Shown piece by piece: positions 1 to 64,000 of a stretch of DNA of 64,000 nt (position 1 is the first letter of the stretch; every line of letters starts with the position of its first letter). Under the pieces are notes generated by a model, which saw only the letters and a program-made list of their open reading frames with translations, had not been told where the DNA came from and did not search any database. Source of the stretch: Lactococcus allomyrinae (lineage in GTDB: Bacteria > Bacillota > Bacilli > Lactobacillales > Streptococcaceae); NCBI RefSeq assembly GCF_003627095.1, contig NZ_CP032627.1, positions 1,054,001 through 1,118,000 on the forward strand. Direction: 5' to 3'. The translations under genes were made by a program, and so were the position numbers.

Positions 1-1
1 A

Positions 2-340
2 ACAAATCTTCCTACCACATTTTTTGGGCTTGATTTCCTTGAAAAATGCTTTGGTATTGGAATGATTCTTAGTTTGATTTTTATCCTCCGTCTTCCCTTA
101 TATCCGCAGAACCTCTTTTTGAGGGCGGCAGTTGTTCCATTGGCGAACTATTATATCGGTTGGGGAATTTATAGCTTGGGATTTTGGAATTTGCCATTTT
201 TTCTCTTTTTCCTTGTTGCGATGCCTCCACTCTACTATTTTTTTCTCGGACTTTGGCAGAAAAATCAATTGACAATACTTCTTTCTCTCCTTTTTCTAAT
301 CGCACATTTAGCTAATTCTTCACTTAATTTCATAAAATAA
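2..340 (+). CDS. C-terminal part of a multi-pass membrane protein (5' truncated by window edge)
   Basis: The reading frame is already open at base 2 and runs to a TAA at 338-340, so only the last ~112 residues of a longer gene are visible; an internal ATG lies at 62. The fragment is almost entirely hydrophobic, with about four predicted membrane helices separated by short polar loops (for example one ending in a GLWQKNQ loop). No family motif is recognisable. It faces the next gene and the two share a bidirectional hairpin terminator. It is probably the end of an integral membrane protein, function unknown. Confidence 0.6.
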   Translation, partial: TNLPTTFFGLDFLEKCFGIGMILSLIFILRLPLYPQNLFLRAAVVPLANYYIGWGIYSLGFWNLPFFLFFLVAMPPLYYFFLGLWQKNQLTILLSLLFLIAHLANSSLNFIK

Positions 341-361
341 AAACGCATAAAATGCGTTTTT
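339..361. terminator. Bidirectional intrinsic terminator between convergent genes
   Basis: AAAAACGCAT (339-348) pairs perfectly with ATGCGTTTTT (352-361) around a 3-base loop. The A and T runs let it work on both strands, for the plus-strand membrane gene and the minus-strand EEP gene whose stop codon is adjacent. Confidence 0.8.
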
Positions 362-362
362 A

Positions 363-1421
363 TTATTTTACTAACTCAAAATTCATGATAACTGGCTCAT
401 GGTCCGACGATTTGAATTGATTATCAATTGTCTTGACATCTAGACTCTTGATATTATCTGATACGAGAAATCCATCAATTGTACCAAAAATATTTTTGGG
501 ATTTTTAGCATCATAAGGAACATCTAGAGAGCGCACAGTTGGCGCATTTGTTGGGGCGACAACTCGCATTCCTTTGGTCAAGTTTTCAGTAGGGAACTCC
601 TTCATCCACGTGAGTTCTGGATGAGCTTTTCCTGCTAAAGCGTGATTATAGTCTGCTCCACAAATCACATAATCACCTGCATTGACATATTTTTGCATAC
701 TGTCAAATAGTGTTAAGAGTTGCTGTTTTTGAATCTTTTGATCTTTAATAAATGCTGAAAGATGGGTATTAAAAATTACAAATTTTTTGTTTGAATGCTC
801 AATCGGTAAGATATTGACATCAAAGGCTCGATCTAGGTCAAAAAATTTATTGAAATTCGTCTCAATTGGTAATTTATAACGAGTAGAACTTTCAATTTTG
901 TATTTTGAATAAGTCATGATTCCTGATTTTGCTTTACCAATCGGTTTCGTAACTGGGTAAAAGAGATAAGCAGAGTCATAGTTTTGTGTCAGTACTGACG
1001 AATAATCTGTCAGTGCATCACGCACCATCTTTGGCTCATCAACGTGCTGACTACGGTCACCTTGCCAATCAATCTCCTGAATATTCCCAAAATCTGGGTT
1101 TTGTGTCTTGATTAGGCGAATATCCTCATTAATCGCATCTTTCACCGCTTGCTTACTATAAGCTCTGACATCCGGACCGCCATCCATGAAAAAGCTAAAT
1201 GATGGCGGATAAGAGCCGTAACCAATGTTGAAAGTCATCATTTTATAAGTTTTACCAAGCTCAACTTGTTCCACTTTTGGACGATTTATCGTTTCTTTGA
1301 TATCGTTAGGAAGCCTATGATATTGGGCATAAGCGTAAATAAAATAACCACCAACGACCACAATAAGAAGACCTAAAATTCCTCCTAAAATCTTCAAAGC
1401 CATTTTTAAATATTTATTCAT
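363..1421 (-). CDS. Membrane-anchored endonuclease/exonuclease/phosphatase (EEP) family hydrolase
   Basis: The 352-residue protein has a short basic N-terminus, one membrane helix at about residues 8-30, and an EEP (DNase I-like) fold facing outward. Visible family motifs are a metal-binding Glu in NIQEIDWQ, FNTHLSAF, GADYNH and a C-terminal SSDHEPV, the usual catalytic Asp-His end of the fold. EEP proteins hydrolyse phosphodiester bonds in nucleic acids, phospholipids or phosphoinositides; the substrate cannot be read from sequence. The topology resembles the secreted or anchored EEP proteins common in lactic acid bacteria. It stands alone between a terminator and a spacer rich in CTGTCAG repeats, and its coding sequence contains repeat copies near 987-1015. 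Confidence 0.85.
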   Translation of the reverse strand: MNKYLKMALKILGGILGLLIVVVGGYFIYAYAQYHRLPNDIKETINRPKVEQVELGKTYKMMTFNIGYGSYPPSFSFFMDGGPDVRAYSKQAVKDAINEDIRLIKTQNPDFGNIQEIDWQGDRSQHVDEPKMVRDALTDYSSVLTQNYDSAYLFYPVTKPIGKAKSGIMTYSKYKIESSTRYKLPIETNFNKFFDLDRAFDVNILPIEHSNKKFVIFNTHLSAFIKDQKIQKQQLLTLFDSMQKYVNAGDYVICGADYNHALAGKAHPELTWMKEFPTENLTKGMRVVAPTNAPTVRSLDVPYDAKNPKNIFGTIDGFLVSDNIKSLDVKTIDNQFKSSDHEPVIMNFELVK

Positions 1422-1584
1422 TTTATTCCAAAGTTTTTCTAATTTTTACTCATAAAAATACAAATATCACTGACAAGTTTTCTGTCAGTGACCATCTTCT
1501 ATAGCTTGCCGTGCTTATACGAACAATCCCGCTCACTATCTCTGCATCAGCTTATCAGTATACTGACAAGCTTTCATAAGACAA

Positions 1585-2172
1585 TCATTTACTCTCAGAA
1601 ATCATCTCTAATACTTGCGCAGTATTTCTCACACGCCCAAGACGAGTGAAAATCCCTTCAACAATACCTTTATGCAATGCTTCATTGAAATCGGTCATGG
1701 CATCTTCAACTGTAATCACCTGATAACCATGTTGAAAAGCTTCTCTGGCTGTTGTATCACAACCAATCGTCGTCGCAATTCCAGTTAGAATAATCTCTTC
1801 TATGCCACGTCGACGAAGTTGCACATCAAGGTCTGTCCCATAAAACGCTCCCCAATTATGCTTCGTCACATGGATAACATTTTTCACATTTTTATCATAA
1901 GCAATGGGAGACACAAAGTCTGAGTAGTCATCTGGGACTTGTCCTGCTACTTGCAAAGGTGTGTCTAATTTTGGATGTAGTGTCTCACCACCGTAATTTT
2001 TTACATGGACAAAGACAATTAGTGCCTCTGTATTGGCAAGTGCTTTAAGGAGTTGCTCATTTTTCTCAAGCACTTCTTCAGCACCATAAGGCGCAAGTCC
2101 TGCTCTTTGTGCTATTCCTTTTTGTAGGTCAATCAAAACTAGTGCTGTTTTATTTAATTTAAGTGTTGACAT
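1585..2172 (-). CDS. Isochorismatase-like cysteine hydrolase
   Basis: The protein is 195 residues when started at the ATG at 2170-2172 (MSTLKLNKTALVLIDLQKG); an in-frame ATG 13 codons upstream gives an extension without family similarity. The catalytic triad of the isochorismatase/nicotinamidase superfamily is visible: Asp in VLIDLQKG, Lys in HVTKHNWGAFYGT and Cys in IATTIGCDTTAREA. Members cleave isochorismate, nicotinamide, carbamoylated amines or ureas. With no menaquinone or siderophore genes beside it, the substrate is unknown. It lies downstream of rnr on the same strand but 170 bases away. Confidence 0.88.
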   Translation of the reverse strand: MSTLKLNKTALVLIDLQKGIAQRAGLAPYGAEEVLEKNEQLLKALANTEALIVFVHVKNYGGETLHPKLDTPLQVAGQVPDDYSDFVSPIAYDKNVKNVIHVTKHNWGAFYGTDLDVQLRRRGIEEIILTGIATTIGCDTTAREAFQHGYQVITVEDAMTDFNEALHKGIVEGIFTRLGRVRNTAQVLEMISESK

Positions 2173-2341
2173 TTTTTCACTTTCATTTATTTTATTATTG
2201 GCTGTATTCAAAAGTAGCCTGAGTTCTAGTTATTCCTTTTTAACTTTCATCCATTTTATTGTAACTCATTTCCTGATAAATTTCATCAACTCGAAATTTG
2301 TTCAGACTTTAAGCGACACTAGAGTTGATGCTTTCCGTATT

Positions 2342-4774
2342 TCAATACTTTTTATGCGCTTTTTTGCGTCCTTCGGCAAAACGACCACTGACAGCTTTTT
2401 TGTCAGTAAATTTCCCTTTGGCTGCTTTCGTGTAAAAAGGTTTTTTCTTTGCTTTTTTCTTTTTATTTTCACTGACCGTTTTGTCAGTACTGACAGGGGT
2501 TTTAGATTTACTGACAGCTTTCTTGTCAGCCACATTTTTAACTCTAAGCGCTTTTCCAGTGGACTTTTTTCGTTTGTTTTCTGGTTTTTTCTTGATTTTT
2601 ACATTTTTATCAATCGTATCAAACTCAGATGGAAGATAGGCAAAATCTATTTCACCTGTCATTTTGTCAGCTTTGACCACTTCAATTTTAATGAGCTGTC
2701 CGATTTTGAAAATTTGCCCTGTACGCTCTCCTACCAAAGCTAGCATCCGCTCATGATAATTAAAATAATCTCCCTTTAATGTCGAGATATGAATCAAGCC
2801 CTCTATCGTATTTGGCAATTCCACAAACATACCAAAACGTGTCACACTCGAAATCACACCTTCAAAATGCTCACCAATATGTTCTTCCATAAACTCTGCT
2901 TTTTTCATCTTCTCAACTTCACGTTCAGCATCAACTGCTCGACGCTCTCTATGACTTGAATGTTCAGCAATTTCAGGAATTTTATCTTCCCATTTTTGTA
3001 AAAGCTTATCGTCTATTTTTCCGAAACCTATTTCTCGAATCAAGCGATGCACCAAAAGGTCAGGGTAACGACGAATAGGTGATGTAAAATGCGTATAATT
3101 CTCAGCAGCTAATCCAAAGTGTCCAGCATTGTTTTCAGAATAACGCGCTTGTTGCATACTGCGAAGTAGCATCGTTGATAACACCATCTCACCTGGTTGA
3201 CCTTTTACTTTCCGCAAAAAATCCTGCAGTGCTTTTTGATTAATGGTGCCAGCAGTTGTATCTACCTGCATTCCAAAAGTAGCCGCAAAGTCAATAAAAC
3301 GCTGCAGACGATCAGCCTTAGGCTGCTCATGAATCCGATAAATGAAAGGTAAACCATGTGTCTCAAAATGCGTTGCAACCGTTTCATTTGCCTCCAACAT
3401 AAAAGACTCAATCATTCGCTCTGCTACACCACGGCTACGTTTTTTAATCTCAACAGGCAAACCTTTTTCATCAACAATAATCTTTGCCTCAACTGTTTCA
3501 AAATCAATGGCACCACGTTTTTTGCGCATATTTTCCAAAATATGATGTAAATCAGTCATAATCTCAACAGACGGAGCAATATCAGCGTATTTTTTAAGCG
3601 TTTCTTTATCTCCTGCAATCATCAAATTGACCTCATCATAAGTCATACGTTCACTCGTTTTGATAATTGATTGCGAAATTTGATAATTGATAACCTGCCC
3701 ATCTGGAGTAATCTCCATAACGCAAGATTGTGTCAAGCGATTCACCCGCGGATTGAGTGAGCAAATTCCATTGGACAAACGTTCAGGGAGCATTGGCACG
3801 ACACGATCGGTCACATATACAGAAGTGCCACGCTCAAATGCCTCTTTATCTAATGGCGAATTTTCCGTAACGTAGTGAGAAACATCAGCAATATGAACAC
3901 CAAGTTCAAAATTTCCATTCTCCAATCGTTTAGCGTGTACCGCATCATCAAGGTCTTTAGCATCAGCTCCATCAATTGTGAATGTAATCTCCTCACGGTA
4001 ATCTACTCGCCCCACAATTTCACTCTCTGGCACTTCAGCTGGAATACTCTCAGCTTGTGCTAATACATCCGCTGGAAATTCAGACACGATGTCCATTGAA
4101 GCCAGAACTTCCAATACGTCAATTCCCGTATCACCTAATTGCCCAACAATCTCTGTAATAACACCTTGCATAGATTGTGGAAATTCGGCATCTGGATAAT
4201 GAGTGATTTCTGCCCGAATAATCGCCTTATTTTCAGGAATAAGCCCCTCATCCGTCAAATAAACGCGGTAAGGTATTTTTTTATTACGTGATTTGACATA
4301 GCCAATCAGCCCTGTATCTTGCTTTTCTTTTTCATCAAAGGCAACATAAGTTCCAACAATCTGGTGCAGCTCATGCCGGACAATTTCGACAATATGTCCC
4401 TCTGCTGCACTTCCTTTGAGTAGATTTGCATTTTTATCGAGCTCAATAAAAACCTCATCTCCATCTAATGCAAAGGCTGTTTGACCTTTTCCAATAAAAA
4501 CATCTGGCTCATCCACATCAATTGTAACAAACCCAAAACCTGCAGCATTCGCCCTGAAAATTCCATTAATCAGAGCCTTCGCTTCTTCAAGTTCTACTTT
4601 CCCTTTACTTGTAAAATGAAGCAGATGTTCTGATTCCAGCGAGGCCAATGTTTTAACAAAAAGTTTGAAATCTCCAGACTTATTCAAATGCAATGCAATG
4701 GCAAGCTCTTCAACTGACAAAGCCGTTTTTGAACTATTTTGTAAATAGTCCATAATTAATTCTCTAATATTCAT
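2342..4774 (-). CDS. rnr: Ribonuclease R, 3'-5' exoribonuclease
   Basis: 810 residues in the RNase R order: N-terminal helical/HTH region, cold-shock domains (about 70-230), RNB catalytic domain (about 260-590) with metal-binding aspartates in DGADAKDLDDAVHA and the THFTSPIRRYPDL motif, an S1 domain (about 630-710), and a Lys-rich tail from about 730 to the end. RNase R degrades structured RNA and acts with tmRNA in ribosome rescue. In streptococci rnr follows secG, as here, although a 690-base gap separates them. The coding DNA for the tail holds several CTGTCAG/CTGACAG repeats (2382-2529), so part of the tail seems made of repeat-encoded residues such as STDKTVSENK. Confidence 0.97.
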   Translation of the reverse strand: MNIRELIMDYLQNSSKTALSVEELAIALHLNKSGDFKLFVKTLASLESEHLLHFTSKGKVELEEAKALINGIFRANAAGFGFVTIDVDEPDVFIGKGQTAFALDGDEVFIELDKNANLLKGSAAEGHIVEIVRHELHQIVGTYVAFDEKEKQDTGLIGYVKSRNKKIPYRVYLTDEGLIPENKAIIRAEITHYPDAEFPQSMQGVITEIVGQLGDTGIDVLEVLASMDIVSEFPADVLAQAESIPAEVPESEIVGRVDYREEITFTIDGADAKDLDDAVHAKRLENGNFELGVHIADVSHYVTENSPLDKEAFERGTSVYVTDRVVPMLPERLSNGICSLNPRVNRLTQSCVMEITPDGQVINYQISQSIIKTSERMTYDEVNLMIAGDKETLKKYADIAPSVEIMTDLHHILENMRKKRGAIDFETVEAKIIVDEKGLPVEIKKRSRGVAERMIESFMLEANETVATHFETHGLPFIYRIHEQPKADRLQRFIDFAATFGMQVDTTAGTINQKALQDFLRKVKGQPGEMVLSTMLLRSMQQARYSENNAGHFGLAAENYTHFTSPIRRYPDLLVHRLIREIGFGKIDDKLLQKWEDKIPEIAEHSSHRERRAVDAEREVEKMKKAEFMEEHIGEHFEGVISSVTRFGMFVELPNTIEGLIHISTLKGDYFNYHERMLALVGERTGQIFKIGQLIKIEVVKADKMTGEIDFAYLPSEFDTIDKNVKIKKKPENKRKKSTGKALRVKNVADKKAVSKSKTPVSTDKTVSENKKKKAKKKPFYTKAAKGKFTDKKAVSGRFAEGRKKAHKKY

Positions 4775-5443
4775 AATTTTTTTCTAAGAATCAATAATCA
4801 TAAAAATATTTTCGACGACTTATCACTCACTTATTCGTTGTAAAAAGTGACAGGCAATCAAGTTTAAAGTTAGTCTATGTATTTTCAAAACTACTGATTC
4901 GTATCCAAACTTTCAAAAAGTTTGAATACATCCTTTCTTATCTCAGTTCGTATGAACTTATTTCTCATTCTGTCAGTAGCATTAATCATTTTATCATTAC
5001 TGATAGAATCAATTCTGCTACTGACAGAAAATATTTTACTGACAAAAGTCCATAAATCCTATGGCACAAGGTCATTTAGTATTGTTTCATTTCTATAAAT
5101 TTCTTTTAGAAACTACTATGGTGTGCTGGTCAAGTGTCCATTCGTTCTATCTCCGCTTTGCTCTGCTTCTGATTCCACTAAACCACTAGGTCACTAGGGA
5201 AACAACCAGCATATCCATAAGCACTGAAACACCAACAGCTATCCTATAAAGTCGCAAGTTACCTAAAACAGCAAAGCAAAGCGATTCACTACACTGTCCG
5301 TTGTTTAGCAAGCAAAGCAATTCATCTACTAAAATTTTAAGCAGATTTAGAATTGGACGAGTCTATCAAGCAACCTTTGTCCCGCAAAATAAAAAGATAC
5401 AGACAAAACGCAACGATTGTCTAATATCATTATAAACAAAATA
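4775..5443. other. 670-base intergenic region without a recognisable gene
   Basis: I could find no credible ORF or structured RNA here on either strand. It contains repeat half-sites at about 4970, 5021 and 5037, short reiterations of GCAAAGC-type words (5270-5320), and a TATAAT at 5429-5434 on the minus strand just past the secG terminator, which could start a transcript toward rnr. It is unusually long for this gene-dense window and may be the relic of a lost gene. Confidence 0.4.
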
Positions 5444-5461
5444 CGGACTGATTTCAGTCCG
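5444..5461 (-). terminator. secG terminator hairpin
   Basis: CGGACTG (5444-5450) pairs with CAGTCCG (5455-5461) around ATTT. Read on the minus strand it lies 6 bases after the secG stop and is followed by TATTTTG. Confidence 0.7.
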
Positions 5462-5467
5462 CAAGTT

Positions 5468-5716
5468 TCAACGTGTTGATAAAACAACAAGAGCAAAGCC
5501 AATAACTAACCAAAGCCCAATCATTACCGCTGTAAAGCGTTGCATCACAGCCTCAAAACCTCTCGCTTTGCGCCGTTCAAACAACTCCCCTGTACCACCA
5601 GAAAAAGCATCCGCTGCTCCATCTTGTTTTGAGGGTTGCATGAAAATCGCTACAATGATGAATACCGACACAATCAGCATCACAACGAGCAAAACATCAT
5701 AAATCACTTTTTCCAT
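5468..5716 (-). CDS. secG: Preprotein translocase subunit SecG
   Basis: 82 residues with the SecG plan: a first membrane helix (about 6-27), a cytoplasmic loop containing the conserved FSGGTGELFERRKARGFE stretch, and a second helix (about 58-79). SecG associates with SecYE and assists SecA-driven export. Its position upstream of rnr matches the conserved secG-rnr order in streptococci and lactococci. An extended -10 promoter lies upstream at 5776-5784. Confidence 0.95.
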   Translation of the reverse strand: MEKVIYDVLLVVMLIVSVFIIVAIFMQPSKQDGAADAFSGGTGELFERRKARGFEAVMQRFTAVMIGLWLVIGFALVVLSTR

Positions 5717-5775
5717 AGTTTATTAATACTTAGGCAAAATCGCCCAATCTCCTCTTTTAAAATTGCGTTACTCTT

Positions 5776-5784
5776 ATTATAACA
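5776..5784 (-). promoter_or_regulatory. Extended -10 promoter for secG
   Basis: The minus strand reads TGTTATAAT, a TG-N-TATAAT extended -10, about 60 bases before the secG ATG. The -35 region is poor, as is usual for extended -10 promoters. A GAGGAG Shine-Dalgarno lies 30 bases from the ATG, unusually far, so a short leader may be translated. Confidence 0.55.
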
Positions 5785-5878
5785 TATTTTTTTACATTTG
5801 TGGTTAGCCGTCATTATTACTACGATTTAATTTCTAAAAGTTCTTTTTAGAAATCAAAGAAACCGTACTGACAAATAT

Positions 5879-5910
5879 AAAATACCTGTCAGTACACTGA
5901 CAGGTATTTT
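5879..5910 (-). terminator. trxB terminator formed by the CTGTCAG palindromic repeat
   Basis: AAAATACCTGTCAG (5879-5892) pairs perfectly with CTGACAGGTATTTT (5897-5910) around TACA. The core is the window-wide repeat word, and the flanking A/T runs make a 14-bp terminator stem downstream of trxB. The rest of the 330-base gap between secG and trxB holds only further repeat half-sites. Confidence 0.75.
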
Positions 5911-6046
5911 TTGATAGGTTGAGCTGAACTCATTTTATCATGAATCAGCTGTCAGCAAATTTTACTATCGCTAAGTCTTTGTATTTTTTACAATGGCACA
6001 CCTGTCTAGCACAAAAAACGTACCAGAACTCGCCAATGCAGAACGA

Positions 6047-6976
6047 CTAATTATCTAATTCAGTAACAAACTTATAGGCCTCTTGAGCCGCTTGCGCACC
6101 ATCGCCCACAGCAGTTGTAATCTGACGGAAATCTTTTTGTCGTACATCGCCGACAGCAAAAACACCAGGAACGTTTGTTTTCATATGGTCATCTGTAACA
6201 ACCCAGCCTGCTTCATCAGTGATTCCCAAGCTTTGAGCAAACTCAGCGACAGGATCAAGACCTACATAGATAAACACACCACCAAAAGCTTTTTCAGTAC
6301 TCTCACCCGTTTTTACATTTTTGTAGACAACAGTTTGAACTTTTTTGTCGTCTCCTTTAATTTCTTCAACAACCGAATCCCAAATAAAATTCACTTTTTC
6401 ATTATCAAAAGCTCGTTGTTGAATAATTTCTTGCGCACGTAATTGGTCACGACGATGTATAATCGTCACAGTTTGCCCAAATCGTGTAAGGTAGAGTGCT
6501 TCTTCTACTGCAGAATCTCCACCTCCGACAACTAAAATATCTTGATTACGGAAAAAAGCACCATCACACACCGCACAGTAAGAAACACCACGCGCACCAA
6601 ATTCTTCTTCACCAGGCACACCCAGCTTACGATGATTTGCCCCAGTTGCAATAATCAATGACTTTGCAAAAAACTCATCATCTTCTGTGATAATTTTTTT
6701 GTAATTACCATAATCTTCAATGGAAGTCACAAAACCATAAGCATTTTCAACTCCCAAACCTTCAAGAGGTTCAGCCATTTTCATTGAAAGCTCTGGTCCC
6801 ATAATTGTTCCATAACCAGGATAATTTTCGATTTCAGCCGTATTATTCATTTGACCACCAGGGACACCGCGTTCAAGAAGTAGGGTTTTCATCTCTGAAC
6901 GCGCAGTATACATCGCTGCAGTCATCCCTGCAGGTCCTGAGCCGACAATGATTACGTCATACATATTTTCTGCCAT
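6047..6976 (-). CDS. trxB: Thioredoxin reductase (NADPH)
   Basis: 309 residues, full length for low-Mr TrxB. The N-terminal FAD site VGSGPAG (12-18), redox-active CAVC (Cys134, Cys137), NADPH-binding VVGGGDSAVEEA and the C-terminal FAD motif VPGVFAVGDVR are all present. The enzyme reduces thioredoxin with NADPH and sustains disulfide reduction and oxidative-stress resistance in the cytoplasm. The start at MAENMYDVIIVG follows an AAAGGTAATGAATA ribosome site. It sits downstream of an amino acid ABC operon and DUF4059, an arrangement I recall from streptococci. Its own terminator is the repeat hairpin at 5879-5910. Confidence 0.97.
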   Translation of the reverse strand: MAENMYDVIIVGSGPAGMTAAMYTARSEMKTLLLERGVPGGQMNNTAEIENYPGYGTIMGPELSMKMAEPLEGLGVENAYGFVTSIEDYGNYKKIITEDDEFFAKSLIIATGANHRKLGVPGEEEFGARGVSYCAVCDGAFFRNQDILVVGGGDSAVEEALYLTRFGQTVTIIHRRDQLRAQEIIQQRAFDNEKVNFIWDSVVEEIKGDDKKVQTVVYKNVKTGESTEKAFGGVFIYVGLDPVAEFAQSLGITDEAGWVVTDDHMKTNVPGVFAVGDVRQKDFRQITTAVGDGAQAAQEAYKFVTELDN

Positions 6977-7107
6977 TATTCATTACCTTTATCTAATAAA
7001 CAAAATCTTATAGAACTATTCTACATTGTCCTGCGAAAATTTTCCATTATTTGAATTTGTTTCATCTTATTTCACAATTTATACAAAAAATCAGCCACAT
7101 AAAATTA

Positions 7108-7130
7108 ACTCATTTTCACAAAAAATGAGT
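7108..7130 (-). terminator. Hairpin after the DUF4059 gene
   Basis: ACTCATTTT (7108-7116) pairs with AAAATGAGT (7122-7130). On the minus strand it lies about 20 bases after the stop of the small membrane gene, with a modest T-rich tail, so a moderate terminator separating the ABC operon from trxB. Confidence 0.55.
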
Positions 7131-7151
7131 GCACGACATAGCCTTTTGTAG

Positions 7152-7379
7152 CTATAATCCACGAATATTTAAGATAACAAGAACTCCAAGTACTGCAAAA
7201 CTCAATATTGGAGTTGTTAAAATCGCAATCAGAATTAAGTCAAAAATCCGATTACGTCGTACTGACCAAGGCTTGTCCGCATTTCTTACCAAATAAGTAA
7301 ATGCATAGAGTGCGCTAAATATCAAGACGAGAAGCAATGAGATAATCAGTCCTTTGATATAAAATTGTAAAATCATCAT
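7152..7379 (-). CDS. Small DUF4059-like membrane protein
   Basis: 75 residues with two predicted membrane helices (about 9-32 and 49-71) joined by a basic cytoplasmic loop (NADKPWSVRRNRIF). Length, topology and position between an amino acid ABC ATPase gene and trxB match the DUF4059 family of streptococci and lactococci; the family call is from memory. Its start codon lies within 1-2 bases of the ATPase gene stop, so it is almost certainly translationally coupled and may be an accessory of the importer. Function is not established. Confidence 0.65.
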   Translation of the reverse strand: MMILQFYIKGLIISLLLVLIFSALYAFTYLVRNADKPWSVRRNRIFDLILIAILTTPILSFAVLGVLVILNIRGL

Positions 7380-7380
7380 C

Positions 7381-8133
7381 TTAGTTTTTCACCTCTAAAT
7401 TCTTAATGTGACGCGATAAAAATTCACGTGTCCGCGGATTTTTGGGTGCATAAAATACTTCTTTTGGCGTGCCAGATTCAATAATTTTTCCTTTTTCTAG
7501 AAAAAGAACTTTCGTAGCTACATTAAAAACAAAATCCATTTCATGACTCACTAACACCATCGTTTGCTTATTTTTAGCTGCTTGAATAATGACTTGCTGA
7601 ACTTCACCGACCAACTCTGGATCAAGAGCTGATGTTGGTTCATCAAGAAGTAACAATTTGGGTTTCATTGCCATCGCACGAGCGATACCTACCCGTTGTT
7701 TTTGTCCACCAGAAAGAAATTTAGGATAGTAACTTTGTCGGTCAGTCAATCCAACTTTATTGAGTTCATCTTCCGCAATTTTTTGTGCTTCGAGTTTGGA
7801 TATCTTCTTGACCTGAACCAGTCCTTCCATCACATTTTCAAGTGCCGTACGACGTTCAAATAAATTAAATTGCTGAAAGACCATCCCCGTTTGTCTACGT
7901 AACTCAAGGATTTCTTGCTTGGTAATATTGGAGAAATCCACTTTAAAATCATCAATTTCAAGCTGCCCACTATCTGCCGTTTCAAGATAATTAATACTAC
8001 GCAAAAATGTGGATTTTCCTGCACCAGATGCACCAATTAAAGCGACAACATCTCCTTCATTAATCTCCAAATCAAGATGTTCAAGGACCTTAACACCTGA
8101 GAATTCTTTACTCAAATCCGTAATTTTAATCAT
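7381..8133 (-). CDS. Polar amino acid ABC transporter, ATP-binding subunit
   Basis: 250 residues with all ABC ATPase motifs: Walker A GASGAGKST, Q-loop VFQQFNLF, signature LSGGQKQRVGIARA, Walker B LLLLDEPTSALDPE and H-loop VLVSHEMDF. It belongs to the GlnQ/HisP-type group that energises uptake of polar amino acids. It is third in a minus-strand operon after the binding protein (9305-10153) and permease (8146-9033), 12 bases after the permease stop. Substrate cannot be decided from the sequence; glutamine, cystine, histidine or arginine are all possible. Confidence 0.93.
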   Translation of the reverse strand: MIKITDLSKEFSGVKVLEHLDLEINEGDVVALIGASGAGKSTFLRSINYLETADSGQLEIDDFKVDFSNITKQEILELRRQTGMVFQQFNLFERRTALENVMEGLVQVKKISKLEAQKIAEDELNKVGLTDRQSYYPKFLSGGQKQRVGIARAMAMKPKLLLLDEPTSALDPELVGEVQQVIIQAAKNKQTMVLVSHEMDFVFNVATKVLFLEKGKIIESGTPKEVFYAPKNPRTREFLSRHIKNLEVKN

Positions 8134-8145
8134 AAAAAGTCCCTT

Positions 8146-9033
8146 CTACTGTTGGTCAAATGGATTTCTTGCCAATGAAATTTGTGCACGATTTTTTCGC
8201 TTGTCTCCTGGCATTTTAACATCTAATTTGCTTTCAAGCAAGCGAATCAAAATTTCTATAACAATACAGATTGGCCAATAAACAAAGGCAAGCGCCAAAT
8301 AAGTTTCAAATAAACGGAAGGTAGAGCCACCAATAATCTGAGCTTGTGCCGTCATTTCTACTACCCCTGCAACAAAAGCAAGTGAAGTTGACTTGAGCAA
8401 ACCAATCAAGGCGTTACCCAAAGGTGCCGTGGCTACTGTTGCTGCTTCTGGTAGTGTTACACGCATAAAAACTTGGAAATTCGTCATCCCCAAAGACTTA
8501 GCTGCCTCAATCTGTCCTTTGTCCACTGATTGAATAGCTGCACGGATAGTTTCTGAATTATAGGCTCCTTCATTAAGCGCAAAAGCAACAATAACAAACA
8601 ACATCGCAGGAATAGTATTAACATTATAGTTTGTACCATAATTCATATTGATTGCCTTTAAAATCAAAGGAATACCAGTATAGGTCAGATAAAGCTGAAC
8701 CAAAATAGGAGTACCACGGATAAAACTAACAAAAAGTGCTCTTAATTGGTTTAAAATTGGAATTTTATTAATCCGAACCAAAGCCAGTAAAAGTCCCAAA
8801 ACAAGCCCTAAAATCATTGCAATAACGGTCATTTCAAGAGATTTTGGAATAAGTTTAATAATTGGTAAAAAAGCTCCAATAAAAGCAGACCAGTTAAAGA
8901 TTTTTGTAAAAAACATTGCCCAAAAATCGTGAAAACTGTACTGCCCTCGAATAAGGAGAAAAGGAATCATCGGCAAGATAATCAGGGCAAGTAATACAAC
9001 TAGACCAATAATGATTTTTTTATTTTTTTTCAT
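8146..9033 (-). CDS. Polar amino acid ABC transporter, permease subunit
   Basis: 295 residues with an N-terminal membrane helix (about 5-27), an extra amphipathic segment and then the HisM-type permease domain of about five helices. The EAA loop is visible as the stretch beginning EAAKSLGMTNFQVFMRVTLP, which contacts the ATPase. It forms a homodimeric channel with the downstream ATPase. A hairpin with a repeat-like core lies between it and the binding-protein gene and may reduce its expression relative to that protein. Confidence 0.93.
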   Translation of the reverse strand: MKKNKKIIIGLVVLLALIILPMIPFLLIRGQYSFHDFWAMFFTKIFNWSAFIGAFLPIIKLIPKSLEMTVIAMILGLVLGLLLALVRINKIPILNQLRALFVSFIRGTPILVQLYLTYTGIPLILKAINMNYGTNYNVNTIPAMLFVIVAFALNEGAYNSETIRAAIQSVDKGQIEAAKSLGMTNFQVFMRVTLPEAATVATAPLGNALIGLLKSTSLAFVAGVVEMTAQAQIIGGSTFRLFETYLALAFVYWPICIVIEILIRLLESKLDVKMPGDKRKNRAQISLARNPFDQQ

Positions 9034-9060
9034 GTGTTCTATATTATTCTAATACGGAAA

Positions 9061-9086
9061 ACTCTGTCATTTATAACTGACAGAGT
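9061..9086 (-). promoter_or_regulatory. Intra-operon hairpin (repeat-derived attenuator or RNA stabiliser)
   Basis: ACTCTGTCA (9061-9069) pairs with TGACAGAGT (9078-9086). It lies in the 270-base gap between the binding-protein gene and the permease gene, and has no long T run, so partial termination or 3' protection of the binding-protein mRNA is more likely than full termination. The rest of this gap holds nothing else recognisable. Confidence 0.5.
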
Positions 9087-9304
9087 CTATTTTTTATGAT
9101 TCTTGTCGCGTACACTAGCTCATTCGTTGCAAATTGCAATACTCTACAACTTCATGGTATCAAAAACATCACCATGATACGCTAATCGTAGCCTTCACAA
9201 TAAAATTTTTGTGGAATTTTAAAGTGGGACTAAGTATATTATACAAGATTTTTATCTTTTTTTCTTCTTTTTTTGAATGAAAAGTTAAGCTTTTATCTAT
9301 CTTT

Positions 9305-10153
9305 TCATTTGAACATTTCTGCTTTTGGCACAAAATCACCACCAAGATACTTTTTAGAAATTTTACTCAAAGTTCCATCTGCTTGGAGCTCTGCCAAAGC
9401 TTTATTTACTTGCTTTTGAAGTTTTTGACCTTGTTCATCTTTAGCAAAAAGGAAATATTCATAACCATCATGCTCTGGGTCTCCCGCATCCATATTGATA
9501 TCTTCAACTTTTAAATCTTCAAATCCTGTATCTTTGATTGCAGATTTGAGTGAGATTTTATCATAAAGCATGAAATCAATCTTCCCTGATTCTACTTGCT
9601 CAAATCTTGTGTTAATTGAAGTACTGTCTGCCGAATAACTCAATTTAATTTGTTTATCTGGGTTTGCTTTATTCCAATCTTGGATAGACTTAGTATAATT
9701 TGATGCAGGATTACCAATTGTTGATTTACCAGCTAAATCTCCTAAATTTTTATAGCTTCCAGATTTTACTAAGACCGCATTATTTGATTTTGATAAAGGA
9801 TATGAAAAATCATAACTCTTTGATCGTGTTTCAGTCCAGCCAAAGTCATTAGCACCCATTTGATAGCGTCCAGAGTCTATCCCTGGTGTAATCCCTGAGA
9901 AATCCGTCACTTGAAATTTCGCTTTATACTGAGGTAATTTTTTGAAAACTGCACGCGCTACTTCAATATCATAGCCCGTTAATTTGCCCTGTGAATCTGA
10001 ATAGTCAAACGGTTTAGTCGCTCCATCTGTCGCAATTGTGATTGTTGTTGTTTTCTTTGATGAAGCATCTGAGCTTGAATTTGAGCATCCAGCTAAAGTT
10101 CCAGCAGTGATGAGTGCAAGGGCAGCAAAAGTAAGCTTCAGTGATGTTCTCAT
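9305..10153 (-). CDS. Polar amino acid ABC transporter, substrate-binding lipoprotein
   Basis: 282 residues with a lipoprotein signal peptide ending in the lipobox LAGC (lipidated Cys23), a Ser/Lys linker, and a family 3 extracellular solute-binding domain (FDYSDSQGKLTGYDIEVARAV, then DFSGITPGIDSGRYQMGAND). It captures an amino acid outside the cell for the permease and ATPase encoded downstream. The start is supported by an AGGAG ribosome site 7 bases upstream. It is the most distal 5' gene of the operon, the usual position for the most abundant component. Confidence 0.92.
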   Translation of the reverse strand: MRTSLKLTFAALALITAGTLAGCSNSSSDASSKKTTTITIATDGATKPFDYSDSQGKLTGYDIEVARAVFKKLPQYKAKFQVTDFSGITPGIDSGRYQMGANDFGWTETRSKSYDFSYPLSKSNNAVLVKSGSYKNLGDLAGKSTIGNPASNYTKSIQDWNKANPDKQIKLSYSADSTSINTRFEQVESGKIDFMLYDKISLKSAIKDTGFEDLKVEDINMDAGDPEHDGYEYFLFAKDEQGQKLQKQVNKALAELQADGTLSKISKKYLGGDFVPKAEMFK

Positions 10154-10525
10154 ATAAGATTCTCCTGTATGTAAGATAATTCCCGAATAAGTCTGTCTTT
10201 TAATAGACTGTTCATTATAAAATTAGAACTATGCTGGCTTTAAAATTTTTATCGGCCATGAAGCCAAGCAGCATATCACTAATTTTATGGCAAATTAATG
10301 GGAATATAAATATTAAAAATAAATTTCTATACTGAACTTCCTAAAATAGCAGTGAAGTTCAGAAGACAAAACAGATGGACATTTGTAATATAAAATGCAC
10401 CGTTTTAAAGTAAGTATCGTATATTCACTTAAAAATTCGATAAAACTATCTTAACATAGACTTAAAAGTCCAGCCATAAATTTTTCTTATACCCAAGTCT
10501 AATTTCATTTATAACCACAAAAAAA
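10154..10525. promoter_or_regulatory. Upstream region of the amino acid ABC operon with hairpins
   Basis: On the minus strand a TATAAT lies about 65 bases before the binding-protein ATG (complement of attata at about 10214-10219). Further upstream is a perfect 9-bp stem CTGAACTTC (10332-10340) with GAAGTTCAG (10354-10362), and an imperfect long stem between 10230 and 10272 (ATGCTG...CAGCAT arms). No T-box or known riboswitch signature was recognised. No gene was found in this stretch. Confidence 0.4.
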
Positions 10526-10541
10526 TAGCGATTTTTCGCTA
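10526..10541 (-). terminator. Terminator downstream of the NlpC/P60 gene
   Basis: TAGCGA (10526-10531) pairs with TCGCTA (10536-10541). On the minus strand it is followed by TTTTTTTG. It is 225 bases past the NlpC/P60 stop, with no gene between. Confidence 0.6.
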
Positions 10542-10765
10542 CTTCCTTTCATTATCTTTATCCTTACTTACAAATCTCTGGCTGTGGTTAATTCGTTACA
10601 ACGCATTGATTTCATTGTGTAGAGATAGGGTCACGACACACCAATTACAGTTGATACTGTCCATTTCATCTTGGTATTTCAGCTCCTCAGAATAAATGAA
10701 CAACTGACATATAAAATCTTTTTTTATTTTAAAGTGTAACTAGTAAAATTTGAAGAAAAGGCAGT

Positions 10766-11343
10766 CTAAAATTGTAAGGCATAATCTGCTGACATCTCTG
10801 AAATTGAACTAATTTTTACACTTTGCCCTGGTTCTGGTGCATGAATAATTTGACCATTGCCCAGATAAAGCCCAACATGACTTCCACCATAAAAAATGAT
10901 TAAATCACCTATTTTAGCTTGATTTAAAGGAATTTTTTTCCCATTTGAAATCTGCCCCAAGTCGTGCGCCCAATTTCTTTTCCAAGCGCATTGCGATAAA
11001 CATAACTTGTAAATCCTGAACAATCAAATCCTGCTGGAGTCGTTCCTCCCCAAACGTATGGAACACCTATATACTTTTTGGCTGTATTTACCAGTTTATC
11101 TGCATCACTCTGCCCTTTTGCATTAGTAGGGATTGACTGATTCTCTTTTGCTTTAGAAACTGCGCTCACGGTTTGATTCATTGTTGTTGACAACAACTCT
11201 AAAGAATCTGATACAGCTGCGATTGAACTTATCGAAGTTTCGTCAGTACTGACAAAAATAGTATCTGCTTTGACAGATTTTGTAGTTGTTACAGCAGCTA
11301 TACTCATCATAACTACCGCTGAAAATATTAATTTTTTTAACAT
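10766..11343 (-). pseudogene. NlpC/P60 cell-wall endopeptidase, split by a one-base frameshift
   Basis: The first frame gives a signal peptide ([18 protein letters not shown]...VKA), a Ser/Thr-rich linker, and the start of an NlpC/P60 domain ([21 protein letters not shown] with catalytic Cys), then runs out of frame after GRTTWG. The second frame continues at [19 protein letters not shown], with catalytic His in GSHVGLYLG and the third polar residue in IIHAPEPG. One added base in or beside the C4 run at 10955-10958 restores a continuous ~192-residue enzyme. Such proteins cut peptidoglycan peptides outside the cell. The break may be a sequencing error (see findings). The start at 11343 has no ribosome site but sits 8 bases after a -10 box. 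Confidence 0.85.
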
Positions 11344-11351
11344 CGTGGAAC

Positions 11352-11360
11352 AGTATATCA
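11352..11360 (-). promoter_or_regulatory. Promoter abutting the NlpC/P60 start codon (leaderless geometry)
   Basis: The minus strand reads TGATATACT, an extended -10 whose last base is 8 bases before the ATG at 11343. Initiation about 7 bases downstream would give an mRNA with almost no leader. A weak -35 (TTGTAG) falls in the loop of the fhs terminator 16 bases upstream. Confidence 0.55.
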
Positions 11361-11364
11361 CAAA

Positions 11365-11387
11365 AAAGCCGCACTACAAGCGGCTTT
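11365..11387 (-). terminator. fhs terminator
   Basis: AAAGCCGC (11365-11372) pairs with GCGGCTTT (11380-11387) around a 7-base loop; on the minus strand a T run follows. It lies about 80 bases after the fhs stop and overlaps the promoter of the next gene. Confidence 0.8.
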
Positions 11388-11469
11388 ACAGTTTTTTAAT
11401 CTTTTGTAAATTTGTTACTTAAATATTTTACATTTAATCTTTTTGTAACTTAGTGACTTATAAACATTT

Positions 11470-13137
11470 TTAAAACAATCCTGAGATTTTCCCATCGTTG
11501 GATACATCCATATTAAGTGCTGCTGGACGTTTAGGAAGGCCTGGCATTGTCATTATATCCCCCAGCAATGCAACGATAAATCCTGCGCCAATTTTGGGAA
11601 TTAACTCTCTTACCGTGATTTCAAAGCCTTCTGGTGCTGCAAGAAGATTTGGATTATCTGAAAATGAATACTGAGTTTTTGCCATACAAACAGGAAGATT
11701 AGTCCAACCATTTTCTTCAATTTCTCTCATTTGTCTCTTAGCTTTTGCAGAAAAATTCACTTTGTAACCGCCATAAATTTCTGTCACTATTTTGTTAATT
11801 TTTTCAGAGATAGGGCTTTCAAGAGCATAAAGATAACTAAAATCAGATTTTTCTTGTAATAATTTTTTGAGTTGACGGGCAAGGTCAAGACCACCTTCGC
11901 CACCTTTCTCAAAAACTTGTGTCAGTGAAATCGGTACTGACAAACTTTCTGTCAGTGCTGACAGTATTTCAATTTCGGCTTCTGTATCTGCTGCAAATTG
12001 ATTAATTGCCACGATTACTGGTAAACCATAAGATTGCATATTTTCAATATGACGTTTAAGATTGGCAAAACCAATTTTTACCGCCTCAACATTCTCCTTG
12101 GTTAACTCTTTCTTATCAACACCACCATGCATTTTAAGCGCCCGAATCGTTGCCACAATAACGACGGCATCAGGTGTTTTCCCAAGTTGACGTGTCTTAA
12201 TATCTAGGAATTTTTCACCGCCAAGATCTGCTCCAAAACCAGCTTCCGTAATCACTATATCTGACAGTTTTAAAGCTGTTTTTGTTGCCAAAACAGAGTT
12301 ACATCCATGTGCAATATTAGCAAATGGACCACCATGAATAAGCGCTGGTGTTCCCTCAATCGTCTGTACCAAATTAGGTTTCAACGCATCTTTTAAGAGC
12401 ATCGCAATGCTTCCTGCAACCCCTAATTCCCCAACTGTGACAGGCTTACGATCATAATTTTGTGCTACAACAATTTTTGAAATACGATACTTCAAATCTT
12501 CCAATGATGTTGCAAGGCAGAGCACTGCCATGATCTCACTGGCTACCGTAATATCAAAGCCGTCTTCGCGTGGAACACCATTCAAAGGCCCTCCAAGACC
12601 AATGGTTATATGACGAAGCGCACGATCATTCAAATCCAAAACCCGTTTCCAAATCACTCGACGTGGATCAATATTCAAAGGATTTCCCTGATGAAGCGAG
12701 TTATCAAGAAAAGCTGCAATCGCGTTATTTGCTGTCGTAATCGCATGAATATCTCCTGTAAAATGCAAATTAATATCTTCCATCGGCAAAACCTGAGCGT
12801 AACCGCCCCCTGCCGCTCCACCTTTCACTCCCATTACGGGTCCAAGAGAAGGTTCGCGAAGTGCAACCATTACTGATTCACCAAGGCGCGCAAAAGCATC
12901 TGCAAGGCCAACTGTCACGGTAGATTTCCCTTCGCCCGCAGGAGTTGGATTGATTGATGTTACAAGCACCAATTTTCCTTCTCGGTTTTTTTCAAATTTT
13001 TCTAATGTTTCAAGTGGTATTTTCGCCTTATATTTTCCGTAAAGTTCAATATCATCAAAGTTTAAGCCAATTTTTTTAGCAATTGAAGTAATCGATTGCA
13101 TGGTTGTTGCTTGCGCAATTTCAATATCAGATTTCAT
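11470..13137 (-). CDS. fhs: Formate-tetrahydrofolate ligase
   Basis: 555 residues, the family's usual length. The ATP-binding loop [11 protein letters not shown], the [14 protein letters not shown] segment and the C-terminal [15 protein letters not shown] motif are clear. The enzyme makes 10-formyl-THF from formate, ATP and THF, feeding purine synthesis and formyl-Met-tRNA. The start follows AAAGGGGGAAATA, and a TATAAT lies just upstream (minus strand, 13153-13158). It is transcribed alone. Repeat palindrome CTGTCAGTGCTGACAG is embedded in the coding sequence at 11949-11964. Confidence 0.97.
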
Positions 13138-13455
13138 TATTTCCCCCTTTAAATTATAAGCTCACCTATCAATCAAGTTAAATAAGATTGAAAAGTAAAA
13201 CCAGATTGTTCTATGATAATTTTAATATTATTCTAGCAAAAAAACACTGATTTTACTGTTAATAATTCCACAATCAATTGTTTTAGGTCAAAAATGTTCG
13301 GAAATACAAAAAGAGCATTGACGCTCTCATCATTTTTGGGGGAGAATTAGTATAAAATACTGCGCTCTCAGGTTTACTCATCCACTATAGCTAAATCATT
13401 GTAAAAATCATCAGATCAGTGGTTTATGGTGTTTCATAAAAAGTGCACTGATGAT
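13138..13455. other. 318-base spacer with fhs promoter region and ASCH terminator
   Basis: Contains the fhs -10 region near 13153 and the terminator at 13312-13327. No additional ORF or RNA was recognised. Confidence 0.5.
13312..13327 (-). terminator. Terminator after the ASCH gene pair
   Basis: AGAGC (13312-13316) pairs with GCTCT (13323-13327); on the minus strand TTTTTG follows. Short stem, so moderate strength. Confidence 0.55.
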
Positions 13456-13896
13456 TTATTTTTTGTATAGAACTTCAAATTCTTCACATACAACATCCAT
13501 CTCTGGCGAAAACAAATCATATTGCCGCCAAAACCTCTCATGCTCTTGTCTCCAATACTCCAAAGTTCTGTCCCCCTCACCCTCTTTATAGGCGTGTTCT
13601 GCACTCACATTTGCAAACTTTTCGACATAAACTTTGGTTGTTTGGATTGCCGCTACTGGTTCTCCTTTGCCATCCAGAATAAGATCAAACTTATCATCTA
13701 CTTGAGGTAAGATTTCATTTTCTTCATAACCTGCAAGTGCACTAGCTGTTGCTGTTTTTTTACCTGCCAACACCAATAAAGCAAGTTCATCTGCTATCTC
13801 GGGGTTTTCAATAAGTTCATCATTTGCAAATGCCCAAGCCATCCGAAAATCATCAGTACTCAACCCAGCTTCCCTTATAAATTTTTCATATTTCAT
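13456..13896 (-). CDS. ASCH domain protein (second of a tandem pair)
   Basis: 146 residues. The ASCH signature GxKxxT is present as LVLAGKKTATAS, followed by the conserved DKFDLILDGKGEPVAAIQTTKV core of the PUA-like barrel. ASCH proteins bind RNA or act as small ribonucleases or amidohydrolases; the role here is unknown. It is a paralogue of the gene just upstream, with the same MKYEKFIREA start and closely similar ends, consistent with a local duplication. The genes are 18 bases apart and probably cotranscribed. Confidence 0.88.
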   Translation of the reverse strand: MKYEKFIREAGLSTDDFRMAWAFANDELIENPEIADELALLVLAGKKTATASALAGYEENEILPQVDDKFDLILDGKGEPVAAIQTTKVYVEKFANVSAEHAYKEGEGDRTLEYWRQEHERFWRQYDLFSPEMDVVCEEFEVLYKK

Positions 13897-13914
13897 TTAA
13901 TAACTTTACTCCCA

Positions 13915-14361
13915 TCAATTTTCTGGATATATTTTCTTAAATTCAAGACAAATAATATCCATTTCAGGAAAATATTGCTCCCGCTCTTCAAGCATCGTAC
14001 GAATCAATCGTCGCCATTGCTCAAGGCTATCACTCTCTCCATCTTTCCTAGCAAATTCTTCCGGCACCTCTAAGAATTTGAGTTTCTTAATTTTGGTAAA
14101 TTGAATCGCTGCTACTGGCTTACCTTCACCATCCAATACAATATCGTATTTTCCATCCACAGCTAATTTGGGTTGCATTGCTTCAAAATCTGGTACAGAA
14201 CTTGTCGTTGTTGTCTTCCAGCCCTTTAATACAAGGTAGGCATTAAAATTTGCCGCTTCTTTGTCTTCGATTTTATGATTAAATTCATTCTCGAAAGCAA
14301 AAGCCATGCGAAATTTCTTTGGATTTAGTTGCGCTTCTCTGATAAACTCTTCGTATTTCAT
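13915..14361 (-). CDS. ASCH domain protein (first of a tandem pair)
   Basis: 148 residues with the ASCH motif as LVLKGWKTTTTS and the barrel core GKYDIVLDGEGKPVAAIQFTKI. The N-terminus MKYEEFIREAQLNPKKFRMAF matches its neighbour nearly residue for residue, so the two arose by tandem duplication. The C-terminal half has diverged more (SLEQWRRLIRTMLEE). RNA-related function is a family expectation only. It is first in a two-gene minus-strand operon. Confidence 0.88.
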   Translation of the reverse strand: MKYEEFIREAQLNPKKFRMAFAFENEFNHKIEDKEAANFNAYLVLKGWKTTTTSSVPDFEAMQPKLAVDGKYDIVLDGEGKPVAAIQFTKIKKLKFLEVPEEFARKDGESDSLEQWRRLIRTMLEEREQYFPEMDIICLEFKKIYPEN

Positions 14362-14447
14362 GCTAAGCTTCCCTTCTACCTCTCTCTATTTTATCAAAAA
14401 AACACTCAATCAGTATTTAAAAGGGCTCTTCCTGTATAATAAAAAAC

Positions 14448-14468
14448 ACCAACTTTATTCAAGTTGAT
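14448..14468 (-). terminator. deoD terminator
   Basis: On the minus strand ATCAACTT and AAGTTGGT pair (one G-U) around GAATA, followed by GTTTTTT. It lies directly after the deoD stop. Confidence 0.75.
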
Positions 14469-14482
14469 GAATTAAATCTTAC

Positions 14483-15187
14483 TTATTCTGCAATCAATGT
14501 TTCAAGACCAACTTTCATCATATCAGTAAAAGTCAATTGACGTTCTTCTGAAGTTGTTGCTTCTCCAGTCAAAATATGATCAGAAATTGTCATAATTCCT
14601 AAAGTTTGAACTTTATGTTTTGCACCAAGATAATACAAGCCCGCAGCTTCCATTTCGACCGCTTTAACACCGAGTTTACCCACTTTTACTGCATCTGGGC
14701 CACCATAAAACAAATCGGAACTCAAGATATTTCCGACATGAGTCGTAATCCCCAAATCTTTTGCAATATGATAAGCTTTATCAAGCAAGTCAAAATCTGC
14801 AATTTGTGGCAAATCAAAATCTGGAAAATCATTGCGAACAATCGCTGAAGTCGTAGCAGCTGCTTGGCCGATGACAAGGTCACGAATATGAACATCTTCA
14901 TTAATTGAACCAGCAGTTCCCACACGAATTAATTTTTTAACACCGTATTCAGTGATTAATTCATTGGCATAAATTGAGATGGATGGAATTCCCATTCCAG
15001 TACCCATGACAGATACGCGTTGACCTTTATAAGTCCCTGTAAAACCGAGCATTCCGCGAACTTGGTTAAACTGTACAGCATCTTCAAGGAAATTTTCAGC
15101 GATAAATTTCGCACGAAGTGGGTCTCCTGGTAAAAGGATTTTATCTGCGATTTCGCCTTTTTGAGCTTCGATATGTGGTGTTGGCAT
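14483..15187 (-). CDS. deoD: Purine-nucleoside phosphorylase, DeoD type
   Basis: 234 residues, typical for hexameric DeoD. Visible motifs are the phosphate-binding GDPLRAK near residues 21-27, [10 protein letters not shown], the GTAGSI turn and the catalytic Asp in MTISDHI. It splits purine (deoxy)ribonucleosides with phosphate into base and pentose-1-phosphate, which the phosphopentomutase encoded upstream converts onward. AAGGAAAAAAATT provides the ribosome site. It is separated from deoB by an arsC-like and a zinc-ribbon gene plus a 390-base spacer. Confidence 0.97.
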
Positions 15188-15576
15188 AATTTTTTTCCTT
15201 TTCTTACTTTAACTTAGCAAGTGCGTGCTAACTCCCCACCTCTTAGATGTGGGGGAATAAGCAGCACTAAACTCTGCTTTCGTTCTACTAACACTGGTGA
15301 GAGAGGGAAAGAATCCTCCACCAATGAAGTAATCACTTTAATCTATGTCGTCCGATCAATAATCCGAACATTCTTATTTCTGTCAGTACTGACAAAAAAG
15401 CTGTCAGCATTTATTTTTTTAATTTAAGAAGTGCTAACTCATTCTCCCACAAACCTTATATGGCAGTATTATCAGCACTTACATCAGCGAAGAAAATCCC
15501 CGCTGACACAGTTTCTGTTTAGTCCTGGTAAATTATGACGTAAATTTTCTGTCAGTATACTGACCAAATTTTTGGG
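15188..15576. other. Spacer upstream of deoD with hairpin and repeat copies
   Basis: No gene is apparent. It contains the near-palindrome AGCAAGTGCGTGCT (15216-15229), which recurs upstream of the RpiR gene; a CCCCAC/GTGGGG hairpin (15234-15254) like those at IS200/IS605 ends; and CTGTCAG palindromes at 15381-15394 and 15549-15564. Confidence 0.45.
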
Positions 15577-15843
15577 TCACTTTTTCCAGCGTTTTAATCC
15601 TTTAAGTTGCATTGGATAGAGCTTTTTGAACATCCATTTTTGAAATTTGGGCATTGGACTAGCTTCTAGACCTTTTTGTCCTATTTTAACCATTTCATCA
15701 AAACTGATATTAGGTTGCATAAAGCGTCCTTGCATATAACAATAGATGCAATAATCTACTGAAAAGCTACCGTCAGCTTCTGTTCCCTTATAAGACGAGT
15801 CACTAATTGGCATTCCACAAGATTGGCAAAACTGTTTTTTCAC
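15577..15843 (-). CDS. Small zinc-ribbon protein
   Basis: 88 residues with two CxxC knuckles, CQSCG (Cys6, Cys9) and CIYC (Cys32, Cys35), which should bind one zinc ion, as in the Pfam putative zinc-ribbon family (Zn_ribbon_2). The C-terminal half is basic and helical. Its ATG overlaps the stop of the arsC-like gene by 4 bases, so the two are translationally coupled. Its role is unknown; metal sensing or a chaperone role for the phosphatase-like partner are possibilities only. Confidence 0.75.
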
Positions 15844-16244
15844 TTCATCAAACCTTTCACACGTTGTTCAATCTCATCACGCACTTGACGAAAAGCACTC
15901 AAAATTTCTTCTTCTGTGCCAAGAGCTTGTGCAGGATCTGGTAAATCCCAATGTTCATGTACTATTCCATGAGGAATCATTGGACATTTATCACGCGCAT
16001 CTCCACAAAGTGTAATAATCAAATCACAAGCGTTAAAATAACCAAGGTCACTCAAATCCGAACTATGACCTGAAATATCCAGACTTCTTTCTGCCATAAC
16101 CTGTACAGCACGTGGATTTAAACCATGCTGTTCAACGCCGGCCGATTTAATTTCATAATCATCAGTCAAATATTTTTTTGCGAAGCCTTCTGCCATTTGA
16201 CTGCGGCAAGAGTTACCTGTGCAGAGGAAGTATATTTTTTTCAT
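15840..16244 (-). CDS. Arsenate reductase ArsC / low-Mr protein tyrosine phosphatase family
   Basis: 134 residues from the ATG at 16244 (an ATG three codons upstream lies directly on the GAAAGA ribosome site, so the second is preferred). The P-loop [15 protein letters not shown] with nucleophilic Cys, a further CGDARDKCP pair and DLPDPAQA general-acid loop place it in the thioredoxin-coupled ArsC group. It would reduce arsenate to arsenite, or act as a phosphatase. No ars regulator or efflux pump is adjacent. It follows deoB and is coupled to the zinc-ribbon gene. Confidence 0.88.
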
Positions 16245-16298
16245 TTTGTTCATTCTTTCAACATTCTGTCAGTGCTGACAGAAATCGGTCAGTGACTT

Positions 16299-17507
16299 TT
16301 AGACCAATTCGTCTAAGAAACTTTCACCAATTTCACCTTTTTGAACACCAAAATTCTCAGCAATTGTTGCTGAAATATCAGCAAAATGACCAATAGGCAA
16401 TGGTTTAGGCGTCTTAAATGATTTCGAGAAAGTAACGAGTGGAATATATTCACGTGTATGATCTGTTCCAACAAAAGTAGGGTCATTACCGTGGTCAGCC
16501 GTAATCATCAAGAGATCATCTTCGCGCATTGCTTCCATAATCTCCGGAAGACGCCCATCAAGATCTTGAATCGCATCACGATATCCTTCTGGATTTCGTC
16601 TATGTCCGTATTTTGCATCAAAATCAACTAAGTTTACAAAAAGAAGACCTTCGTTAAAGTCAGGGAGAGTCATTGCTTTAAGCATACGGTCCACACCATC
16701 CATATCGTTCAGGTTATGTCCCATATCTTTGTTAATGCCTTGACCATCGTAAATATCGTGAATTTTACCCACAGAAATCACTGGAAAGCCAGCTTCATCA
16801 AGATAATTCAATACCGTTTTACCAAATGGTGCCAAAGCAAAATCACGACGATTAGCCGTCCGCTCAAAATGTCCAGCAGTTCCCACATAAGGCCGCGCAA
16901 TAATCCGTCCCACCATCCATTGCGAACCAACGAGTGTGATTGAACGTACATATTCACAAATTTTCATCAGCTCATCAACTGGAATAACATCTTCATGAGC
17001 AGCGATTTGTAACACTGGGTCAGCTGATGTATATATAATCAACTCACCTGTTTCCATCTGACGTGGTCCAAAATCTTCAATAACTGCAGTACCTGAATAG
17101 GGTTTATTAGCTTCACGAATGACTTTCCGCCCTGAAAATTCTTCAATTTTTACAAGAAGCTCTTCTGGATAACCTTCTGGATAAACAGGGAATGGATTTG
17201 TAATATCAAGTCCCATGATTTCCCAGTGCCCCGTCATCGTATCTTTTCCTTCACTCACCTCTTGAAGTTTTGTTGTATATCCTTTCGGTGAGTCTGTTGG
17301 TGCAACTGTTTTTAGTGGCGTTATATTTCCAAGTCCAAGTTTTTGAAAATTAGGCACCTCAAGTCCGACTTTTTCTGAAATATGGCCAATAGTGTTTGAA
17401 CCAGTATCAGGTGTTTTTTGATTAAAAAATCGATTAGCATCAGGTGCTTCACCAATTCCAGCTGAATCCATGACAATCACATGAACACGACCAAATTTTT
17501 TCGACAT
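16299..17507 (-). CDS. deoB: Phosphopentomutase
   Basis: 402 residues, usual length. It belongs to the alkaline phosphatase superfamily, with the metal- and phosphate-binding motifs [12 protein letters not shown] at the N-terminus, GHWEIMG in the middle and [19 protein letters not shown] near the C-terminus. It interconverts (deoxy)ribose-1-phosphate and -5-phosphate, linking the nucleoside phosphorylase to the pentose phosphate pathway and DeoC. The start follows AAAGGAGAAAATA. The 45-base space to the arsC-like gene carries the repeat palindrome CTGTCAGTGCTGACAG (16266-16281). Confidence 0.97.
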
Positions 17508-17787
17508 TATTTTCTCCTTTAAAATATATAGAAGTCAACTGTTCAGAATATAATACTATACCACTCATCAAATCCTATTAGACTTCATTATGGAACTCAC
17601 ACATTATTAATATTATGAACAAGAAGATACATTGCAACTACTTATTATTATAGCGTTTTTTCAGCTAAAAAGCTTTTCAGATTCTATGATTAAGATTAGA
17701 AAATCTTTACAAGCTTGAATTGTTTTTCCTGCCATGATTAATTCGTAGAATCAGCCCTCAAAAATAGAACTTTATACGCAATACCTA

Positions 17788-18543
17788 TTATTCCCGAATC
17801 GTTCCTTTTTCTTGATAAATGGCGACTAAATCTAGCAATATACGACAAATAAGCTCCAACGGCATCCGGCTTGAGGCATCACCAAGAAGTCTACTCTTCT
17901 CAATTTTTGATTTGTAGGAACGCAATACAAAGTCACTTAAAGTCGTTAAAGTGCTTTGATAATTACAAGTTAAAAGAACGGTCTTAACTCCGTTTTTCTT
18001 AGCTTTTTTAACTGCTGAGATAATCATCTGTGTTTCCCCAGCACTACTTACTGCGATAACAAGGTCATTTGCTGTTAAACTTTCAGCATAAAGTACCATA
18101 TTATCATAATAACGACTTACAGCATTTTTACCCAAAGTCTGAAGACGATGTGTAAGATCATCTGCAACACTTGCCGATGGACCACGTGCCACTATCATAA
18201 TACTATGGGCCTCATTTATAGCGGAAACAATTTTAACAAGTTCATCAGCATCTAAAAGGTTAATCGTCCTTTGCACTTCATCAATATTCTTATTAATAAA
18301 TACACTCGCTTCTTCTGAAAGTCCTTTTATTCTCTCATTTCGCTCATTATTTTTGCCGCGCTTCAGTGTATTTTTATAATCTGAATAACCTTCAAAACCA
18401 CGTTTTTTTAATGTTCGGACCACAGTAGCTGTACTGACGTGCGCAAGCTCCGCTATTTGCGTTATCGAGGAGAGTTGTACTTTTGCACCATTTTCCTCCA
18501 AAAATTCCCAAGTATAAAGCTCTGCATCAGATAGCTTATCCAT
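17788..18543 (-). CDS. RpiR family transcriptional regulator (HTH + SIS domain)
   Basis: 251 residues from the ATG at 18543, chosen because AGGAGGAG lies 4-5 bases upstream; a longer frame lacks a ribosome site. Residues 1-75 form the RpiR-type HTH (ELAHVSTATVVRTLKKRGFEGYSDYK), and about 95-230 a SIS sugar-phosphate isomerase fold (ARGPSASVADDLTHRL, VSSAGETQMIISAVKKAKKNG). Such regulators sense phosphosugars. Placement upstream of deoB suggests, but does not prove, control of nucleoside or pentose metabolism. A 14-bp palindrome upstream (18634-18647) is a candidate operator. Confidence 0.9.
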   Translation of the reverse strand: MDKLSDAELYTWEFLEENGAKVQLSSITQIAELAHVSTATVVRTLKKRGFEGYSDYKNTLKRGKNNERNERIKGLSEEASVFINKNIDEVQRTINLLDADELVKIVSAINEAHSIMIVARGPSASVADDLTHRLQTLGKNAVSRYYDNMVLYAESLTANDLVIAVSSAGETQMIISAVKKAKKNGVKTVLLTCNYQSTLTTLSDFVLRSYKSKIEKSRLLGDASSRMPLELICRILLDLVAIYQEKGTIRE

Positions 18544-18633
18544 GACTCCTCCTACAATTTTAATTTTTATAGCCAAAATGAAACTATGGCTAATACTGTT
18601 TGGCTCTAACTAAAATCCTATTTGTTTTAACTT

Positions 18634-18647
18634 AGCAAGTGCTTGCT
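18634..18647. promoter_or_regulatory. Perfect palindrome AGCAAGTGCTTGCT upstream of the RpiR gene
   Basis: AGCAAG-TG-CTTGCT is a perfect inverted repeat about 90 bases upstream of the regulator start. A near copy, AGCAAGTGCGTGCT, lies upstream of deoD (15216-15229), and flanking bases are also shared. It could be an RpiR operator or part of a small repeat element. Confidence 0.4.
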
Positions 18648-18782
18648 TTCGTTCTACTTCAAAGCGGGATTAATAACATTAGTTTTCCCCTATTATAACA
18701 TGAATAAAGTAAAAAACCTTTTAAATTTTTAGTTTACTTCTTGACCAAAAATATTTTTTTATTACATCAATAATAAAAAAAC

Positions 18783-18801
18783 ACCAACAATTATTGCTGG
18801 T
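18783..18801 (-). terminator. Terminator after the DUF2316 gene
   Basis: On the minus strand ACCAGCAA pairs with TTGTTGGT (one G-U) and a T run follows. It ends the drug-exporter gene cluster. Confidence 0.7.
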
Positions 18802-18854
18802 ATTTTTTCTATTTTATAATCTTCTTCTTACTACAAAGAAATGCTTATCCACAA

Positions 18855-19154
18855 TCAAACGAGCGTTTTTCTATCAATCAACTGACTATCAAGAAACCAA
18901 TAGTTACGATAATCACCTTGCAATTGAGAAAATTGAATCGGAGTAATATTTTGCTCTTTAAAACGTTCTAACAAATTGTTTCTTAAAATCCAAACATTTT
19001 CTGGCAAACGCTCATCCATATCAATGATTGATTGAATTTTGTCAGATGTAACTTGAAAAAATTCTGCAAGCTCGGCTACTGTCAAATGAAGTTGAGCTAA
19101 ACTTTGGTTAAACTCACTAGTCGTTGTTGATCGTTGTTTTTTATCTAATGACAT
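18855..19154 (-). CDS. DUF2316 family protein
   Basis: 99 residues, all soluble. The N-terminal half (AELAEFFQVTSDKIQSIIDM) has the look of a helix-turn-helix, followed by the family-typical VWILRNNLLERFKEQNITPIQF and DYRNYWFLDSQLIDRKTL stretches. DUF2316 proteins are common in Firmicutes beside multidrug transporters, as here, and are presumed DNA-binding. It is 70 bases after the DUF4811 gene and is probably part of the same transcript. Confidence 0.75.
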   Translation of the reverse strand: MSLDKKQRSTTTSEFNQSLAQLHLTVAELAEFFQVTSDKIQSIIDMDERLPENVWILRNNLLERFKEQNITPIQFSQLQGDYRNYWFLDSQLIDRKTLV

Positions 19155-19224
19155 TTTTTACCTATCAAAATTTCATAATTGATAACAGACTAACCTATTA
19201 AGCTATTTAATATTGGAGACTTGA

Positions 19225-19944
19225 CTATTCTTTAATTCCTAGTAATTGTTTGATTTGTTGAACTTGTAATTTTGCATATTCTTGTGGATTTGTTTTTTGG
19301 AGTTCTGCAAGTTGTACTGCTTTAGCTGGATTTGCCTTTAGTTCAGCTTCCATTTGTTTTTGCATTGCTGGAGCTTCTTTTGTCAACTTTTCAACTTGCT
19401 CTTGTGTCAATACAAGCCAAGTATCACGTGGTACGGAAACAACTGAATGTTGTTTGACTAGCTCATTTTGTTCTCCTCCAAGAGAAAACATCATTTTCAT
19501 GAAGTCTGATGAAAATTTACGATGGATTGCTGTTGTTGTCACTTTGGCAGTATCAATATCTGCTAACTTATAAGTTGCTGTTTTTTTAACAGCTTCAACA
19601 ATATGTTTTTCATCAGGCTTGAAATTAGTATCTGGTTTTGCTTGATTTGCTTCATTTCGGAAAACTAAGACATAGTTATTTGTATTTTTACCGATTTCGG
19701 CTTTAATCATCATACCATAGGGTGCATTTTTATCACCTGCAGTGTAGATTTGATGGCTGGTCACACTTGTTACTTCTTTCATACCAAAATTATCTTTGAT
19801 ATGTAGTGTCAAAAGTCCTACAGAAGCTGCAAGAAGGAGAATTGAGATTCCACCAACTGTCCATCGTACTGTACGATTTTTTAGAAACATAAAACCGTAG
19901 AAAGTTAAAATCGCAAATGCGATAATTGCTATAAAGATGAGCAT
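19225..19944 (-). CDS. DUF4811 domain membrane protein, exporter-associated
   Basis: 239 residues: two N-terminal membrane helices (about 1-21 and 30-50), then a soluble domain predicted outside, ending in a charged helical tail (KQMEAELKANPAKAVQLAELQK). Length, topology and position directly after a DHA2 family exporter match the DUF4811 family of lactic acid bacteria. Its ATG overlaps the exporter stop by one base, so the two are coupled. It likely assists the exporter; no mechanism is known. Confidence 0.75.
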   Translation of the reverse strand: MLIFIAIIAFAILTFYGFMFLKNRTVRWTVGGISILLLAASVGLLTLHIKDNFGMKEVTSVTSHQIYTAGDKNAPYGMMIKAEIGKNTNNYVLVFRNEANQAKPDTNFKPDEKHIVEAVKKTATYKLADIDTAKVTTTAIHRKFSSDFMKMMFSLGGEQNELVKQHSVVSVPRDTWLVLTQEQVEKLTKEAPAMQKQMEAELKANPAKAVQLAELQKTNPQEYAKLQVQQIKQLLGIKE

Positions 19945-21500
19945 TATTTCATTTCTCCTTTCATTTCTTCAGTCTTTACTTCTGTTGCGGTTCTTCCGCC
20001 TGCAAGCACTTTTCCGCTACGCAAGAAGAATGAAACGATGAAACCAATAATGGCAAAAGCAAAGCCAATTGCAAATGACGCATGATACCCTGTTAGCATC
20101 GCATTAATTGCTTTATCTGCATATGCGAGAGGATTTGTCACTTTAAGATGCGCTGCTGGCATATGATTAGTAATTACATTTTGCGCAACTGATGAAAGTA
20201 GGGCGACAACGACAGATGAAGCAACTTGACGTGCCGTATTATTTGAAGCTGTCCCTTGTGCTACTTCTTGGACAGGCAAGGCATTCATTGCAGAAGTCAT
20301 CACAGGCATCATAACCATCCCTACACCAAACATACGCAAACCATAAAGCAGAGTTACAAAATGGTCTGGTGTTGTAGCTGTAAAGAAGAGAAAGGGCAAA
20401 GTACCAATTGCCAAAATAGCGAAACCAATTTGCGCTAGACGTTTTGCACCAATTTTATCATAAATTCCACCTGCGAGAGGAGCAACTACAGCCATCATCA
20501 ATGAACCAGGTAATAAAACCAGACCAGAATCAAGTGCTGATAAACCGTGCACTTCTTGCATATAGAGTGGCAACATCATTTCAACACCCATCATTGCCAT
20601 TGTGACTAAGGCAGCCGCAATAACAGTAAGTGTAAACTGTTTAACTTTAAACACTCGAAGGTCGAGGAATGGGTCAGACATTCGAAGCTGTTTCCAAGAG
20701 AAAATACCAATAATGATAATCCCAGCAGCAATTGGCAAGATAACATTTGTAAAATCTCCCCAACCATCAGTAGCAACATTGGTAAATCCAAGAAGGAAAA
20801 TACCAAAACCGATTACTGAGAGGACAACTGAAATGAAATCAAGTTTCATCGGACGATTCGGAATGACGTCACGCATAATAAATATTGATAGTACAGCCGT
20901 AATCCCTACGATAATCATTGGAATCAGGAAGATTGTTCTCCAGCTCGCTGCAAATGTCAAACCAAAGAAACTAAGTTTATGGACGATGAGCCATCCAGCA
21001 TAAGTTGGTCCAATCGCTGGAGCAAGCATAATAACGATACCACCTGCACCCATGACTGCCCCCATTTGTTTAGGGTTAAACATATTAACTAAGGCAACTT
21101 GCATTAATGGCATTGTCACACCAACGGCACAAGCCTGAAGGATACGTCCTATAAGGAAAATTGACCAGCTTGATGTCGGAGCACTATAAGATAAGAACAT
21201 TCCACCAAAAAGTACGATATATGCCGCAACATAAAGCCAGCGTGTTGGAAATTTTGTAGCTAGATAAGCTGATAATGGCACCATAATCCCATTGGCAAGC
21301 AAAAACCAAGTCGTTGATTGTTGAGCGGTTGACATTGAAATACTAAAATCTTTCATCAATGTAGGGATAGCCGTTCCGAGTGATGTTTGCATTAACATCC
21401 CTCCGAAAGTACCGATAAAAATTAAGATAACCATAGCAATTCTACTGAATTTTTTACCATGAATATCAACTGTGTAATCTTTTTCCATTACATCGGTCAT
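19944..21500 (-). CDS. DHA2 family MFS multidrug efflux transporter
   Basis: 518 residues with 14 predicted membrane helices, the DHA2 (EmrB/LmrB-type) plan. Motif A is visible after helix 2 (LATKFPTRWLY) and motif C-like glycine/proline pattern in helix 5 (AGGIVIMLAPAIGPTYAG). It should exchange protons for hydrophobic drugs. The gene start overlaps the MarR regulator stop by 4 bases, and the DUF4811 gene follows with overlap, making a tight three-gene operon under the regulator's control. Confidence 0.93.
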   Translation of the reverse strand: MTDVMEKDYTVDIHGKKFSRIAMVILIFIGTFGGMLMQTSLGTAIPTLMKDFSISMSTAQQSTTWFLLANGIMVPLSAYLATKFPTRWLYVAAYIVLFGGMFLSYSAPTSSWSIFLIGRILQACAVGVTMPLMQVALVNMFNPKQMGAVMGAGGIVIMLAPAIGPTYAGWLIVHKLSFFGLTFAASWRTIFLIPMIIVGITAVLSIFIMRDVIPNRPMKLDFISVVLSVIGFGIFLLGFTNVATDGWGDFTNVILPIAAGIIIIGIFSWKQLRMSDPFLDLRVFKVKQFTLTVIAAALVTMAMMGVEMMLPLYMQEVHGLSALDSGLVLLPGSLMMAVVAPLAGGIYDKIGAKRLAQIGFAILAIGTLPFLFFTATTPDHFVTLLYGLRMFGVGMVMMPVMTSAMNALPVQEVAQGTASNNTARQVASSVVVALLSSVAQNVITNHMPAAHLKVTNPLAYADKAINAMLTGYHASFAIGFAFAIIGFIVSFFLRSGKVLAGGRTATEVKTEEMKGEMK

Positions 21501-21949
21501 TTATTTTTCTCCTTTTCTTCTTGAGCATACTTCATCCCAATTTCAATGAATAATTGGAAATTTTCGATGAAGCTCTGTGTTCGTTCTTCACCCATTTCTT
21601 CAAAGATTCTCGCAATATTTTGGATAAATTGACAACGCGAGGCATCTGCTTTATCACGTCCTTTGCCAGTAATACTTACCAAAATCTTACGACGGTCTTC
21701 ACGAGAGATTTCTCGCGTAACCAATCCTTTTTCTTCAAGGTTGTTCAAAATGGTTGCAACACGCGCAGTGCTTGTCCCTGTATATTTTGCAATATCACTC
21801 GGCAAAATATCTTTCCCTGCATTTTTATAAAGATAAAATAGAACTTGATGTTCTCCTTGTGTGTAACCATTCATTCGGCCCCACATTTTCACCTGCTCTT
21901 TACTTTTTAGGGCTTTAAAGAAATTTTCAGCCAATTGATTATAATCCAT
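21497..21949 (-). CDS. MarR family transcriptional regulator
   Basis: 150 residues with the winged HTH core (ILPSDIAKYTGTSTARVATILNNLEEKGLVTREISREDRRKILVSITGKG), including the DxR-type wing. It is the first gene of the exporter operon, with GGGAGGAG as ribosome site. A consensus promoter is followed directly by a perfect 15-base palindrome, the expected place for an autorepressor operator. It should repress the exporter until a drug ligand binds. Confidence 0.93.
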   Translation of the reverse strand: MDYNQLAENFFKALKSKEQVKMWGRMNGYTQGEHQVLFYLYKNAGKDILPSDIAKYTGTSTARVATILNNLEEKGLVTREISREDRRKILVSITGKGRDKADASRCQFIQNIARIFEEMGEERTQSFIENFQLFIEIGMKYAQEEKEKNK

Positions 21950-21977
21950 TTTTCACTCCTCCCTAATGGCGATATTT

Positions 21978-21992
21978 ATTAACGACGTTAAT
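21978..21992. promoter_or_regulatory. Likely MarR operator, perfect palindrome ATTAACG-A-CGTTAAT
   Basis: The 7-1-7 inverted repeat starts one base downstream of the -10 box and covers the probable transcription start, an arrangement that blocks RNA polymerase. It is 28 bases upstream of the MarR start codon. Confidence 0.7.
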
Positions 21993-21993
21993 C

Positions 21994-22021
21994 ATTATAG
22001 TCTGTTTACTTTTTTTGTCAA
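21994..22021 (-). promoter_or_regulatory. Consensus promoter of the MarR-exporter operon
   Basis: Minus strand: TTGACA (complement of 22016-22021), 16-base spacer, TATAAT (complement of 21994-21999). Both hexamers are perfect consensus, so expression must be held down by the adjacent operator. Confidence 0.8.
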
Positions 22022-22133
22022 GAATAAATGTTGACTTTTTTAATGAAATCTGTATTTTTAAGATTAATTTAGAGCCTTTTTGACGTATTCCCATTGTTAA
22101 TATTGTTATCTTTGTGAAAAAATAGGCAAATGT

Positions 22134-22162
22134 TTGACATTGTTCCAAATAAGGTATATAAC
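22134..22162 (+). promoter_or_regulatory. Promoter of the LPxTG surface-protein gene
   Basis: TTGACA (22134-22139), 17-base spacer, TATAAC (22157-22162). A small hairpin TGAGAA/TTCTCA (22168-22182) follows at the predicted 5' end of a ~95-base leader and may stabilise the mRNA. Confidence 0.65.
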
Positions 22163-22264
22163 TATTCTGAGAATATTTCTCAATTTAATGTCGAGGTGTT
22201 TTAAGACAAGTCTGACATGACAATTGAATCAATATTTTTATGAAAAAAGGAGACCTTAAACCTT

Positions 22265-24265
22265 ATGGAAAATTCAACCCATCAAAGCCATTTCCGTACT
22301 TGGAAATCTGGTAAGTCTTGGCTTTATGCTGCTACGGCATTGACCGTACTTGCTGGCGTCGCTGTTACTGCTCCTACAGTCATAGTACACGCTTCTACAC
22401 CTGATGTTGTGGCTGGTGCTACTAGTGATTCTTCATCAAGTAGCAGTAGTACATCAACGACTACCACTACTTCGACTGCAACGACTAAACCTGCCACTAC
22501 TCCTAGTGCTTCTACTTCAAGTGTCACGAATACCTCATCGAATACGGCAACTGCAAATGTTGCAGCTCAACAAGCTGCCGCTGCTCAGGCTGCCGCTCAA
22601 GCCGCTGCCCAAGCTTCTGCTGCTAGTTCTGCGGCAAAAAGTGCTGCGGCTCGTGCAGCAAGTTTGAACGCTGCAAATGCTGCAGTGAATAAATCAATCG
22701 CTAGTGCGGTATCCGTTGCTACAAGTGAAGCTAGCGCTACAACTTCTGCGGCAAAACTTGCTTCTAGCTATATCGCTGCGGCTTCAAGTCTTCATGCCAC
22801 TGGTCAATCCTTGGCTGCCTCTTATGCTACTGCTGAAAGCGCTGCGACTAAAGCTGCAGCTACTGCGTCTGCCGCTGCGGCTTTGGTAACTGCTATTGGA
22901 AACCAAATCTATAATGATGCAACAAAGGCTACTGATGGTAAAATCGGGACAAAAGCTGCTGACTTGACAATCATTGCTGATGCAAATACTGGTGCTTCTC
23001 AACAAAAATTAGCTGCTCAAGATTTGGTAAACAATGCTGCTTCATACGGTTTGACTGATGCCGAAGTGGCAACTTATACTGCTGATGCTGCTTCATTTGC
23101 TGCCATCTCAGCTCCTCTCGAAGCACGTTATACTGCTGCTCAATCCGCTGCAGCTGCGGCTTCAACGGCTGCTGTAAATGCTACGGCCTCCGCGGTTGCT
23201 ATTGGTAATAAAATCCAAAATGATGCAGACAATGCTCTTGTAACCTCTAATCCTGCTAAAGCTTATGCTGATGCGACTACTGGCGCTTCACTTCAAGCTG
23301 AAGCTGCAATGATTCTTGCTTCTAGTGCAGCCGTTGTTGCTCAACAAGATGCGGCTAAAGCAATCGCAGCTGGTTCTACTGCTGTGAAATTGGTTAACTC
23401 TGCTACTGCGGCTGGATTGACTCCTTCATACTCCGCTAATGCAAGCATGGTTTCTGCTGCATCTAGTGCTTATAAAGCTGGTCAAAGTCTTGTAGCTGCT
23501 GAAAACAAAGCCATTGCTGCGGCTTCATCTACTGCAGCTTCACAAAAGGCGGCAAATAAAGCGGCTGAAGCAGCTTACGTTGCGGCAAACTCAGCGGCTT
23601 ACGCTGCAGCTTCACTTGCTGCTGAACAAGCTGGAGATGCCTTGTATAACGATGCAACCAAAGCGGTTGATGGAAAAGTTGGTTCAAAGGCTGCTGACTT
23701 TGCTATCCTTGCTGATACTTTGACTGGTGCTTCTCAACAACGTGAAGCGGCTGAAGATTTGATGACCAATGCTGATTCATATGGTCTTACTACCGACCAA
23801 CTGAACTCTGTTACTGCTGTTGCACAATCTCTTGAAGCCTCTTCTTTGAATGGATCTATCGCTGCTCTTGAAGCAACTTATGCTTCTGCAAATTCGTTCT
23901 TGACAAGCTACAATGCTGAAATTGCTTCATTCTCTGCAAACCAAAATGCAATTGAAGCGACTGGTTCAGCTGCTATATCAGCTGCTTATCAGAGTCTTGC
24001 TGCTGCGGCTACTGGATTCTCAGACCCTGCTGGATTTGCTCCTGCGGCCAGCTATGCTGCCAAAGATGTGAAGAAAGTTAATGTACCACTTGCTACGGCT
24101 GCTGATTTCTTAAGTTCTTCTAAAGGAGTTGTCGCTGGTGCTGCTAGTGTTGGTCTTCCTAAGACTGGCGAAGCTTCAAACGCTGGTTTGTTCTTTGTGG
24201 GTGCTGTCTTACTCAGTTCTTCATTAAGCCTTGCTGGTGTTGAAATTCGTCGTCGTCACAATTAG
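22265..24265 (+). CDS. Ala/Ser-rich LPxTG-anchored surface protein with KxYKxGKxW-type signal peptide
   Basis: 666 residues. The N-terminus HFRTWKSGKSWLYA followed by a hydrophobic stretch ending VHA fits the KxYKxGKxW signal class of large surface proteins. Residues 55-90 are nearly all Ser/Thr. The body is Ala/Ser-dominated, predicted helical, with three imperfect repeats starting near residues 210, 312 and 457 (NDATKATDGKIGTKAADL and NDATKAVDGKVGSKAADF are the clearest pair). The C-terminus has LPKTG (631-635), a hydrophobic span and RRRHN, so sortase should fix it to peptidoglycan. It has its own promoter and terminator. Two glycosyltransferases encoded downstream make it a likely glycoprotein; adhesion is an inference. 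Confidence 0.88.
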   Translation: MENSTHQSHFRTWKSGKSWLYAATALTVLAGVAVTAPTVIVHASTPDVVAGATSDSSSSSSSTSTTTTTSTATTKPATTPSASTSSVTNTSSNTATANVAAQQAAAAQAAAQAAAQASAASSAAKSAAARAASLNAANAAVNKSIASAVSVATSEASATTSAAKLASSYIAAASSLHATGQSLAASYATAESAATKAAATASAAAALVTAIGNQIYNDATKATDGKIGTKAADLTIIADANTGASQQKLAAQDLVNNAASYGLTDAEVATYTADAASFAAISAPLEARYTAAQSAAAAASTAAVNATASAVAIGNKIQNDADNALVTSNPAKAYADATTGASLQAEAAMILASSAAVVAQQDAAKAIAAGSTAVKLVNSATAAGLTPSYSANASMVSAASSAYKAGQSLVAAENKAIAAASSTAASQKAANKAAEAAYVAANSAAYAAASLAAEQAGDALYNDATKAVDGKVGSKAADFAILADTLTGASQQREAAEDLMTNADSYGLTTDQLNSVTAVAQSLEASSLNGSIAALEATYASANSFLTSYNAEIASFSANQNAIEATGSAAISAAYQSLAAAATGFSDPAGFAPAASYAAKDVKKVNVPLATAADFLSSSKGVVAGAASVGLPKTGEASNAGLFFVGAVLLSSSLSLAGVEIRRRHN

Positions 24266-24281
24266 TCAGAATGTGCGTTTT

Positions 24282-24311
24282 AAATCATCCATCTCTTAGG
24301 ATGGATGATTT
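24282..24311 (+). terminator. Strong terminator of the surface-protein gene
   Basis: AAATCATCCATC (24282-24293) pairs with GATGGATGATTT (24300-24311) around TCTTAG, followed by T's. Confidence 0.85.
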
Positions 24312-24332
24312 TTTTATGAAGAGTGTCAATAA

Positions 24333-25274
24333 ATGAAGATGAGAAAATATCGTTGGTTGATTGTGCTTTTTATCCTTGTTTTTGTTTGTGCTGCGGCGCT
24401 TGGAAAATTTTCTTTTAAAACGGAACAGCAGTTAAAGATTCAGCAGAACAAAATAAAAAAACAAGAATTAAAAGTCTTGCATGAAAAACAAGAACAGGCT
24501 GTAAAGGAGCAACTTTTAGATCAAAAATTACTGACGAATGCAAAAAATTTACTGACAGAATACGAAAAAAATCCTGTCAGTGCTGATAAAATGGCTGACA
24601 CCTTGTCAGCATTGCCAAAATCAAAAGAACGAACAAAATTACAGGCAAAATTTGCGGAAGTAATGTCTGTCAGTAACTGGACAGCTTTGGTTGAGAATGA
24701 TGCTACGCAGATTATCCTGTCAGCAAATGCTGCGGCGAATCATGGACAAGCAAATTTTTATAGAAGTACTGTTTCAAAGGAAATTGAGGATGCACGCACA
24801 GAATGTCTATATAACAATAGTATTTCTGAAAAAGGAGTGCTCAGACAGGCGCATAATTACATTCCCAATCCCGGAATGCAAAACATTGCCGCAGAAAATG
24901 GGCAAACTTATCTGTTCACTAAAGCTGGGGCAAAGCAGTTGGCAGAAGATTTGACTAACAGTTACCTCGCAGAGAAAACAGGCTATGATGCACTCATCAA
25001 GGCGGGATACACTGCAGCGCAAATCCAATATGATGATGCGAAAGTGACTGTCGGAAAAATCATTTATAGTTTTAAGGGGATGGATGGCTCTGGTTTTGAG
25101 CATTCTGCTGACGGTGGGGTTGTGGGGCATTATCTTGCTCTGGTCAATCAAAATCCAGCTCAACGGATGAATCGCTTCTCTGTAGGAATTTATTATAATG
25201 TTGCGCATGAACAAGCTTTTGAAACGGTTGATTTTTATCTCCCTCAGACGACAAAAGTTGATAGCTGGCACTGA
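24333..25274 (+). CDS. Unknown membrane-anchored extracytoplasmic protein with coiled coil
   Basis: 313 residues. Residues 1-7 are basic, about 8-28 form a signal anchor (WLIVLFILVFVCAAALG), and about 33-75 are a charged, Lys/Gln-rich probable coiled coil. The rest (about 100-313) is a soluble domain I do not recognise, with TYLFTKAGAKQLAEDL and HYLALVNQNPAQRMNRFSVG. No LPxTG, no lipobox and no FMN-attachment motif are seen. The ribosome site is weak (GAAGAG) and no promoter was seen after the preceding terminator, so it may depend on read-through. Its coding DNA is dense in TGTCAGT-type repeats (24528-24728). Confidence 0.7.
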   Translation: MKMRKYRWLIVLFILVFVCAAALGKFSFKTEQQLKIQQNKIKKQELKVLHEKQEQAVKEQLLDQKLLTNAKNLLTEYEKNPVSADKMADTLSALPKSKERTKLQAKFAEVMSVSNWTALVENDATQIILSANAAANHGQANFYRSTVSKEIEDARTECLYNNSISEKGVLRQAHNYIPNPGMQNIAAENGQTYLFTKAGAKQLAEDLTNSYLAEKTGYDALIKAGYTAAQIQYDDAKVTVGKIIYSFKGMDGSGFEHSADGGVVGHYLALVNQNPAQRMNRFSVGIYYNVAHEQAFETVDFYLPQTTKVDSWH

Positions 25275-25336
25275 AAATATTGCTGACCATCTGATGAAGA
25301 TTCTGTCAGTCTTATTGATTATAGAAAGATGAATTT

Positions 25337-26311
25337 ATGATTCCGAATTTTTCAGAATACAACATTTCTAAGCGGCATTTCGCTTTAGGAACAAATATTG
25401 ATTTGACGATTTTTGGTACAACTGATAAAAATATTCTTGATGAGAGCTGTCAGTTGATTGACGATTTCGAGGACAAATTGACCGTCAACCGTGCGGAGTC
25501 TGAGGTGATGGATATCAATCATGCGGCTGGAATTCGACCTACTCAAGTTTCTGTCAGTACTTATGATTTGGTCAAAATTGCCGTTTTGAAAAGTCAAGAA
25601 CATTTCGGCTTCAATGTGGCAATCGGTCCTTTGGTCAAATTGTGGCACATTGGATTTTCTGACGCACGAGTCCCTACTGACAGCGAAATTCAGGCACGCA
25701 AAGCTCTTATTAGTGCTGACGATATTATTTTCAATGACAAAGCACTGACCGTTTTTCTTCCGCAAAAAGGCATGGAGCTTGATTTAGGTGGGATTGGCAA
25801 GGGCTATATCGCCGACCGTGTGCAAGATTATTGGCGAAGTCGTGGCATTGCTTCGGGAATTATCAATCTTGGTGGAAATCTTATCACAATGGGAACTGCT
25901 CCTCAGCACACTGACGGACTCTGGCGAGTCGGCGTACGCAATCCTCTAATTGCTGACAACACTCCGATTGCCGTGATCAGCGTTCCTGCTTGCTCTGCCG
26001 TAACTTCTGGCATTGCTGAACGGCATCTTGAAATTGACGGCAAAAGTTATCATCATATCATAGATCCTGAGACGGGCTATCCCCACGACAATCAACTTGC
26101 AAGCATTACCGTTTTCTCAAAATATTCAATAGACGGTGAGATTGAAACCACACGTTTATTCTTTTCTAATGGTACACTGCCAGATTGGGAAACACAAAAT
26201 GATATTCTCTACGGCGCTTTATTTGCCTATCGTGACAAGACTTTAGAAATTGTTGGATTGTCAAAAAATGATGTTCAAATCATTGATTCAAGCTATCAGT
26301 GGAAATCATGA
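25337..26311 (+). CDS. apbE: FAD:protein FMN transferase (ApbE family)
   Basis: 324 residues. Family motifs are clear: GTNIDLTIFG near the start, MELDLGGIGKGYIADRV (flavin/Mg binding), INLGGNL, and the C-terminal AVTSGIAERHLEIDGKSYHHIIDPETGYP block with catalytic and Mg-binding residues. ApbE enzymes attach FMN covalently to a Ser/Thr of target proteins, usually in extracytoplasmic redox chains. No signal peptide or lipobox is present, unlike many homologues, suggesting cytoplasmic action. No FMN-accepting protein was seen in the window, so the target lies elsewhere. It sits between the unknown anchored protein and the glycosyltransferase pair. Confidence 0.92.
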   Translation: MIPNFSEYNISKRHFALGTNIDLTIFGTTDKNILDESCQLIDDFEDKLTVNRAESEVMDINHAAGIRPTQVSVSTYDLVKIAVLKSQEHFGFNVAIGPLVKLWHIGFSDARVPTDSEIQARKALISADDIIFNDKALTVFLPQKGMELDLGGIGKGYIADRVQDYWRSRGIASGIINLGGNLITMGTAPQHTDGLWRVGVRNPLIADNTPIAVISVPACSAVTSGIAERHLEIDGKSYHHIIDPETGYPHDNQLASITVFSKYSIDGEIETTRLFFSNGTLPDWETQNDILYGALFAYRDKTLEIVGLSKNDVQIIDSSYQWKS

Positions 26312-26394
26312 ACTTCTGTCAGTATCATCCAAGCTTGTAAGCACACTGACAGAATTTTTGTCAGTAAAAATTGACCAAAAATAAGGAAAAACAA

Positions 26395-27951
26395 ATGAAA
26401 AAGAATATGAATTATTTCGTGAATGAAAATATTTTCACACTTAATTCTGGAACTGAGTTCTCAGCTGCAAAACGACTTCAACTCTTTAATAATCACGGTC
26501 TACCTGCAAGATTACTCACTAAAAATTACAATTCGCAACTTGCCCAAGACGCTGCACGACTCAATATTGAAATGGCTGATGTCCTCAATATGTATAATTA
26601 TTTTCAAGAAACGCTAGATGTGCCAAGTCAAGACATTGATGTGCGCTACATTGAAGCAATTGACAAAAGCTATTATCATATCGAAAGCCTAAATCCTAAT
26701 GAATCCGTCATCAAATATCACGGAAAAATTATTGGAAAAGTCCTGATAGCCCCTGCAACCGTTGGCTTAGTAGGTGCAATAGAATACTATACAGACCATC
26801 TCGAACTCATGTCAAAAGACATCTGGGATAGACGTGGTTTCAAATCTTGCACCCAATATTTCCTTCCTGATGGCAACCTAGGAACAGAAGTTTTCTATGA
26901 TTTACAAGGGCAGCCTAAACTCGAAATCAGCCACATGAACATCAACAATGAGCTGCATCCCACACTTTACAAGCTTATAGACTATAAGGGAAAAGCCTAT
27001 ATGTTCAGCACCGAAGAAGAACTTTTTCTCTTTTTCTTAAATGAAGTTGCTGCTCAAGAAAATGCTGTGTTCATCAATGACCGCATTTCTCTCGCCCCAA
27101 CCCTCATTCAAGTTCAGGGCGCAGTTGGTAAATGGCAATATCTCCACGAAGCCCATTCGCCCAACCAAATTCCTGGTACACCTGTGCAAGTCCAAGATTA
27201 TCTCCGTCCACTTTTCACAAGTTTTATCCCTTTTCTTGATGGCATCATCGTCCCCACCCAACAACAAAAAATAGAAATCAATAAAGTTTTCCGTTTCAAG
27301 CGTGTGCTTGCCTTACCAGACACTTTTTCCGAACACATCGACAGAGTTTCACACCAGCTCTCCGAACGGAAATGCAATGAAATAATCGTCCTTGGTCGGC
27401 TCGCAGAAGAACGAGGTGTCATGGATTTAGTCGAAATTTTGACACAAATCAAGCTTCAAAAACCTGAAGCCGAACTCGTTTTTTATGGTTATCCCTCGCC
27501 CGCAAACATGGAGAATCTACTCAAAGAAGCGTTCAAGCAAGCAGGTATGTCTCAGTTTGATGTCCATTTCAAAGGATACAAATCCAGCGATGAGCTAGCT
27601 GAACTTCTAAAACAAGCAGCGTTAGTCATCAACCCAGCTCATGCTGAAAGCTTTGGTATCGCCACACTACAAGCCATGAGTTACGGAGTTCCAATCGTTG
27701 CCTATAAGGTAAAATATGGCACGCGTGAACTCATTGAACACAAGAAAAACGGCTGGATTGTTCCACTCGGCGAAGTTGAACAATTTGCCGACGCTGTCGT
27801 CACTCTCCTATCAGACGCTAAACAATGGACAGCTTACTCCCAAGCAGCTTATGAGAAAGCCCAAACATTTAACGAAGAACAAGCGTGGCAAAAATGGGAA
27901 GAAACACAAATTACAGCTGAAAATCTCTTTGTCAAGGAGGTCAACCCATGA
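26395..27951 (+). CDS. GT4-like glycosyltransferase, first of a pair, with degenerate EX7E motif
   Basis: 518 residues from the ATG at 26395, which has AAGGA 8 bases upstream; the frame extends to a TTG at 26371 without support. The N-terminal ~300 residues match the TagE/TarM/SdgA-like architecture with its DUF1975-type beta-meander (TEVFYDLQGQPKLEISHMN), followed by a GT-B donor domain (IIVLGRLAEERGVMDL, then NPAHAESFGIATLQAMSYGVPIVA). The usual EX7E is E418...Q426 here, so the second acidic residue is lost. It may be a poorly active or structural partner, like the GtfB subunit of adhesin glycosylation complexes. Its stop overlaps the next start (ATGA). Confidence 0.85.
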   Translation: MKKNMNYFVNENIFTLNSGTEFSAAKRLQLFNNHGLPARLLTKNYNSQLAQDAARLNIEMADVLNMYNYFQETLDVPSQDIDVRYIEAIDKSYYHIESLNPNESVIKYHGKIIGKVLIAPATVGLVGAIEYYTDHLELMSKDIWDRRGFKSCTQYFLPDGNLGTEVFYDLQGQPKLEISHMNINNELHPTLYKLIDYKGKAYMFSTEEELFLFFLNEVAAQENAVFINDRISLAPTLIQVQGAVGKWQYLHEAHSPNQIPGTPVQVQDYLRPLFTSFIPFLDGIIVPTQQQKIEINKVFRFKRVLALPDTFSEHIDRVSHQLSERKCNEIIVLGRLAEERGVMDLVEILTQIKLQKPEAELVFYGYPSPANMENLLKEAFKQAGMSQFDVHFKGYKSSDELAELLKQAALVINPAHAESFGIATLQAMSYGVPIVAYKVKYGTRELIEHKKNGWIVPLGEVEQFADAVVTLLSDAKQWTAYSQAAYEKAQTFNEEQAWQKWEETQITAENLFVKEVNP

Positions 27952-29555
27952 AGTTCTTTATCAACTCAAGTTTCAATGAACAAAATTCAGGCATTGAACA
28001 CGCCCAACTCAAGCGTGCCAAGCTTTTTAGAGACCATAAAGAAACCTTTAAACTTGTTTTTCGTGATTGGAATCCACGACTCCACTACTACCTCAATAGT
28101 GTTGGTATCAGTGACAGCGAAACGCTCAATATGTTTGACTATTTCCAAAAGGCAGAGTCCGTTACCGATCGAATATTACAAGCCAAAGATTTAGACTTTG
28201 GACTTCAAAACTTAACCTACATCAAAGATGATAATCTACCACTTTACTTGGTTTTTCAAGGTGAAAGTCTTCTTGCACGTGTGCGCTATTTTCTCGAAGA
28301 TAGCAATGAAAGAGTAAGCATGACTGAGCTTTTTGATGGTTTTGGAAACCTTTACCGTGTCAATCATTATGATTTCCGAGGTTTCTTAAGCCTCAGTCAA
28401 TGGTATACTCCTGATAATAAAGTCGGAACTGAAATCTGGTATGATTACTCTGGAAAGCCTGTTCTAGAGGCATTCAATCGCTATAATGGTCAGGGTGAAT
28501 TTTTGCAAGCTGGCTGGCGTTTAACCGCTGCCACCTCTCCTGCAATCTACAGTTTTTCAACTCTTGATGAACTCACGCAACATTTTTTCAATTTAATCAA
28601 TACCGATTATTGGTCCGAGATTGAGCCAAATATTTTTGTACTTGACCGCACTCATTTGGGAGACTGGAGTCTGTTATCCTTAGAGCAACCTGCTTATACC
28701 GCTTTACACTTACACAATTCTCATGCTGGTGATGCTCAAAATCCCATGCACTCCGTCCTCAATAATTTTTATGAATACAGTCTAAGCAATGCTAACCAAT
28801 ATGATGCCATCATTTCAGCTACCGAAAAGCAAAGTCACGATGTCGCAGAACGCTTTGCACCAACCTGCAAACTCTTCACAATTCCTGTCGGTATGGTGGA
28901 TAAAGAAATTCTAAATAGCCCACACGTCCCTATCTCTGAGCGTTCTATGAATATTTTAATGACCTGCCGCATTGCACCTGAAAAGCGCATTGACCATGTG
29001 ATTCGTGCGATCGGACTAGCTCAAGCTACAGTTCCCAATCTTACCCTTGATGTCTATGGCTATGTTGACCACCGAGATGATGACGAAGCACTGAAAGCCA
29101 TCAATGCCGCCATTTCTGAGTTCAATCTACAAAATAAAGTCAAACTCCACGACTATGTTGACAACGTAACTGCTTTGCAAAAGGATGCGCAGGTCTACGC
29201 TCTAACCTCTGTCATGGAAGGTTTTAACCTTTCACTTTTGGAAGCCTTGAGTAACGGAATGGTCGGCGTTACTTATGATGTAAACTATGGTCCAAATGAA
29301 CTTATTATTGATGGAGAAAACGGCTTTATTATCCCATTTGATGACATTCAAGGATTAGCAAATAAATTCATCACATTGTTCAATGACCCAGCCCTTTTAC
29401 AAACCATGAGTGAGCATTCCTACAAACTTTCTGAGCGTTACTCCGAAGAAAATGTTTGGAAAGCTTGGCAAGATTTGATTGAAGATGCCAAACACAAAGA
29501 CTTGAGCTTTACTCATAAGGTAACGAAAGGACTTGGAAATCAACTACTCTCTTGA
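27948..29555 (+). CDS. GT4-like glycosyltransferase, second of a pair, intact EX7E
   Basis: 535 residues starting MKFFINSSFNEQNSGIEHAQLKRAKLF, the typical N-terminus of TarM/SdgA/SdgB-like enzymes, with the DUF1975-type region (GTEIWYDYSGKPVLEAF). The GT-B donor domain has CRIAPEKRIDHVIRAI and TSVMEGFNLSLLEALSNG, so EX7E (E424, E432) is intact. AAGGAGGTC gives a strong ribosome site and the start overlaps its partner's stop. Family members transfer GlcNAc or glucose to teichoic acid or to Ser-rich adhesins. Given the nearby Ser/Ala-rich LPxTG gene, glycosylation of that protein is the preferred reading; teichoic-acid modification is the alternative. Confidence 0.88.
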   Translation: MKFFINSSFNEQNSGIEHAQLKRAKLFRDHKETFKLVFRDWNPRLHYYLNSVGISDSETLNMFDYFQKAESVTDRILQAKDLDFGLQNLTYIKDDNLPLYLVFQGESLLARVRYFLEDSNERVSMTELFDGFGNLYRVNHYDFRGFLSLSQWYTPDNKVGTEIWYDYSGKPVLEAFNRYNGQGEFLQAGWRLTAATSPAIYSFSTLDELTQHFFNLINTDYWSEIEPNIFVLDRTHLGDWSLLSLEQPAYTALHLHNSHAGDAQNPMHSVLNNFYEYSLSNANQYDAIISATEKQSHDVAERFAPTCKLFTIPVGMVDKEILNSPHVPISERSMNILMTCRIAPEKRIDHVIRAIGLAQATVPNLTLDVYGYVDHRDDDEALKAINAAISEFNLQNKVKLHDYVDNVTALQKDAQVYALTSVMEGFNLSLLEALSNGMVGVTYDVNYGPNELIIDGENGFIIPFDDIQGLANKFITLFNDPALLQTMSEHSYKLSERYSEENVWKAWQDLIEDAKHKDLSFTHKVTKGLGNQLLS

Positions 29556-29571
29556 ACAAACTGACTAAAGA

Positions 29572-29609
29572 AAAAATCATAACCTTAAAATATTGGGGTT
29601 ATGATTTTT
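29572..29609 (+). terminator. Terminator of the glycosyltransferase genes
   Basis: AAAAATCATAACC (29572-29584) pairs with GGTTATGATTTTT (29597-29609), 13 bp with a T run. It faces the small minus-strand gene and can serve both strands. Confidence 0.85.
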
Positions 29610-29628
29610 TTTACATTTTTATCTGTAA

Positions 29629-29808
29629 TTACTTTACCACTTCATAAAAACAGCGTTTTGGTGAAGTAAGCACACCTTCTTTTTTTAGCTTAGCAATAAC
29701 TTTTGAAACTTCTGATTTTTCGATACCTGTGATTTCTGCCACAGCTTTCGCATCCAGCATTTCTACTGAGTTTTGGAAAGCTTCAAGTACCAGTGCCTTA
29801 TTATCCAT
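29629..29808 (-). CDS. 59-residue winged-helix/HTH miniprotein
   Basis: A short ORF with ATG at 29806-29808, AGGAGA 7 bases upstream and TAA at 29629-29631. The translation begins MDNKALVLEAFQNSVEMLD and continues with AKAVAEITGIEKSEVSKVIA then KLKKEGVLTSPKRCFYEVVK: a classic helix-turn-helix (AVAEITGIEKSEVSKVIAKL) followed by a one-strand wing. It is probably a DNA-binding protein of the MarR/Lrp-like minimal type. It lies alone between the glycosyltransferase terminator and the ADP-ribosyltransferase gene. Target unknown. Confidence 0.75.
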   Translation of the reverse strand: MDNKALVLEAFQNSVEMLDAKAVAEITGIEKSEVSKVIAKLKKEGVLTSPKRCFYEVVK

Positions 29809-29888
29809 GAATGTCTCCTACAGACTAAATATATTTTAAAAACAAATTTATTTTATCAAAAATTTATATTTTTTTCATACATTACAAT

Positions 29889-30287
29889 TTAGTTAAGAAT
29901 ATCTCCTTTTGATTTAGCAATTTTTTCACGCCATTTCTGGATTGCTTCTGGACTTTGTTTCTTCCAATCATGAATTTCATCAATAATTTTTAAAGGTTGA
30001 CTGCTTCGATAAGAGCGGGTTGGATTTCCTGGAAATTTTTTATCTGTCACATTTGGATCATTTTCAAAATCACCCGTTGGTTCAACTTGATAAACTCTAG
30101 GCTTTCCTTGCCCTCGTGCTAACTCTGCTGCAAATCCTGCACCATCTGCTAGTGCCGTAAAATAAATATGATTCATGATGACTTTCGATTGATAATTTGA
30201 TTGAAAACCTGCTGTCAGCAAATCCCCAATCTGTAAGTCAGCTTTTGTTCCATGATAAAAAGGCCCAGCATCCAATATTTCTGTCAT
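29889..30287 (-). CDS. arr: Rifampin ADP-ribosyltransferase (Arr)
   Basis: 132 residues from the ATG at 30287, which has GGAG 5 bases upstream; an ATG nine codons earlier lies in a CTGACAG repeat and looks spurious. The family signature is unmistakable: GPFYHGTKADLQIGDLLTAGF, IYFTALADGAGFAAELA, YQVEPTGDFENDPNVTDKKFPGNPTRSYRS and PLKIIDEIHDW. Arr transfers ADP-ribose from NAD+ to the 23-OH of rifamycins, inactivating them. It lies beside gyrB with no mobile element, so it looks like a resident gene. Confidence 0.92.
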   Translation of the reverse strand: MTEILDAGPFYHGTKADLQIGDLLTAGFQSNYQSKVIMNHIYFTALADGAGFAAELARGQGKPRVYQVEPTGDFENDPNVTDKKFPGNPTRSYRSSQPLKIIDEIHDWKKQSPEAIQKWREKIAKSKGDILN

Positions 30288-30403
30288 TTCATCTCCAAAT
30301 TTCCTGTCAGTCATCTCTCACTGATACTGTAATATCAAAAGCAAACCTATACTATACCATTTAAAAAGCTGTCAGCATACTGACAGACTTTTATATATAA
30401 AAT

Positions 30404-32358
30404 TTAGGCATCAATCGTTGAATATTGCGCATTTTCTTCTATAAATTCTCGACGTGGCTCTACTCTATCCCCCATCAACATATCGAAAATTTTATCTGCT
30501 TCTGCTGCATCTTCAACGGATACACGTGCCATTAAGCGACGTTCTGGATCCATTGTCGTTTCCCAAAGTTGATGATCATCCATTTCACCAAGCCCTTTGT
30601 AACGTTGAACAGTCGGTTTTGTACGACCTTGCGCCCAACGTGCAAGTGCTTCTTGCAATTCTTTTTCTTGGTTTTCTCCAGGTTGGATATACTCTTTAGT
30701 TTCTGAGCCGACCTTAATTCCATAAATCGGCGGTTGAGCAATATAAACATATCCCGCTTCAACAACTGGACGCATATAACGATAGAACAAAGTCAGTAAA
30801 AGAGTACGGATATGCGCACCATCCACGTCAGCATCAGTCATAATCACAAGCTTATGATAACGCGCTTTCGACAAATCATAATCTGCACCAAAACCTGTTC
30901 CCATCGCTGTAAACAATGAACGGATTTCTTCGTTCGCCAAGATTTTGTCCATCGTTGCTTTCTCAACGTTCAAAATCTTCCCGCGAATTGGTAAGATGGC
31001 TTGAAATTCACGGTTACGTCCTGATTTTGCAGAACCTCCCGCTGAATCTCCTTCGACGATGAAAAGCTCTGTTTGCTCAGGATTGTTTGATGAGCAATCT
31101 GCCAATTTACCTGGCAAGTTTGAAATTTCTAATCCTGATTTTTTACGTGTTACTTCACGTGCACGTTTCGCAGCAATACGCGCCTTGCTCGCCAAAATTC
31201 CTTTTTCCACGATTTTCCGTGCAACTTGAGGATTTTCCAGCATAAAAGTTGTTAACGCCTCGGCGAATAATTTATTTACAATCCCTGTAACTTCAGAGTT
31301 ACCGAGTTTTGTCTTAGTTTGTCCTTCAAATTGAGGGTTGGGATGTTTAACAGAAATTACAGCCGTTAATCCTTCACGCACGTCATCTCCTGTGAGATTA
31401 TCTTCGTTGTCTTTGAGGATTTTGTTTTGTTTGGCATAGTTATTAATCACCCGTGTCAATGCTGTCCTAAACCCCTGTTCGTGTGTTCCACCTTCATGGG
31501 TATTGATATTATTGGCAAATGACATCACCACTGAATGGTAGGTATCTGTATACTGCATGGCAACTTCGACTGCAATGCCATCCATTTCCCCTCAGTAAAA
31601 ATCGCAGGTTCAAAAATCACTGTTTTATTTTCGTTGAGATATTCAACATAAGACTGAATCCCGCCTTCATAGTGAAAAGTCGCTTTATTTTTTTCATTAC
31701 CTTCACGTTTATCAGTGATAGAGATACGCAAACCACGGTTCAAAAATGCTAATTCTCGTACACGAGTTAACAGTTTTTCATAATCGAATTCTGTTGTTTC
31801 AGTAAAAATTTCTGGGTCTGGTACAAAATGGACAGTTGTTCCACGATGATCCGTTTCACCAATAATTTTTAAATCGTCTGCAACGATTCCTCGGTGATAT
31901 TCTTGATAATATTTTTGTCCATCTATGTGGACAGTCACGTCAAGCGTCGTTGATAAAGCATTGACAACACTAGAACCAACACCGTGCAGTCCTCCTGAAA
32001 CTTTATATCCGCCACCGCCAAATTTACCTCCAGCATGCAAGACAGTAAAAACAGTTTCAACTGCTGGCCGTCCCGTCTTTTCTTGGATGCCAATAGGGAT
32101 ACCACGCCCGTCGTCTACAACGGTCACTGAATTATCTGGTTCAATGAAAACCTCAATATGATTAGCAAAACCAGCAAGAGCCTCATCTATGGAATTATCC
32201 ACAATTTCCCAAACCAAATGATGCAGTCCTTCTTTTGAAGTAGAACCGATATACATCCCCGGACGCATCCTAACTGCTTCAAGTCCTTCTAGCACCTGAA
32301 TTTGGCTGGCATCGTAGGCATCAGCAAGCATTTCTAAATCTTTATTTTCTTCGTTCAA
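30404..32358 (-). pseudogene. gyrB: DNA gyrase subunit B, interrupted by a one-base frameshift (probable sequence error)
   Basis: Two overlapping frames together give full GyrB (about 651 residues). The first (32358 to about 31588) holds the GHKL ATPase: [39 protein letters not shown]. The second continues at [18 protein letters not shown] with the transducer, then TOPRIM ([29 protein letters not shown]) and the [11 protein letters not shown]-terminus. One missing T in the TTT at 31585-31587 (AAAA to AAA on the coding strand) explains the break. GyrB is essential, so a real frameshift is unlikely. With GyrA it introduces negative supercoils. Confidence 0.95.
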
Positions 32359-32471
32359 AGTTAACTCTCATTTCTATGAAAACTTGTTTCTATTATACCA
32401 TAAAATGACATTTTTTGCGAGGTTCTGAGTAGCTTCAAATCGCTGTATCATGCTTTTTTCTCCTTGTATAA

Positions 32472-32503
32472 AAAAAGCAAACTTTGATTGAAGTTTGCTT
32501 TTT
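32472..32503 (-). terminator. Terminator after the TIGR02206 gene
   Basis: AAAAAGCAAACTT (32472-32484) pairs with AAGTTTGCTTTTT (32491-32503), a 13-bp stem with T run on either strand. Confidence 0.85.
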
Positions 32504-32509
32504 AAATAT

Positions 32510-33268
32510 TTATTTATTAATATTTTTTCGTCCATGAACAATCCACGGAAGATACATTACCAACCAAATTACAGCAACTAAAATCACCATTCCTAAAATA
32601 TAAAAAGATCCAAAGATGAGAGCGATTGGTTCTAACGGACTTCCTGCCACTGGTGTTTCAATGTAGAAAAAATTTTGATGCCATTGTCGATTAAGTATAG
32701 ACACAATTGGAGTCATAATGAGTAAAAACACAATGACACGCCAAAGTTGACGCCATTGAGGTTGAAACTCTTTGGCAATCATCCGCATCAATACATAGCT
32801 AACAAGTAACGTATGTATGATGAAACTCTGCCAAACAAAGAGATTTATGAAATGATTTGTTACCCAATCTGGTGTAAGTAATGCTGCAATCGCGCCAGGT
32901 AAAGTCAGACTATACATTAGTTCACGACTTGTTTTATTGCTGCGAAATGCATCATAAGCGACAATAAAGATACCAATACCACATAATTGAAACGGCAAAT
33001 CCCCAAAAGTAAACTGTCCTGTGATTGAGAGAACAATATCTTTAAAAACTTCTAGCAGTAAAATACTACTTGCCAAGATTACCCGCAATTTATTGCGATT
33101 TATCAAACTCGCTCTGAAATAATAACGACAAATAAAAAAACTTATCACTCCTAGAACACAAAGTGTGATGATGTGAGTAAGACTAAACAGACCAAATCCT
33201 GGACCTTTTGCGTTTGCATTTGAGACAAAAAATGAATTCATAACACTTTCTATACTAATTCTATTCAA
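32510..33268 (-). CDS. TIGR02206-type integral membrane protein (YwaF-like)
   Basis: 252 residues with about seven membrane helices. The arrangement GLFSLTHIITLCVLGVISF, then FTFGDLPFQLCGIGIFIVAYDAF, and a C-terminal PWIVHGRKN is typical of the TIGR02206/YwaF family. The family has no established function. It lies between gyrB and the HAD gene and ends in its own terminator. Confidence 0.8.
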   Translation of the reverse strand: MNRISIESVMNSFFVSNANAKGPGFGLFSLTHIITLCVLGVISFFICRYYFRASLINRNKLRVILASSILLLEVFKDIVLSITGQFTFGDLPFQLCGIGIFIVAYDAFRSNKTSRELMYSLTLPGAIAALLTPDWVTNHFINLFVWQSFIIHTLLVSYVLMRMIAKEFQPQWRQLWRVIVFLLIMTPIVSILNRQWHQNFFYIETPVAGSPLEPIALIFGSFYILGMVILVAVIWLVMYLPWIVHGRKNINK

Positions 33269-33335
33269 TCGCTCATCTTCTGCTTAATAATCCATATTTA
33301 TAAGTTTATATCGGCACAAGACGTAATTGTTGATA

Positions 33336-33938
33336 TTAGTCCTGAATAATCTCGCGCAGAGACTGAATATGACGTGTCGCTTTATCTGAGGTCAACTTGG
33401 CATCAAAAAAAATAGTAGCGATTCCTGCAGTACACCCAGCTTCAATATCAAGTGCTCTGTCACCAATCATTACTGTTTCTGAAGGGATGAGCTGATATTT
33501 TTTAATCAGATAATTAATGGAATCTGGTGCCGGTTTTCTCTTGAAGCCATTATCAGAGGTTACAACTTCTGTAAAATACTGTTCAATTTTTGCCGCTTTC
33601 AAGATGGATAGAACTTGATTATTACGATGTGAAATCATAAAATTGCGCTGACCAGATGCTGCAAGTAGCGACAGAACATCTGCAGCACCATCAAAAAGAA
33701 TTGGCTTTTCTAAAACCTCTGCTTCTAACTTTTTATAAGCTTCTAAAAAGCCCGGAACATCATTTGCAAATTTTTCAACGGCAAACGCAGTTGAAATTTT
33801 CAAAGCATCGTAAGCTTCTGTGTGTAAAATAACACGTTCAGCAAGTTGCCAAAGTGTTGCTGCAAATGCATGACTAGAGCTTTCATAATTATCTAGCAAA
33901 GTTCCGCCCAAATCCCAGATATAATTTTTATAGTCCAT
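33336..33938 (-). CDS. HAD-IA family hydrolase, gyrB-neighbour type
   Basis: 200 residues from the ATG at 33938 (MDYKNYIWDLGGTLLDNYESS); a longer frame upstream has no similarity and overlaps the promoter. Motif I is DLGGT instead of the usual DxDxT, motif II is MISHRNN, motif III lies in KRKPAPDSINYLIKK and motif IV is MIGDRALDIEAG. The second motif-I Asp is Gly, so activity as a phosphatase is uncertain, but homologues beside gyrB in streptococci look alike from memory. There is no ribosome site: the -10 box ends 6 bases before the ATG. Confidence 0.82.
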   Translation of the reverse strand: MDYKNYIWDLGGTLLDNYESSSHAFAATLWQLAERVILHTEAYDALKISTAFAVEKFANDVPGFLEAYKKLEAEVLEKPILFDGAADVLSLLAASGQRNFMISHRNNQVLSILKAAKIEQYFTEVVTSDNGFKRKPAPDSINYLIKKYQLIPSETVMIGDRALDIEAGCTAGIATIFFDAKLTSDKATRHIQSLREIIQD

Positions 33939-33944
33939 GTTAGT

Positions 33945-33974
33945 ATTATAACAAGATATAAGCCCGACTGTCCA
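33945..33974 (-). promoter_or_regulatory. Promoter abutting the HAD gene start (leaderless geometry)
   Basis: Minus strand: TGGACA (complement of 33969-33974), 18-base spacer, TATAAT (complement of 33945-33950) with extended TG. Only ACTAAC separates the -10 from ATG, so the transcript should begin at or next to the start codon. Confidence 0.7.
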
Positions 33975-34124
33975 GAAGTAATGAAAAATAGGTAAATTTT
34001 CGCCTCTGCTCAAGGGTAGGTTCAAAATTTCATCTTTTTTCACTTACTTCTAAAAGGGTAAAATCAATTACACAAGGTGTGTGCACGATTTGCAAGAACT
34101 GTCAGTATACTGACAGAATATTTC

Positions 34125-35024
34125 TTATGCTTGTTCTGATTTTGACAATAAAATAACCGAAACAATGACAATAATAATCGCTACAATTGACAAGGGTGTC
34201 AACTTTAAACCAAATAGCGGAATACTGACAAAAACTGAGGTTAAGGGTTCTGTTGCCGTTGCAACCGAAACAACTAATGGTGAAATCAACTGATAAGCTC
34301 GTAAGAGCAAAAGAAAAGCCACTGCTGTCCCCACTATAGAAATCGTCAAAATATAAAAAATAGCAAGTGCATCAACGTGAAAATCAATACGCCAAACAGG
34401 ATAAAAAATATTACTTCCAACACCTGCCAAAAACATTCCCCAGCCCGTCATGTTTAACGCACCATATTTGTCCAGTAGTGGTCTGGGCACGATTGAATAA
34501 ATCACAACTGCAACAGCAGCTAACAAACCTGCTAACAGCGCCATTGGACTAATAGATAAACGTCCAACATTTCCATTTGTAATCAGCAAAAAAACACCTA
34601 ACATTGCTAAGACTACAAAGATAACTGATTTAAACTTTGGGATTTGACGACGAAAGATAAGTAAATAGAGCATAATAAAAACAGGTGCTACATATTGTAA
34701 AATCGTTGCCGTTGCACTATTAGAGAGTTGTATCGCTACATAATAAAAATATTGTACCGAAAAAACGCCACCAAAAACATATAAAAATAGAATTGGCATA
34801 TTTTTCTTTGATTTCCAGACATCAAAAATTCGTTTACGACTCCTCAACATTGACATCCCAAGCAAAATAATACCCGCCACTGTCAAACGAGTCGATGTAA
34901 TCCAAAGCGGATTTCCATGATAATCTCGGAAAAATAATTGACCAAAGATCCCTGATATTCCCCACATACAGCCCGCAATCACTGCAAATAGAGTTCCTTT
35001 AAAAATACGTTTTTGAACATTCAT
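34125..35024 (-). CDS. EamA/DMT family transporter
   Basis: 299 residues with ten predicted membrane helices in two EamA halves (GCMWGISGIFGQLFF in the first, VVIYSIVPRPLLDKYGALNMTGWGMFL in the second). Such drug/metabolite transporters export or import amino acids or small metabolites; the substrate is unknown. The gene is transcribed alone. The repeat palindrome CTGTCAGTATACTGACAG lies just after the stop (34099-34116). Confidence 0.88.
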   Translation of the reverse strand: MNVQKRIFKGTLFAVIAGCMWGISGIFGQLFFRDYHGNPLWITSTRLTVAGIILLGMSMLRSRKRIFDVWKSKKNMPILFLYVFGGVFSVQYFYYVAIQLSNSATATILQYVAPVFIMLYLLIFRRQIPKFKSVIFVVLAMLGVFLLITNGNVGRLSISPMALLAGLLAAVAVVIYSIVPRPLLDKYGALNMTGWGMFLAGVGSNIFYPVWRIDFHVDALAIFYILTISIVGTAVAFLLLLRAYQLISPLVVSVATATEPLTSVFVSIPLFGLKLTPLSIVAIIIVIVSVILLSKSEQA

Positions 35025-35112
35025 TTTTTCATTATATCACAAGACATGAGCGACATCATGAACAAAAAAATGTAAATAAAACGAATAATATTCAGCTTGA
35101 ATATTAAAGTAA

Positions 35113-35137
35113 AAAAGCTGGTAAATATCCAGCTTTT
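35113..35137 (-). terminator. Terminator of the ABC-F gene
   Basis: AAAAGCTGG (35113-35121) pairs with CCAGCTTTT (35129-35137) with T run on the minus strand, about 110 bases past the ABC-F stop. Confidence 0.75.
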
Positions 35138-35245
35138 AGACACAAAATTTATGATTTACCTATAGATTTCAGCTGCTCTAAAGTCTTTGCTTTGTGATTC
35201 CTCTTGTAGTTTTAGTCCGGAGCAGCTTTCTAAGGATGAGGCTTC

Positions 35246-36733
35246 TTACTTTTGCAACACTATCTCTTTATCAGCGACATGATTGATAAATGCTCGGTCA
35301 TGCTCAACGACAAGTAACGTTGGTTGAACATTTTTCAGCAAGCTCTCAATCTGTTCATGGTTAAAAACATCGAGGTAGTTTAACGGCTCATCCCAAATAT
35401 AAAGTTGCGCAGTTTGCGATAAAGCTCTTGCTAACTCGACTTTCTTTTGCTGACCTTGACTCATTGTTTCAATTTTTTGAGAAAAAACATTTCGCTCCAT
35501 CCCAAGTTTTTTGAGATTTGCTAGAAAAAGTTCAATGTCCAATTGATTTTGAACAGCAAATTCTCTCAAAAATCCTTCGTTTTGATAGTTCTGTCTGACA
35601 TATGCCACTGAAATATTATGAGCCACAGTCAATAGACCATGTGTTTCTCCTTCAAATGTACCACTCAAATATTTGATTAAACTTGATTTACCAGCACCAT
35701 TTTTGCCCGTAATCGCAATAATTTCTCCCTGATTTAACTCAAAATTTAATGGTTGAAACAGTTTTTCACCATCAAAACCCAGAGAAAAATTCTCCAACCT
35801 CAGAAGCACTTTATGGTGCGAAGCGACAAAATTCATAGAGAGCGGCTCAATGTGTTCAATATTTTTTAGCAATTTTTCCTTATCCATTATTTCATCGTTC
35901 ATTCGTTTTTCGAGATTTTTCGATTTTTGCATCATATTTGCTGCTTTTCGACCAATAAATCCTTTATCTACTCTCTTTGTCTCACTATCAAAACCTCTAT
36001 TTTTTCGAGATTTTGTTGCTTCAAGATTTCTTGACCAGGTCTCTTTCTCACGTGCTGTTTGCTTTAAACGTGAAATATCTCTACGTAATTTGACATCTTC
36101 TGCTAACTCAAACTCATCGCGAAGTTTTTTCTCAGCTTCATAGGTTGAAAATGTGCCTTGGTAAAGACTAATTTGTTGCCGCTCAATCGCTAAAATATGG
36201 TCACAAACTTGATTCAAAAAATCACGGTCGTGCGAAACAACAATGAACCCCGACTTCTTCTTCAGATAATTTGCAACTGTTTCTCGACTTTCTATATCCA
36301 GATGATTCGTTGGCTCATCAATCAAAGGAAAATTTTGTTGTTCCAAAAACAGCAATGCCAACAAACACTTGGTCTGCTCTCCACCAGATAGAGAACTAAA
36401 TGGTCGCCATAAAGCATCCAAATCGACTTTCAAAAGCGTCAATTCCCGTTCCAATTCCCACTGTTCAAACTCTGTCAGTGCTGACAAAGCATAAAATGTG
36501 AGTTCATCCCTATCTGTCAGTTCCTGCGGAAAATAAACAAATGTTTTGTCAGTGCTGACAGGACTGTCAGATTTGATTTCACCTTGTAAAAGTTTCAAAA
36601 GTGTTGACTTACCTCGTCCATTTCTTCCGACCAACCCCAATTGCCACTTATCATCTATATTAATTTGTGCATGGTCAAAGATTAACTCTGCACCGTATCC
36701 GAATGTTAAGTTTCTTAATTCAATATTCGACAT
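35246..36733 (-). CDS. ABC-F ribosomal protection protein, Lsa-type
   Basis: 495 residues with two ABC ATPase domains and no membrane segment. Domain 1: GRNGRGKST, LSGGEQTK, LIDEPTNHLD. A charged interdomain linker (about 190-290) should reach the ribosomal peptidyl-transferase centre. Domain 2: GKNGAGKSS, MSQGQQKK, IWDEPLNYLD. Size and signatures fit Lsa/Vga-like antibiotic-resistance ABC-F proteins that displace lincosamides, streptogramin A and pleuromutilins; lsa(D) of Lactococcus garvieae is the nearest I can recall. A ~220-base leader with a tiny ORF and terminator-like hairpin supports antibiotic-induced attenuation. Repeat words occur in the coding sequence (36472-36561). Confidence 0.85.
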   Translation of the reverse strand: MSNIELRNLTFGYGAELIFDHAQINIDDKWQLGLVGRNGRGKSTLLKLLQGEIKSDSPVSTDKTFVYFPQELTDRDELTFYALSALTEFEQWELERELTLLKVDLDALWRPFSSLSGGEQTKCLLALLFLEQQNFPLIDEPTNHLDIESRETVANYLKKKSGFIVVSHDRDFLNQVCDHILAIERQQISLYQGTFSTYEAEKKLRDEFELAEDVKLRRDISRLKQTAREKETWSRNLEATKSRKNRGFDSETKRVDKGFIGRKAANMMQKSKNLEKRMNDEIMDKEKLLKNIEHIEPLSMNFVASHHKVLLRLENFSLGFDGEKLFQPLNFELNQGEIIAITGKNGAGKSSLIKYLSGTFEGETHGLLTVAHNISVAYVRQNYQNEGFLREFAVQNQLDIELFLANLKKLGMERNVFSQKIETMSQGQQKKVELARALSQTAQLYIWDEPLNYLDVFNHEQIESLLKNVQPTLLVVEHDRAFINHVADKEIVLQK

Positions 36734-36874
36734 TTTGCCTCCTTATATCTGTGAAAGGAAAACAAAAAGCTCCCTTTCCCTGTCAAGCATTCACGACGAG
36801 AAAAAAAGCTCAAAAATGGCGCTACAGCGCTCTTGATTGAACAGTCTTTTCCAAATCATGAATGCAAAAAATCG

Positions 36875-36892
36875 CTGACAAATTTCTGTCAG
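36875..36892 (-). promoter_or_regulatory. Attenuator-like hairpin in the ABC-F leader, made by the repeat word
   Basis: CTGACA (36875-36880) pairs with TGTCAG (36887-36892). On the minus strand it is followed by CGATTTTTT, so it resembles an intrinsic terminator about 140 bases before the ABC-F start. Confidence 0.5.
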
Positions 36893-36916
36893 TACCCATT
36901 TTCTACTTTTCATGAC

Positions 36917-36928
36917 TTAGATTTTCAA
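36917..36928 (-). promoter_or_regulatory. Candidate leader mini-ORF (TTG AAA ATC TAA) upstream of the ABC-F gene
   Basis: GGAGG (complement of 36937-36941) is 8 bases from a TTG followed by two codons and a stop. Short translated leaders of this kind sense drug-stalled ribosomes in resistance-gene attenuators. Confidence 0.4.
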
Positions 36929-36958
36929 TAGACCGTCCTCCGATATTTTTATAAAATT

Positions 36959-36988
36959 AGTATAGCACAAACAAAACAAGACTGTCAA
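36959..36988 (-). promoter_or_regulatory. Promoter of the ABC-F gene, overlapping the butA terminator
   Basis: Minus strand TTGACA (complement of 36983-36988), 18-base spacer, TATACT (complement of 36959-36964). The -35 lies inside the terminator stem of the upstream gene. Confidence 0.6.
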
Positions 36989-37008
36989 GATAAAAACTTG
37001 ACAGTCTT
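36978..37008 (-). terminator. butA terminator
   Basis: AAGACTGTCAAG (36978-36989) pairs perfectly with CTTGACAGTCTT (36997-37008), 12 bp, followed on the minus strand by GTTTTGTTTG. Confidence 0.8.
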
Positions 37009-37054
37009 ATTATTTGCTTAAAACACTAAAATCAATGCAGTTCTTAACATCATC

Positions 37055-37843
<789 letters not shown>

Positions 37844-38023
37844 TCATCAATCAAAAGTGATTAAACAATTCTTGATATAGAAACTTTCATGTGAATGGTT
37901 GTCATTTTGGCAATCAAACTTTATCCGTGAATATTATCACAACTATAATTTAGCACTTTGGTACATAAAATTCAAGAATTAATTACGTTAAAACCATATT
38001 TTATACTTCCTATAAAAACAGAG

Positions 38024-38053
38024 AAAAAACTCTCTATAAAAAGAGAGTTTTTT
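38024..38053. terminator. Terminator after the flavodoxin gene
   Basis: AAAAAACTCTCT (38024-38035) pairs with AGAGAGTTTTTT (38042-38053), a 12-bp bidirectional terminator. Confidence 0.85.
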
Positions 38054-38064
38054 CTGTTTCAAAA

Positions 38065-38493
38065 TTATTCTCCAACAATTTTATCAACAAAACTTTTCAC
38101 TTCTTTGACTTGATTTTCTTTCAAATCACCTCCAGCAGGAGCAAAAAGTGAGAAACCTTGATAGGATAGTTTCAAAAGTAAAGATTCACTATTAACCTTA
38201 ATCCCCTTTTCCTTTGCAGCTGCCTCTATTTTTTTTATCGTAGCCCCTGAGAATTCCGCAGTACTAAAAGCAACAATCTCTTTTACTTTCGTCCCGTCTA
38301 AACTTGCCAAAAATTCTTTTAATTCTTTTGTAGGTGAATTAAACAACACACCACCGCCCACAAAGAGAACATCTACTTCTTCGGTAATAGGTTCATACGC
38401 ATGAAGCGCTTTCACCCCAACTTTATCAGCGATAACCTCTGCTACAGCTTTTGTATTCCCACCACGTGATGCATATCTTACTGCATATTTCAT
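38065..38493 (-). CDS. Flavodoxin-like protein
   Basis: 142 residues from the ATG at 38493 (MKYAVRYASRGGNTKAVAEVI), the start matching the flavodoxin fold; ATGs upstream add non-conserved residues. The FMN phosphate loop YASRGGNTKA, the DVLFVGGGVLFNSPTKEL second loop and FSTAEFSGATIKKIE support an FMN-binding fold. It probably transfers electrons in the cytoplasm or acts as an oxidoreductase domain; partner unknown. The ribosome site GGAG is about 12 bases away, so the exact start is less certain. Confidence 0.82.
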   Translation of the reverse strand: MKYAVRYASRGGNTKAVAEVIADKVGVKALHAYEPITEEVDVLFVGGGVLFNSPTKELKEFLASLDGTKVKEIVAFSTAEFSGATIKKIEAAAKEKGIKVNSESLLLKLSYQGFSLFAPAGGDLKENQVKEVKSFVDKIVGE

Positions 38494-38541
38494 AAAATTA
38501 AACCACTCCATTCCTGATATTTTACAGCTTAATTTTAGCAT

Positions 38542-38565
38542 AATATTGCAAAATTGTGCAATATT
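38542..38565 (-). terminator. Inverted repeat between the flavodoxin and RodA/FtsW genes
   Basis: AATATTGCA (38542-38550) pairs with TGCAATATT (38557-38565). It lies just after the RodA/FtsW stop, but the T tail is weak. Confidence 0.45.
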
Positions 38566-38571
38566 TCAGCC

Positions 38572-39810
38572 TCACTTTTGGCGCCGTTGTTTTCTACTTT
38601 GCAAACTTTCACGACCTTGCTTTCTAATATCTGCAAAATCAGGAAGTTGATTATACTTCATTGACAACACAAGACCTAAACCAATGATATTAGACATCAA
38701 AGCTGAACCTCCTTGAGAAATAAATGGCAAAGGAATCCCTGTCAACGGAACTACACCAATGGCTGCACCAATATTTTCAAAAACATGAAACAAAATCATC
38801 ATGATAATCCCTGTTGAAATATAGGTATAAAACTGGTTATTTGACTTAAATGTAACCTGAATCATGCGATAAATCAAAATGAAATAGAGCAAAATAACAA
38901 AAGTCGCACCAATAAATCCAAAGTCTTCAGCAATAACAGTGAAAATCATATCTGATTCGCGAACAGGAACATTGACATTTGCCACACCAATCCCTTTTCC
39001 CCAAAGTCCACCACTACCTACAGAAATTAGCGATCGTGCTTGCTGCAAGCTAAAAGTTTGAGCATATTCGAAGGGATGAAGCCACGCGATGAAACGATTG
39101 ACCTGATACTCAGCAAAGCTTGTTTTCTCCAAGAATTTTTGCCCTTCTGGCAATGCAACAAGTGCTACTATACCACCCGCTACTGCTGCTACAAATAGAA
39201 AAGCTGGAACAATAATTTTCCATGATACACCTGCTACTAAAACAACACCAGCAAAAATCATGACAAATACAAGGAAAGTTCCAAAGTCATGTTGAAAAAC
39301 AGATAAAACCGCAACTGGAAGTGTAGCGAGAAGCAATCGACCAATCAAACGAAAATCATCTTTTAAAACTCTTACCTTTAGTTTGTTCTGAAAATTTACC
39401 ACAATGCGTGCCAAAAACAAGATATACGAAAGTTTCATAAATTCTGATGGCTGAAAGAGATTTCTTCCTCCAATAGCCAGCCAGTTTTTAGCACCCGTAT
39501 TGATAAATGTCGCCTCATTGTAAAGAAAAATTGGTAAAACCATAAGAACAAGACCCAAAATATAAAAAAACGGGGTCAAATTCCAAAGAAATCGAGAATC
39601 CATATGCATTACAATTACTGCAACAAATATCCCGACAACAATCCACGTTCCTTGTTGAACAACCATTTGAGTTGCAGTACTCGGATGATCGTGAGTCACT
39701 GCAACATATAACGCATAGAGCCCAATCAATATTAGCATAAAAGCAGGTAGGATTAATCCATAATCAATCCTTGAATCAAATGAAAATTTATTTGTTTTCT
39801 TTTTTTTCAA
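38572..39810 (-). CDS. FtsW/RodA/SpoVE family peptidoglycan polymerase, probably RodA
   Basis: 412 residues with about ten membrane helices. SEDS-family signatures are the KLSYILFLAR segment, DFGTFLVFVMIF with the essential Asp, and the C-terminal PLTGIPLPFISQGGSALMSN. SEDS proteins polymerise glycan strands from lipid II with a class B PBP. The PLTGIPLPFISQGGS form and free-standing location away from the dcw cluster favour RodA (elongation or peripheral synthesis); FtsW is the alternative. Confidence 0.9.
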   Translation of the reverse strand: MKKKKTNKFSFDSRIDYGLILPAFMLILIGLYALYVAVTHDHPSTATQMVVQQGTWIVVGIFVAVIVMHMDSRFLWNLTPFFYILGLVLMVLPIFLYNEATFINTGAKNWLAIGGRNLFQPSEFMKLSYILFLARIVVNFQNKLKVRVLKDDFRLIGRLLLATLPVAVLSVFQHDFGTFLVFVMIFAGVVLVAGVSWKIIVPAFLFVAAVAGGIVALVALPEGQKFLEKTSFAEYQVNRFIAWLHPFEYAQTFSLQQARSLISVGSGGLWGKGIGVANVNVPVRESDMIFTVIAEDFGFIGATFVILLYFILIYRMIQVTFKSNNQFYTYISTGIIMMILFHVFENIGAAIGVVPLTGIPLPFISQGGSALMSNIIGLGLVLSMKYNQLPDFADIRKQGRESLQSRKQRRQK

Positions 39811-40006
39811 ATCTAGCTCCAGTCAGTTTTATAATATTGTTATTTTTATGATGAATTATCTATTATGAGAAGTTGAGTGAAGTTCTAATCTCTCACAGTA
39901 TCTATCGTCATTTCATTTTTAGCATATAATTTAGTAGGTTATACAAATCCACTCTATTATACAATTTTTTGAATAAATTTGGGTTTCTTTGAAAATTTTT
40001 CATAAA

Positions 40007-40034
40007 AAAATACTGAAAGTGGTTTCAGCATTTT
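40007..40034 (-). terminator. Terminator overlapping the stop of the TVP38 gene
   Basis: Arms at 40007-40018 and 40023-40034 pair (one G-U on the minus strand) around GTGG, with a T run following on the minus strand. Confidence 0.75.
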
Positions 40035-40637
40035 ATAAGAAGTGCTCTAAGAATCCACCACCAAAGATGAGAAGATATGAATAGAGCAAGATTGGAAGAG
40101 GTTTACAGAGAATCATCGTCCAAATCAAAAATCTCCAAGACATTTTTGTTTGGCTTGCAATCAAAACGAGCGCATCGTCTGGAGCAATTGGTGATAAAAT
40201 CAGCAATGCAAAAATGATATTAAACTGTTTTTGACCTTTATTGAGCCAAGCCATATACCTGTCATAAGTCTTCTCTTTGACAAAAGTTTTTACAAGGGAA
40301 GCTCCATATTTTCGTCCAAAATAGAATAAAAGAAAGGAACCTGCCACAATACCTACATAGTTATAAACAAAGCCCCATACCGGCCCAAATATCATCACTC
40401 CAGCAGCCATTGTAATTCCTCCAGGAATGATAGGAACAATCACTTGGATAACTTGCATACATAGGAAAATGATAGGTCCTAAATAGCGGTGCGCAATGAT
40501 AAGTTGTTGTAAAATTGCCTGATTTTGAAAAGCACCCAATCGCCAGAGATAAATCCCCCAACAATGGTTGCAACAAAGCCGAGTATGGTAATTGCATTAA
40601 AAACTCGTTTAGTATATTTTAATACATTATCATTCAA
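40033..40637 (-). pseudogene. TVP38/TMEM64 (DedA-like) membrane protein, split by a one-base frameshift
   Basis: The intact downstream frame (from 40539) covers GAFQNQAILQQLI through the family core (VIVPIIPGGITMAAGVMIFGPVWGF, FGRKYGASLVKTF, SPIAPDDAL). The missing N-terminus is present in another frame: TTG start at 40637 with GAGG upstream, then NDNVLKYTKRVFNAITILGF and VATIVGG. Adding one base to the C5 run at 40555-40559 joins them as GG-IYLWRLGAFQNQ, giving 201 residues, normal for the family. The family is linked to lipid scrambling or envelope homeostasis. The break may be an assembly error. Confidence 0.85.
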
Positions 40638-40656
40638 AGAAAATCCTCACTTTTGG

Positions 40657-41097
40657 CTAATTTTTATGTTCTTTTAGATAGGCCTCGTTTTCTTCAACCC
40701 ACTTGGGAAGTTCTTTTTCTAGTGATTTGAAGCCGATTTTATCTCTCGGGTCAGTAAAATGTTTTTTTCTATAGAAATGGTGAATCTGTGGACTCTTTTC
40801 TAGACTGCGAATTGACAGGCTAATTTTTCCATTAAATTCATCAATATCTATAATTTGTGCTTTTAACTTTTGACCAATCTTAACAATGTCATGAATTGTC
40901 TTAACATAGCCTGATTGAATTTCGGAGATGTGAATCAGCCCTTTTTGTTCTATTTTCTCACTGACAGAAGTGCTAGAGGCGCTGTCAGCACTGACAGAAT
41001 TTCTGTCAGTAAAAAATTTTACAAAAGCACCATAATCTTGCATGCCTACTACTTCAACTTCAACAATATCTCCTATTTTAGGATGTGTAACTGTCAT
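40657..41097 (-). CDS. S1 domain RNA-binding protein (YugI/CvfD-like)
   Basis: 146 residues from the ATG at 41097 (MTVTHPKIGDIVEVEVVGMQDYGAFVKF). Residues 5-80 form one S1 domain (GLIHISEIQSGYV, GQKLKAQIIDID), followed by a basic tail (FYRKKHFTDPRDKIGFKSLEKELPKWVEENEAYLKEH) typical of the YugI/CvfD group. These bind ribosomes or RNA and act in post-transcriptional stress control. The S1 core is interrupted by a Ser-rich insert at about 35-50 that is encoded by repeat palindromes (40970-41010). The start lies one base after the cyclophilin stop. Confidence 0.85.
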   Translation of the reverse strand: MTVTHPKIGDIVEVEVVGMQDYGAFVKFFTDRNSVSADSASSTSVSEKIEQKGLIHISEIQSGYVKTIHDIVKIGQKLKAQIIDIDEFNGKISLSIRSLEKSPQIHHFYRKKHFTDPRDKIGFKSLEKELPKWVEENEAYLKEHKN

Positions 41098-41098
41098 A

Positions 41099-41689
41099 TT
41101 ATCGCTCAATAATCTCGATCGTTTCGATAACAACATCGTCTACTGGTTTATCTTGTACACCTGTAGGAACTGCTGAAATCGCATCTAACACTTCAAAGCT
41201 TTCTTCTGTTAAAAGTTGCCCAAAGACAGTGTGACGTCCGTCAAGATGTGGCGTTCCTCCTTTGGTATAAAGCTCCGCAACTTCTTCTGGCCAACCGCCT
41301 TCAACCAACGCTTCCTTTGGATAAGGCAAATTTTTATTTTGTACGATAAAAAATTGACTACCATTCGTATTTGGACCTGCATTTGCCATCGACAAAGCAC
41401 CACGTACATTGAAAGCGTCCATTGAGAATTCATCTTCAAACTTATCTCCGTAAATAGAGCTACCACCCATTCCCGTTCCAGTCGGGTCGCCCCCTTGAAT
41501 CATAAAATCTTTGATGATACGATGGAAAATAACACCGTCATAATAGCCTTGTTTGCTTAATTCAACAAAGTTTTTTACCGTCTTTGGTGCCAATTCGTCA
41601 AATAACTTCACAGTCATTTTTCCGTGATTCGTTTTGATAATTGCAGTTGTTCCTGCGTATTTTTCGAGTTCAAGTTGTGGATATGCCAT
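41099..41689 (-). CDS. ppiB: Cyclophilin-type peptidyl-prolyl cis-trans isomerase
   Basis: 196 residues from the ATG at 41689 ([25 protein letters not shown]). The active-site motif [22 protein letters not shown] and [11 protein letters not shown] are intact, plus a lactococcal/streptococcal insert [30 protein letters not shown]. No signal peptide, so cytoplasmic. It accelerates proline isomerisation. In streptococci, as I recall, this domain is fused behind a Cof-type HAD; here the two are adjacent separate genes in the same order. Confidence 0.93.
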
Positions 41690-41891
41690 TTTATTTTTAC
41701 CTTTTATTTCTATTATTTTATCACAAAGCAAGTAATCAATTCTTACATTTTTGTAAGCTGTCAGTATGCTGACAGAGTAATTAGTGGAACTAATTAGCCC
41801 CTCATTTATCGATCCAATGCTCCCATTAATCACATGAGCTGACCGAAATTTTATTCGTTTCAGTCAAGTTTTGACGTCACTGATAAAATCA

Positions 41892-42701
41892 TCAATCAAT
41901 AATATTCAGTGTTTTCAACGCTTTTAAAATTCCATCATTTTCGACAGAATCAGTAATAAAATCTGCTTTCTCAAGTATTTCTGGATGAGAAACTTTCATT
42001 GCTACTGATAAACCAGCAAAATCAAAAAGCTCGCGGTCATTAAGTTCATCACCAAAATTCATCATGTTTTCTGGCGCAAGATTAAGTAATTCAAGAACTT
42101 TCTGACAGCCAATAGCTTTAGAACCTTTCATTGGTACAATATCTGAACTATTTGGATGCCACCGCACCATACGAATTTTATCGGCAAGCGTTTCTGGTAA
42201 AATCAATTGGTCATCATGATCAGAAATCGTCAACATCTGATAGATATCATTTGTTTTATAATAATTTGCGTTTTCTTCAAGATCCGCATAGACTGGCCCA
42301 ATTGCATTTCTGGCAATATCGTCCCATTTTGAAACGCGCAAACTGTCACTCGCAACAAATGAGTATTCACTCTTTTCAGCTCTAAGCCAAGAGATGATTT
42401 CTTCAACTAATATCGTTGGAAATACATTTTTGTAAATTACCTCTTGCGTCTGAGCATTTTCAACATAAGCACCATTAATTGCGACATAAAAATCGGGTTG
42501 CAACGCACGTACCTCTGGCACCACCCCTAAAAGATTACGTCCTGTCGCAATTCCTGTCATGATACCTTTTGCTCGCAGTTTTTCAAAAACTTCGTTAACT
42601 GACTCTGGCATGAAAGCTGAGTCTTTGACACGTAAAGTATCATCAATATCAAAGAAAATAATCTTAATTTCTTTAGCTTTTTTTAATAAATCTTCCATCA
42701 A
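41892..42701 (-). CDS. Cof-type HAD-IIB family phosphatase
   Basis: 269 residues. Motif I FFDIDDTLRVKDS, motif II GIATGRN, Lys in PMKGSKAIGCQKVL, and motif IV MMNFGDELNDRELFDFAG identify a HAD-IIB sugar-phosphate or flavin phosphatase. The cap domain (about 85-190) sets substrate and cannot be assigned. It is 200 bases upstream of the cyclophilin gene, the order found in the streptococcal fusion protein. Confidence 0.9.
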   Translation of the reverse strand: MMEDLLKKAKEIKIIFFDIDDTLRVKDSAFMPESVNEVFEKLRAKGIMTGIATGRNLLGVVPEVRALQPDFYVAINGAYVENAQTQEVIYKNVFPTILVEEIISWLRAEKSEYSFVASDSLRVSKWDDIARNAIGPVYADLEENANYYKTNDIYQMLTISDHDDQLILPETLADKIRMVRWHPNSSDIVPMKGSKAIGCQKVLELLNLAPENMMNFGDELNDRELFDFAGLSVAMKVSHPEILEKADFITDSVENDGILKALKTLNIID

Positions 42702-42798
42702 TTTTTCATTCTAATAATTATTTTGTTCTTCATAGATTATAGCACAAATTCAATCTTTTCTTGTGAATAACTCAACGTATGAAAAGCTCATTTTACTT

Positions 42799-43428
42799 TC
42801 AAACCAAGTGATGCTGGATAGCATAAATCGTTGCCTGCGTTCTATCAGACACTTCTAACTTATTGAAAATATTAGAAACGTGTGTTTTCACTGTTTTCAA
42901 ACTAATGAAAAGCTCATCGGCAATTTCTTGGTTAGACAGTCCTGTTGCAAGAACTTTTAACACCTCAAGTTCACGCTTTGACAGTTCATCATAAAGTTCA
43001 TGTTTACGATGTTTTTGTTGAGCAATTTTTTCTTTTACCGCCTCAGAAAGTACATCTTCTCCCTTAGCAACTTTGCGAATGCTCGAAGCAATCTCGGCTG
43101 CTTGAGAAGTTTTTAGAATGTATCCTTTAGCACCTGCTGCAAGAGCTGGAAATACTTTTTCATCATCAATAAATGATGTCAAAATAAGAATTTTACGCTC
43201 CGGATTTCTTGCCAAAATCTTCTGCGTAGCACCAATGCCATCTAAACGATCCATGACCAAATCCATCAAAATAACATCTGGATTCAATGCTTCCGCCTTC
43301 AGAAAACCCGACTCCCCATCAGCTGCCTCTCCTACAACTTCAATATCCGGTTGAATATTCATGAAGCTAGACAACCCAAGACGAACCATCTGGTGATCAT
43401 CTACAATCAAAAGTTTAATTTTTTCCAT
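42799..43428 (-). CDS. cesR: Envelope-stress response regulator, CesR/LiaR-like (NarL family)
   Basis: 209 residues from the ATG at 43428 with AAGGA 7 bases upstream. Receiver domain with acidic pocket DDH, phospho-acceptor Asp in VILMDLVMD and Lys in ILKTSQ; C-terminal LuxR-type [22 protein letters not shown] and [18 protein letters not shown]. It is the output of a three-gene LiaF-kinase-regulator set equivalent to lactococcal CesSR, which responds to lipid II-binding bacteriocins. Unusually, a 250-base gap with hairpins separates it from the kinase gene. Confidence 0.88.
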
Positions 43429-43459
43429 AATTTTCCTTATAAAATGTGAGAGCAACTCC

Positions 43460-43478
43460 CTTTAGACAACCTCTAAAG
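43460..43478 (-). promoter_or_regulatory. Hairpin in the leader of cesR
   Basis: CTTTAGA (43460-43466) pairs with TCTAAAG (43472-43478) around CAACC, about 30 bases upstream of the regulator start. Role unknown. Confidence 0.4.
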
Positions 43479-43663
43479 ACTAGAAATTTTGAGTTTTTAG
43501 AGCCTATCTACACCATCATTTTTTGATAAAAACAAATACTTATTTATTTTTTATATAAGCATATTTTATCATTATTTTCACAATTTTTGTATTTAGTTTC
43601 ACACTTACTCGTTTATTCTAATATATTTTTAAATCACTTTTACTATCATAAAAATGTGAAACA

Positions 43664-43678
43664 TAACGGTAACCGTTA
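43664..43678. promoter_or_regulatory. Perfect palindrome TAACGGT-A-ACCGTTA after the kinase gene
   Basis: A 7-1-7 inverted repeat 4 bases beyond the kinase stop codon, within the kinase-regulator gap. It is a possible operator or protein-binding site, with no T tail to make it a terminator. Confidence 0.4.
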
Positions 43679-43681
43679 CGA

Positions 43682-44680
43682 CTAGTGACTTTTTGAAGTA
43701 TCGGTTTTAGGTATTCTTACTTCTACCGTTGTTCCGGCATTTGGCGCTGAAATAACTTTAGCATCTCCACCGAGCAAAAGCGCTCGTTCTTTGATATTTG
43801 CTAAACCATAACTTGCTGTTTTATCGCTTCCAGTCGTATCAAAACCAACACCGTCATCGGAAATTTTTAAAATAATGTTTTCTCTGTTCTCACGAAGGAT
43901 AACTTCAATATTTTCAGCTTGTGAATGCCTGAGCGTATTCGATAAAATCTCCTGCGCCATCCGAAAGAGATTGTCTTCAATATTTCTTGAAGCTTCAATT
44001 TCAGCCAGCTTCACACTGATATTTGCTGATATTTTCGCCTGTAATTCGTCTGTCAGTGCTGACAGACCCTCTGACAGTAATTTTCCATCAAGTTCAACAG
44101 GACGAAGGTGTAAAAGAAGCGCTCGCATCTCATTTTGTGCAGAATGAAGCACTTTTAAGACCAGCTGAGTCTGCGTTTCAATTTGCTCTTTAGTCAAATT
44201 TTGTGTAGAACCTGCAACACTAGATAGTATCATAGTTGCAGCAAAAAGTTCTTGACTCACGGAATCATGAAGCTCTCGAGAAATACGTTTGCGCTCTAGC
44301 TCTATGATTTCCGCTTTATCCGCCGATTTTTGCTTAGATAGCTCTTGAAGTTCCATTGACATTTTGATGATTTTTTCATGAATAACTTGTAATTCAGGCG
44401 CTTCTGGTTGTTGATTTTGTTCTAGTCGTTTAATATCGTTTTGAAAATTTTGTTGGATTTTCACATTTTCAAGATAGTTAAACAGGGTAAAAATCAGTGC
44501 AAGTAAGCCTGCAACTGATACAAAAATCCATAATCCATAAAGATTTCCGCTAAAATCCCCCATCATTTCTGGCATTCCTCCAAGCGGTCTGCTACTGTTC
44601 ATCAATGCAAAGAGAACCAGATACATGACGATGATGATACCAAAAACAGCTAGAAAGGTGGTGACAATTGATTTTTTCAT
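43682..44680 (-). CDS. cesS: Envelope-stress sensor kinase, CesS/LiaS-like
   Basis: 332 residues: two membrane helices (about 8-28 and 48-68) with a very short outer loop, typical of intramembrane-sensing kinases; a coiled region; the HisKA_3 dimerisation domain with phospho-His in ERKRISRELHDSVSQELFA; and an HATPase domain ending ISDDGVGFDTTGSDKT and GTTVEVRIP. The start overlaps the LiaF-like stop by 4 bases. It should phosphorylate CesR on cell-wall damage. Confidence 0.88.
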   Translation of the reverse strand: MKKSIVTTFLAVFGIIIVMYLVLFALMNSSRPLGGMPEMMGDFSGNLYGLWIFVSVAGLLALIFTLFNYLENVKIQQNFQNDIKRLEQNQQPEAPELQVIHEKIIKMSMELQELSKQKSADKAEIIELERKRISRELHDSVSQELFAATMILSSVAGSTQNLTKEQIETQTQLVLKVLHSAQNEMRALLLHLRPVELDGKLLSEGLSALTDELQAKISANISVKLAEIEASRNIEDNLFRMAQEILSNTLRHSQAENIEVILRENRENIILKISDDGVGFDTTGSDKTASYGLANIKERALLLGGDAKVISAPNAGTTVEVRIPKTDTSKSH

Positions 44681-45315
44681 CCTTGAATGACCTCAATATT
44701 TCCAGTTTCTACACGAATATTGATTTTAATTCGCTTTGTTACTTCTTCAATATTTTCACTGAAATAACGAATATTTCCTGCATTGATTTGAGAAGGTTCA
44801 TCAAAAATTTTAACAACACCTGTATGAGTTGTCACATCAAGCATCACTGCAACATCTCTTGGTACAATTATCTTTGTATTTCCGGTTGTTTTTTTGATAG
44901 ATAAACTGTTACCGCTTGGTTTAAAATTAATGTCATCTAAATCAATCAAATCATTTCCGTTTGCTCGGCCAACAAAATCTTGTCCTTCATTCTCAAATCC
45001 TGATTGAAAAAAAGGACCATCATTACTTTGATGACTTTCTCTAGGATTGTTTTTCCAGAAAATAATGCACATGATTGCTGGGAAGATTATCGCTAGCCAA
45101 AACCAGCCTGCGGTAAAAAGTATCATCGCAGAAATTGCCCAAAAGATAAGACTCAACATTCTAAAAACACGCGCACGAGAACGACTTGCCAAAATTGTGA
45201 AAAGTATCGCACCTACAAGAACAATCCACATTCGTGGTGTTCGTGCCACATGGAAAAACAGTCCCATCAAAATCATTATTTCAATAATTACTACTGCTTT
45301 TATTTTTCTATTCAT
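44677..45315 (-). CDS. LiaF/YvqF-like membrane regulator of the CesSR system
   Basis: 212 residues with about four N-terminal membrane helices (8-26, 30-44, 52-70, 73-88) and a C-terminal cytoplasmic LiaF domain (about 120-212: SLSIKKTTGNTKIIVPRDVAV, TGVVKIFDEPSQI). LiaF proteins keep the cognate kinase off without stress. It is first in the operon and coupled to the kinase gene. No ribosome site is present; TACAAT ends 6 bases before the ATG, and an 8-bp inverted repeat covers the -35 position. Confidence 0.85.
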   Translation of the reverse strand: MNRKIKAVVIIEIMILMGLFFHVARTPRMWIVLVGAILFTILASRSRARVFRMLSLIFWAISAMILFTAGWFWLAIIFPAIMCIIFWKNNPRESHQSNDGPFFQSGFENEGQDFVGRANGNDLIDLDDINFKPSGNSLSIKKTTGNTKIIVPRDVAVMLDVTTHTGVVKIFDEPSQINAGNIRYFSENIEEVTKRIKINIRVETGNIEVIQG

Positions 45316-45321
45316 AGCTCT

Positions 45322-45327
45322 ATTGTA
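45322..45327 (-). promoter_or_regulatory. -10 box directly before the LiaF-like gene (leaderless geometry)
   Basis: TACAAT on the minus strand, AGAGCT, then ATG at 45315. No consensus -35 is present, as expected of an activator-dependent promoter. Confidence 0.55.
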
Positions 45328-45335
45328 CCAAAAAA

Positions 45336-45356
45336 AGACTGAGTTTTTCTCAGTCT
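45336..45356. promoter_or_regulatory. Inverted repeat AGACTGAG-N5-CTCAGTCT at the cesR operon promoter
   Basis: The 8-5-8 perfect repeat covers the -35 position of the operon promoter. It could be the CesR/LiaR binding site for autoregulation; followed by T8 on the minus strand it could also be the terminator of the DUF59 gene. Both roles may hold. Confidence 0.5.
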
Positions 45357-45667
45357 AAAGGCTTAAATTTCTTTTATATCTAATTCGTTGTAAAAGGTAG
45401 CAACAGCCAGTTTAATCTCATTAATGTAATGTTTAAGATACCATTTTGACAAAAAAATCAGAGAAACTCTTTGATGACTTTTCTCTGATTATTATCGTAC
45501 TTTTTGAATCGCTGATTAGATTGAAATTTTCATGTTGTTTTACTCATATTTTACTAGATTTAAAAACAATAAAAAATTTTAAAAATTGACTTGAGTATCA
45601 TATTAAATGTACTCTTTGGAGGTTGCCTTATTTTATCAAAACACTCTCAAAACCAGTCATAGTAATC

Positions 45668-46000
45668 TTATCGAATACCCAAAGCAATGCGTGCATAACG
45701 GCTCATTTTATCCACCGTCCAAGCTGGATACCAAACCAAATTGACTTTAATATCTGTGACCTCCTCAACATCTTTGAGGGCATCATGGATTTGTTCTGTT
45801 AGCAAATCTGCTAATGGACATCCCATTGTTGTCAAAGTCATCTTGATTTCGGTTGCGCCATTGTCCTCAAAGCTGATTTCATAAACCAAACCTAAGTTAA
45901 TGATATCAATACCAAGTTCTGGGTCAATCACATTTTCAAGTGCAGCAAGAATCTTATCCTTGATTTCGCTCACTTGCTCTTCTGTATATTTATCTGCCAT
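45668..46000 (-). CDS. Metal-sulfur cluster assembly factor (DUF59/SufT-PaaD-like)
   Basis: 110 residues. The MIP18/DUF59 fold is marked by LENVIDPELGIDIINLGLVYEI, then MTLTTMGCPLADLLTEQI with the conserved Cys, and NLVWYPAWTVDKMSRYARIALG at the end. Family members help mature Fe-S proteins. It is transcribed alone, with a 17-base leader word shared with cesR (46015-46031) just before its ribosome site. The 350-base gap after it holds only the inverted repeat at 45336-45356. Confidence 0.9.
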   Translation of the reverse strand: MADKYTEEQVSEIKDKILAALENVIDPELGIDIINLGLVYEISFEDNGATEIKMTLTTMGCPLADLLTEQIHDALKDVEEVTDIKVNLVWYPAWTVDKMSRYARIALGIR

Positions 46001-46180
46001 ATTTTTTCTCCTACAAAATGTGAGGGCAACTGCTTCTAAAAGTATAAAGATAAGTAACTAAAGCGCCATCTCCTTAAACAAAGCAACCGAACTCCATTCC
46101 AAATTGTCAAATTCTTTTTACAAGCTTTATTTTAACAAAAATTAACAAAAAAAACTAGAAAATTTTATGATAAAAGTAAA

Positions 46181-46212
46181 AAATTTACTGACAGATGTCT
46201 GTCAGTAAATTT
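46181..46212 (-). terminator. YhgE-gene terminator formed by the repeat word
   Basis: AAATTTACTGACAG (46181-46194) pairs perfectly with CTGTCAGTAAATTT (46199-46212), 14 bp, right after the YhgE stop and followed by TTTTTAC on the minus strand. Confidence 0.75.
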
Positions 46213-46215
46213 TGA

Positions 46216-48621
46216 TTAAGCAAATCGTGAAATCTTCTTAAAGAAGCTAAGTGCACCTGTAAAGACAAGTATAATTACCCCAAAAAGCAAGACATAAGGA
46301 AGAATATTTCCACCTAGACCAATCGTTTCACGCAGCATCCGTAATCCATAAGTCATTGGAAGCCATGGACTAATTACTTGGAAAATATGCGGAGCCAGCT
46401 GTAATGGATATGTCCCAGCACTCGTCGCCAATTGCAAGACAAGAAAGACAATCATGACAAACTCCCCAACCTTACCTAACCATGTCAAGAAGAAGGTATT
46501 AATTGCCATGAATGCAAAACTAATCAAAATCACTGACAACAGCATCCGTAAGTTATAATTTGCTCGAAGTCCAAGCGCAACAACCGCACCATAAACGATA
46601 AGAGCTTGCAGGAGGGCAACTAAACCATTTGTTCCGATTTTGGCCCACATGAATTCACGACCAGATTTCCATTTTTCACCAGAGAAACTGTGACCGATAA
46701 CAACGTTTGTTGCAAGTGCCCCTATGAAGAGGGCCACACAAATCATGTAAGGTGTCATTCCTTCGCCATTGACAGGAACATTGTCATGGTCTGTATGCTT
46801 CATTTTGAGTGGTGTTGCAATCTTGTCAGCATTCTTTTTATTACTATTTGTCGCTGACAGCTTTTTATCAGCATCTGTCAGTGCTGACGAAAGTGTGCCT
46901 GCGCCATCATTTAGACTATCCAAACCTTTTGTCAGTGTTTGACTTCCGTCAGCAAGTTGACTTGAGCCTGAAGCAATTTGTTTTGCTCCATCAGCAAGTT
47001 GACTTGAACCTGAGCTTAATGACTGGCTATTCCCTTGTAATTGCGTTAGTCCTGAAACCAACTGCAAGCTACCCGTTTGCAAGTCTTTTGACTTGTCAGC
47101 AAGCTGATGAGCACCATCATTCGCTTGATTGACACCCGCTGCAAATTGATTAAATCCTGAAGTAAGCTGTTGTCCTCCTGCAGTTATCTCAGTATTAAAC
47201 TGTGCAGCTCCTGCTGCCAACTGGTTAGTTCCTGGCAAAATTTGATTACTCAAAGTAATATGAGCATTGTCTATTCCGGTTGATAACTGGTTAATGGTTT
47301 GAGATGCAGCTGGAAGGATTTGAGCAGCTCCATTTGCCAACATTTGAGTTTGAGTTTGTAAATTCTTCAATTGATTACCAACATTTGTCAAACTATCTGA
47401 AATTGACTGTGAATCAGTCTGTATTTCTGTTGAGTTTTCCGCAGAATTCTTTAATGCATTAAGCAAATCCGCCTGTTGTGCTGATGTCAAATTTTTAAAA
47501 GTGTCTGTTGCAGAAATTGCCGTGGTGGACGCCGTCAGTTGGTCTTGAATAATTTTCGGCAAAACAGCCTGAACATTTTTTAAATCATTTTCCATTTGAG
47601 TCACAACTGTTGAATCGGTACTCCCAGCTTGAATCTGTTGATTAAGGGCTGTCAAGCCAGTTTCTAGCTTTATAAAATTTGCCTTATCTTCATCAGACAG
47701 GCTGGTTGCTGCTGACAGTTTTGTCAGTCCATCAGCAAGTTGCTGACTAGCTGACTGCAGTTGATCCGCAGCTTCTGAACTTTGAGAAATTTTTGCAATC
47801 CCAGCAGATAATTCTTTTGATTTATCCGCCAAAGTTTGAGTCCCTTCAGCCAACTGTTCAGCGCCTGTAGAAAATTGTTTCGTGCCATCAGCAAGTTTTT
47901 CGCTACCTAAAGCTGCTTGTTTTACACCTTCAACATACTTATCAACACCAACATTTAATGTATTTGCTCCATCGGTAAAAGTCAAACTTGATGATGCCAA
48001 TGTGTTTAGATTTTTTGAAATCTCTGACGAACCACTCAAAGCCGTTTGACTACCATCAGCGAGTTTTTTAGAGCCATCTGAAGCCTCCTGCATCCCTGGT
48101 TTCATCTCAGCAATTTTATCAAAAATAGCCTCAGTATAATCTTTGGTCACTTTTTCCGAAACTTTGGCTTTCAATTGTGTCACAGCACTTTCACTCATTT
48201 TGGAAGAAATATAGTTATGACCACGTGTCGTTTGATAATCTAATTGTACTGCTTTTGGATTTTCTGACATCAAACTTGCTGCATTCTCTGAGAAATCTTT
48301 AGGGAAAGTAATAACCATGTAGTAATCCCCTTTTTTAATTCCATTTTTAGCATCAGCTTTTGATACAAAATGATAATCCAAATCTTTTGATTTCTTCATT
48401 TCAGAAATCACCTTATCACCAAGTTCTAATTTTTTACCATCCAATTCAGACGCCTTGTCCATATTCACAACTGCCACTGGCAAATCTTTTAAATTCCCAT
48501 ATGGGTCCCACATTGACCCTAAGAAAATATAATTATAAATTGCCGGAACCAGTGACAATGCGATAATAACGATGATAAAAAATTTATGCTTGAAGATAGC
48601 TTGCCATTCTTTTTTTAACAT
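46216..48621 (-). CDS. YhgE/Pip family membrane protein (phage infection protein-like, ABC-2 type)
   Basis: 801 residues: one N-terminal membrane helix (about 13-33), a ~580-residue extracytoplasmic region, and five C-terminal helices with an ABC-2 permease look. The outer region carries many heptad-like repeats of the form QLADGAKQIASGSSQLADGS, predicting long coiled coils, as in the lactococcal phage receptor Pip and B. subtilis YueB/YhgE. Function may be in envelope export; such proteins serve as siphophage receptors. It is divergent from a TetR gene, with a shared operator-like repeat between them. Confidence 0.92.
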   Translation of the reverse strand: MLKKEWQAIFKHKFFIIVIIALSLVPAIYNYIFLGSMWDPYGNLKDLPVAVVNMDKASELDGKKLELGDKVISEMKKSKDLDYHFVSKADAKNGIKKGDYYMVITFPKDFSENAASLMSENPKAVQLDYQTTRGHNYISSKMSESAVTQLKAKVSEKVTKDYTEAIFDKIAEMKPGMQEASDGSKKLADGSQTALSGSSEISKNLNTLASSSLTFTDGANTLNVGVDKYVEGVKQAALGSEKLADGTKQFSTGAEQLAEGTQTLADKSKELSAGIAKISQSSEAADQLQSASQQLADGLTKLSAATSLSDEDKANFIKLETGLTALNQQIQAGSTDSTVVTQMENDLKNVQAVLPKIIQDQLTASTTAISATDTFKNLTSAQQADLLNALKNSAENSTEIQTDSQSISDSLTNVGNQLKNLQTQTQMLANGAAQILPAASQTINQLSTGIDNAHITLSNQILPGTNQLAAGAAQFNTEITAGGQQLTSGFNQFAAGVNQANDGAHQLADKSKDLQTGSLQLVSGLTQLQGNSQSLSSGSSQLADGAKQIASGSSQLADGSQTLTKGLDSLNDGAGTLSSALTDADKKLSATNSNKKNADKIATPLKMKHTDHDNVPVNGEGMTPYMICVALFIGALATNVVIGHSFSGEKWKSGREFMWAKIGTNGLVALLQALIVYGAVVALGLRANYNLRMLLSVILISFAFMAINTFFLTWLGKVGEFVMIVFLVLQLATSAGTYPLQLAPHIFQVISPWLPMTYGLRMLRETIGLGGNILPYVLLFGVIILVFTGALSFFKKISRFA

Positions 48622-48636
48622 TTCCCTTCCCCGTTA

Positions 48637-48651
48637 TGGACACTTCGTCCA
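48637..48651. promoter_or_regulatory. Operator-like repeat TGGAC-N5-GTCCA upstream of the YhgE gene
   Basis: A perfect 5-5-5 inverted repeat 16 bases upstream of the YhgE start. A second GTCCA half with a degenerate partner lies at about 48726-48740. Both sit in the TetR/YhgE intergenic region, the natural place for TetR binding. Confidence 0.55.
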
Positions 48652-48832
48652 AAAATTGTTATAATATGTATTATAAACTTTTTCGAAAAATTGACAAATG
48701 TTGAGCTCCGATTTTTAGACAGCTTGTGCACATTTGTCCAAATAAAACACTTACATTTAGATTGAGAATCATCTTTTTTGATTTTCAAATGAGCAACTGA
48801 TTGTCAAGTATTGAAACGGAGGTTCCAAAATA

Positions 48833-49369
48833 ATGGCCCATGACACTCGAAAAGACCGTACCAGAATCCAGCTTCGCGATGCAATGATTCAACTTTTGCA
48901 CGAAAAATCTTTTGACCAGATTTCAACAACAGAGCTTGTTAAAATCGCAAAAGTAAGCCGGAGTAGTTTCTACACGCACTATCAAGATAAATACGACATG
49001 ATTGAAGCCTATCAACGCCGTCTTTTTGAAACCATTCAATATGTTTTTGAGAAAAATAATGGAAATCTACACGCGACAATGCTTGAAACCTTTGAGTTTT
49101 TACAACGCAATCAAATCTACGCCGCACTTCTTTCTGAAAACGGAAGTAAAGAAATCCATCAATTTATGCTTCAGAAACTAAAAGATTTATTACAAAATTC
49201 AATTTTTCCTCAAGATTCTAAACGAAATAATTTAGGAAAGCTTGGTGAAATCTATGCGACAACTTATTATGCCAATGCCATTTTTGGAACAACACAGTCA
49301 TGGTTACGACGGAATCAAAAAGAAACGCCCACTCAAATTGCTGATTTACTCCAAGAATTAATCAACTAA
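48833..49369 (+). CDS. TetR family transcriptional regulator
   Basis: 178 residues with an N-terminal TetR HTH (MIQLLHEKSFDQISTTELVKIAKVSRSSFYTHYQDKYDMI) and a helical ligand domain. It is divergently transcribed from the YhgE gene and likely represses it. GGAGG lies 11 bases before the ATG. This TetR-YhgE pairing is common in lactobacilli and lactococci. Confidence 0.9.
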   Translation: MAHDTRKDRTRIQLRDAMIQLLHEKSFDQISTTELVKIAKVSRSSFYTHYQDKYDMIEAYQRRLFETIQYVFEKNNGNLHATMLETFEFLQRNQIYAALLSENGSKEIHQFMLQKLKDLLQNSIFPQDSKRNNLGKLGEIYATTYYANAIFGTTQSWLRRNQKETPTQIADLLQELIN

Positions 49370-49460
49370 AAAGTTAGCCATCAATTTCTATTCAAATTTA
49401 CAGATAAATTGACTTCTATAAAAACTTAATTCGCTCTCATTTTTAGACATAATGTTCAAA

Positions 49461-49486
49461 AAAACTATTCTCAATAGAATAGTTTT
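49461..49486. terminator. Bidirectional terminator between the TetR and esterase genes
   Basis: AAAACTATTCT (49461-49471) pairs with AGAATAGTTTT (49476-49486) around CAAT. Confidence 0.85.
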
Positions 49487-50492
49487 CATTTATATTCATC
49501 AATAAATGCTACTGTTTGATCGTAACAATTCTTGGCTTCCTTCATTTCATAATCAAATTGATATTCATGAGTAATTTCTTTCTTATCATTAACATAGAAT
49601 AATCCTTGCACAGGAACTTTCAGCTGTTTCAATCTCTTTTCTAAAGCAATCCCTTGATTTTGAAAAGAATATGCATTTCCATCCGTGATATATGTCGGAG
49701 GAAAATCTTTAGTCACATGACGAACCAAACTCGCTTCAAATAACTTAGGATTTTCTTTCCAGTCCTTTGTTCCAATTTCTGACCAAGCTACCGTATCAAC
49801 AAAAAACTTCATAAATTTACTCGTTGACTGTTCTTGAGCTGTCTGTTGTAAATCCACGGGCCACAATAAGAAATCGTGCCCTTGATTTCTGTAGTATTTA
49901 ATACTTGCTTAATTCCAATGCTTTTTGCATAGTTGTTGTTCGTTTGAGTTGTGACATATTGTAGTGCAATTTGTGCTCCAGCACTATCTCCACCAAATAA
50001 TATTTGAGATAAATCTAACATTTTGAACTTTTTCTCTTCTAATGTTTTGATTAGCTCTCCCATTTGTACTAACTGATTAGGATATTGTGAATCTGGTGCT
50101 GTTTCATAATTCATGGAAATAACTGCTATTTTTGTATCTGACACAATTTTTGTCGCAAACTCTTTTACTCCTTCTTTATCTCCAGCAACAAAACCTCCTC
50201 CATGTGCCCAAACTAATACAGGAACAGGTCGAGGTGTGTCTTTAGGATAATAGATGTCAAATACATTGTTTTTTAACTTTGATTGATAGGATTGATCTGA
50301 AATAATCTCTACATTTTTTTTAGCTCTTTGATATCCTTTTTCATCTGTAATCATCACCTTAGAATCAAATGCTTTTTTAATCACAAGTGCTCCTGGCCTA
50401 GGAGAAACATGAAAAGCAATCAAAACCAATAGAAATAAGACAATAATTCCTACTATAAACCATAAAGTAATCTTTAAAATTCTTTTCTTCAT
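49486..50492 (-). pseudogene. Membrane-anchored alpha/beta hydrolase (esterase), split by a one-base frameshift
   Basis: The first frame has a signal anchor (about 6-28), the oxyanion-hole HGGG in WAHGGGFVAGDK and the nucleophile elbow GDSAG, then ends soon after ISYCGP. The second frame continues as VDLQQTAQEQSTSKFMKF and carries the catalytic Asp and His region (PTYITDGNAY, KKEITHEYQFDY). Adding one base to the GGG at 49858-49860 joins them into about 335 residues. This is an HSL/BD-FAE-like carboxylesterase fold facing outside; substrate unknown. The break matches the homopolymer pattern of three other genes here. Confidence 0.82.
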
Positions 50493-50596
50493 ATTCTTGA
50501 ATTATAACAAATTTTTTTTAGAATTTAGCGAATAAAAAGCTAACAATTTGAATATCAAAATACAAAAGATTACAAGAAATATTCTTTTACTTTAAA

Positions 50597-51076
50597 TTAT
50601 CCCAATTCATTTCTAATCTTGAATCTTTTTGCAAAATAGTATTTACCAGTTGTATCTTTTGCATACATTTTCAGATTTTGATTTTTGAATCCTGATTTTT
50701 TTAATTCAATAAGACACTCATCTTTCATCACAAAATATGTTGCATCTTCTTGTGGCATTAACAATATTGGTAACTTTGCACTCTCTTGCTCCAAATCTCT
50801 TGACGAAAAAGCCATCGTTTTCTTTGCACTTTTACGCAAAAGTCTTTTTTTACAAATTCCAATTTCATAAATTTTAAATGGAACAGCTCCCGTATTCACA
50901 ATGTCAATACACCACAAAGAGATATTATCGCCAGAAAATACCTCATAAGACGTCCAATAATCAATCTCAAGTTTCTTTCGGTAGTCTCTTCTTGCAAGAT
51001 GAAGTGATACGATAACTACCGCTATCGTTCCAATTGCACTCAATGCTTCCCATATATTCCCTAAATCAATGATCAT
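50597..51076 (-). CDS. Hypothetical membrane-anchored protein
   Basis: 159 residues. An N-terminal membrane helix (about 8-28, IWEALSAIGTIAVVIVSLHLA) is followed by a basic stop-transfer (RRDYRKK) and a mostly beta soluble domain (NISLWCIDIVNTGAVPFKIYEIGICK), likely cytoplasmic. The pattern of a short anchor and a beta-rich domain occurs in many uncharacterised Firmicutes proteins. No motif identifies a function. Isolated gene; no clear promoter or terminator. Confidence 0.6.
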   Translation of the reverse strand: MIIDLGNIWEALSAIGTIAVVIVSLHLARRDYRKKLEIDYWTSYEVFSGDNISLWCIDIVNTGAVPFKIYEIGICKKRLLRKSAKKTMAFSSRDLEQESAKLPILLMPQEDATYFVMKDECLIELKKSGFKNQNLKMYAKDTTGKYYFAKRFKIRNELG

Positions 51077-51187
51077 TATAGCTCCATCTATTTATTACTG
51101 TTTTCTAATTATATTATTATAATTTTATCATAAGAGATAATTACTTTCAAAATCATATTCTATATTAGACATTATGAGATGATTTTT

Positions 51188-51216
51188 TTGTTATTTTATG
51201 TGCAATGTGATATACT
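51188..51216 (+). promoter_or_regulatory. Promoter of the HicB-like miniprotein gene
   Basis: TTGTTA (51188-51193), 17-base spacer, TATACT (51211-51216) with an extended TG. It leaves a leader of about 65 bases before the ATG. Confidence 0.65.
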
Positions 51217-51285
51217 TGTGAGTAGGAATTTCGTTGTAATCGTTATAGTCCCTTTCGTCAGCATAAAGAGAAAGGAGAATGTATT

Positions 51286-51441
51286 ATGACATTCATCAAC
51301 AAAAACAAACTCTTCGAGTACACTGTAACTCTAGATACTTCACAAAATATCTTTAAAGCATATCTTGCTAGTGATTTAACTGTTTATGGTGCTGGTGATA
51401 CAATCGAAGAAGCTGTGCACAATTTAGAAGAAATAGTCTAA
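51286..51441 (+). CDS. 51-residue HicB-like miniprotein
   Basis: A short ORF with AAAGGAG 7 bases before ATG (51286) and TAA at 51439-51441. The translation starts MTFINKNKLFEYTVTLDTSQ and ends DLTVYGAGDTIEEAVHNLEE plus IV. The latter part resembles the beta-alpha element of HicB antitoxins (GDTxEEAxxNxxE). No HicA toxin gene is adjacent, so it may be an orphan antitoxin-like or regulatory protein. It has its own promoter and a strong terminator at 51480-51514. Confidence 0.65.
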   Translation: MTFINKNKLFEYTVTLDTSQNIFKAYLASDLTVYGAGDTIEEAVHNLEEIV

Positions 51442-51455
51442 GGAGCAAAAAGCAA

Positions 51456-51479
51456 ATGGGCGAGTATCCCTCTCAGTAG
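51456..51479 (+). other. Seven-codon micro-ORF ending at a terminator stem
   Basis: ATG GGC GAG TAT CCC TCT CAG TAG, with AAGGAG 11 bases upstream. The stop abuts the terminator stem, and a competing short hairpin (GTAG/CTAC) overlaps that stem. It could be a translated attenuator or chance. Confidence 0.25.
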
Positions 51480-51514
51480 AAAGCATCTACTTTTGACATA
51501 TAAGTGGGTGCTTT
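51480..51514 (+). terminator. Terminator of the HicB-like transcript
   Basis: AAAGCATCTACTT pairs with AAGTGGGTGCTTT (two G-U pairs), followed by TTTTT. Confidence 0.8.
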
Positions 51515-51575
51515 TTTTGTTGCCTAAAACCCTCTCTTAATGTATTTTAATTAAAACAAACTTTCAAATATTTGC

Positions 51576-51581
51576 TATAAT
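51576..51581 (+). promoter_or_regulatory. -10 box 7 bases before the TMEM175 gene start (leaderless geometry)
   Basis: TGCTATAAT, an extended -10, then ACGACAT and ATG at 51589. No ribosome binding site is present. Confidence 0.6.
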
Positions 51582-51588
51582 ACGACAT

Positions 51589-52143
51589 ATGAATAAAAGT
51601 AGAATAGAAGCTCTAACAGACGGTATTTTTGCTGTCGTAATGACATTGACCGTTCTTGAATTTAAAGTACCGAAAGACGGAAATCTGCTTTCTCCTCGAC
51701 TATTGCTAATGTTTCTTATCTACGTAACCACATTTGTTGCGCTAGCATCAATCTGGAACTCTCACCACCATGTCATGACCTTCTTAAAAAATAATCGTAT
51801 CGATGAACTGTTATTATGGGTAAACCATTGGCTTTTACTGGTTATTTGCCTGTTTCCTTTTGCAACTGTTGTTCATGCTGAACATCCTCATTCGCTCATT
51901 GATAGTATTGCATACATTACAATATATCTAATTATTTGGATAAGCTTGATTATTTTCAGCGAAATTATTTACAGGCAATATAACAGGAGTGAGACTCTCC
52001 GACTGCGTAATCGTCAAAGAATCAAAATCTTCCTCATATTTTTACTACCAGGAGCACTCATATCTCTTATCTGGTTGTATGCTTTACCTATCGTAACGAT
52101 ATTAATGGCTCTATCTTGGGGAAGGCATAGCGACTTTGAATAA
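51589..52143 (+). CDS. TMEM175 family (DUF1211) potassium channel-like protein
   Basis: 184 residues with about five to six membrane helices. The N-terminal MNKSRIEALTDGIFAVVMTLTVLEFKVP is the family hallmark (RxxxFSDG-like, here RIEALTDG). Bacterial TMEM175 proteins form leak K+ channels with a hydrophobic gate. The gene is alone. There is no ribosome site: the transcript seems to begin at the start codon. Confidence 0.9.
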   Translation: MNKSRIEALTDGIFAVVMTLTVLEFKVPKDGNLLSPRLLLMFLIYVTTFVALASIWNSHHHVMTFLKNNRIDELLLWVNHWLLLVICLFPFATVVHAEHPHSLIDSIAYITIYLIIWISLIIFSEIIYRQYNRSETLRLRNRQRIKIFLIFLLPGALISLIWLYALPIVTILMALSWGRHSDFE

Positions 52144-52187
52144 AAAAGAGCTTTCCGTTTCTTTTTTTATTATTTAAAGTATCAAAA

Positions 52188-52207
52188 AACCGCTCAACAG
52201 AGCGGTT
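52188..52207 (-). terminator. rplS terminator
   Basis: AACCGCTC (52188-52195) pairs with GAGCGGTT (52200-52207) around AACA, with T6 on the minus strand. Confidence 0.85.
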
Positions 52208-52219
52208 ATATTGTGTTTC

Positions 52220-52564
52220 TTAACGGCGACGTTCAGCGATACGCGCTTTTTTACCTTGCAATGCACGGAGGTAGTAAAGTTTCGCACGACGTACTTTACC
52301 ATGACGAATTACTTCAATTTTTTCAACACGTGGAGTGTGAAGTGGGAAGATACGTTCTACACCAACACCGTTAGAAATCTTACGAACTGTATAAGTTTCG
52401 CTGATTCCTGAATTTTTACGAGCGATGACAACACCTTCAAACATTTGGATACGTTCGCGAGTTCCTTCAACGACTTTCGCATGAACACGTACAGTGTCAC
52501 CAGGACGGAAGTCAGGAATATCAGTGCGGAGTTGCGCAGCGTTGATAGATTCAATAAGGTTCAT
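52220..52564 (-). CDS. rplS: 50S ribosomal protein L19
   Basis: 114 residues, full length. Conserved L19 sequence is plain: [58 protein letters not shown] and [21 protein letters not shown]19 lies at the 30S-50S interface. GAGGAG gives a strong ribosome site. It is transcribed alone with a strong terminator, and codon use is highly biased as for other ribosomal genes. Confidence 0.98.
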
Positions 52565-52783
52565 TTTTTTCTCCTCTTGCCCATCATTAAGTAACTCTGA
52601 CCCAGCGGATGAACAGCTTTATTAGTATGTTCTAAGACATACCAGACTATTATAACAAATCTATTTAATATTATCAAGAACTTCCTAAGTTTTTGTCAAA
52701 GTAAGCACGTGCTATCTTCACACGTTGGGCTACGCTGTCCCAACTTTATTTATCAAATTTCTAAGTTTTATTAGCTCATCAAA

Positions 52784-53458
52784 TCAATAACCAATACGGT
52801 CAATATCAACTTCTGATTGATTAATCATATCCACGACTTTATGGATAAGGTACATTCGTTCATCAAGTTCATTAATTTGTCTGGAACAATTTTGAAGTTC
52901 ATTACTTAATCTTTCAGGAATTTTTCCATCATATTTATAGCGTACTTTATGTTCCAATGTCGCCCAAAAATCCATTGCTGAAGTGCGTAATTGTACTTCG
53001 ACCCGACAGGTTTTTTCACCAAAAAGTTTGCCAATATTGACTTCCAAAATCATGTGATAGCTCCGATAACCACTTTCTTTCACATTTTTTAGATAATCTT
53101 TTTCACTAACCACTTTGAAATCTTCTTGACTTTTGATGATTTCTACTATTTCGTATATATTTTTAGCGTAAGCACAGATAATACGTATACCAGCGACATC
53201 TGATAAAAATTCCTCTGCAGCTTCTGCTGTGATTGGTAAATTTTTCTTTTTTAATTTTCCTGCAATACTTTCTGGCGATTTGATTCGATATTTGATATGT
53301 TCAATCGGATTAACCGGCTCAAAGTTATTATAGTAAGCTTCTAGATTTGATAGCTGTGTCCTAACAATATCTAATGCACACTCGTATCTCACCAGTTTTT
53401 TCTTGAGTTTTTCAAATTCTTCAACTTCAAAACGAGTCTTCAAATAGTCTTTATCCAT
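52784..53458 (-). CDS. Small alarmone synthetase (RelA/SpoT-domain GTP pyrophosphokinase)
   Basis: 224 residues from the ATG at 53458; a longer frame upstream covers the promoter and has no similarity. The synthetase fold is visible: RIKSPESIAGKLKKK, SDVAGIRIICAY, ESGYRSYHMILEV, RVEVQLRTSAMDFWATLEHKVRYK. No HD hydrolase, TGS or ACT domain is present, so it makes (p)ppGpp from ATP and GDP/GTP without degrading it. It resembles the RelP/RelQ class but I could not place it in either. TATAAT ends 6 bases before the ATG, so the mRNA should be leaderless. Confidence 0.85.
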   Translation of the reverse strand: MDKDYLKTRFEVEEFEKLKKKLVRYECALDIVRTQLSNLEAYYNNFEPVNPIEHIKYRIKSPESIAGKLKKKNLPITAEAAEEFLSDVAGIRIICAYAKNIYEIVEIIKSQEDFKVVSEKDYLKNVKESGYRSYHMILEVNIGKLFGEKTCRVEVQLRTSAMDFWATLEHKVRYKYDGKIPERLSNELQNCSRQINELDERMYLIHKVVDMINQSEVDIDRIGY

Positions 53459-53464
53459 ACATTT

Positions 53465-53473
53465 ATTATAACA
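53465..53473 (-). promoter_or_regulatory. -10 box abutting the alarmone synthetase start (leaderless geometry)
   Basis: Minus strand TGTTATAAT, then AAATGT and ATG at 53458. No ribosome site is present. Confidence 0.65.
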
Positions 53474-53510
53474 AATTTTTTTATAGAACACTTCGCATAG
53501 TTGTAAGCGT

Positions 53511-53900
53511 TTAAGTATTTTCAAAATTTATGCGACTTTTTGTTAATTTTAACTCTTCTTTTCTATGATTTCTTGATAGAAATACTCTGATTTCTCCAGC
53601 ATCGTAGCCAATAAGGAGATGCTTCTCATTGAATGCAATAGGTGCTTTCAGCATCTTAGGATTTTCCAAAATATAATCAATTAATTGGTTCATTGTATAG
53701 ATGTCAAAAGCTTGTTTGTGAACTTTTTTCAAAGAAAATAAATCTTCAAAACCATTATCTGTTAAACTTAAAATCTTAAGAAAATCTTCTCTGGTCAGTT
53801 GTAAAATGGGTTTTAAATCGTACGAGATTTGATGATACTCTAACCACTCTATTGTGCGATAAAAGCCATGATTTTTTGTGTTGTAATAAATATTAATCAT
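53511..53900 (-). CDS. Spx/ArsC family protein lacking the CxxC redox switch
   Basis: 129 residues, the Spx length. The N-terminus reads INIYYNTKNHGFYRTIEWLE where Spx has the redox CxxC; positions 10 and 13 are Asn and Phe. The rest follows the fold (YHQISYDLKPI, LSLTDNGFEDLFSLKK, NPKMLKAPIAFNEKHLLIGYD). Spx proteins bind RNA polymerase alpha to redirect transcription in stress. Without cysteines this paralogue cannot sense thiol oxidation. Lactococci carry several Spx paralogues. Its start overlaps the stop of a small membrane protein gene. Confidence 0.82.
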   Translation of the reverse strand: MINIYYNTKNHGFYRTIEWLEYHQISYDLKPILQLTREDFLKILSLTDNGFEDLFSLKKVHKQAFDIYTMNQLIDYILENPKMLKAPIAFNEKHLLIGYDAGEIRVFLSRNHRKEELKLTKSRINFENT

Positions 53901-54067
53901 GAATTTTCCTTAGTTTCTCGCTTTTTACTTGTTTTTAAATTTCTTACACTAGATTCTTTTTTACGTATTCTGCGGCTCATACTTAGTTGATGCCAGAACA
54001 TCTCGTTGATGCATATAAACAGCATAAGCAAAATGATAAGACAGACGATGATAGTAGTATGATTCAT
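53897..54067 (-). CDS. 56-residue membrane miniprotein coupled to the Spx-like gene
   Basis: A short ORF with AAGGAG 7 bases before the ATG (54065-54067) and a TGA overlapping the Spx-like ATG by 4 bases. The translation starts MNHTTIIVCLIILLMLFICI and continues as NEMFWHQLSMSRRIRKKESS then VRNLKTSKKRETKENS: one membrane helix (about 4-21) and a strongly basic tail that should be cytoplasmic. I do not recognise it. The tight coupling suggests it anchors or regulates the Spx paralogue. Confidence 0.7.
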   Translation of the reverse strand: MNHTTIIVCLIILLMLFICINEMFWHQLSMSRRIRKKESSVRNLKTSKKRETKENS

Positions 54068-54097
54068 GCTCGTTCTCCTTTAAATATAAAATGTGGA

Positions 54098-54138
54098 AAA
54101 ATTCAGCACTCCAGATAAGGTTCAGAGTACTGAATTTT
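54098..54138 (-). terminator. Terminator-like inverted repeat downstream of the ABC ATPase gene
   Basis: AAAATTCAG (54098-54106) pairs with CTGAATTTT (54130-54138), with three more inner pairs. The T run on the minus strand is short. Confidence 0.5.
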
Positions 54139-54179
54139 ATTTTGATTCCCAAGCACAGTTAATCATCAGCTCTTATTTC

Positions 54180-54842
54180 TTATGCCGTCTTTTCAAATTT
54201 TCGATGTTTGAGCGTATAGACAATGTCTGACGCTGCTGCAACATCATTTTCATGAGTAACAATAATCACAACTTTATTATCTTCGTGTGCAATCTTCTTA
54301 AATAATGCTACGATTTGACCTGTTGTTTCTTCGTCAAGGTTTCCTGTTGGCTCATCAGCAATGATGACGTCATGATTGAGCACTAATGCCCTAGCAATTG
54401 CAACTCTTTGTTGCTGACCACCTGAAAGTTTGCTGACAGGTTTGTAGATCAAATCTTCTGTCAGTCCGACTTTACCAAGTGCTTCAACAATCGAAGCTTT
54501 TTCGTTTTCAAACTTTACTGACGAAATCTTAACCGCTGTTTTGACATTTTCGTAAGCACTCATATAAGTTAGTAAGTTGTAAGCTTGGAAAATCGTGCTG
54601 ACAGTTTTTTTGCGATAACTTGTCAGTGTGCTTGCTTTTATTGGTTTATCATCAAAAGTCATTGTCCCTGATTTTGGTGTATCTAGCCCTGCAAGCAAAG
54701 AGAGGAAGGTTGTTTTCCCAGAGCCTGATTGTCCAAGAATAGCATACATTGTACCTTTCTCGAAAGTTTCACTCACATCTTTAAAAAGATACTCCTCTGG
54801 ATTTGTATAATAGTAGGTCAAATTTTCAACTTTTAGTGTCAT
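54180..54842 (-). CDS. MacB/LolD-type ABC transporter ATP-binding protein
   Basis: 220 residues with Walker A GQSGSGKTT, Q-loop TIFQAYNLLTYM, signature LSGGQQQRVAIARA and Walker B VIIADEPTGNLDEE. Spacing and motifs put it in the MacB/LolD/FtsE clade, which powers mechanotransmission rather than bulk transport. It follows the FtsX-like permease gene by about 110 bases; that gap holds the repeat palindrome TGTCAGTACTGACAG (54861-54875). It would couple to the permease and the small accessory protein encoded upstream. Confidence 0.93.
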   Translation of the reverse strand: MTLKVENLTYYYTNPEEYLFKDVSETFEKGTMYAILGQSGSGKTTFLSLLAGLDTPKSGTMTFDDKPIKASTLTSYRKKTVSTIFQAYNLLTYMSAYENVKTAVKISSVKFENEKASIVEALGKVGLTEDLIYKPVSKLSGGQQQRVAIARALVLNHDVIIADEPTGNLDEETTGQIVALFKKIAHEDNKVVIIVTHENDVAAASDIVYTLKHRKFEKTA

Positions 54843-54955
54843 TTTTTTCTCCTGATTCTTTGTCAGTACTGACAGATTTTCTGTCAGTCACTTTTTGCCT
54901 TATGACATCAGTTGGGAAGATAATCCTAGCTGATGAAATCAGTCAAACAAGCCTT

Positions 54956-56449
54956 TTAATTGGTCAGCACTTGTTTTGGATTAAGCCGTAAAATGCCAAT
55001 ACTTGCGAGTCCCACCGCAATCAGTGTAATCAAGATTGCTATTCCAACGAGAAGTAAGATTTCGCTAAATGATGTCTTGATGTTCAATTTTTCAAGCGCT
55101 TGAGTTTGTGCTCTAGATTGTCCAAATCCAAAAGCTCCGCCTGCACGTTCAGCAAATCCGCCACCATTTCCTGATGGTCTTTGCATTTGTCCACTGCCAT
55201 TATTTTCATTGCCATTAGGCATACCATTATTGGTTGTAGTTTGTGTGGTTTCTTGTTTTAGCAGTTGTTGTCCGACTACATTTCCCACAACATTACCTGC
55301 TGCAGAAGCGATACCAACCGATACCACCATTACCATAAATAATTCAAAGAAAAATTGTCCAACAATCTTGAATTTTGATTCACCCAGACTCATCAGAACA
55401 CCGATTTCAAAACGACGTTCACGAACCATGAGCATGACAATGAGTGCAAGAATAATTGCACCAGCTACTGCAACGAGTAAGACAATATTTCTGGCAAAAC
55501 CAGCCACATTATTTAGTGAAGATTTTACATTTTGATAAGCTTGGTCATTTTTGGAAACTTGGAAATTATCATCATTGACAAGTGCATTCGCCTTTTTAAC
55601 AAAGCTGTCAGCATCTGCTGGATTTGTCATTGAATATGTTGCCGTTGAGATTTTACCTGTTGTTGCTTTCATTGCGTTGGCTACTGAAAGCGATGTATAC
55701 ATGGTATTCATGTATTCAATTGATTGCTCTGTTGAACCACTTGTTGTTGTAAAAATACCGACAACGGTCATCTTGTAAGTTTTGCTATTACTATCTTTTA
55801 AAGTAAAAGTTGAGCCAACTTTTAAATCATTTTGACTAGCAAGCGTAGATTCAATAACAACATGATTTGTCCCTTCGTCAGAAGCTGTAATACCTCGTCC
55901 AGAAGTAATCTTGTAGCTGTCAGTAAAGGAAGTCAATGCTGACAGATTATTCGTACCAGAAATAGTAAAATCAGACTGATTACCAAACATTCCGCCACCT
56001 TGACCACCGCCAAAACCGCCACCTGCATTTGAGTTATTTGATGTGCTTGAATCCGACACTTTTGTAATACCAGAATCAGCACTTGCAGATGCAGAATAAG
56101 AAAAACTGTAAGATTTCACACCTGATAAGTCAGCGATTTTTTGCGCTGTACTCTCTGCAATCGTTGGCATTTCAATCTTAAAGTGCTGCCCTTGTGAGTC
56201 ACTACTGCTTGAATCGCTACTTGAACTATTTGAACTTTGAGCTGCTTTAATCACATTTTGCATATTCACTGACAAAGAAACCGTAGCCCCTGCCGCTTTT
56301 TTAGCATTTGCAATTGACGTTCTTGCTGCACTATTAATAATAAGACCTGAAAGTACGAAAATCAAAATTGCTGAAAATGCAATAATCAAAAGTACCGTCC
56401 GTCCAATTTTAGCTTTCGTAAAAAGCCATGCTCGTCTTATAAAATCCAT
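54956..56449 (-). CDS. MacB-like ABC transporter permease (FtsX fold)
   Basis: 497 residues. One N-terminal membrane helix (about 17-40), a ~270-residue extracytoplasmic domain, then three C-terminal helices with the FtsX domain (VMLMVRERRFEIGVLMSLGESK). Two low-complexity inserts stand out: a Ser/Asp run near residue 75 and Gly-rich segments (NAGGGFGGGQGGGMFGNQ near 145, and another at 405-440). The family exports peptides or lipids or senses envelope antibiotics. It lies between the small Gly/Ser-rich anchored protein gene and the ATPase gene. Confidence 0.9.
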   Translation of the reverse strand: MDFIRRAWLFTKAKIGRTVLLIIAFSAILIFVLSGLIINSAARTSIANAKKAAGATVSLSVNMQNVIKAAQSSNSSSSDSSSSDSQGQHFKIEMPTIAESTAQKIADLSGVKSYSFSYSASASADSGITKVSDSSTSNNSNAGGGFGGGQGGGMFGNQSDFTISGTNNLSALTSFTDSYKITSGRGITASDEGTNHVVIESTLASQNDLKVGSTFTLKDSNSKTYKMTVVGIFTTTSGSTEQSIEYMNTMYTSLSVANAMKATTGKISTATYSMTNPADADSFVKKANALVNDDNFQVSKNDQAYQNVKSSLNNVAGFARNIVLLVAVAGAIILALIVMLMVRERRFEIGVLMSLGESKFKIVGQFFFELFMVMVVSVGIASAAGNVVGNVVGQQLLKQETTQTTTNNGMPNGNENNGSGQMQRPSGNGGGFAERAGGAFGFGQSRAQTQALEKLNIKTSFSEILLLVGIAILITLIAVGLASIGILRLNPKQVLTN

Positions 56450-56616
56450 ATATTCCTCATTTCTAACTTTACAGTTTAAATCTTAAAAAATAGAATGTGA
56501 CATCTATCAAAATAATTGTTCATCAGTAAATTTTTAAACACATCAGTTCATTTTCAAAAATTAAAACAATAAAACCAATAATTAACTTAATATCTTTAAA
56601 AATTTCTGAAAAGCAA

Positions 56617-56934
56617 TTAAACCGCCGTTGCAGCTGTACTAGTGTCAACATTTGAAGTTGCTGTGTCATCACTAGAATCCGATGCCCCATTCCCAGAGGT
56701 ACCAGTTGTCGCACCAGTATTCGCATCAGAATTACTATCCGAATTTGAATTTCCACCAAAACCACCCGCTCGGCTACCAAAACGATTTTGCATTTGTTGT
56801 TGGAAGTTTTTTTCTTGTGCAGCAGCGCCTTGACTCTTGCCAATAAAAAAACCTGCTGTAGCACCAACCACCAATGTCAATAACGAAACCCAAATAATTG
56901 CTTTTCCTCTCAAGACCTTTACAATCTTATCCAT
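56617..56934 (-). CDS. Small anchored protein with Gly/Ser/Asn-rich tail, MacB-system partner
   Basis: 105 residues: signal anchor at about 12-32 (AIIWVSLLTLVVGATAGFFIG), a short helical stretch (QEKNFQQQMQNRFGSRAGGF), then a low-complexity extracytoplasmic tail rich in Ser, Asp, Thr and Asn. I do not recognise the family. The tail has the same Gly/Asn/Ser flavour as inserts in the adjacent permease, so the two may interact outside the membrane. It is first in the three-gene set; the ribosome site is AAAGGAAAG. Confidence 0.6.
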   Translation of the reverse strand: MDKIVKVLRGKAIIWVSLLTLVVGATAGFFIGKSQGAAAQEKNFQQQMQNRFGSRAGGFGGNSNSDSNSDANTGATTGTSGNGASDSSDDTATSNVDTSTAATAV

Positions 56935-57175
56935 CTGTCTTTCCTTTCATAAATATGTGAGTCAAATCGCATATAAACAGAGCGTGCAAGCTTAAATTAT
57001 TCTCTTATCTTCTATGCAAATATCCTAAAGCACCTCCACTCTAGGGTAGGAAAATTAACTCATTTCCTAACTTGATGAAAATATTATAAATTTTAAGACT
57101 TAATCACAGCCCAAATCAAACTTAAGCTTTACTGAAAGCACTTTATTATTTATAACTATTTGTATAAATAAAAAA

Positions 57176-57193
57176 ACCTATCAGCTGATAGGT
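57176..57193 (-). terminator. mraY terminator
   Basis: An 18-base perfect palindrome, ACCTATCA-GC-TGATAGGT, with T7 on the minus strand, about 22 bases after the mraY stop. Confidence 0.8.
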
Positions 57194-57215
57194 CCATACT
57201 TAAATTTGTTATAAA

Positions 57216-58208
57216 CTATTGAAAAATAAAGTAAATCCAGAGTGCAACTGCTGATAAAACTGCCGTAAATAACCAGAACACAATATCAATTTTCCACTCA
57301 GACCAACCAGTAGATTTCCCAGAAAATCCACCCAATTCAAAATGATGATGAATCGGTGTCATCCGAAAAATTCTTTTACCTCCTGTTTTCTTGAAATAAG
57401 CGACTTGCAGCATAACAGATAAGGTCTCAATGACATATACCGCACCAATCAGAACCAGTGTCCACTCTGCATGAAGTAAAATTGAAATAATCGCCAAAAA
57501 TCCACCTAAAGCTAAACTTCCGACATCACCCATAAAAATCTTCGCTGGCTTATGATTAAAGAAAAAGAACCCAATTAAACTACCAACTACAGATAAAATA
57601 ATCAACAAAATATCATATTGATGATGTGCAACTGCAATAATTGCATAGGCCGTTAATGAAATCGCCACAGTGATTGAAGCTAATCCATCAATTCCATCCG
57701 TCAAATTTACAGCATTAGACCAACCAACCAACCAGATAATGATGAAGATTGAAAAGAAAATACCTAAATCCAATTTCCAACCTAAAATATTCAGCACATT
57801 TGTACTTGCCTCATGATTATAGATTAAAAATGAAACAATCCCAATGACAATCTGAGCCAACATCTTTTGTTTTGCAGTTAGTCCTTCATTGATTTGTTTG
57901 AATACTTTCAAGAAATCATCCAAGAATCCAATGACAGCGTACATTGCGAAAACCCACCACGCAGTAATGAATCCTGAAGTAAAACGACCAAAAATCAATG
58001 CAACAATAAGTGAAACAAGCAAAGAAACAACAACGAATACGAAACCACCCATTGTAGGTGTTCCAGCCTTGCTAGCGTGTTGCTTCACATCTTCAAGCGT
58101 AGGCTGGCCTCCTAGTTTTTTCTTATGGAAAAACATAATGAAGCGAGGAATTCCAATCATCGTTAAAATCATTGAAATCACTCCAGCCCCTATTCCATTC
58201 AATAACAT
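57216..58208 (-). CDS. mraY: Phospho-N-acetylmuramoyl-pentapeptide-transferase
   Basis: 330 residues with about ten membrane helices. Signature sites are present: the DDxxK motif in [23 protein letters not shown] with catalytic Asp, [11 protein letters not shown] and the His-rich loop [11 protein letters not shown]. MraY transfers phospho-MurNAc-pentapeptide to undecaprenyl phosphate, making lipid I. It is the last gene of the rsmH-ftsL-pbpX-mraY cluster, 225 bases after pbpX. Confidence 0.97.
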
Positions 58209-58433
58209 CTTTTTCTCCTAATTTTAATTTAACCCTACCTAATAGCAATTCAAATTCATTTTTTAATCAGCTTTACTTTCAAACTTAAAATCGCCTAAAT
58301 TAGGCTAAGCAATCCTTTATAACAAAGGAATACCTATCCTACAGACTAACAAATCTTCTTAAAGTTAGTCGTCTATTTTTGTAGAGTTGCACTTGAGTCC
58401 CTATAATTTTTCACACTCAAGTCTAATTAATCA

Positions 58434-60722
58434 CTATGTTCCCATTTTCACGGTTAGTGACTGACCTTTCTTAGCACTTGTGACTGCTCCTATGCTCTGT
58501 GTTTGAACATGATTACCAGAACCTTCATACGTTACTTTCAAATCGTACCATTTTGCTAACTGCTCTACCTCATCTTTGGACCAATCATACATATCTGGCA
58601 TTGATTGATTCTTATCATCAGTCAATAAGAGCACCCTAGTATTAGCAGAAACTTTTTCTCCAGCAGCAATTGATTGAGCTGTAATTTTTGTTCCAGACCC
58701 TACTATAACTGGGTTAAGTACTGTTCGACGTAAGCTGTCTGATGTTTCTCCAGGGTCAGCTCCTTTGTAGTCAGAAAGTGTCACTTTACCTGCCTTATCT
58801 GTATTGTCAACAGTGTTTAACTCGCTCTTTTTACTCTCTGCTTGAGTAAGAAGGGGATTAGCTACACGAGCAATATACTTCAAAGTCCACGGCTCAGATG
58901 GGATTTTAACATTCATATAGAAAATAAAATCAGGATTCTTCGGTGGATACATTACAACTGCAGAATAAAGATAGTCCTGTGAACCATCCATATATCCTCC
59001 TGTTGTTGATGCAATCTGTGCAGTACCTGTTTTAACAGCAGCAGGTTGACCATTTACCATAAATAGAGGCCCTGGAGAGATATTCTCATCTGGATCTCCA
59101 GTAGTAGAATATGATGTTCCATAAACAGGGTCGGTATTTACATCCACCATCAAATCACGAACTTTAGTCACAGAAGCATTAGAAACTGGATGACCAATGA
59201 TTTCTTTTTCAGATTGTAAGGTAGTTTTTGTATTAGGATCATAAATCTTGTTCACGATGTGCGGTTCAAGCATTGTACCATTACCCGCAATTGCCGTCCA
59301 ACCTCTAATTAGCTGAATCGGAGTCACAGCAATCCCTTGGCCAAAGGCTGATTGGATTTGTGATACTAGATTGGCTGAAGGAAGAGAACCAGGCACTTCG
59401 CCATCTAGACCTGCACGTGTTTTCAAACCAAACTTGAATTTGTTAAGATAACTATCCCACAAACTATTTCCCATATTCATTTCGATTCTACTCATCCCAA
59501 TATTTGAAGACATTGCAAAACCTTGAGCATAGTTGACAACTTCAGGTAAAGTATAGCTCTTATTTTCTGTCACATCCCAGTCATTAATAGTCGCATCATA
59601 AACCTGCAATTTACGTTGATAAGTTGCATTAAGATCAACTTTATTACTATCCAACGCTGATGCCATCAAGAATGTTTTCATGACGGAACCTGGCTCGAAT
59701 GCCGACTGAGAGAGCAAACTATTCCAAGTAAAGTTTTTTTGTTTTTCAGCAGTGTTAATCGTTGTAGGAGTATAGGTAGGACGCTGACTCGTTGCTAAAA
59801 TCTCCCCTGTATGGGCATCAACTAATGTCGCCTCAAGTGTTTGGGCTCCTGTATCTTGTACCGCCGCATCCATCCGTGTTTCTAGCGTTTGTTGCAATGG
59901 GGCTGATAAAGTTGTGTATACATCTTGTCCATTTTTTACAGGTTTGATTACCTTGGTTGTACCTGGAATTGGGCGTCCAAGAATATCTTTTTGATAGGTT
60001 TCAACACCGTTTTTACCACTTAAAATGCTGTTAAAAGCTTTTTCTAAGCCCATATCTCCCTTAAGAGTCTGAGAAGTGGTAGAATCATCGGGACGTGCGA
60101 TTCCGATAAACTGTGATGCAAAATTTCCTAAAGGGTAAGAACGACTCCCTTGCTCCGAGAATCCAATTCCGACAAGTTTTTCATCGTCTGCGGACTTTCT
60201 CAAAGCTTGCATTTTTTGCAATGAAATGTTTGAACCTTTGCTTCCAAACTGGACTTGTTTCAGTTTGGAATGAAGTTGGCTATCAATTAGAGTACGGTCA
60301 ATGCCTAAATTTTTATTCAGAAAATCTTCAATTTTGGAAAATTCGGCACTATCTGCATAAAGCTTATTACCATTTGCATCCTTTTGTGACTTATCAAGGA
60401 CAACAAAAATTGTATAAGTACTTGAATCTACCGCAATCGGAGTACCATTTCTATCATAAATCGTTCCGCGTGTAGCTGGCACATTAATTGTACTCTCATA
60501 ATTGCTTGTTGCCATAACCTTTAGGTTAGTATCTCCCACATGATTGACTGTAATCAGCCAAACAAAGCGAAATATAAAAATCGTAAACAAAGCAATAGCT
60601 AGGAAAAAGAGGCTCTTACCTACATGTTTACGATTTCTTTCTGGCCCTAAATTAGTTCTTTTTGCATTTCTTGATATTTTTCTAAACGGAAAAGAGAATA
60701 ATTTCTTAAAAAATTTTATCAT
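58434..60722 (-). CDS. pbpX: Penicillin-binding protein 2X (class B transpeptidase with PASTA domains)
   Basis: 762 residues. N-terminal cytoplasmic tail and membrane anchor (about 38-58), a dimerisation domain, the transpeptidase domain with S346-V-M-K349, S405-S-N and K564-T-G, and two C-terminal PASTA domains (from about 630). It cross-links septal peptidoglycan with FtsW during division. The gene start overlaps the ftsL stop (ATGA). Hairpin-forming repeats follow the stop (58340-58430), in the gap before mraY. Confidence 0.96.
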   Translation of the reverse strand: MIKFFKKLFSFPFRKISRNAKRTNLGPERNRKHVGKSLFFLAIALFTIFIFRFVWLITVNHVGDTNLKVMATSNYESTINVPATRGTIYDRNGTPIAVDSSTYTIFVVLDKSQKDANGNKLYADSAEFSKIEDFLNKNLGIDRTLIDSQLHSKLKQVQFGSKGSNISLQKMQALRKSADDEKLVGIGFSEQGSRSYPLGNFASQFIGIARPDDSTTSQTLKGDMGLEKAFNSILSGKNGVETYQKDILGRPIPGTTKVIKPVKNGQDVYTTLSAPLQQTLETRMDAAVQDTGAQTLEATLVDAHTGEILATSQRPTYTPTTINTAEKQKNFTWNSLLSQSAFEPGSVMKTFLMASALDSNKVDLNATYQRKLQVYDATINDWDVTENKSYTLPEVVNYAQGFAMSSNIGMSRIEMNMGNSLWDSYLNKFKFGLKTRAGLDGEVPGSLPSANLVSQIQSAFGQGIAVTPIQLIRGWTAIAGNGTMLEPHIVNKIYDPNTKTTLQSEKEIIGHPVSNASVTKVRDLMVDVNTDPVYGTSYSTTGDPDENISPGPLFMVNGQPAAVKTGTAQIASTTGGYMDGSQDYLYSAVVMYPPKNPDFIFYMNVKIPSEPWTLKYIARVANPLLTQAESKKSELNTVDNTDKAGKVTLSDYKGADPGETSDSLRRTVLNPVIVGSGTKITAQSIAAGEKVSANTRVLLLTDDKNQSMPDMYDWSKDEVEQLAKWYDLKVTYEGSGNHVQTQSIGAVTSAKKGQSLTVKMGT

Positions 60723-61099
60723 TTTGTTGCTTTCAATTCATTAGAAGGATCTTGTTTCATTCCTGCTTTATTTGCAGTATCTATTACTCGATTTGGTGAA
60801 GCTAAGTCTAATATTTGTTGATCGTATTCGGAACTTTTTGTTGTCTGCTCAGAAATTTGAGATTTTATCGTCATCGTATTATCCTGAACTTCAAGTGTCT
60901 TTGTCTTCACATATAACAGTCCAACAGCCAACACTAAAGCGGCAACTACCATCGCCAAGTAGAATACCTTTTCAACACCACTAAATTTTTTAAACTTACT
61001 TGCTAGAACTTCTGGAGCAAGAGAATTTTTATCAATGAGATAACTATCTTTCTTCGCCGCAGTTTCTATATCAAAGTACTCTTTCGGCTGTGCTGCCAT
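60719..61099 (-). CDS. ftsL: Cell division protein FtsL
   Basis: 126 residues with the FtsL plan: cytoplasmic N-terminus, one membrane helix (about 45-65, VFYLAMVVAALVLAVGLLYV), then a short extracytoplasmic leucine-zipper-like coil (TKTLEVQDNTMTIKSQISEQ). Sequence conservation is low for the family, so location between rsmH and pbpX is key evidence. FtsL bridges FtsB/DivIC and the FtsW-PBP pair. It overlaps pbpX by 4 bases. Confidence 0.92.
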   Translation of the reverse strand: MAAQPKEYFDIETAAKKDSYLIDKNSLAPEVLASKFKKFSGVEKVFYLAMVVAALVLAVGLLYVKTKTLEVQDNTMTIKSQISEQTTKSSEYDQQILDLASPNRVIDTANKAGMKQDPSNELKATK

Positions 61100-61198
61100 G
61101 TTTCTTCACCTACTTTATTTTATATCGTGCAATTTAAACTTGATAAGCGATCCCTAATCAGTTGCTGAGAAAGAACTCCTCAACAATAACAGCTCACT

Positions 61199-62140
61199 TT
61201 AATCTCGTTGTTTTTGTGCAACACGAAGTTTGGCACTATGTGCCCTATTGTTGGACTCAAGTTCATCTTCAGTTGCAATTACTGGTTTGCGATTAACCAG
61301 TTTGAGTTTAGCTTCCATTTCTTTGGGAAGCATAGGCAACCCTTTCGGAACATTTACCGTGCTATATTCTTTAAATATATTTTTTGTTAAACGATCTTCA
61401 AGTGAATGAAAAGTGATGACGGAAATCCGCCCTCCCACTTTCAACAAGTCTATTGCTTGTTCAATTGATTCTTCTGCTGCTCCAAGTTCATCATTAACTT
61501 CTATTCTGATGGCTTGAAAAATTCGCTTAGCAGGATGCCCTTTTTTCTTTAATTCTTTTTGAGGAAGTGCTGATTTAATTAAATCAGCAAGTTCTATTGT
61601 AGATTCAATAGGTTTATTTTTTCTTGCTTGTTCAATCTTACGCGCAATTTGTTTAGAAAATTTATCTTCACCGTAGCGAAAGAAAATTCGAACCAAATCT
61701 TCATAAGAATAACCGTTGACAACTTCATATGCCGAGAGTTGTTGCATTTGATTCATTCGCATATCTAAACGTGCCTCTTTTTTATAAGAAAAACCACGCT
61801 TGCTATCGTCAAACTGTGGACTGGAAACTCCTAAATCATATAAGATTCCGTCAATTTTTGTGATTCCTAGATCAGCAAGTACTGATTTTAAGTAACGAAA
61901 GTTACTCTTCACTAGTGTTACTTTATTTTCAATAAGCTGTGTTTTAAGACGAATTTTCGCATTTTCATGAGCGGTTTCGTCTTGGTCAAAAGCGTACAAA
62001 TGACCTGTGGTAAGTTTACTCAAAAGATATTCACTATGCCCTGCACCACCTAATGTAGCATCAACGTAAATTCCATTGGGCTTGACCTCAAGCATATCTA
62101 CGGTTTCATGTAATAGGACTGTATCGTGCTTGAATTCCAT
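61199..62140 (-). CDS. rsmH: 16S rRNA (cytosine-1402-N4)-methyltransferase
   Basis: 313 residues, full length. The SAM-binding site [18 protein letters not shown], the [22 protein letters not shown] loop and the [17 protein letters not shown] catalytic segment are all clear. RsmH methylates C1402 in the ribosomal P site. It opens the division cluster. The ATG at 62140 lacks a close ribosome site; AAGGAGG lies 20 bases upstream, next to an in-frame ATG that reads only three codons before a TAG. Confidence 0.97.
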
Positions 62141-62373
62141 AGTTTTTGGCTAAGCTGCCATTCCTCCTTGTATACTTACTGTTTATTATATCACTTTTTT
62201 GTTATTTTTGTAGTGGTTTACACAAATTGTAAATAAAATATTTATTTTTTGAGTGCTGAACAACTCGCAAATACTTGATATTACTCGATTTTATCCTCTA
62301 TGATATTTTTTCTGTCAATTGATTGACAGACAGTGTAAACAAATCACATTATTACATTATACCAACAGCAACT

Positions 62374-62404
62374 AAAAATAGACTGAAGTCATCAGTCTAT
62401 TTTT
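62374..62404 (-). terminator. Terminator overlapping the stop of the tandem DUF805 gene
   Basis: AAAAATAGACTGA (62374-62386) pairs with TCAGTCTATTTTT (62392-62404), a 13-bp stem; the upstream arm on the minus strand includes the stop codon. Confidence 0.85.
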
Positions 62405-63333
62405 CTAAATATTAGTGTTTTTTCTTCTGTTGCTAGTTCATCCGATTTCATCATTTCTACACTAAATATTGCTATGATGAGAATCATTATCAGTAGGAAT
62501 AATAGATAGTTGATAAGGTCATAGTGATTCACCCCATAGCTTAAATCAATAATTTTCCATAGGATTACCTTAAAAATTACTATCGCACCTATGCCACCCA
62601 GAAGAGTAGCAATTGCAAAATTTGTCAAACCAGCATCACGCAAACGACGAATATGTACTGTAAGTTGTGGGAAGAATAAGCCGATAACGTAAATAACAAG
62701 AATGAATTCCATCACTTCTGTTCCTACAAAAATTTGTCCAAAAATGAGCTGATCTAACGCTTTATTCATAACAAAAAATATAATAAACAAAATTCCAAAA
62801 ATCGCAAAAACAAGCTGTGTCCACCAAAAACTTCTTCTACTTGTACGTCCTGAAAAAGAGAAATAGCCTCGGAAATAATACTTTAAAGCACGTAAGATTC
62901 CAATTTTTCCCTTGTCATCCAGTACAACATTTTTTCTTTTTGGAGCTATAAACTCTGGAATTTCTGCCTTATCTTTTGAGTGAGGAAGAAGATTTAAGAC
63001 CAATAGTACAAAGCTCCCTAGAATAGGGATAAAGTTAAGAAATATCAGACCATAAGCAAGTCCTGCATCTCTTAATCTCCTAACCGTCATTGAGATAAAG
63101 GGAACCAAAGTTACCAGAAAATAAATCCATAATAACAACAGGAAAAAGTAAGAGAGCGCAGTCAAAACGTTAGGAAGGACGGGGTGACCTATATGAGCGA
63201 AAATTTGATATCCTGCATAGAAAAATATCAAAAAGATAATTTGGACAAACGTGGCTAACCAGAAATCTTTCCTTGTTGTTCGCTCTCGAAAACTGCCGTA
63301 TCCTGTCCAAAATTTTTTGTAAGCTTGAAGCAC
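62392..63333 (-). CDS. Membrane protein with two tandem DUF805 domains
   Basis: 313 residues. Each half begins with a family-type start (YKKFWTGYGSFRERTTRKDFWLA and LKYYFRGYFSFSGRTSRRSFWWT) and contains the RRLRDAGL signature (about residues 85 and 230), with about four membrane helices per half. The protein therefore arose by domain duplication. DUF805 proteins are inner-membrane proteins of unknown function. The gene next upstream encodes a single-domain paralogue. Confidence 0.88.
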   Translation of the reverse strand: MLQAYKKFWTGYGSFRERTTRKDFWLATFVQIIFLIFFYAGYQIFAHIGHPVLPNVLTALSYFFLLLLWIYFLVTLVPFISMTVRRLRDAGLAYGLIFLNFIPILGSFVLLVLNLLPHSKDKAEIPEFIAPKRKNVVLDDKGKIGILRALKYYFRGYFSFSGRTSRRSFWWTQLVFAIFGILFIIFFVMNKALDQLIFGQIFVGTEVMEFILVIYVIGLFFPQLTVHIRRLRDAGLTNFAIATLLGGIGAIVIFKVILWKIIDLSYGVNHYDLINYLLFLLIMILIIAIFSVEMMKSDELATEEKTLIFRKID

Positions 63334-63447
63334 TTAAATTTCTCCTTCTTGTAAAACATACTCGTTTCGCTTCAAAATCATATATGATTTTATACCAATA
63401 CTATTTAAGAAAATGCAGCACATTTTAGTGAATTCAGTCTAGAAAGT

Positions 63448-63969
63448 TTATTCATAAATTCTTGAATCATCTTCTTCATCTTCTTTATATTTTGTTGGAA
63501 AAATACATAGAATATACGTAATCAATGTGATGATATTAAATAATAGGCCCAAATTTCCCAAAAAACTATTGTGAATGAAAGAATTGATAACCACGATAAA
63601 GGCACTTAAACCAAAAATAATTGCAATCCACCAAGGCATTCCTGCATCACTTAGTCGTCTTGCAGTCAGACTAGTATTTGGAATAAGGACAATCAAGCCT
63701 ACAATTGCAATAATAACACTGACTGCAAGTAAACTGCCTGTAGGTTTTAATGATAAATCTAAAACTTTTTGTCCCATTTCATTTTGTGAAAGCGATGATG
63801 ATTTCCCTAAAACTTCACTCACTTGAGGAATCATTGTAAAAAATCGAATTCCGTTAAGGATGGCAAAGATAATGGCATTGACGAGAAAAACCCACCAATA
63901 GTCTGAACGGCTTGAGTAACTTTGGAAATCGAATGATTTCTTCCAATATTTAATATAAGCTTTAATCAT
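63448..63969 (-). CDS. Single-domain DUF805 membrane protein
   Basis: 173 residues with about four membrane helices, the start IKAYIKYWKKSFDFQSYSSRSDYWWVFLVNAI and the signature TARRLSDAGMPWWIAI. It is a paralogue of the two-domain protein encoded just downstream, 115 bases away. Function unknown. A charged C-terminal tail (EDEEDDSRIYE) is cytoplasmic in the family model. Confidence 0.88.
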   Translation of the reverse strand: MIKAYIKYWKKSFDFQSYSSRSDYWWVFLVNAIIFAILNGIRFFTMIPQVSEVLGKSSSLSQNEMGQKVLDLSLKPTGSLLAVSVIIAIVGLIVLIPNTSLTARRLSDAGMPWWIAIIFGLSAFIVVINSFIHNSFLGNLGLLFNIITLITYILCIFPTKYKEDEEDDSRIYE

Positions 63970-64000
63970 AGGTTATCAGCACAAACTCAATTAATATTAT

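What the first reader, a model, noticed from the sequence alone, without database searches (positions are those of the whole stretch)
987..55955. Highly iterated palindrome built on TGTCAGT/ACTGACA across genes and spacers
By eye I find several dozen copies of the half-sites TGTCAGT or ACTGACA; random expectation for a 7-mer on both strands in 64 kb is about eight. Many are paired as 14-18 base palindromes, e.g. 2482-2495, 11949-11964, 15381-15394, 16266-16281, 30369-30386, 34099-34116, 36547-36561, 40982-40997, 41758-41775, 44050-44065 and 54861-54875. They occur inside coding regions in several frames as well as after genes, and are nearly absent from conserved genes (glycosyltransferases, gyrB, mraY, pbpX). 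Single sites within ORFs plus inverted pairs acting as terminators closely resemble Neisseria DUS and Haemophilus USS uptake sequences. A HIP1-like motif or a methylase/repair-related site are alternatives.
Basis: partly seen in the sequence, partly recalled or inferred. Interest (0 to 1): 0.82.

Follow-up and report, generated by a model that had tools for sequence, protein, structure and literature searches.

The report
Species-specific DNA self-tag in Lactococcus
Lactococcus chromosomes carry hundreds to about a thousand copies of a short tag built on CTGAC, spelled slightly differently from species to species and scarce in plasmids, phages and a conjugative element, which looks like an own-DNA uptake signal of a kind so far described in Gram-negative families, but it has not been tested at the bench.

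Summary
In the window ACTGACA/TGTCAGT occurs 64 times against 11.4 expected; the whole genome holds 973 ACTGACAGA against 7 for the reversed word. The element is a half-site, (T)ACTGACAGA, used singly, in inverted pairs, and in arrays phased at about 10.4 bp. In coding sequence it exceeds synonymous shuffles 11-fold (88 against 8). Carriers form one clade of Lactococcus; in 147 other genomes of the order this spelling never exceeds 63 copies. Species use dialects of a YTGAC core, and one respells sites it shares with others. CTGACAG is conserved between sister genomes (26 of 29, control words 62%), scarce in mobile DNA and dense in competence genes, above all comEA. The most motif-rich named relative, L. 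cremoris, and G001 have no C5 or D12 methylase. Best reading: a DUS/USS-like uptake signal that arose independently in a Gram-positive genus. Not shown: any effect on uptake, or the receptor. Main rival: sites of a chromosome-binding protein.

The parts
987..1014 (.). inverted pair (TGTGTCAGTACTGACGAA) plus a further half-site, inside ORF 363-1421
2387..2516 (.). cluster of half-sites inside ORF 2342-4774 (RNB domain protein): inverted pair at 2387-2407, perfect palindrome 2482-2495, half-site 2510
4971..5044 (.). three half-sites (4971, 5020, 5038) in a spacer
5867..5902 (.). array of three half-sites (5867, 5887, 5896) in a spacer
11920..11964 (.). array of four half-sites inside the formate-tetrahydrofolate ligase gene (11470-13137)
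15379..15409 (.). palindrome TCTGTCAGTACTGACAAA followed by a third half-site, spacer
16265..16282 (.). TCTGTCAGTGCTGACAGA, spacer after the phosphopentomutase gene
24551..24611 (.). array of four half-sites inside ORF 24333-25274
26317..26365 (.). array of three half-sites between ORFs 25337-26311 and 26371-27951
30369..30386 (.). CTGTCAGCATACTGACAG, spacer beside gyrB
34099..34116 (.). perfect palindrome CTGTCAGTATACTGACAG, spacer beside an EamA transporter gene
36472..36570 (.). six half-sites inside an ABC-transporter gene (35246-36733)
40960..41010 (.). array of four half-sites inside ORF 40657-41136
41758..41775 (.). CTGTCAGTATGCTGACAG inside ORF 41099-41833
44050..44077 (.). TCTGTCAGTGCTGACAGA pair plus a further half-site inside the LiaS-like kinase gene (43682-44680); pair shared with G005 and G001
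46187..46206 (.). tail-to-tail pair after ORF 46216-48621; the aligned place in G007 reads ACTGACGT..ACGTCAGT
54433..54439 (+). single half-site TTTACTGACAGG inside ORF 54180-54842, the same in G005, G001 and L. taiwanensis, TTTACTGACGGA in G007
54861..54888 (.). palindrome plus a third half-site between ORFs 54180-54842 and 54956-56449

Best explanation
The word is a self-DNA recognition signal of the natural-transformation type. A surface part of the lactococcal competence machinery (Com pilus tip pilins or the DNA receptor ComEA; which is not known) binds the half-site (T)ACTGACAGA preferentially, better when several half-sites lie on one face of the helix. DNA that carries it is taken up and recombined more often, so sites build up by point substitution wherever the protein code allows (uptake-driven molecular drive), and species drift apart in spelling and arrangement. 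SHOWN: genome-wide excess, clade restriction, dialects, in-place respelling, conservation, scarcity in mobile DNA, density in competence genes, helical phasing. INFERRED: that uptake reads it, the receptor, and the drive.
For: 973 ACTGACAGA against 7 reversed in G000, 610-1061 in four more genomes. CDS: 88 against mean 8.0 in 20 synonymous shuffles, excess in all 8 genomes tested. Dialects. Respelling CTGACA to CTGACG in G007 at 10 of 21, 2 of 3, 5 of 6, 10 of 13 and 10 of 13 aligned sites (five references, not independent) against 11-15% for other C-A contexts; reverse change 0 in all five. In genes of the window, aligned sites are same/substituted/gapped 26/4/0 in G005, 6/14/4 in G001, 5/23/5 in L. 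taiwanensis, 0/20/4 in G007. Conservation G000-G005: CTGACAG 26 of 29 and, from the other side, 26 of 30, against 833 of 1335 permuted words. Mobile DNA: 0 ACTGACAGA in 80 kb of a conjugative element, 1 in 48 kb of the two small contigs, 94 in ten other 20-kb chromosomal stretches; G001 1 in 53 kb of small contigs, 81 in 240 kb of chromosome; 4 in 88 kb of three phages. Competence genes: 100 half-sites against 29 in comG operon and comEA loci of 6 genomes; in ORFs of 7 genomes comEA 33 against 3.3, coiA 18 against 4.7; comEA has the most clusters per kb of the G000 ORFs over 600 bp. L. lactis is naturally transformable (PMC11244767, passages).
Against: No uptake test. dprA is not enriched (5 against 4.3); coiA has no site in 3 of 7 genomes; comG of L. 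taiwanensis has none. comG and comEA evolve fast and are permissive; one search also counts some spacer DNA against a coding background. LiaS, chosen because it holds a palindrome, also shows 15 against 5.0. In G000 and L. hircilactis few sites stand alone (35 of 177; 6 of 48), and helically phased palindromic arrays are not a described DUS property. From the G005 side ACTGACAG is kept at only 16 of 23. Phages hold ACTGACAG 6 times against 2.6 by their own Markov model. No residue pattern marks a receptor. G013 and G006 have a full-length ComGG and no motif. L. hircilactis is motif-rich though its comG operon is cut.
Confidence: 0.5

Rival explanations
1. Binding sites of a chromosome-organising or global DNA-binding protein of this clade that assembles along one face of the helix; the sites serve chromosome structure or gene control, not uptake.
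For: In G000 all pair classes follow a 10.4-bp period at 25-105 bp (53 head-to-head, 51 tail-to-tail, 101 direct pairs); among 151 sets from 6-mers of like frequency the eight highest are this motif's own or overlapping words. Direct pairs at 14-60 bp come from 54 clusters. Most sites of G000 lie in pairs or arrays.
Against: No strand bias with GC skew. Density in comEA, comG and coiA is left unexplained. The preferred pair gap differs between species (2, 4 or 7-8). Phasing is weak or absent in L. nasutitermitis and L. taiwanensis, where pairs are few.
Confidence: 0.26
2. HIP1-like word tied to a DNA methyltransferase and its repair or restriction partners.
For: Iterated word with species variants, as HIP1 and other words in cyanobacteria (PMC4390886, passages).
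Against: PF00145 is absent in motif-rich G001, G016 and G014; PF02086 is absent in G000, G001, G016, G010 and G007. PF01555 and PF02384 were not searched.
Confidence: 0.1
3. Short mobile palindromes (REP- or MITE-like) or transcription terminators that spread by copying.
For: 30 of 56 inverted pairs in spacers of G000 lie within 60 bp after a stop, 24 of 56 have a T-rich flank. Aligned non-coding sites are mostly gapped or the same.
Against: In genes substitutions outnumber gaps 14:4, 23:5 and 20:4 in three references; flanks are not shared; in-place respelling.
Confidence: 0.05
4. Chi-type or other polar DNA-processing signal.
For: Over-represented word, scarce in three phages.
Against: GCGCGTG (recalled as the lactococcal Chi) shows up as a separate word. 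CTGACAG is 102 on the leading and 96 on the lagging strand over ten G000 stretches, by GC skew (counts).
Confidence: 0.03

Closest known systems
DNA uptake sequence (DUS) of Neisseriaceae
   Same: Short word in hundreds to thousands of copies, in genes and spacers, inverted pairs near gene ends, species dialects around an invariant core (PMC3630211, passages).
   Different: Gram-positive host; different word; half-sites in helically phased arrays and near-gapless palindromes, also inside genes; receptor unknown; uptake effect untested.
Uptake signal sequence (USS) of Pasteurellaceae
   Same: Similar density: ACTGACAGA about 353 per Mb in G000 (973 in 2.758 Mb) against about 200-500 (Apl) and 500-800 (Hin) per Mb; USS also has parts spaced by helical turns (PMC12616744, passages).
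   Different: Word and host differ; USS adds AT-rich segments, here the repeated feature is further half-sites.
HIP1 of cyanobacteria
   Same: Genome-wide iterated word with variants (PMC4390886, passages).
   Different: HIP1 is an 8-base palindrome linked to GATC and CGATCG methylases; here no C5 or D12 methylase is common to carriers and many sites of G001 and L. cremoris are single half-sites.

Membership tests
DUS/USS-type uptake sequence | Hundreds to thousands of copies above expectation, genome-wide | tested here: met
   973 against 7 reversed control; ACTGACAG 177 against 10.9 in 264 kb
DUS/USS-type uptake sequence | Present in coding sequence on both strands beyond protein constraint | tested here: met
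   88 against mean 8.0 (highest 17) in synonymous shuffles, both orientations
DUS/USS-type uptake sequence | Single motifs suffice as the unit | tested here: inconclusive
   stand-alone ACTGACAG: 35 of 177 (G000), 33 of 87 (G001), 25 of 57 (L. cremoris), 6 of 48 (L. hircilactis); expected totals 10.9, 5.2, 3.8, 3.9
DUS/USS-type uptake sequence | Inverted pairs that act as terminators | tested here: inconclusive
   30 of 56 spacer pairs close after a stop; 11 of 56 in convergent spacers, which make 12% of the intergenic length
DUS/USS-type uptake sequence | Dialects with a conserved core that follow phylogeny | tested here: met
   sister genomes G000/G005 and G001/L. cremoris share spelling
DUS/USS-type uptake sequence | Enriched in competence or genome-maintenance genes (recalled property) | tested here: inconclusive
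   comEA, comG, coiA enriched, dprA not
DUS/USS-type uptake sequence | Competence machinery in the host | tested here: met
   PF00437 over cut-off 18 of 18, ComEA over cut-off 17 of 18, CoiA 18 of 18, DprA 17 of 18 genomes
DUS/USS-type uptake sequence | Motif raises DNA binding, uptake or transformation | not testable with these tools
   needs a bench assay
DUS/USS-type uptake sequence | Cognate receptor pilin (ComP; PpdA/ComN as candidate) | tested here: inconclusive
   clade-diagnostic residues in ComGA, GC-GG, ComEA not above LiaS
HIP1-like methylase-linked word | Unit is a palindrome | tested here: inconclusive
   palindromic pairs dominate in G000, L. hircilactis and dk101, single half-sites are many in G001 and L. 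cremoris
HIP1-like methylase-linked word | Cognate C5 or D12 methylase in carriers | tested here: not met
   both absent from G001 and G016; PF01555 and PF02384 not tested

The most novel reading that the evidence does not exclude
Lactococcus has a sequence-specific self-DNA uptake code, the first in Gram-positive bacteria, evolved independently of DUS and USS, split into species dialects, and read as an array: several half-sites on one face of the helix are engaged together (avidity) by the Com pilus tip or by a ComEA polymer.
Probability: 0.42. Interest if true: 0.93.

Novelty: new variant of a known kind. Interest (0 to 1): 0.85.

Why it matters
The papers I saw describe self-specific DNA uptake in Neisseriaceae and Pasteurellaceae (PMC12616744 and PMC12236230, passages). 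A further, independent origin in a Gram-positive genus with a different envelope would show that such signals arise repeatedly, give a food-grade model to test molecular drive and the isolation of species by dialect, and be useful: donor DNA for editing lactococci could be made more efficient, or may already depend on the tag unnoticed.

Tried and rejected
Methylase link: C5 and D12 families over 18 genomes, no common carrier. Polarity or Chi: no strand bias, Chi a separate word. Mobile palindrome: opposed for sites in genes. Receptor by clade-diagnostic residues: ComGF 4 of 58 clade-conserved positions, ComGE 2 of 34, ComGC 2 of 60, ComEA 1 of 70, against LiaS 12 of 202; nothing stands out, ComGF K80 is a lead only. 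The rows called dprA and coiA were neighbouring genes picked by mistake and are dropped; the dprA and coiA densities used the right frames. ComGG: all five garvieae-group genomes encode a short ComGG that keeps the N-terminal helix but lacks the C-terminal part; this is one clade, G013 and G006 are full length without the motif, and a ComGG tail deletion did not matter in S. sanguinis (PMC12153270, passages), so I do not lean on it.

Ten paper searches (open-licence PMC only) listed no paper that I recognised as describing this word or a lactococcal uptake sequence. Listings were read; passages of PMC4390886, PMC1939737, PMC11244767, PMC3630211, PMC10602874, PMC12236230, PMC12153270, PMC12616744; abstract and section list of PMC12040237 and PMC12153270.

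Limits: script ORFs are longest non-overlapping frames, not curated genes. Word statistics rest on samples (264 kb of G000, 42-160 kb of others); whole-genome counts exist only for the patterns. sought only the G000 spelling in 147 other genomes drawn from the order: none above 63 copies (that one had 64 reversed), but some of genus g7 exceed their control mildly (19 against 1, 49 against 23); other spellings elsewhere are not excluded. The period of 10.4 was set, and its probabilities take pairs as independent; L. hircilactis was left out because of a 41-42 bp repeat. Poisson values treat related genomes as independent. In one search, 93 of 258 ORFs had a hit in the parts held of G001/L. cremoris, low-identity hits may be paralogs, some ORFs are counted twice (L079 overlaps L160, L080 overlaps L215), and the 50-60% bin contains comG genes. 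The comGA tree lost two rows through my filter.
Full report
WHAT IS THERE. The window is G000:C1:1054001-1118000 of a genome of 2,758,410 bases in 3 contigs. It holds 64 ACTGACA/TGTCAGT against 11.4 expected from an order-3 Markov model; the strongest 8-mer is ACTGACAG, 42 against 2.5. The whole genome has 973 ACTGACAGA against 7 of the reversed word and 307 AGTACTGACAG against 1. Ten further 20-kb stretches of the chromosome hold 94 ACTGACAGA.

THE UNIT. Mismatch tables and logos give (T)ACTGACAGA; changes within CTGAC are rare, changes at the flanks are common. In 264 kb of G000, 433 CTGACA half-sites (185 expected) form 257 clusters when chained at 45 bp: 149 single and 108 of two to six. 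For the stronger word ACTGACAG, 35 of 177 have no other CTGACA within 45 bp, against 10.9 expected in all; the figures are 33 of 87 (5.2) in G001, 25 of 57 (3.8) in L. cremoris and 6 of 48 (3.9) in L. hircilactis. So singles are well above chance in three genomes, but in G000 and L. hircilactis pairs and arrays dominate. Preferred gaps in G000 are TGTCAG-2-CTGACA (43), -4- (18), CTGACA-7-TGTCAG (22), -6- (10); gap 2 in L. hircilactis (49) and dk101 (33), tail-to-tail 4 in G001 (13), L. taiwanensis (8), L. nasutitermitis (20; TTGACA) and L. cremoris (4), 7-8 in G007 (10; CTGACG).

IN GENES. The word exceeds synonymous codon shuffles (20 each) in the 8 genomes tested: ACTGACAG 88 against 8.0 (G000), 43/3.9 (G001), 32/1.9 (L. 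cremoris), 26/3.2 (L. hircilactis), 32/1.8 (G005), 8/1.6 (L. taiwanensis); CTGACG 78/42 (G007); ACTGACA 51/15.6 (dk101). Density outside genes is higher, 1.60 against 0.43 per kb in G000. Seventeen genes at 90-100% identity to the G001/L. cremoris stretches held have none. Of 82 merged window sites 52 are coding; those that align are same/substituted/gapped 26/4/0 in G005, 6/14/4 in G001, 5/23/5 in L. taiwanensis, 0/20/4 in G007; non-coding sites are mostly the same or gapped (from the alignments). Between G000 and G005 (95.1% identity, 31,807 columns) CTGACAG is kept at 26 of 29 and 26 of 30, permuted words at 833 of 1335; ACTGACAG at 16 of 16 from G000 and 16 of 23 from G005.

WHO HAS IT. 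By contig coordinates: G010 L. taiwanensis, G016 L. cremoris, G011 L. hircilactis, G014 Lactococcus sp. dk101, G004 L. fujiensis, G012 L. nasutitermitis, G002 L. petauri, G017 L. garvieae, G013 L. termiticola. ACTGACAGA over reversed control in the 18 genomes: G005 1061/7, G000 973/7, G001 836/15, G011 664/10, G016 610/17, G010 246/7, G014 164/11, G004 77/10, G007 67/14, G012 45/10, G008 31/14; 8-21 copies against 11-22 in G002, G003, G006, G009, G013, G015, G017. In a LiaS tree the first eleven form one group (94/92) with the others outside. In 147 other genomes drawn from the order the word never exceeds 63 copies (G000 spelling only).

DIALECTS. Top words by species (logos; the longer strings are my composites): TACTGACAGA in G000/G005; TTACTGACAGAA in G001 and L. 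cremoris; TTACTGACAG in L. taiwanensis; GTACTGACAGA in L. hircilactis; AGTACTGACA in dk101; CTGACG in G007; TTTGACAG in L. nasutitermitis. L. fujiensis shows little; samples of G003, G009, L. petauri, L. termiticola and L. garvieae/formosensis show no such word among the top eight 7-mers. Where both sequences read CTGAC, the A that follows in the reference is G in G007 at 10 of 21 (G001), 2 of 3 (L. cremoris), 5 of 6 (L. taiwanensis), 10 of 13 (G000), 10 of 13 (G005); other contexts change at 11-15%; the reverse change is 0 in all five.

SELF AGAINST FOREIGN. Four stretches (80 kb) within G000 C1:190,001-285,000 have no ACTGACAGA; nine of their proteins were scanned and include a TraG/TraD-type coupling domain, an AAA-like ATPase, a topoisomerase, a C5 methylase, an LPXTG protein and an IS110 transposase: a conjugative element. 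The small contigs, taken as plasmids, hold 1 in 48 kb (G000) and 1 in 53 kb (G001, chromosome 81 in 240 kb); three phages hold 4 in 88 kb. Recent arrivals would lack any slowly accumulating word, so this fits uptake without proving it.

LINK TO COMPETENCE. Com genes were named as the test before counting. In six genomes the comG operon and comEA locus hold 100 half-sites against 29 expected from coding background (spacer bases included, L. taiwanensis comG has none). By ORF in seven genomes: comEA 33 against 3.3, above expectation in each; coiA 18 against 4.7 (none in L. taiwanensis, dk101, L. hircilactis); dprA 5 against 4.3; LiaS, chosen for its palindrome, 15 against 5.0; rpsL 0 against 1.0 in three. 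comEA (SLBB and HhH domains) has the most clusters per kb of the G000 ORFs over 600 bp. Other dense genes are ordinary enzymes and transporters. Com genes evolve fast, so permissiveness has a share in this.

WHAT IT IS. I commit to an uptake-type self signal (0.50). Shown: a clade-limited, conserved, dialect-forming word, gained in genes mostly by substitution, scarce in mobile DNA and dense in uptake genes. Inferred: that the uptake machinery reads it. In S. sanguinis and S. pneumoniae DNA capture lies with ComGD and ComGF (PMC12153270, abstract and passages; PMC12040237, abstract); here no residue pattern points to a protein. [quoted passage not shown] gene names other than rpsL by eye, exact ends unknown to me), so a specificity could have gone unnoticed.

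NOVELTY. Ten paper searches (listed in Tried and rejected) showed no report of this word or of an uptake sequence in Lactococcus. It works like DUS/USS; for membership the effect on uptake and the receptor are open, so I file a new variant of a known kind and not a proven member.

Noticed in passing
window 30404-32358 (-): gyrB is read in two overlapping frames here, while G005 has a longer open frame: frameshift or assembly error.
   Followed up: partly
G000 C1 about 184-298 kb (L173-L176); limits from the plus-strand list: Conjugative element without the motif; one large helicase (L175:6671-10081) also matches Hint and LAGLIDADG homing endonuclease families.
   Followed up: partly
L216 (L. 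hircilactis C7:1-12000): comG operon interrupted right after comGB by phage-like genes with a 504-aa protein that looks by eye like a serine recombinase.
   Followed up: no
L156, L158, L162, L163, L165: All five garvieae-group genomes encode a ComGG that keeps the pilin helix but lacks the C-terminal part.
   Followed up: partly
L082-L087 (L. hircilactis): A second repeat family with words such as ACTGATAG, CCTATCAG, GAGAGTGC and GTTGAGAG, about 50 copies each in 120 kb, and non-coding repeats 41-42 bp apart.
   Followed up: no
L252 (G003) and L248 (G014): coiA matches lie in shorter open frames (184 and 175 aa; 273-391 aa in the others).
   Followed up: no
L056 and L188 (G001 C1:1621000 and 1400001): Two 20-kb chromosomal stretches of G001 with 0 and 1 ACTGACAGA, perhaps prophage or other recent DNA.
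   Followed up: no
L111-L116 (L. petauri): GCGCGTG, recalled as the lactococcal Chi, is the top 7-mer of this motif-free species (27 against 3.9).
   Followed up: no
L179 (G000 C3, 8331 bases): Small contig with a cytosine methylase/Bsp6I-type restriction pair also found on L. cremoris and Enterococcus faecium plasmids at 97-98% identity.
   Followed up: no
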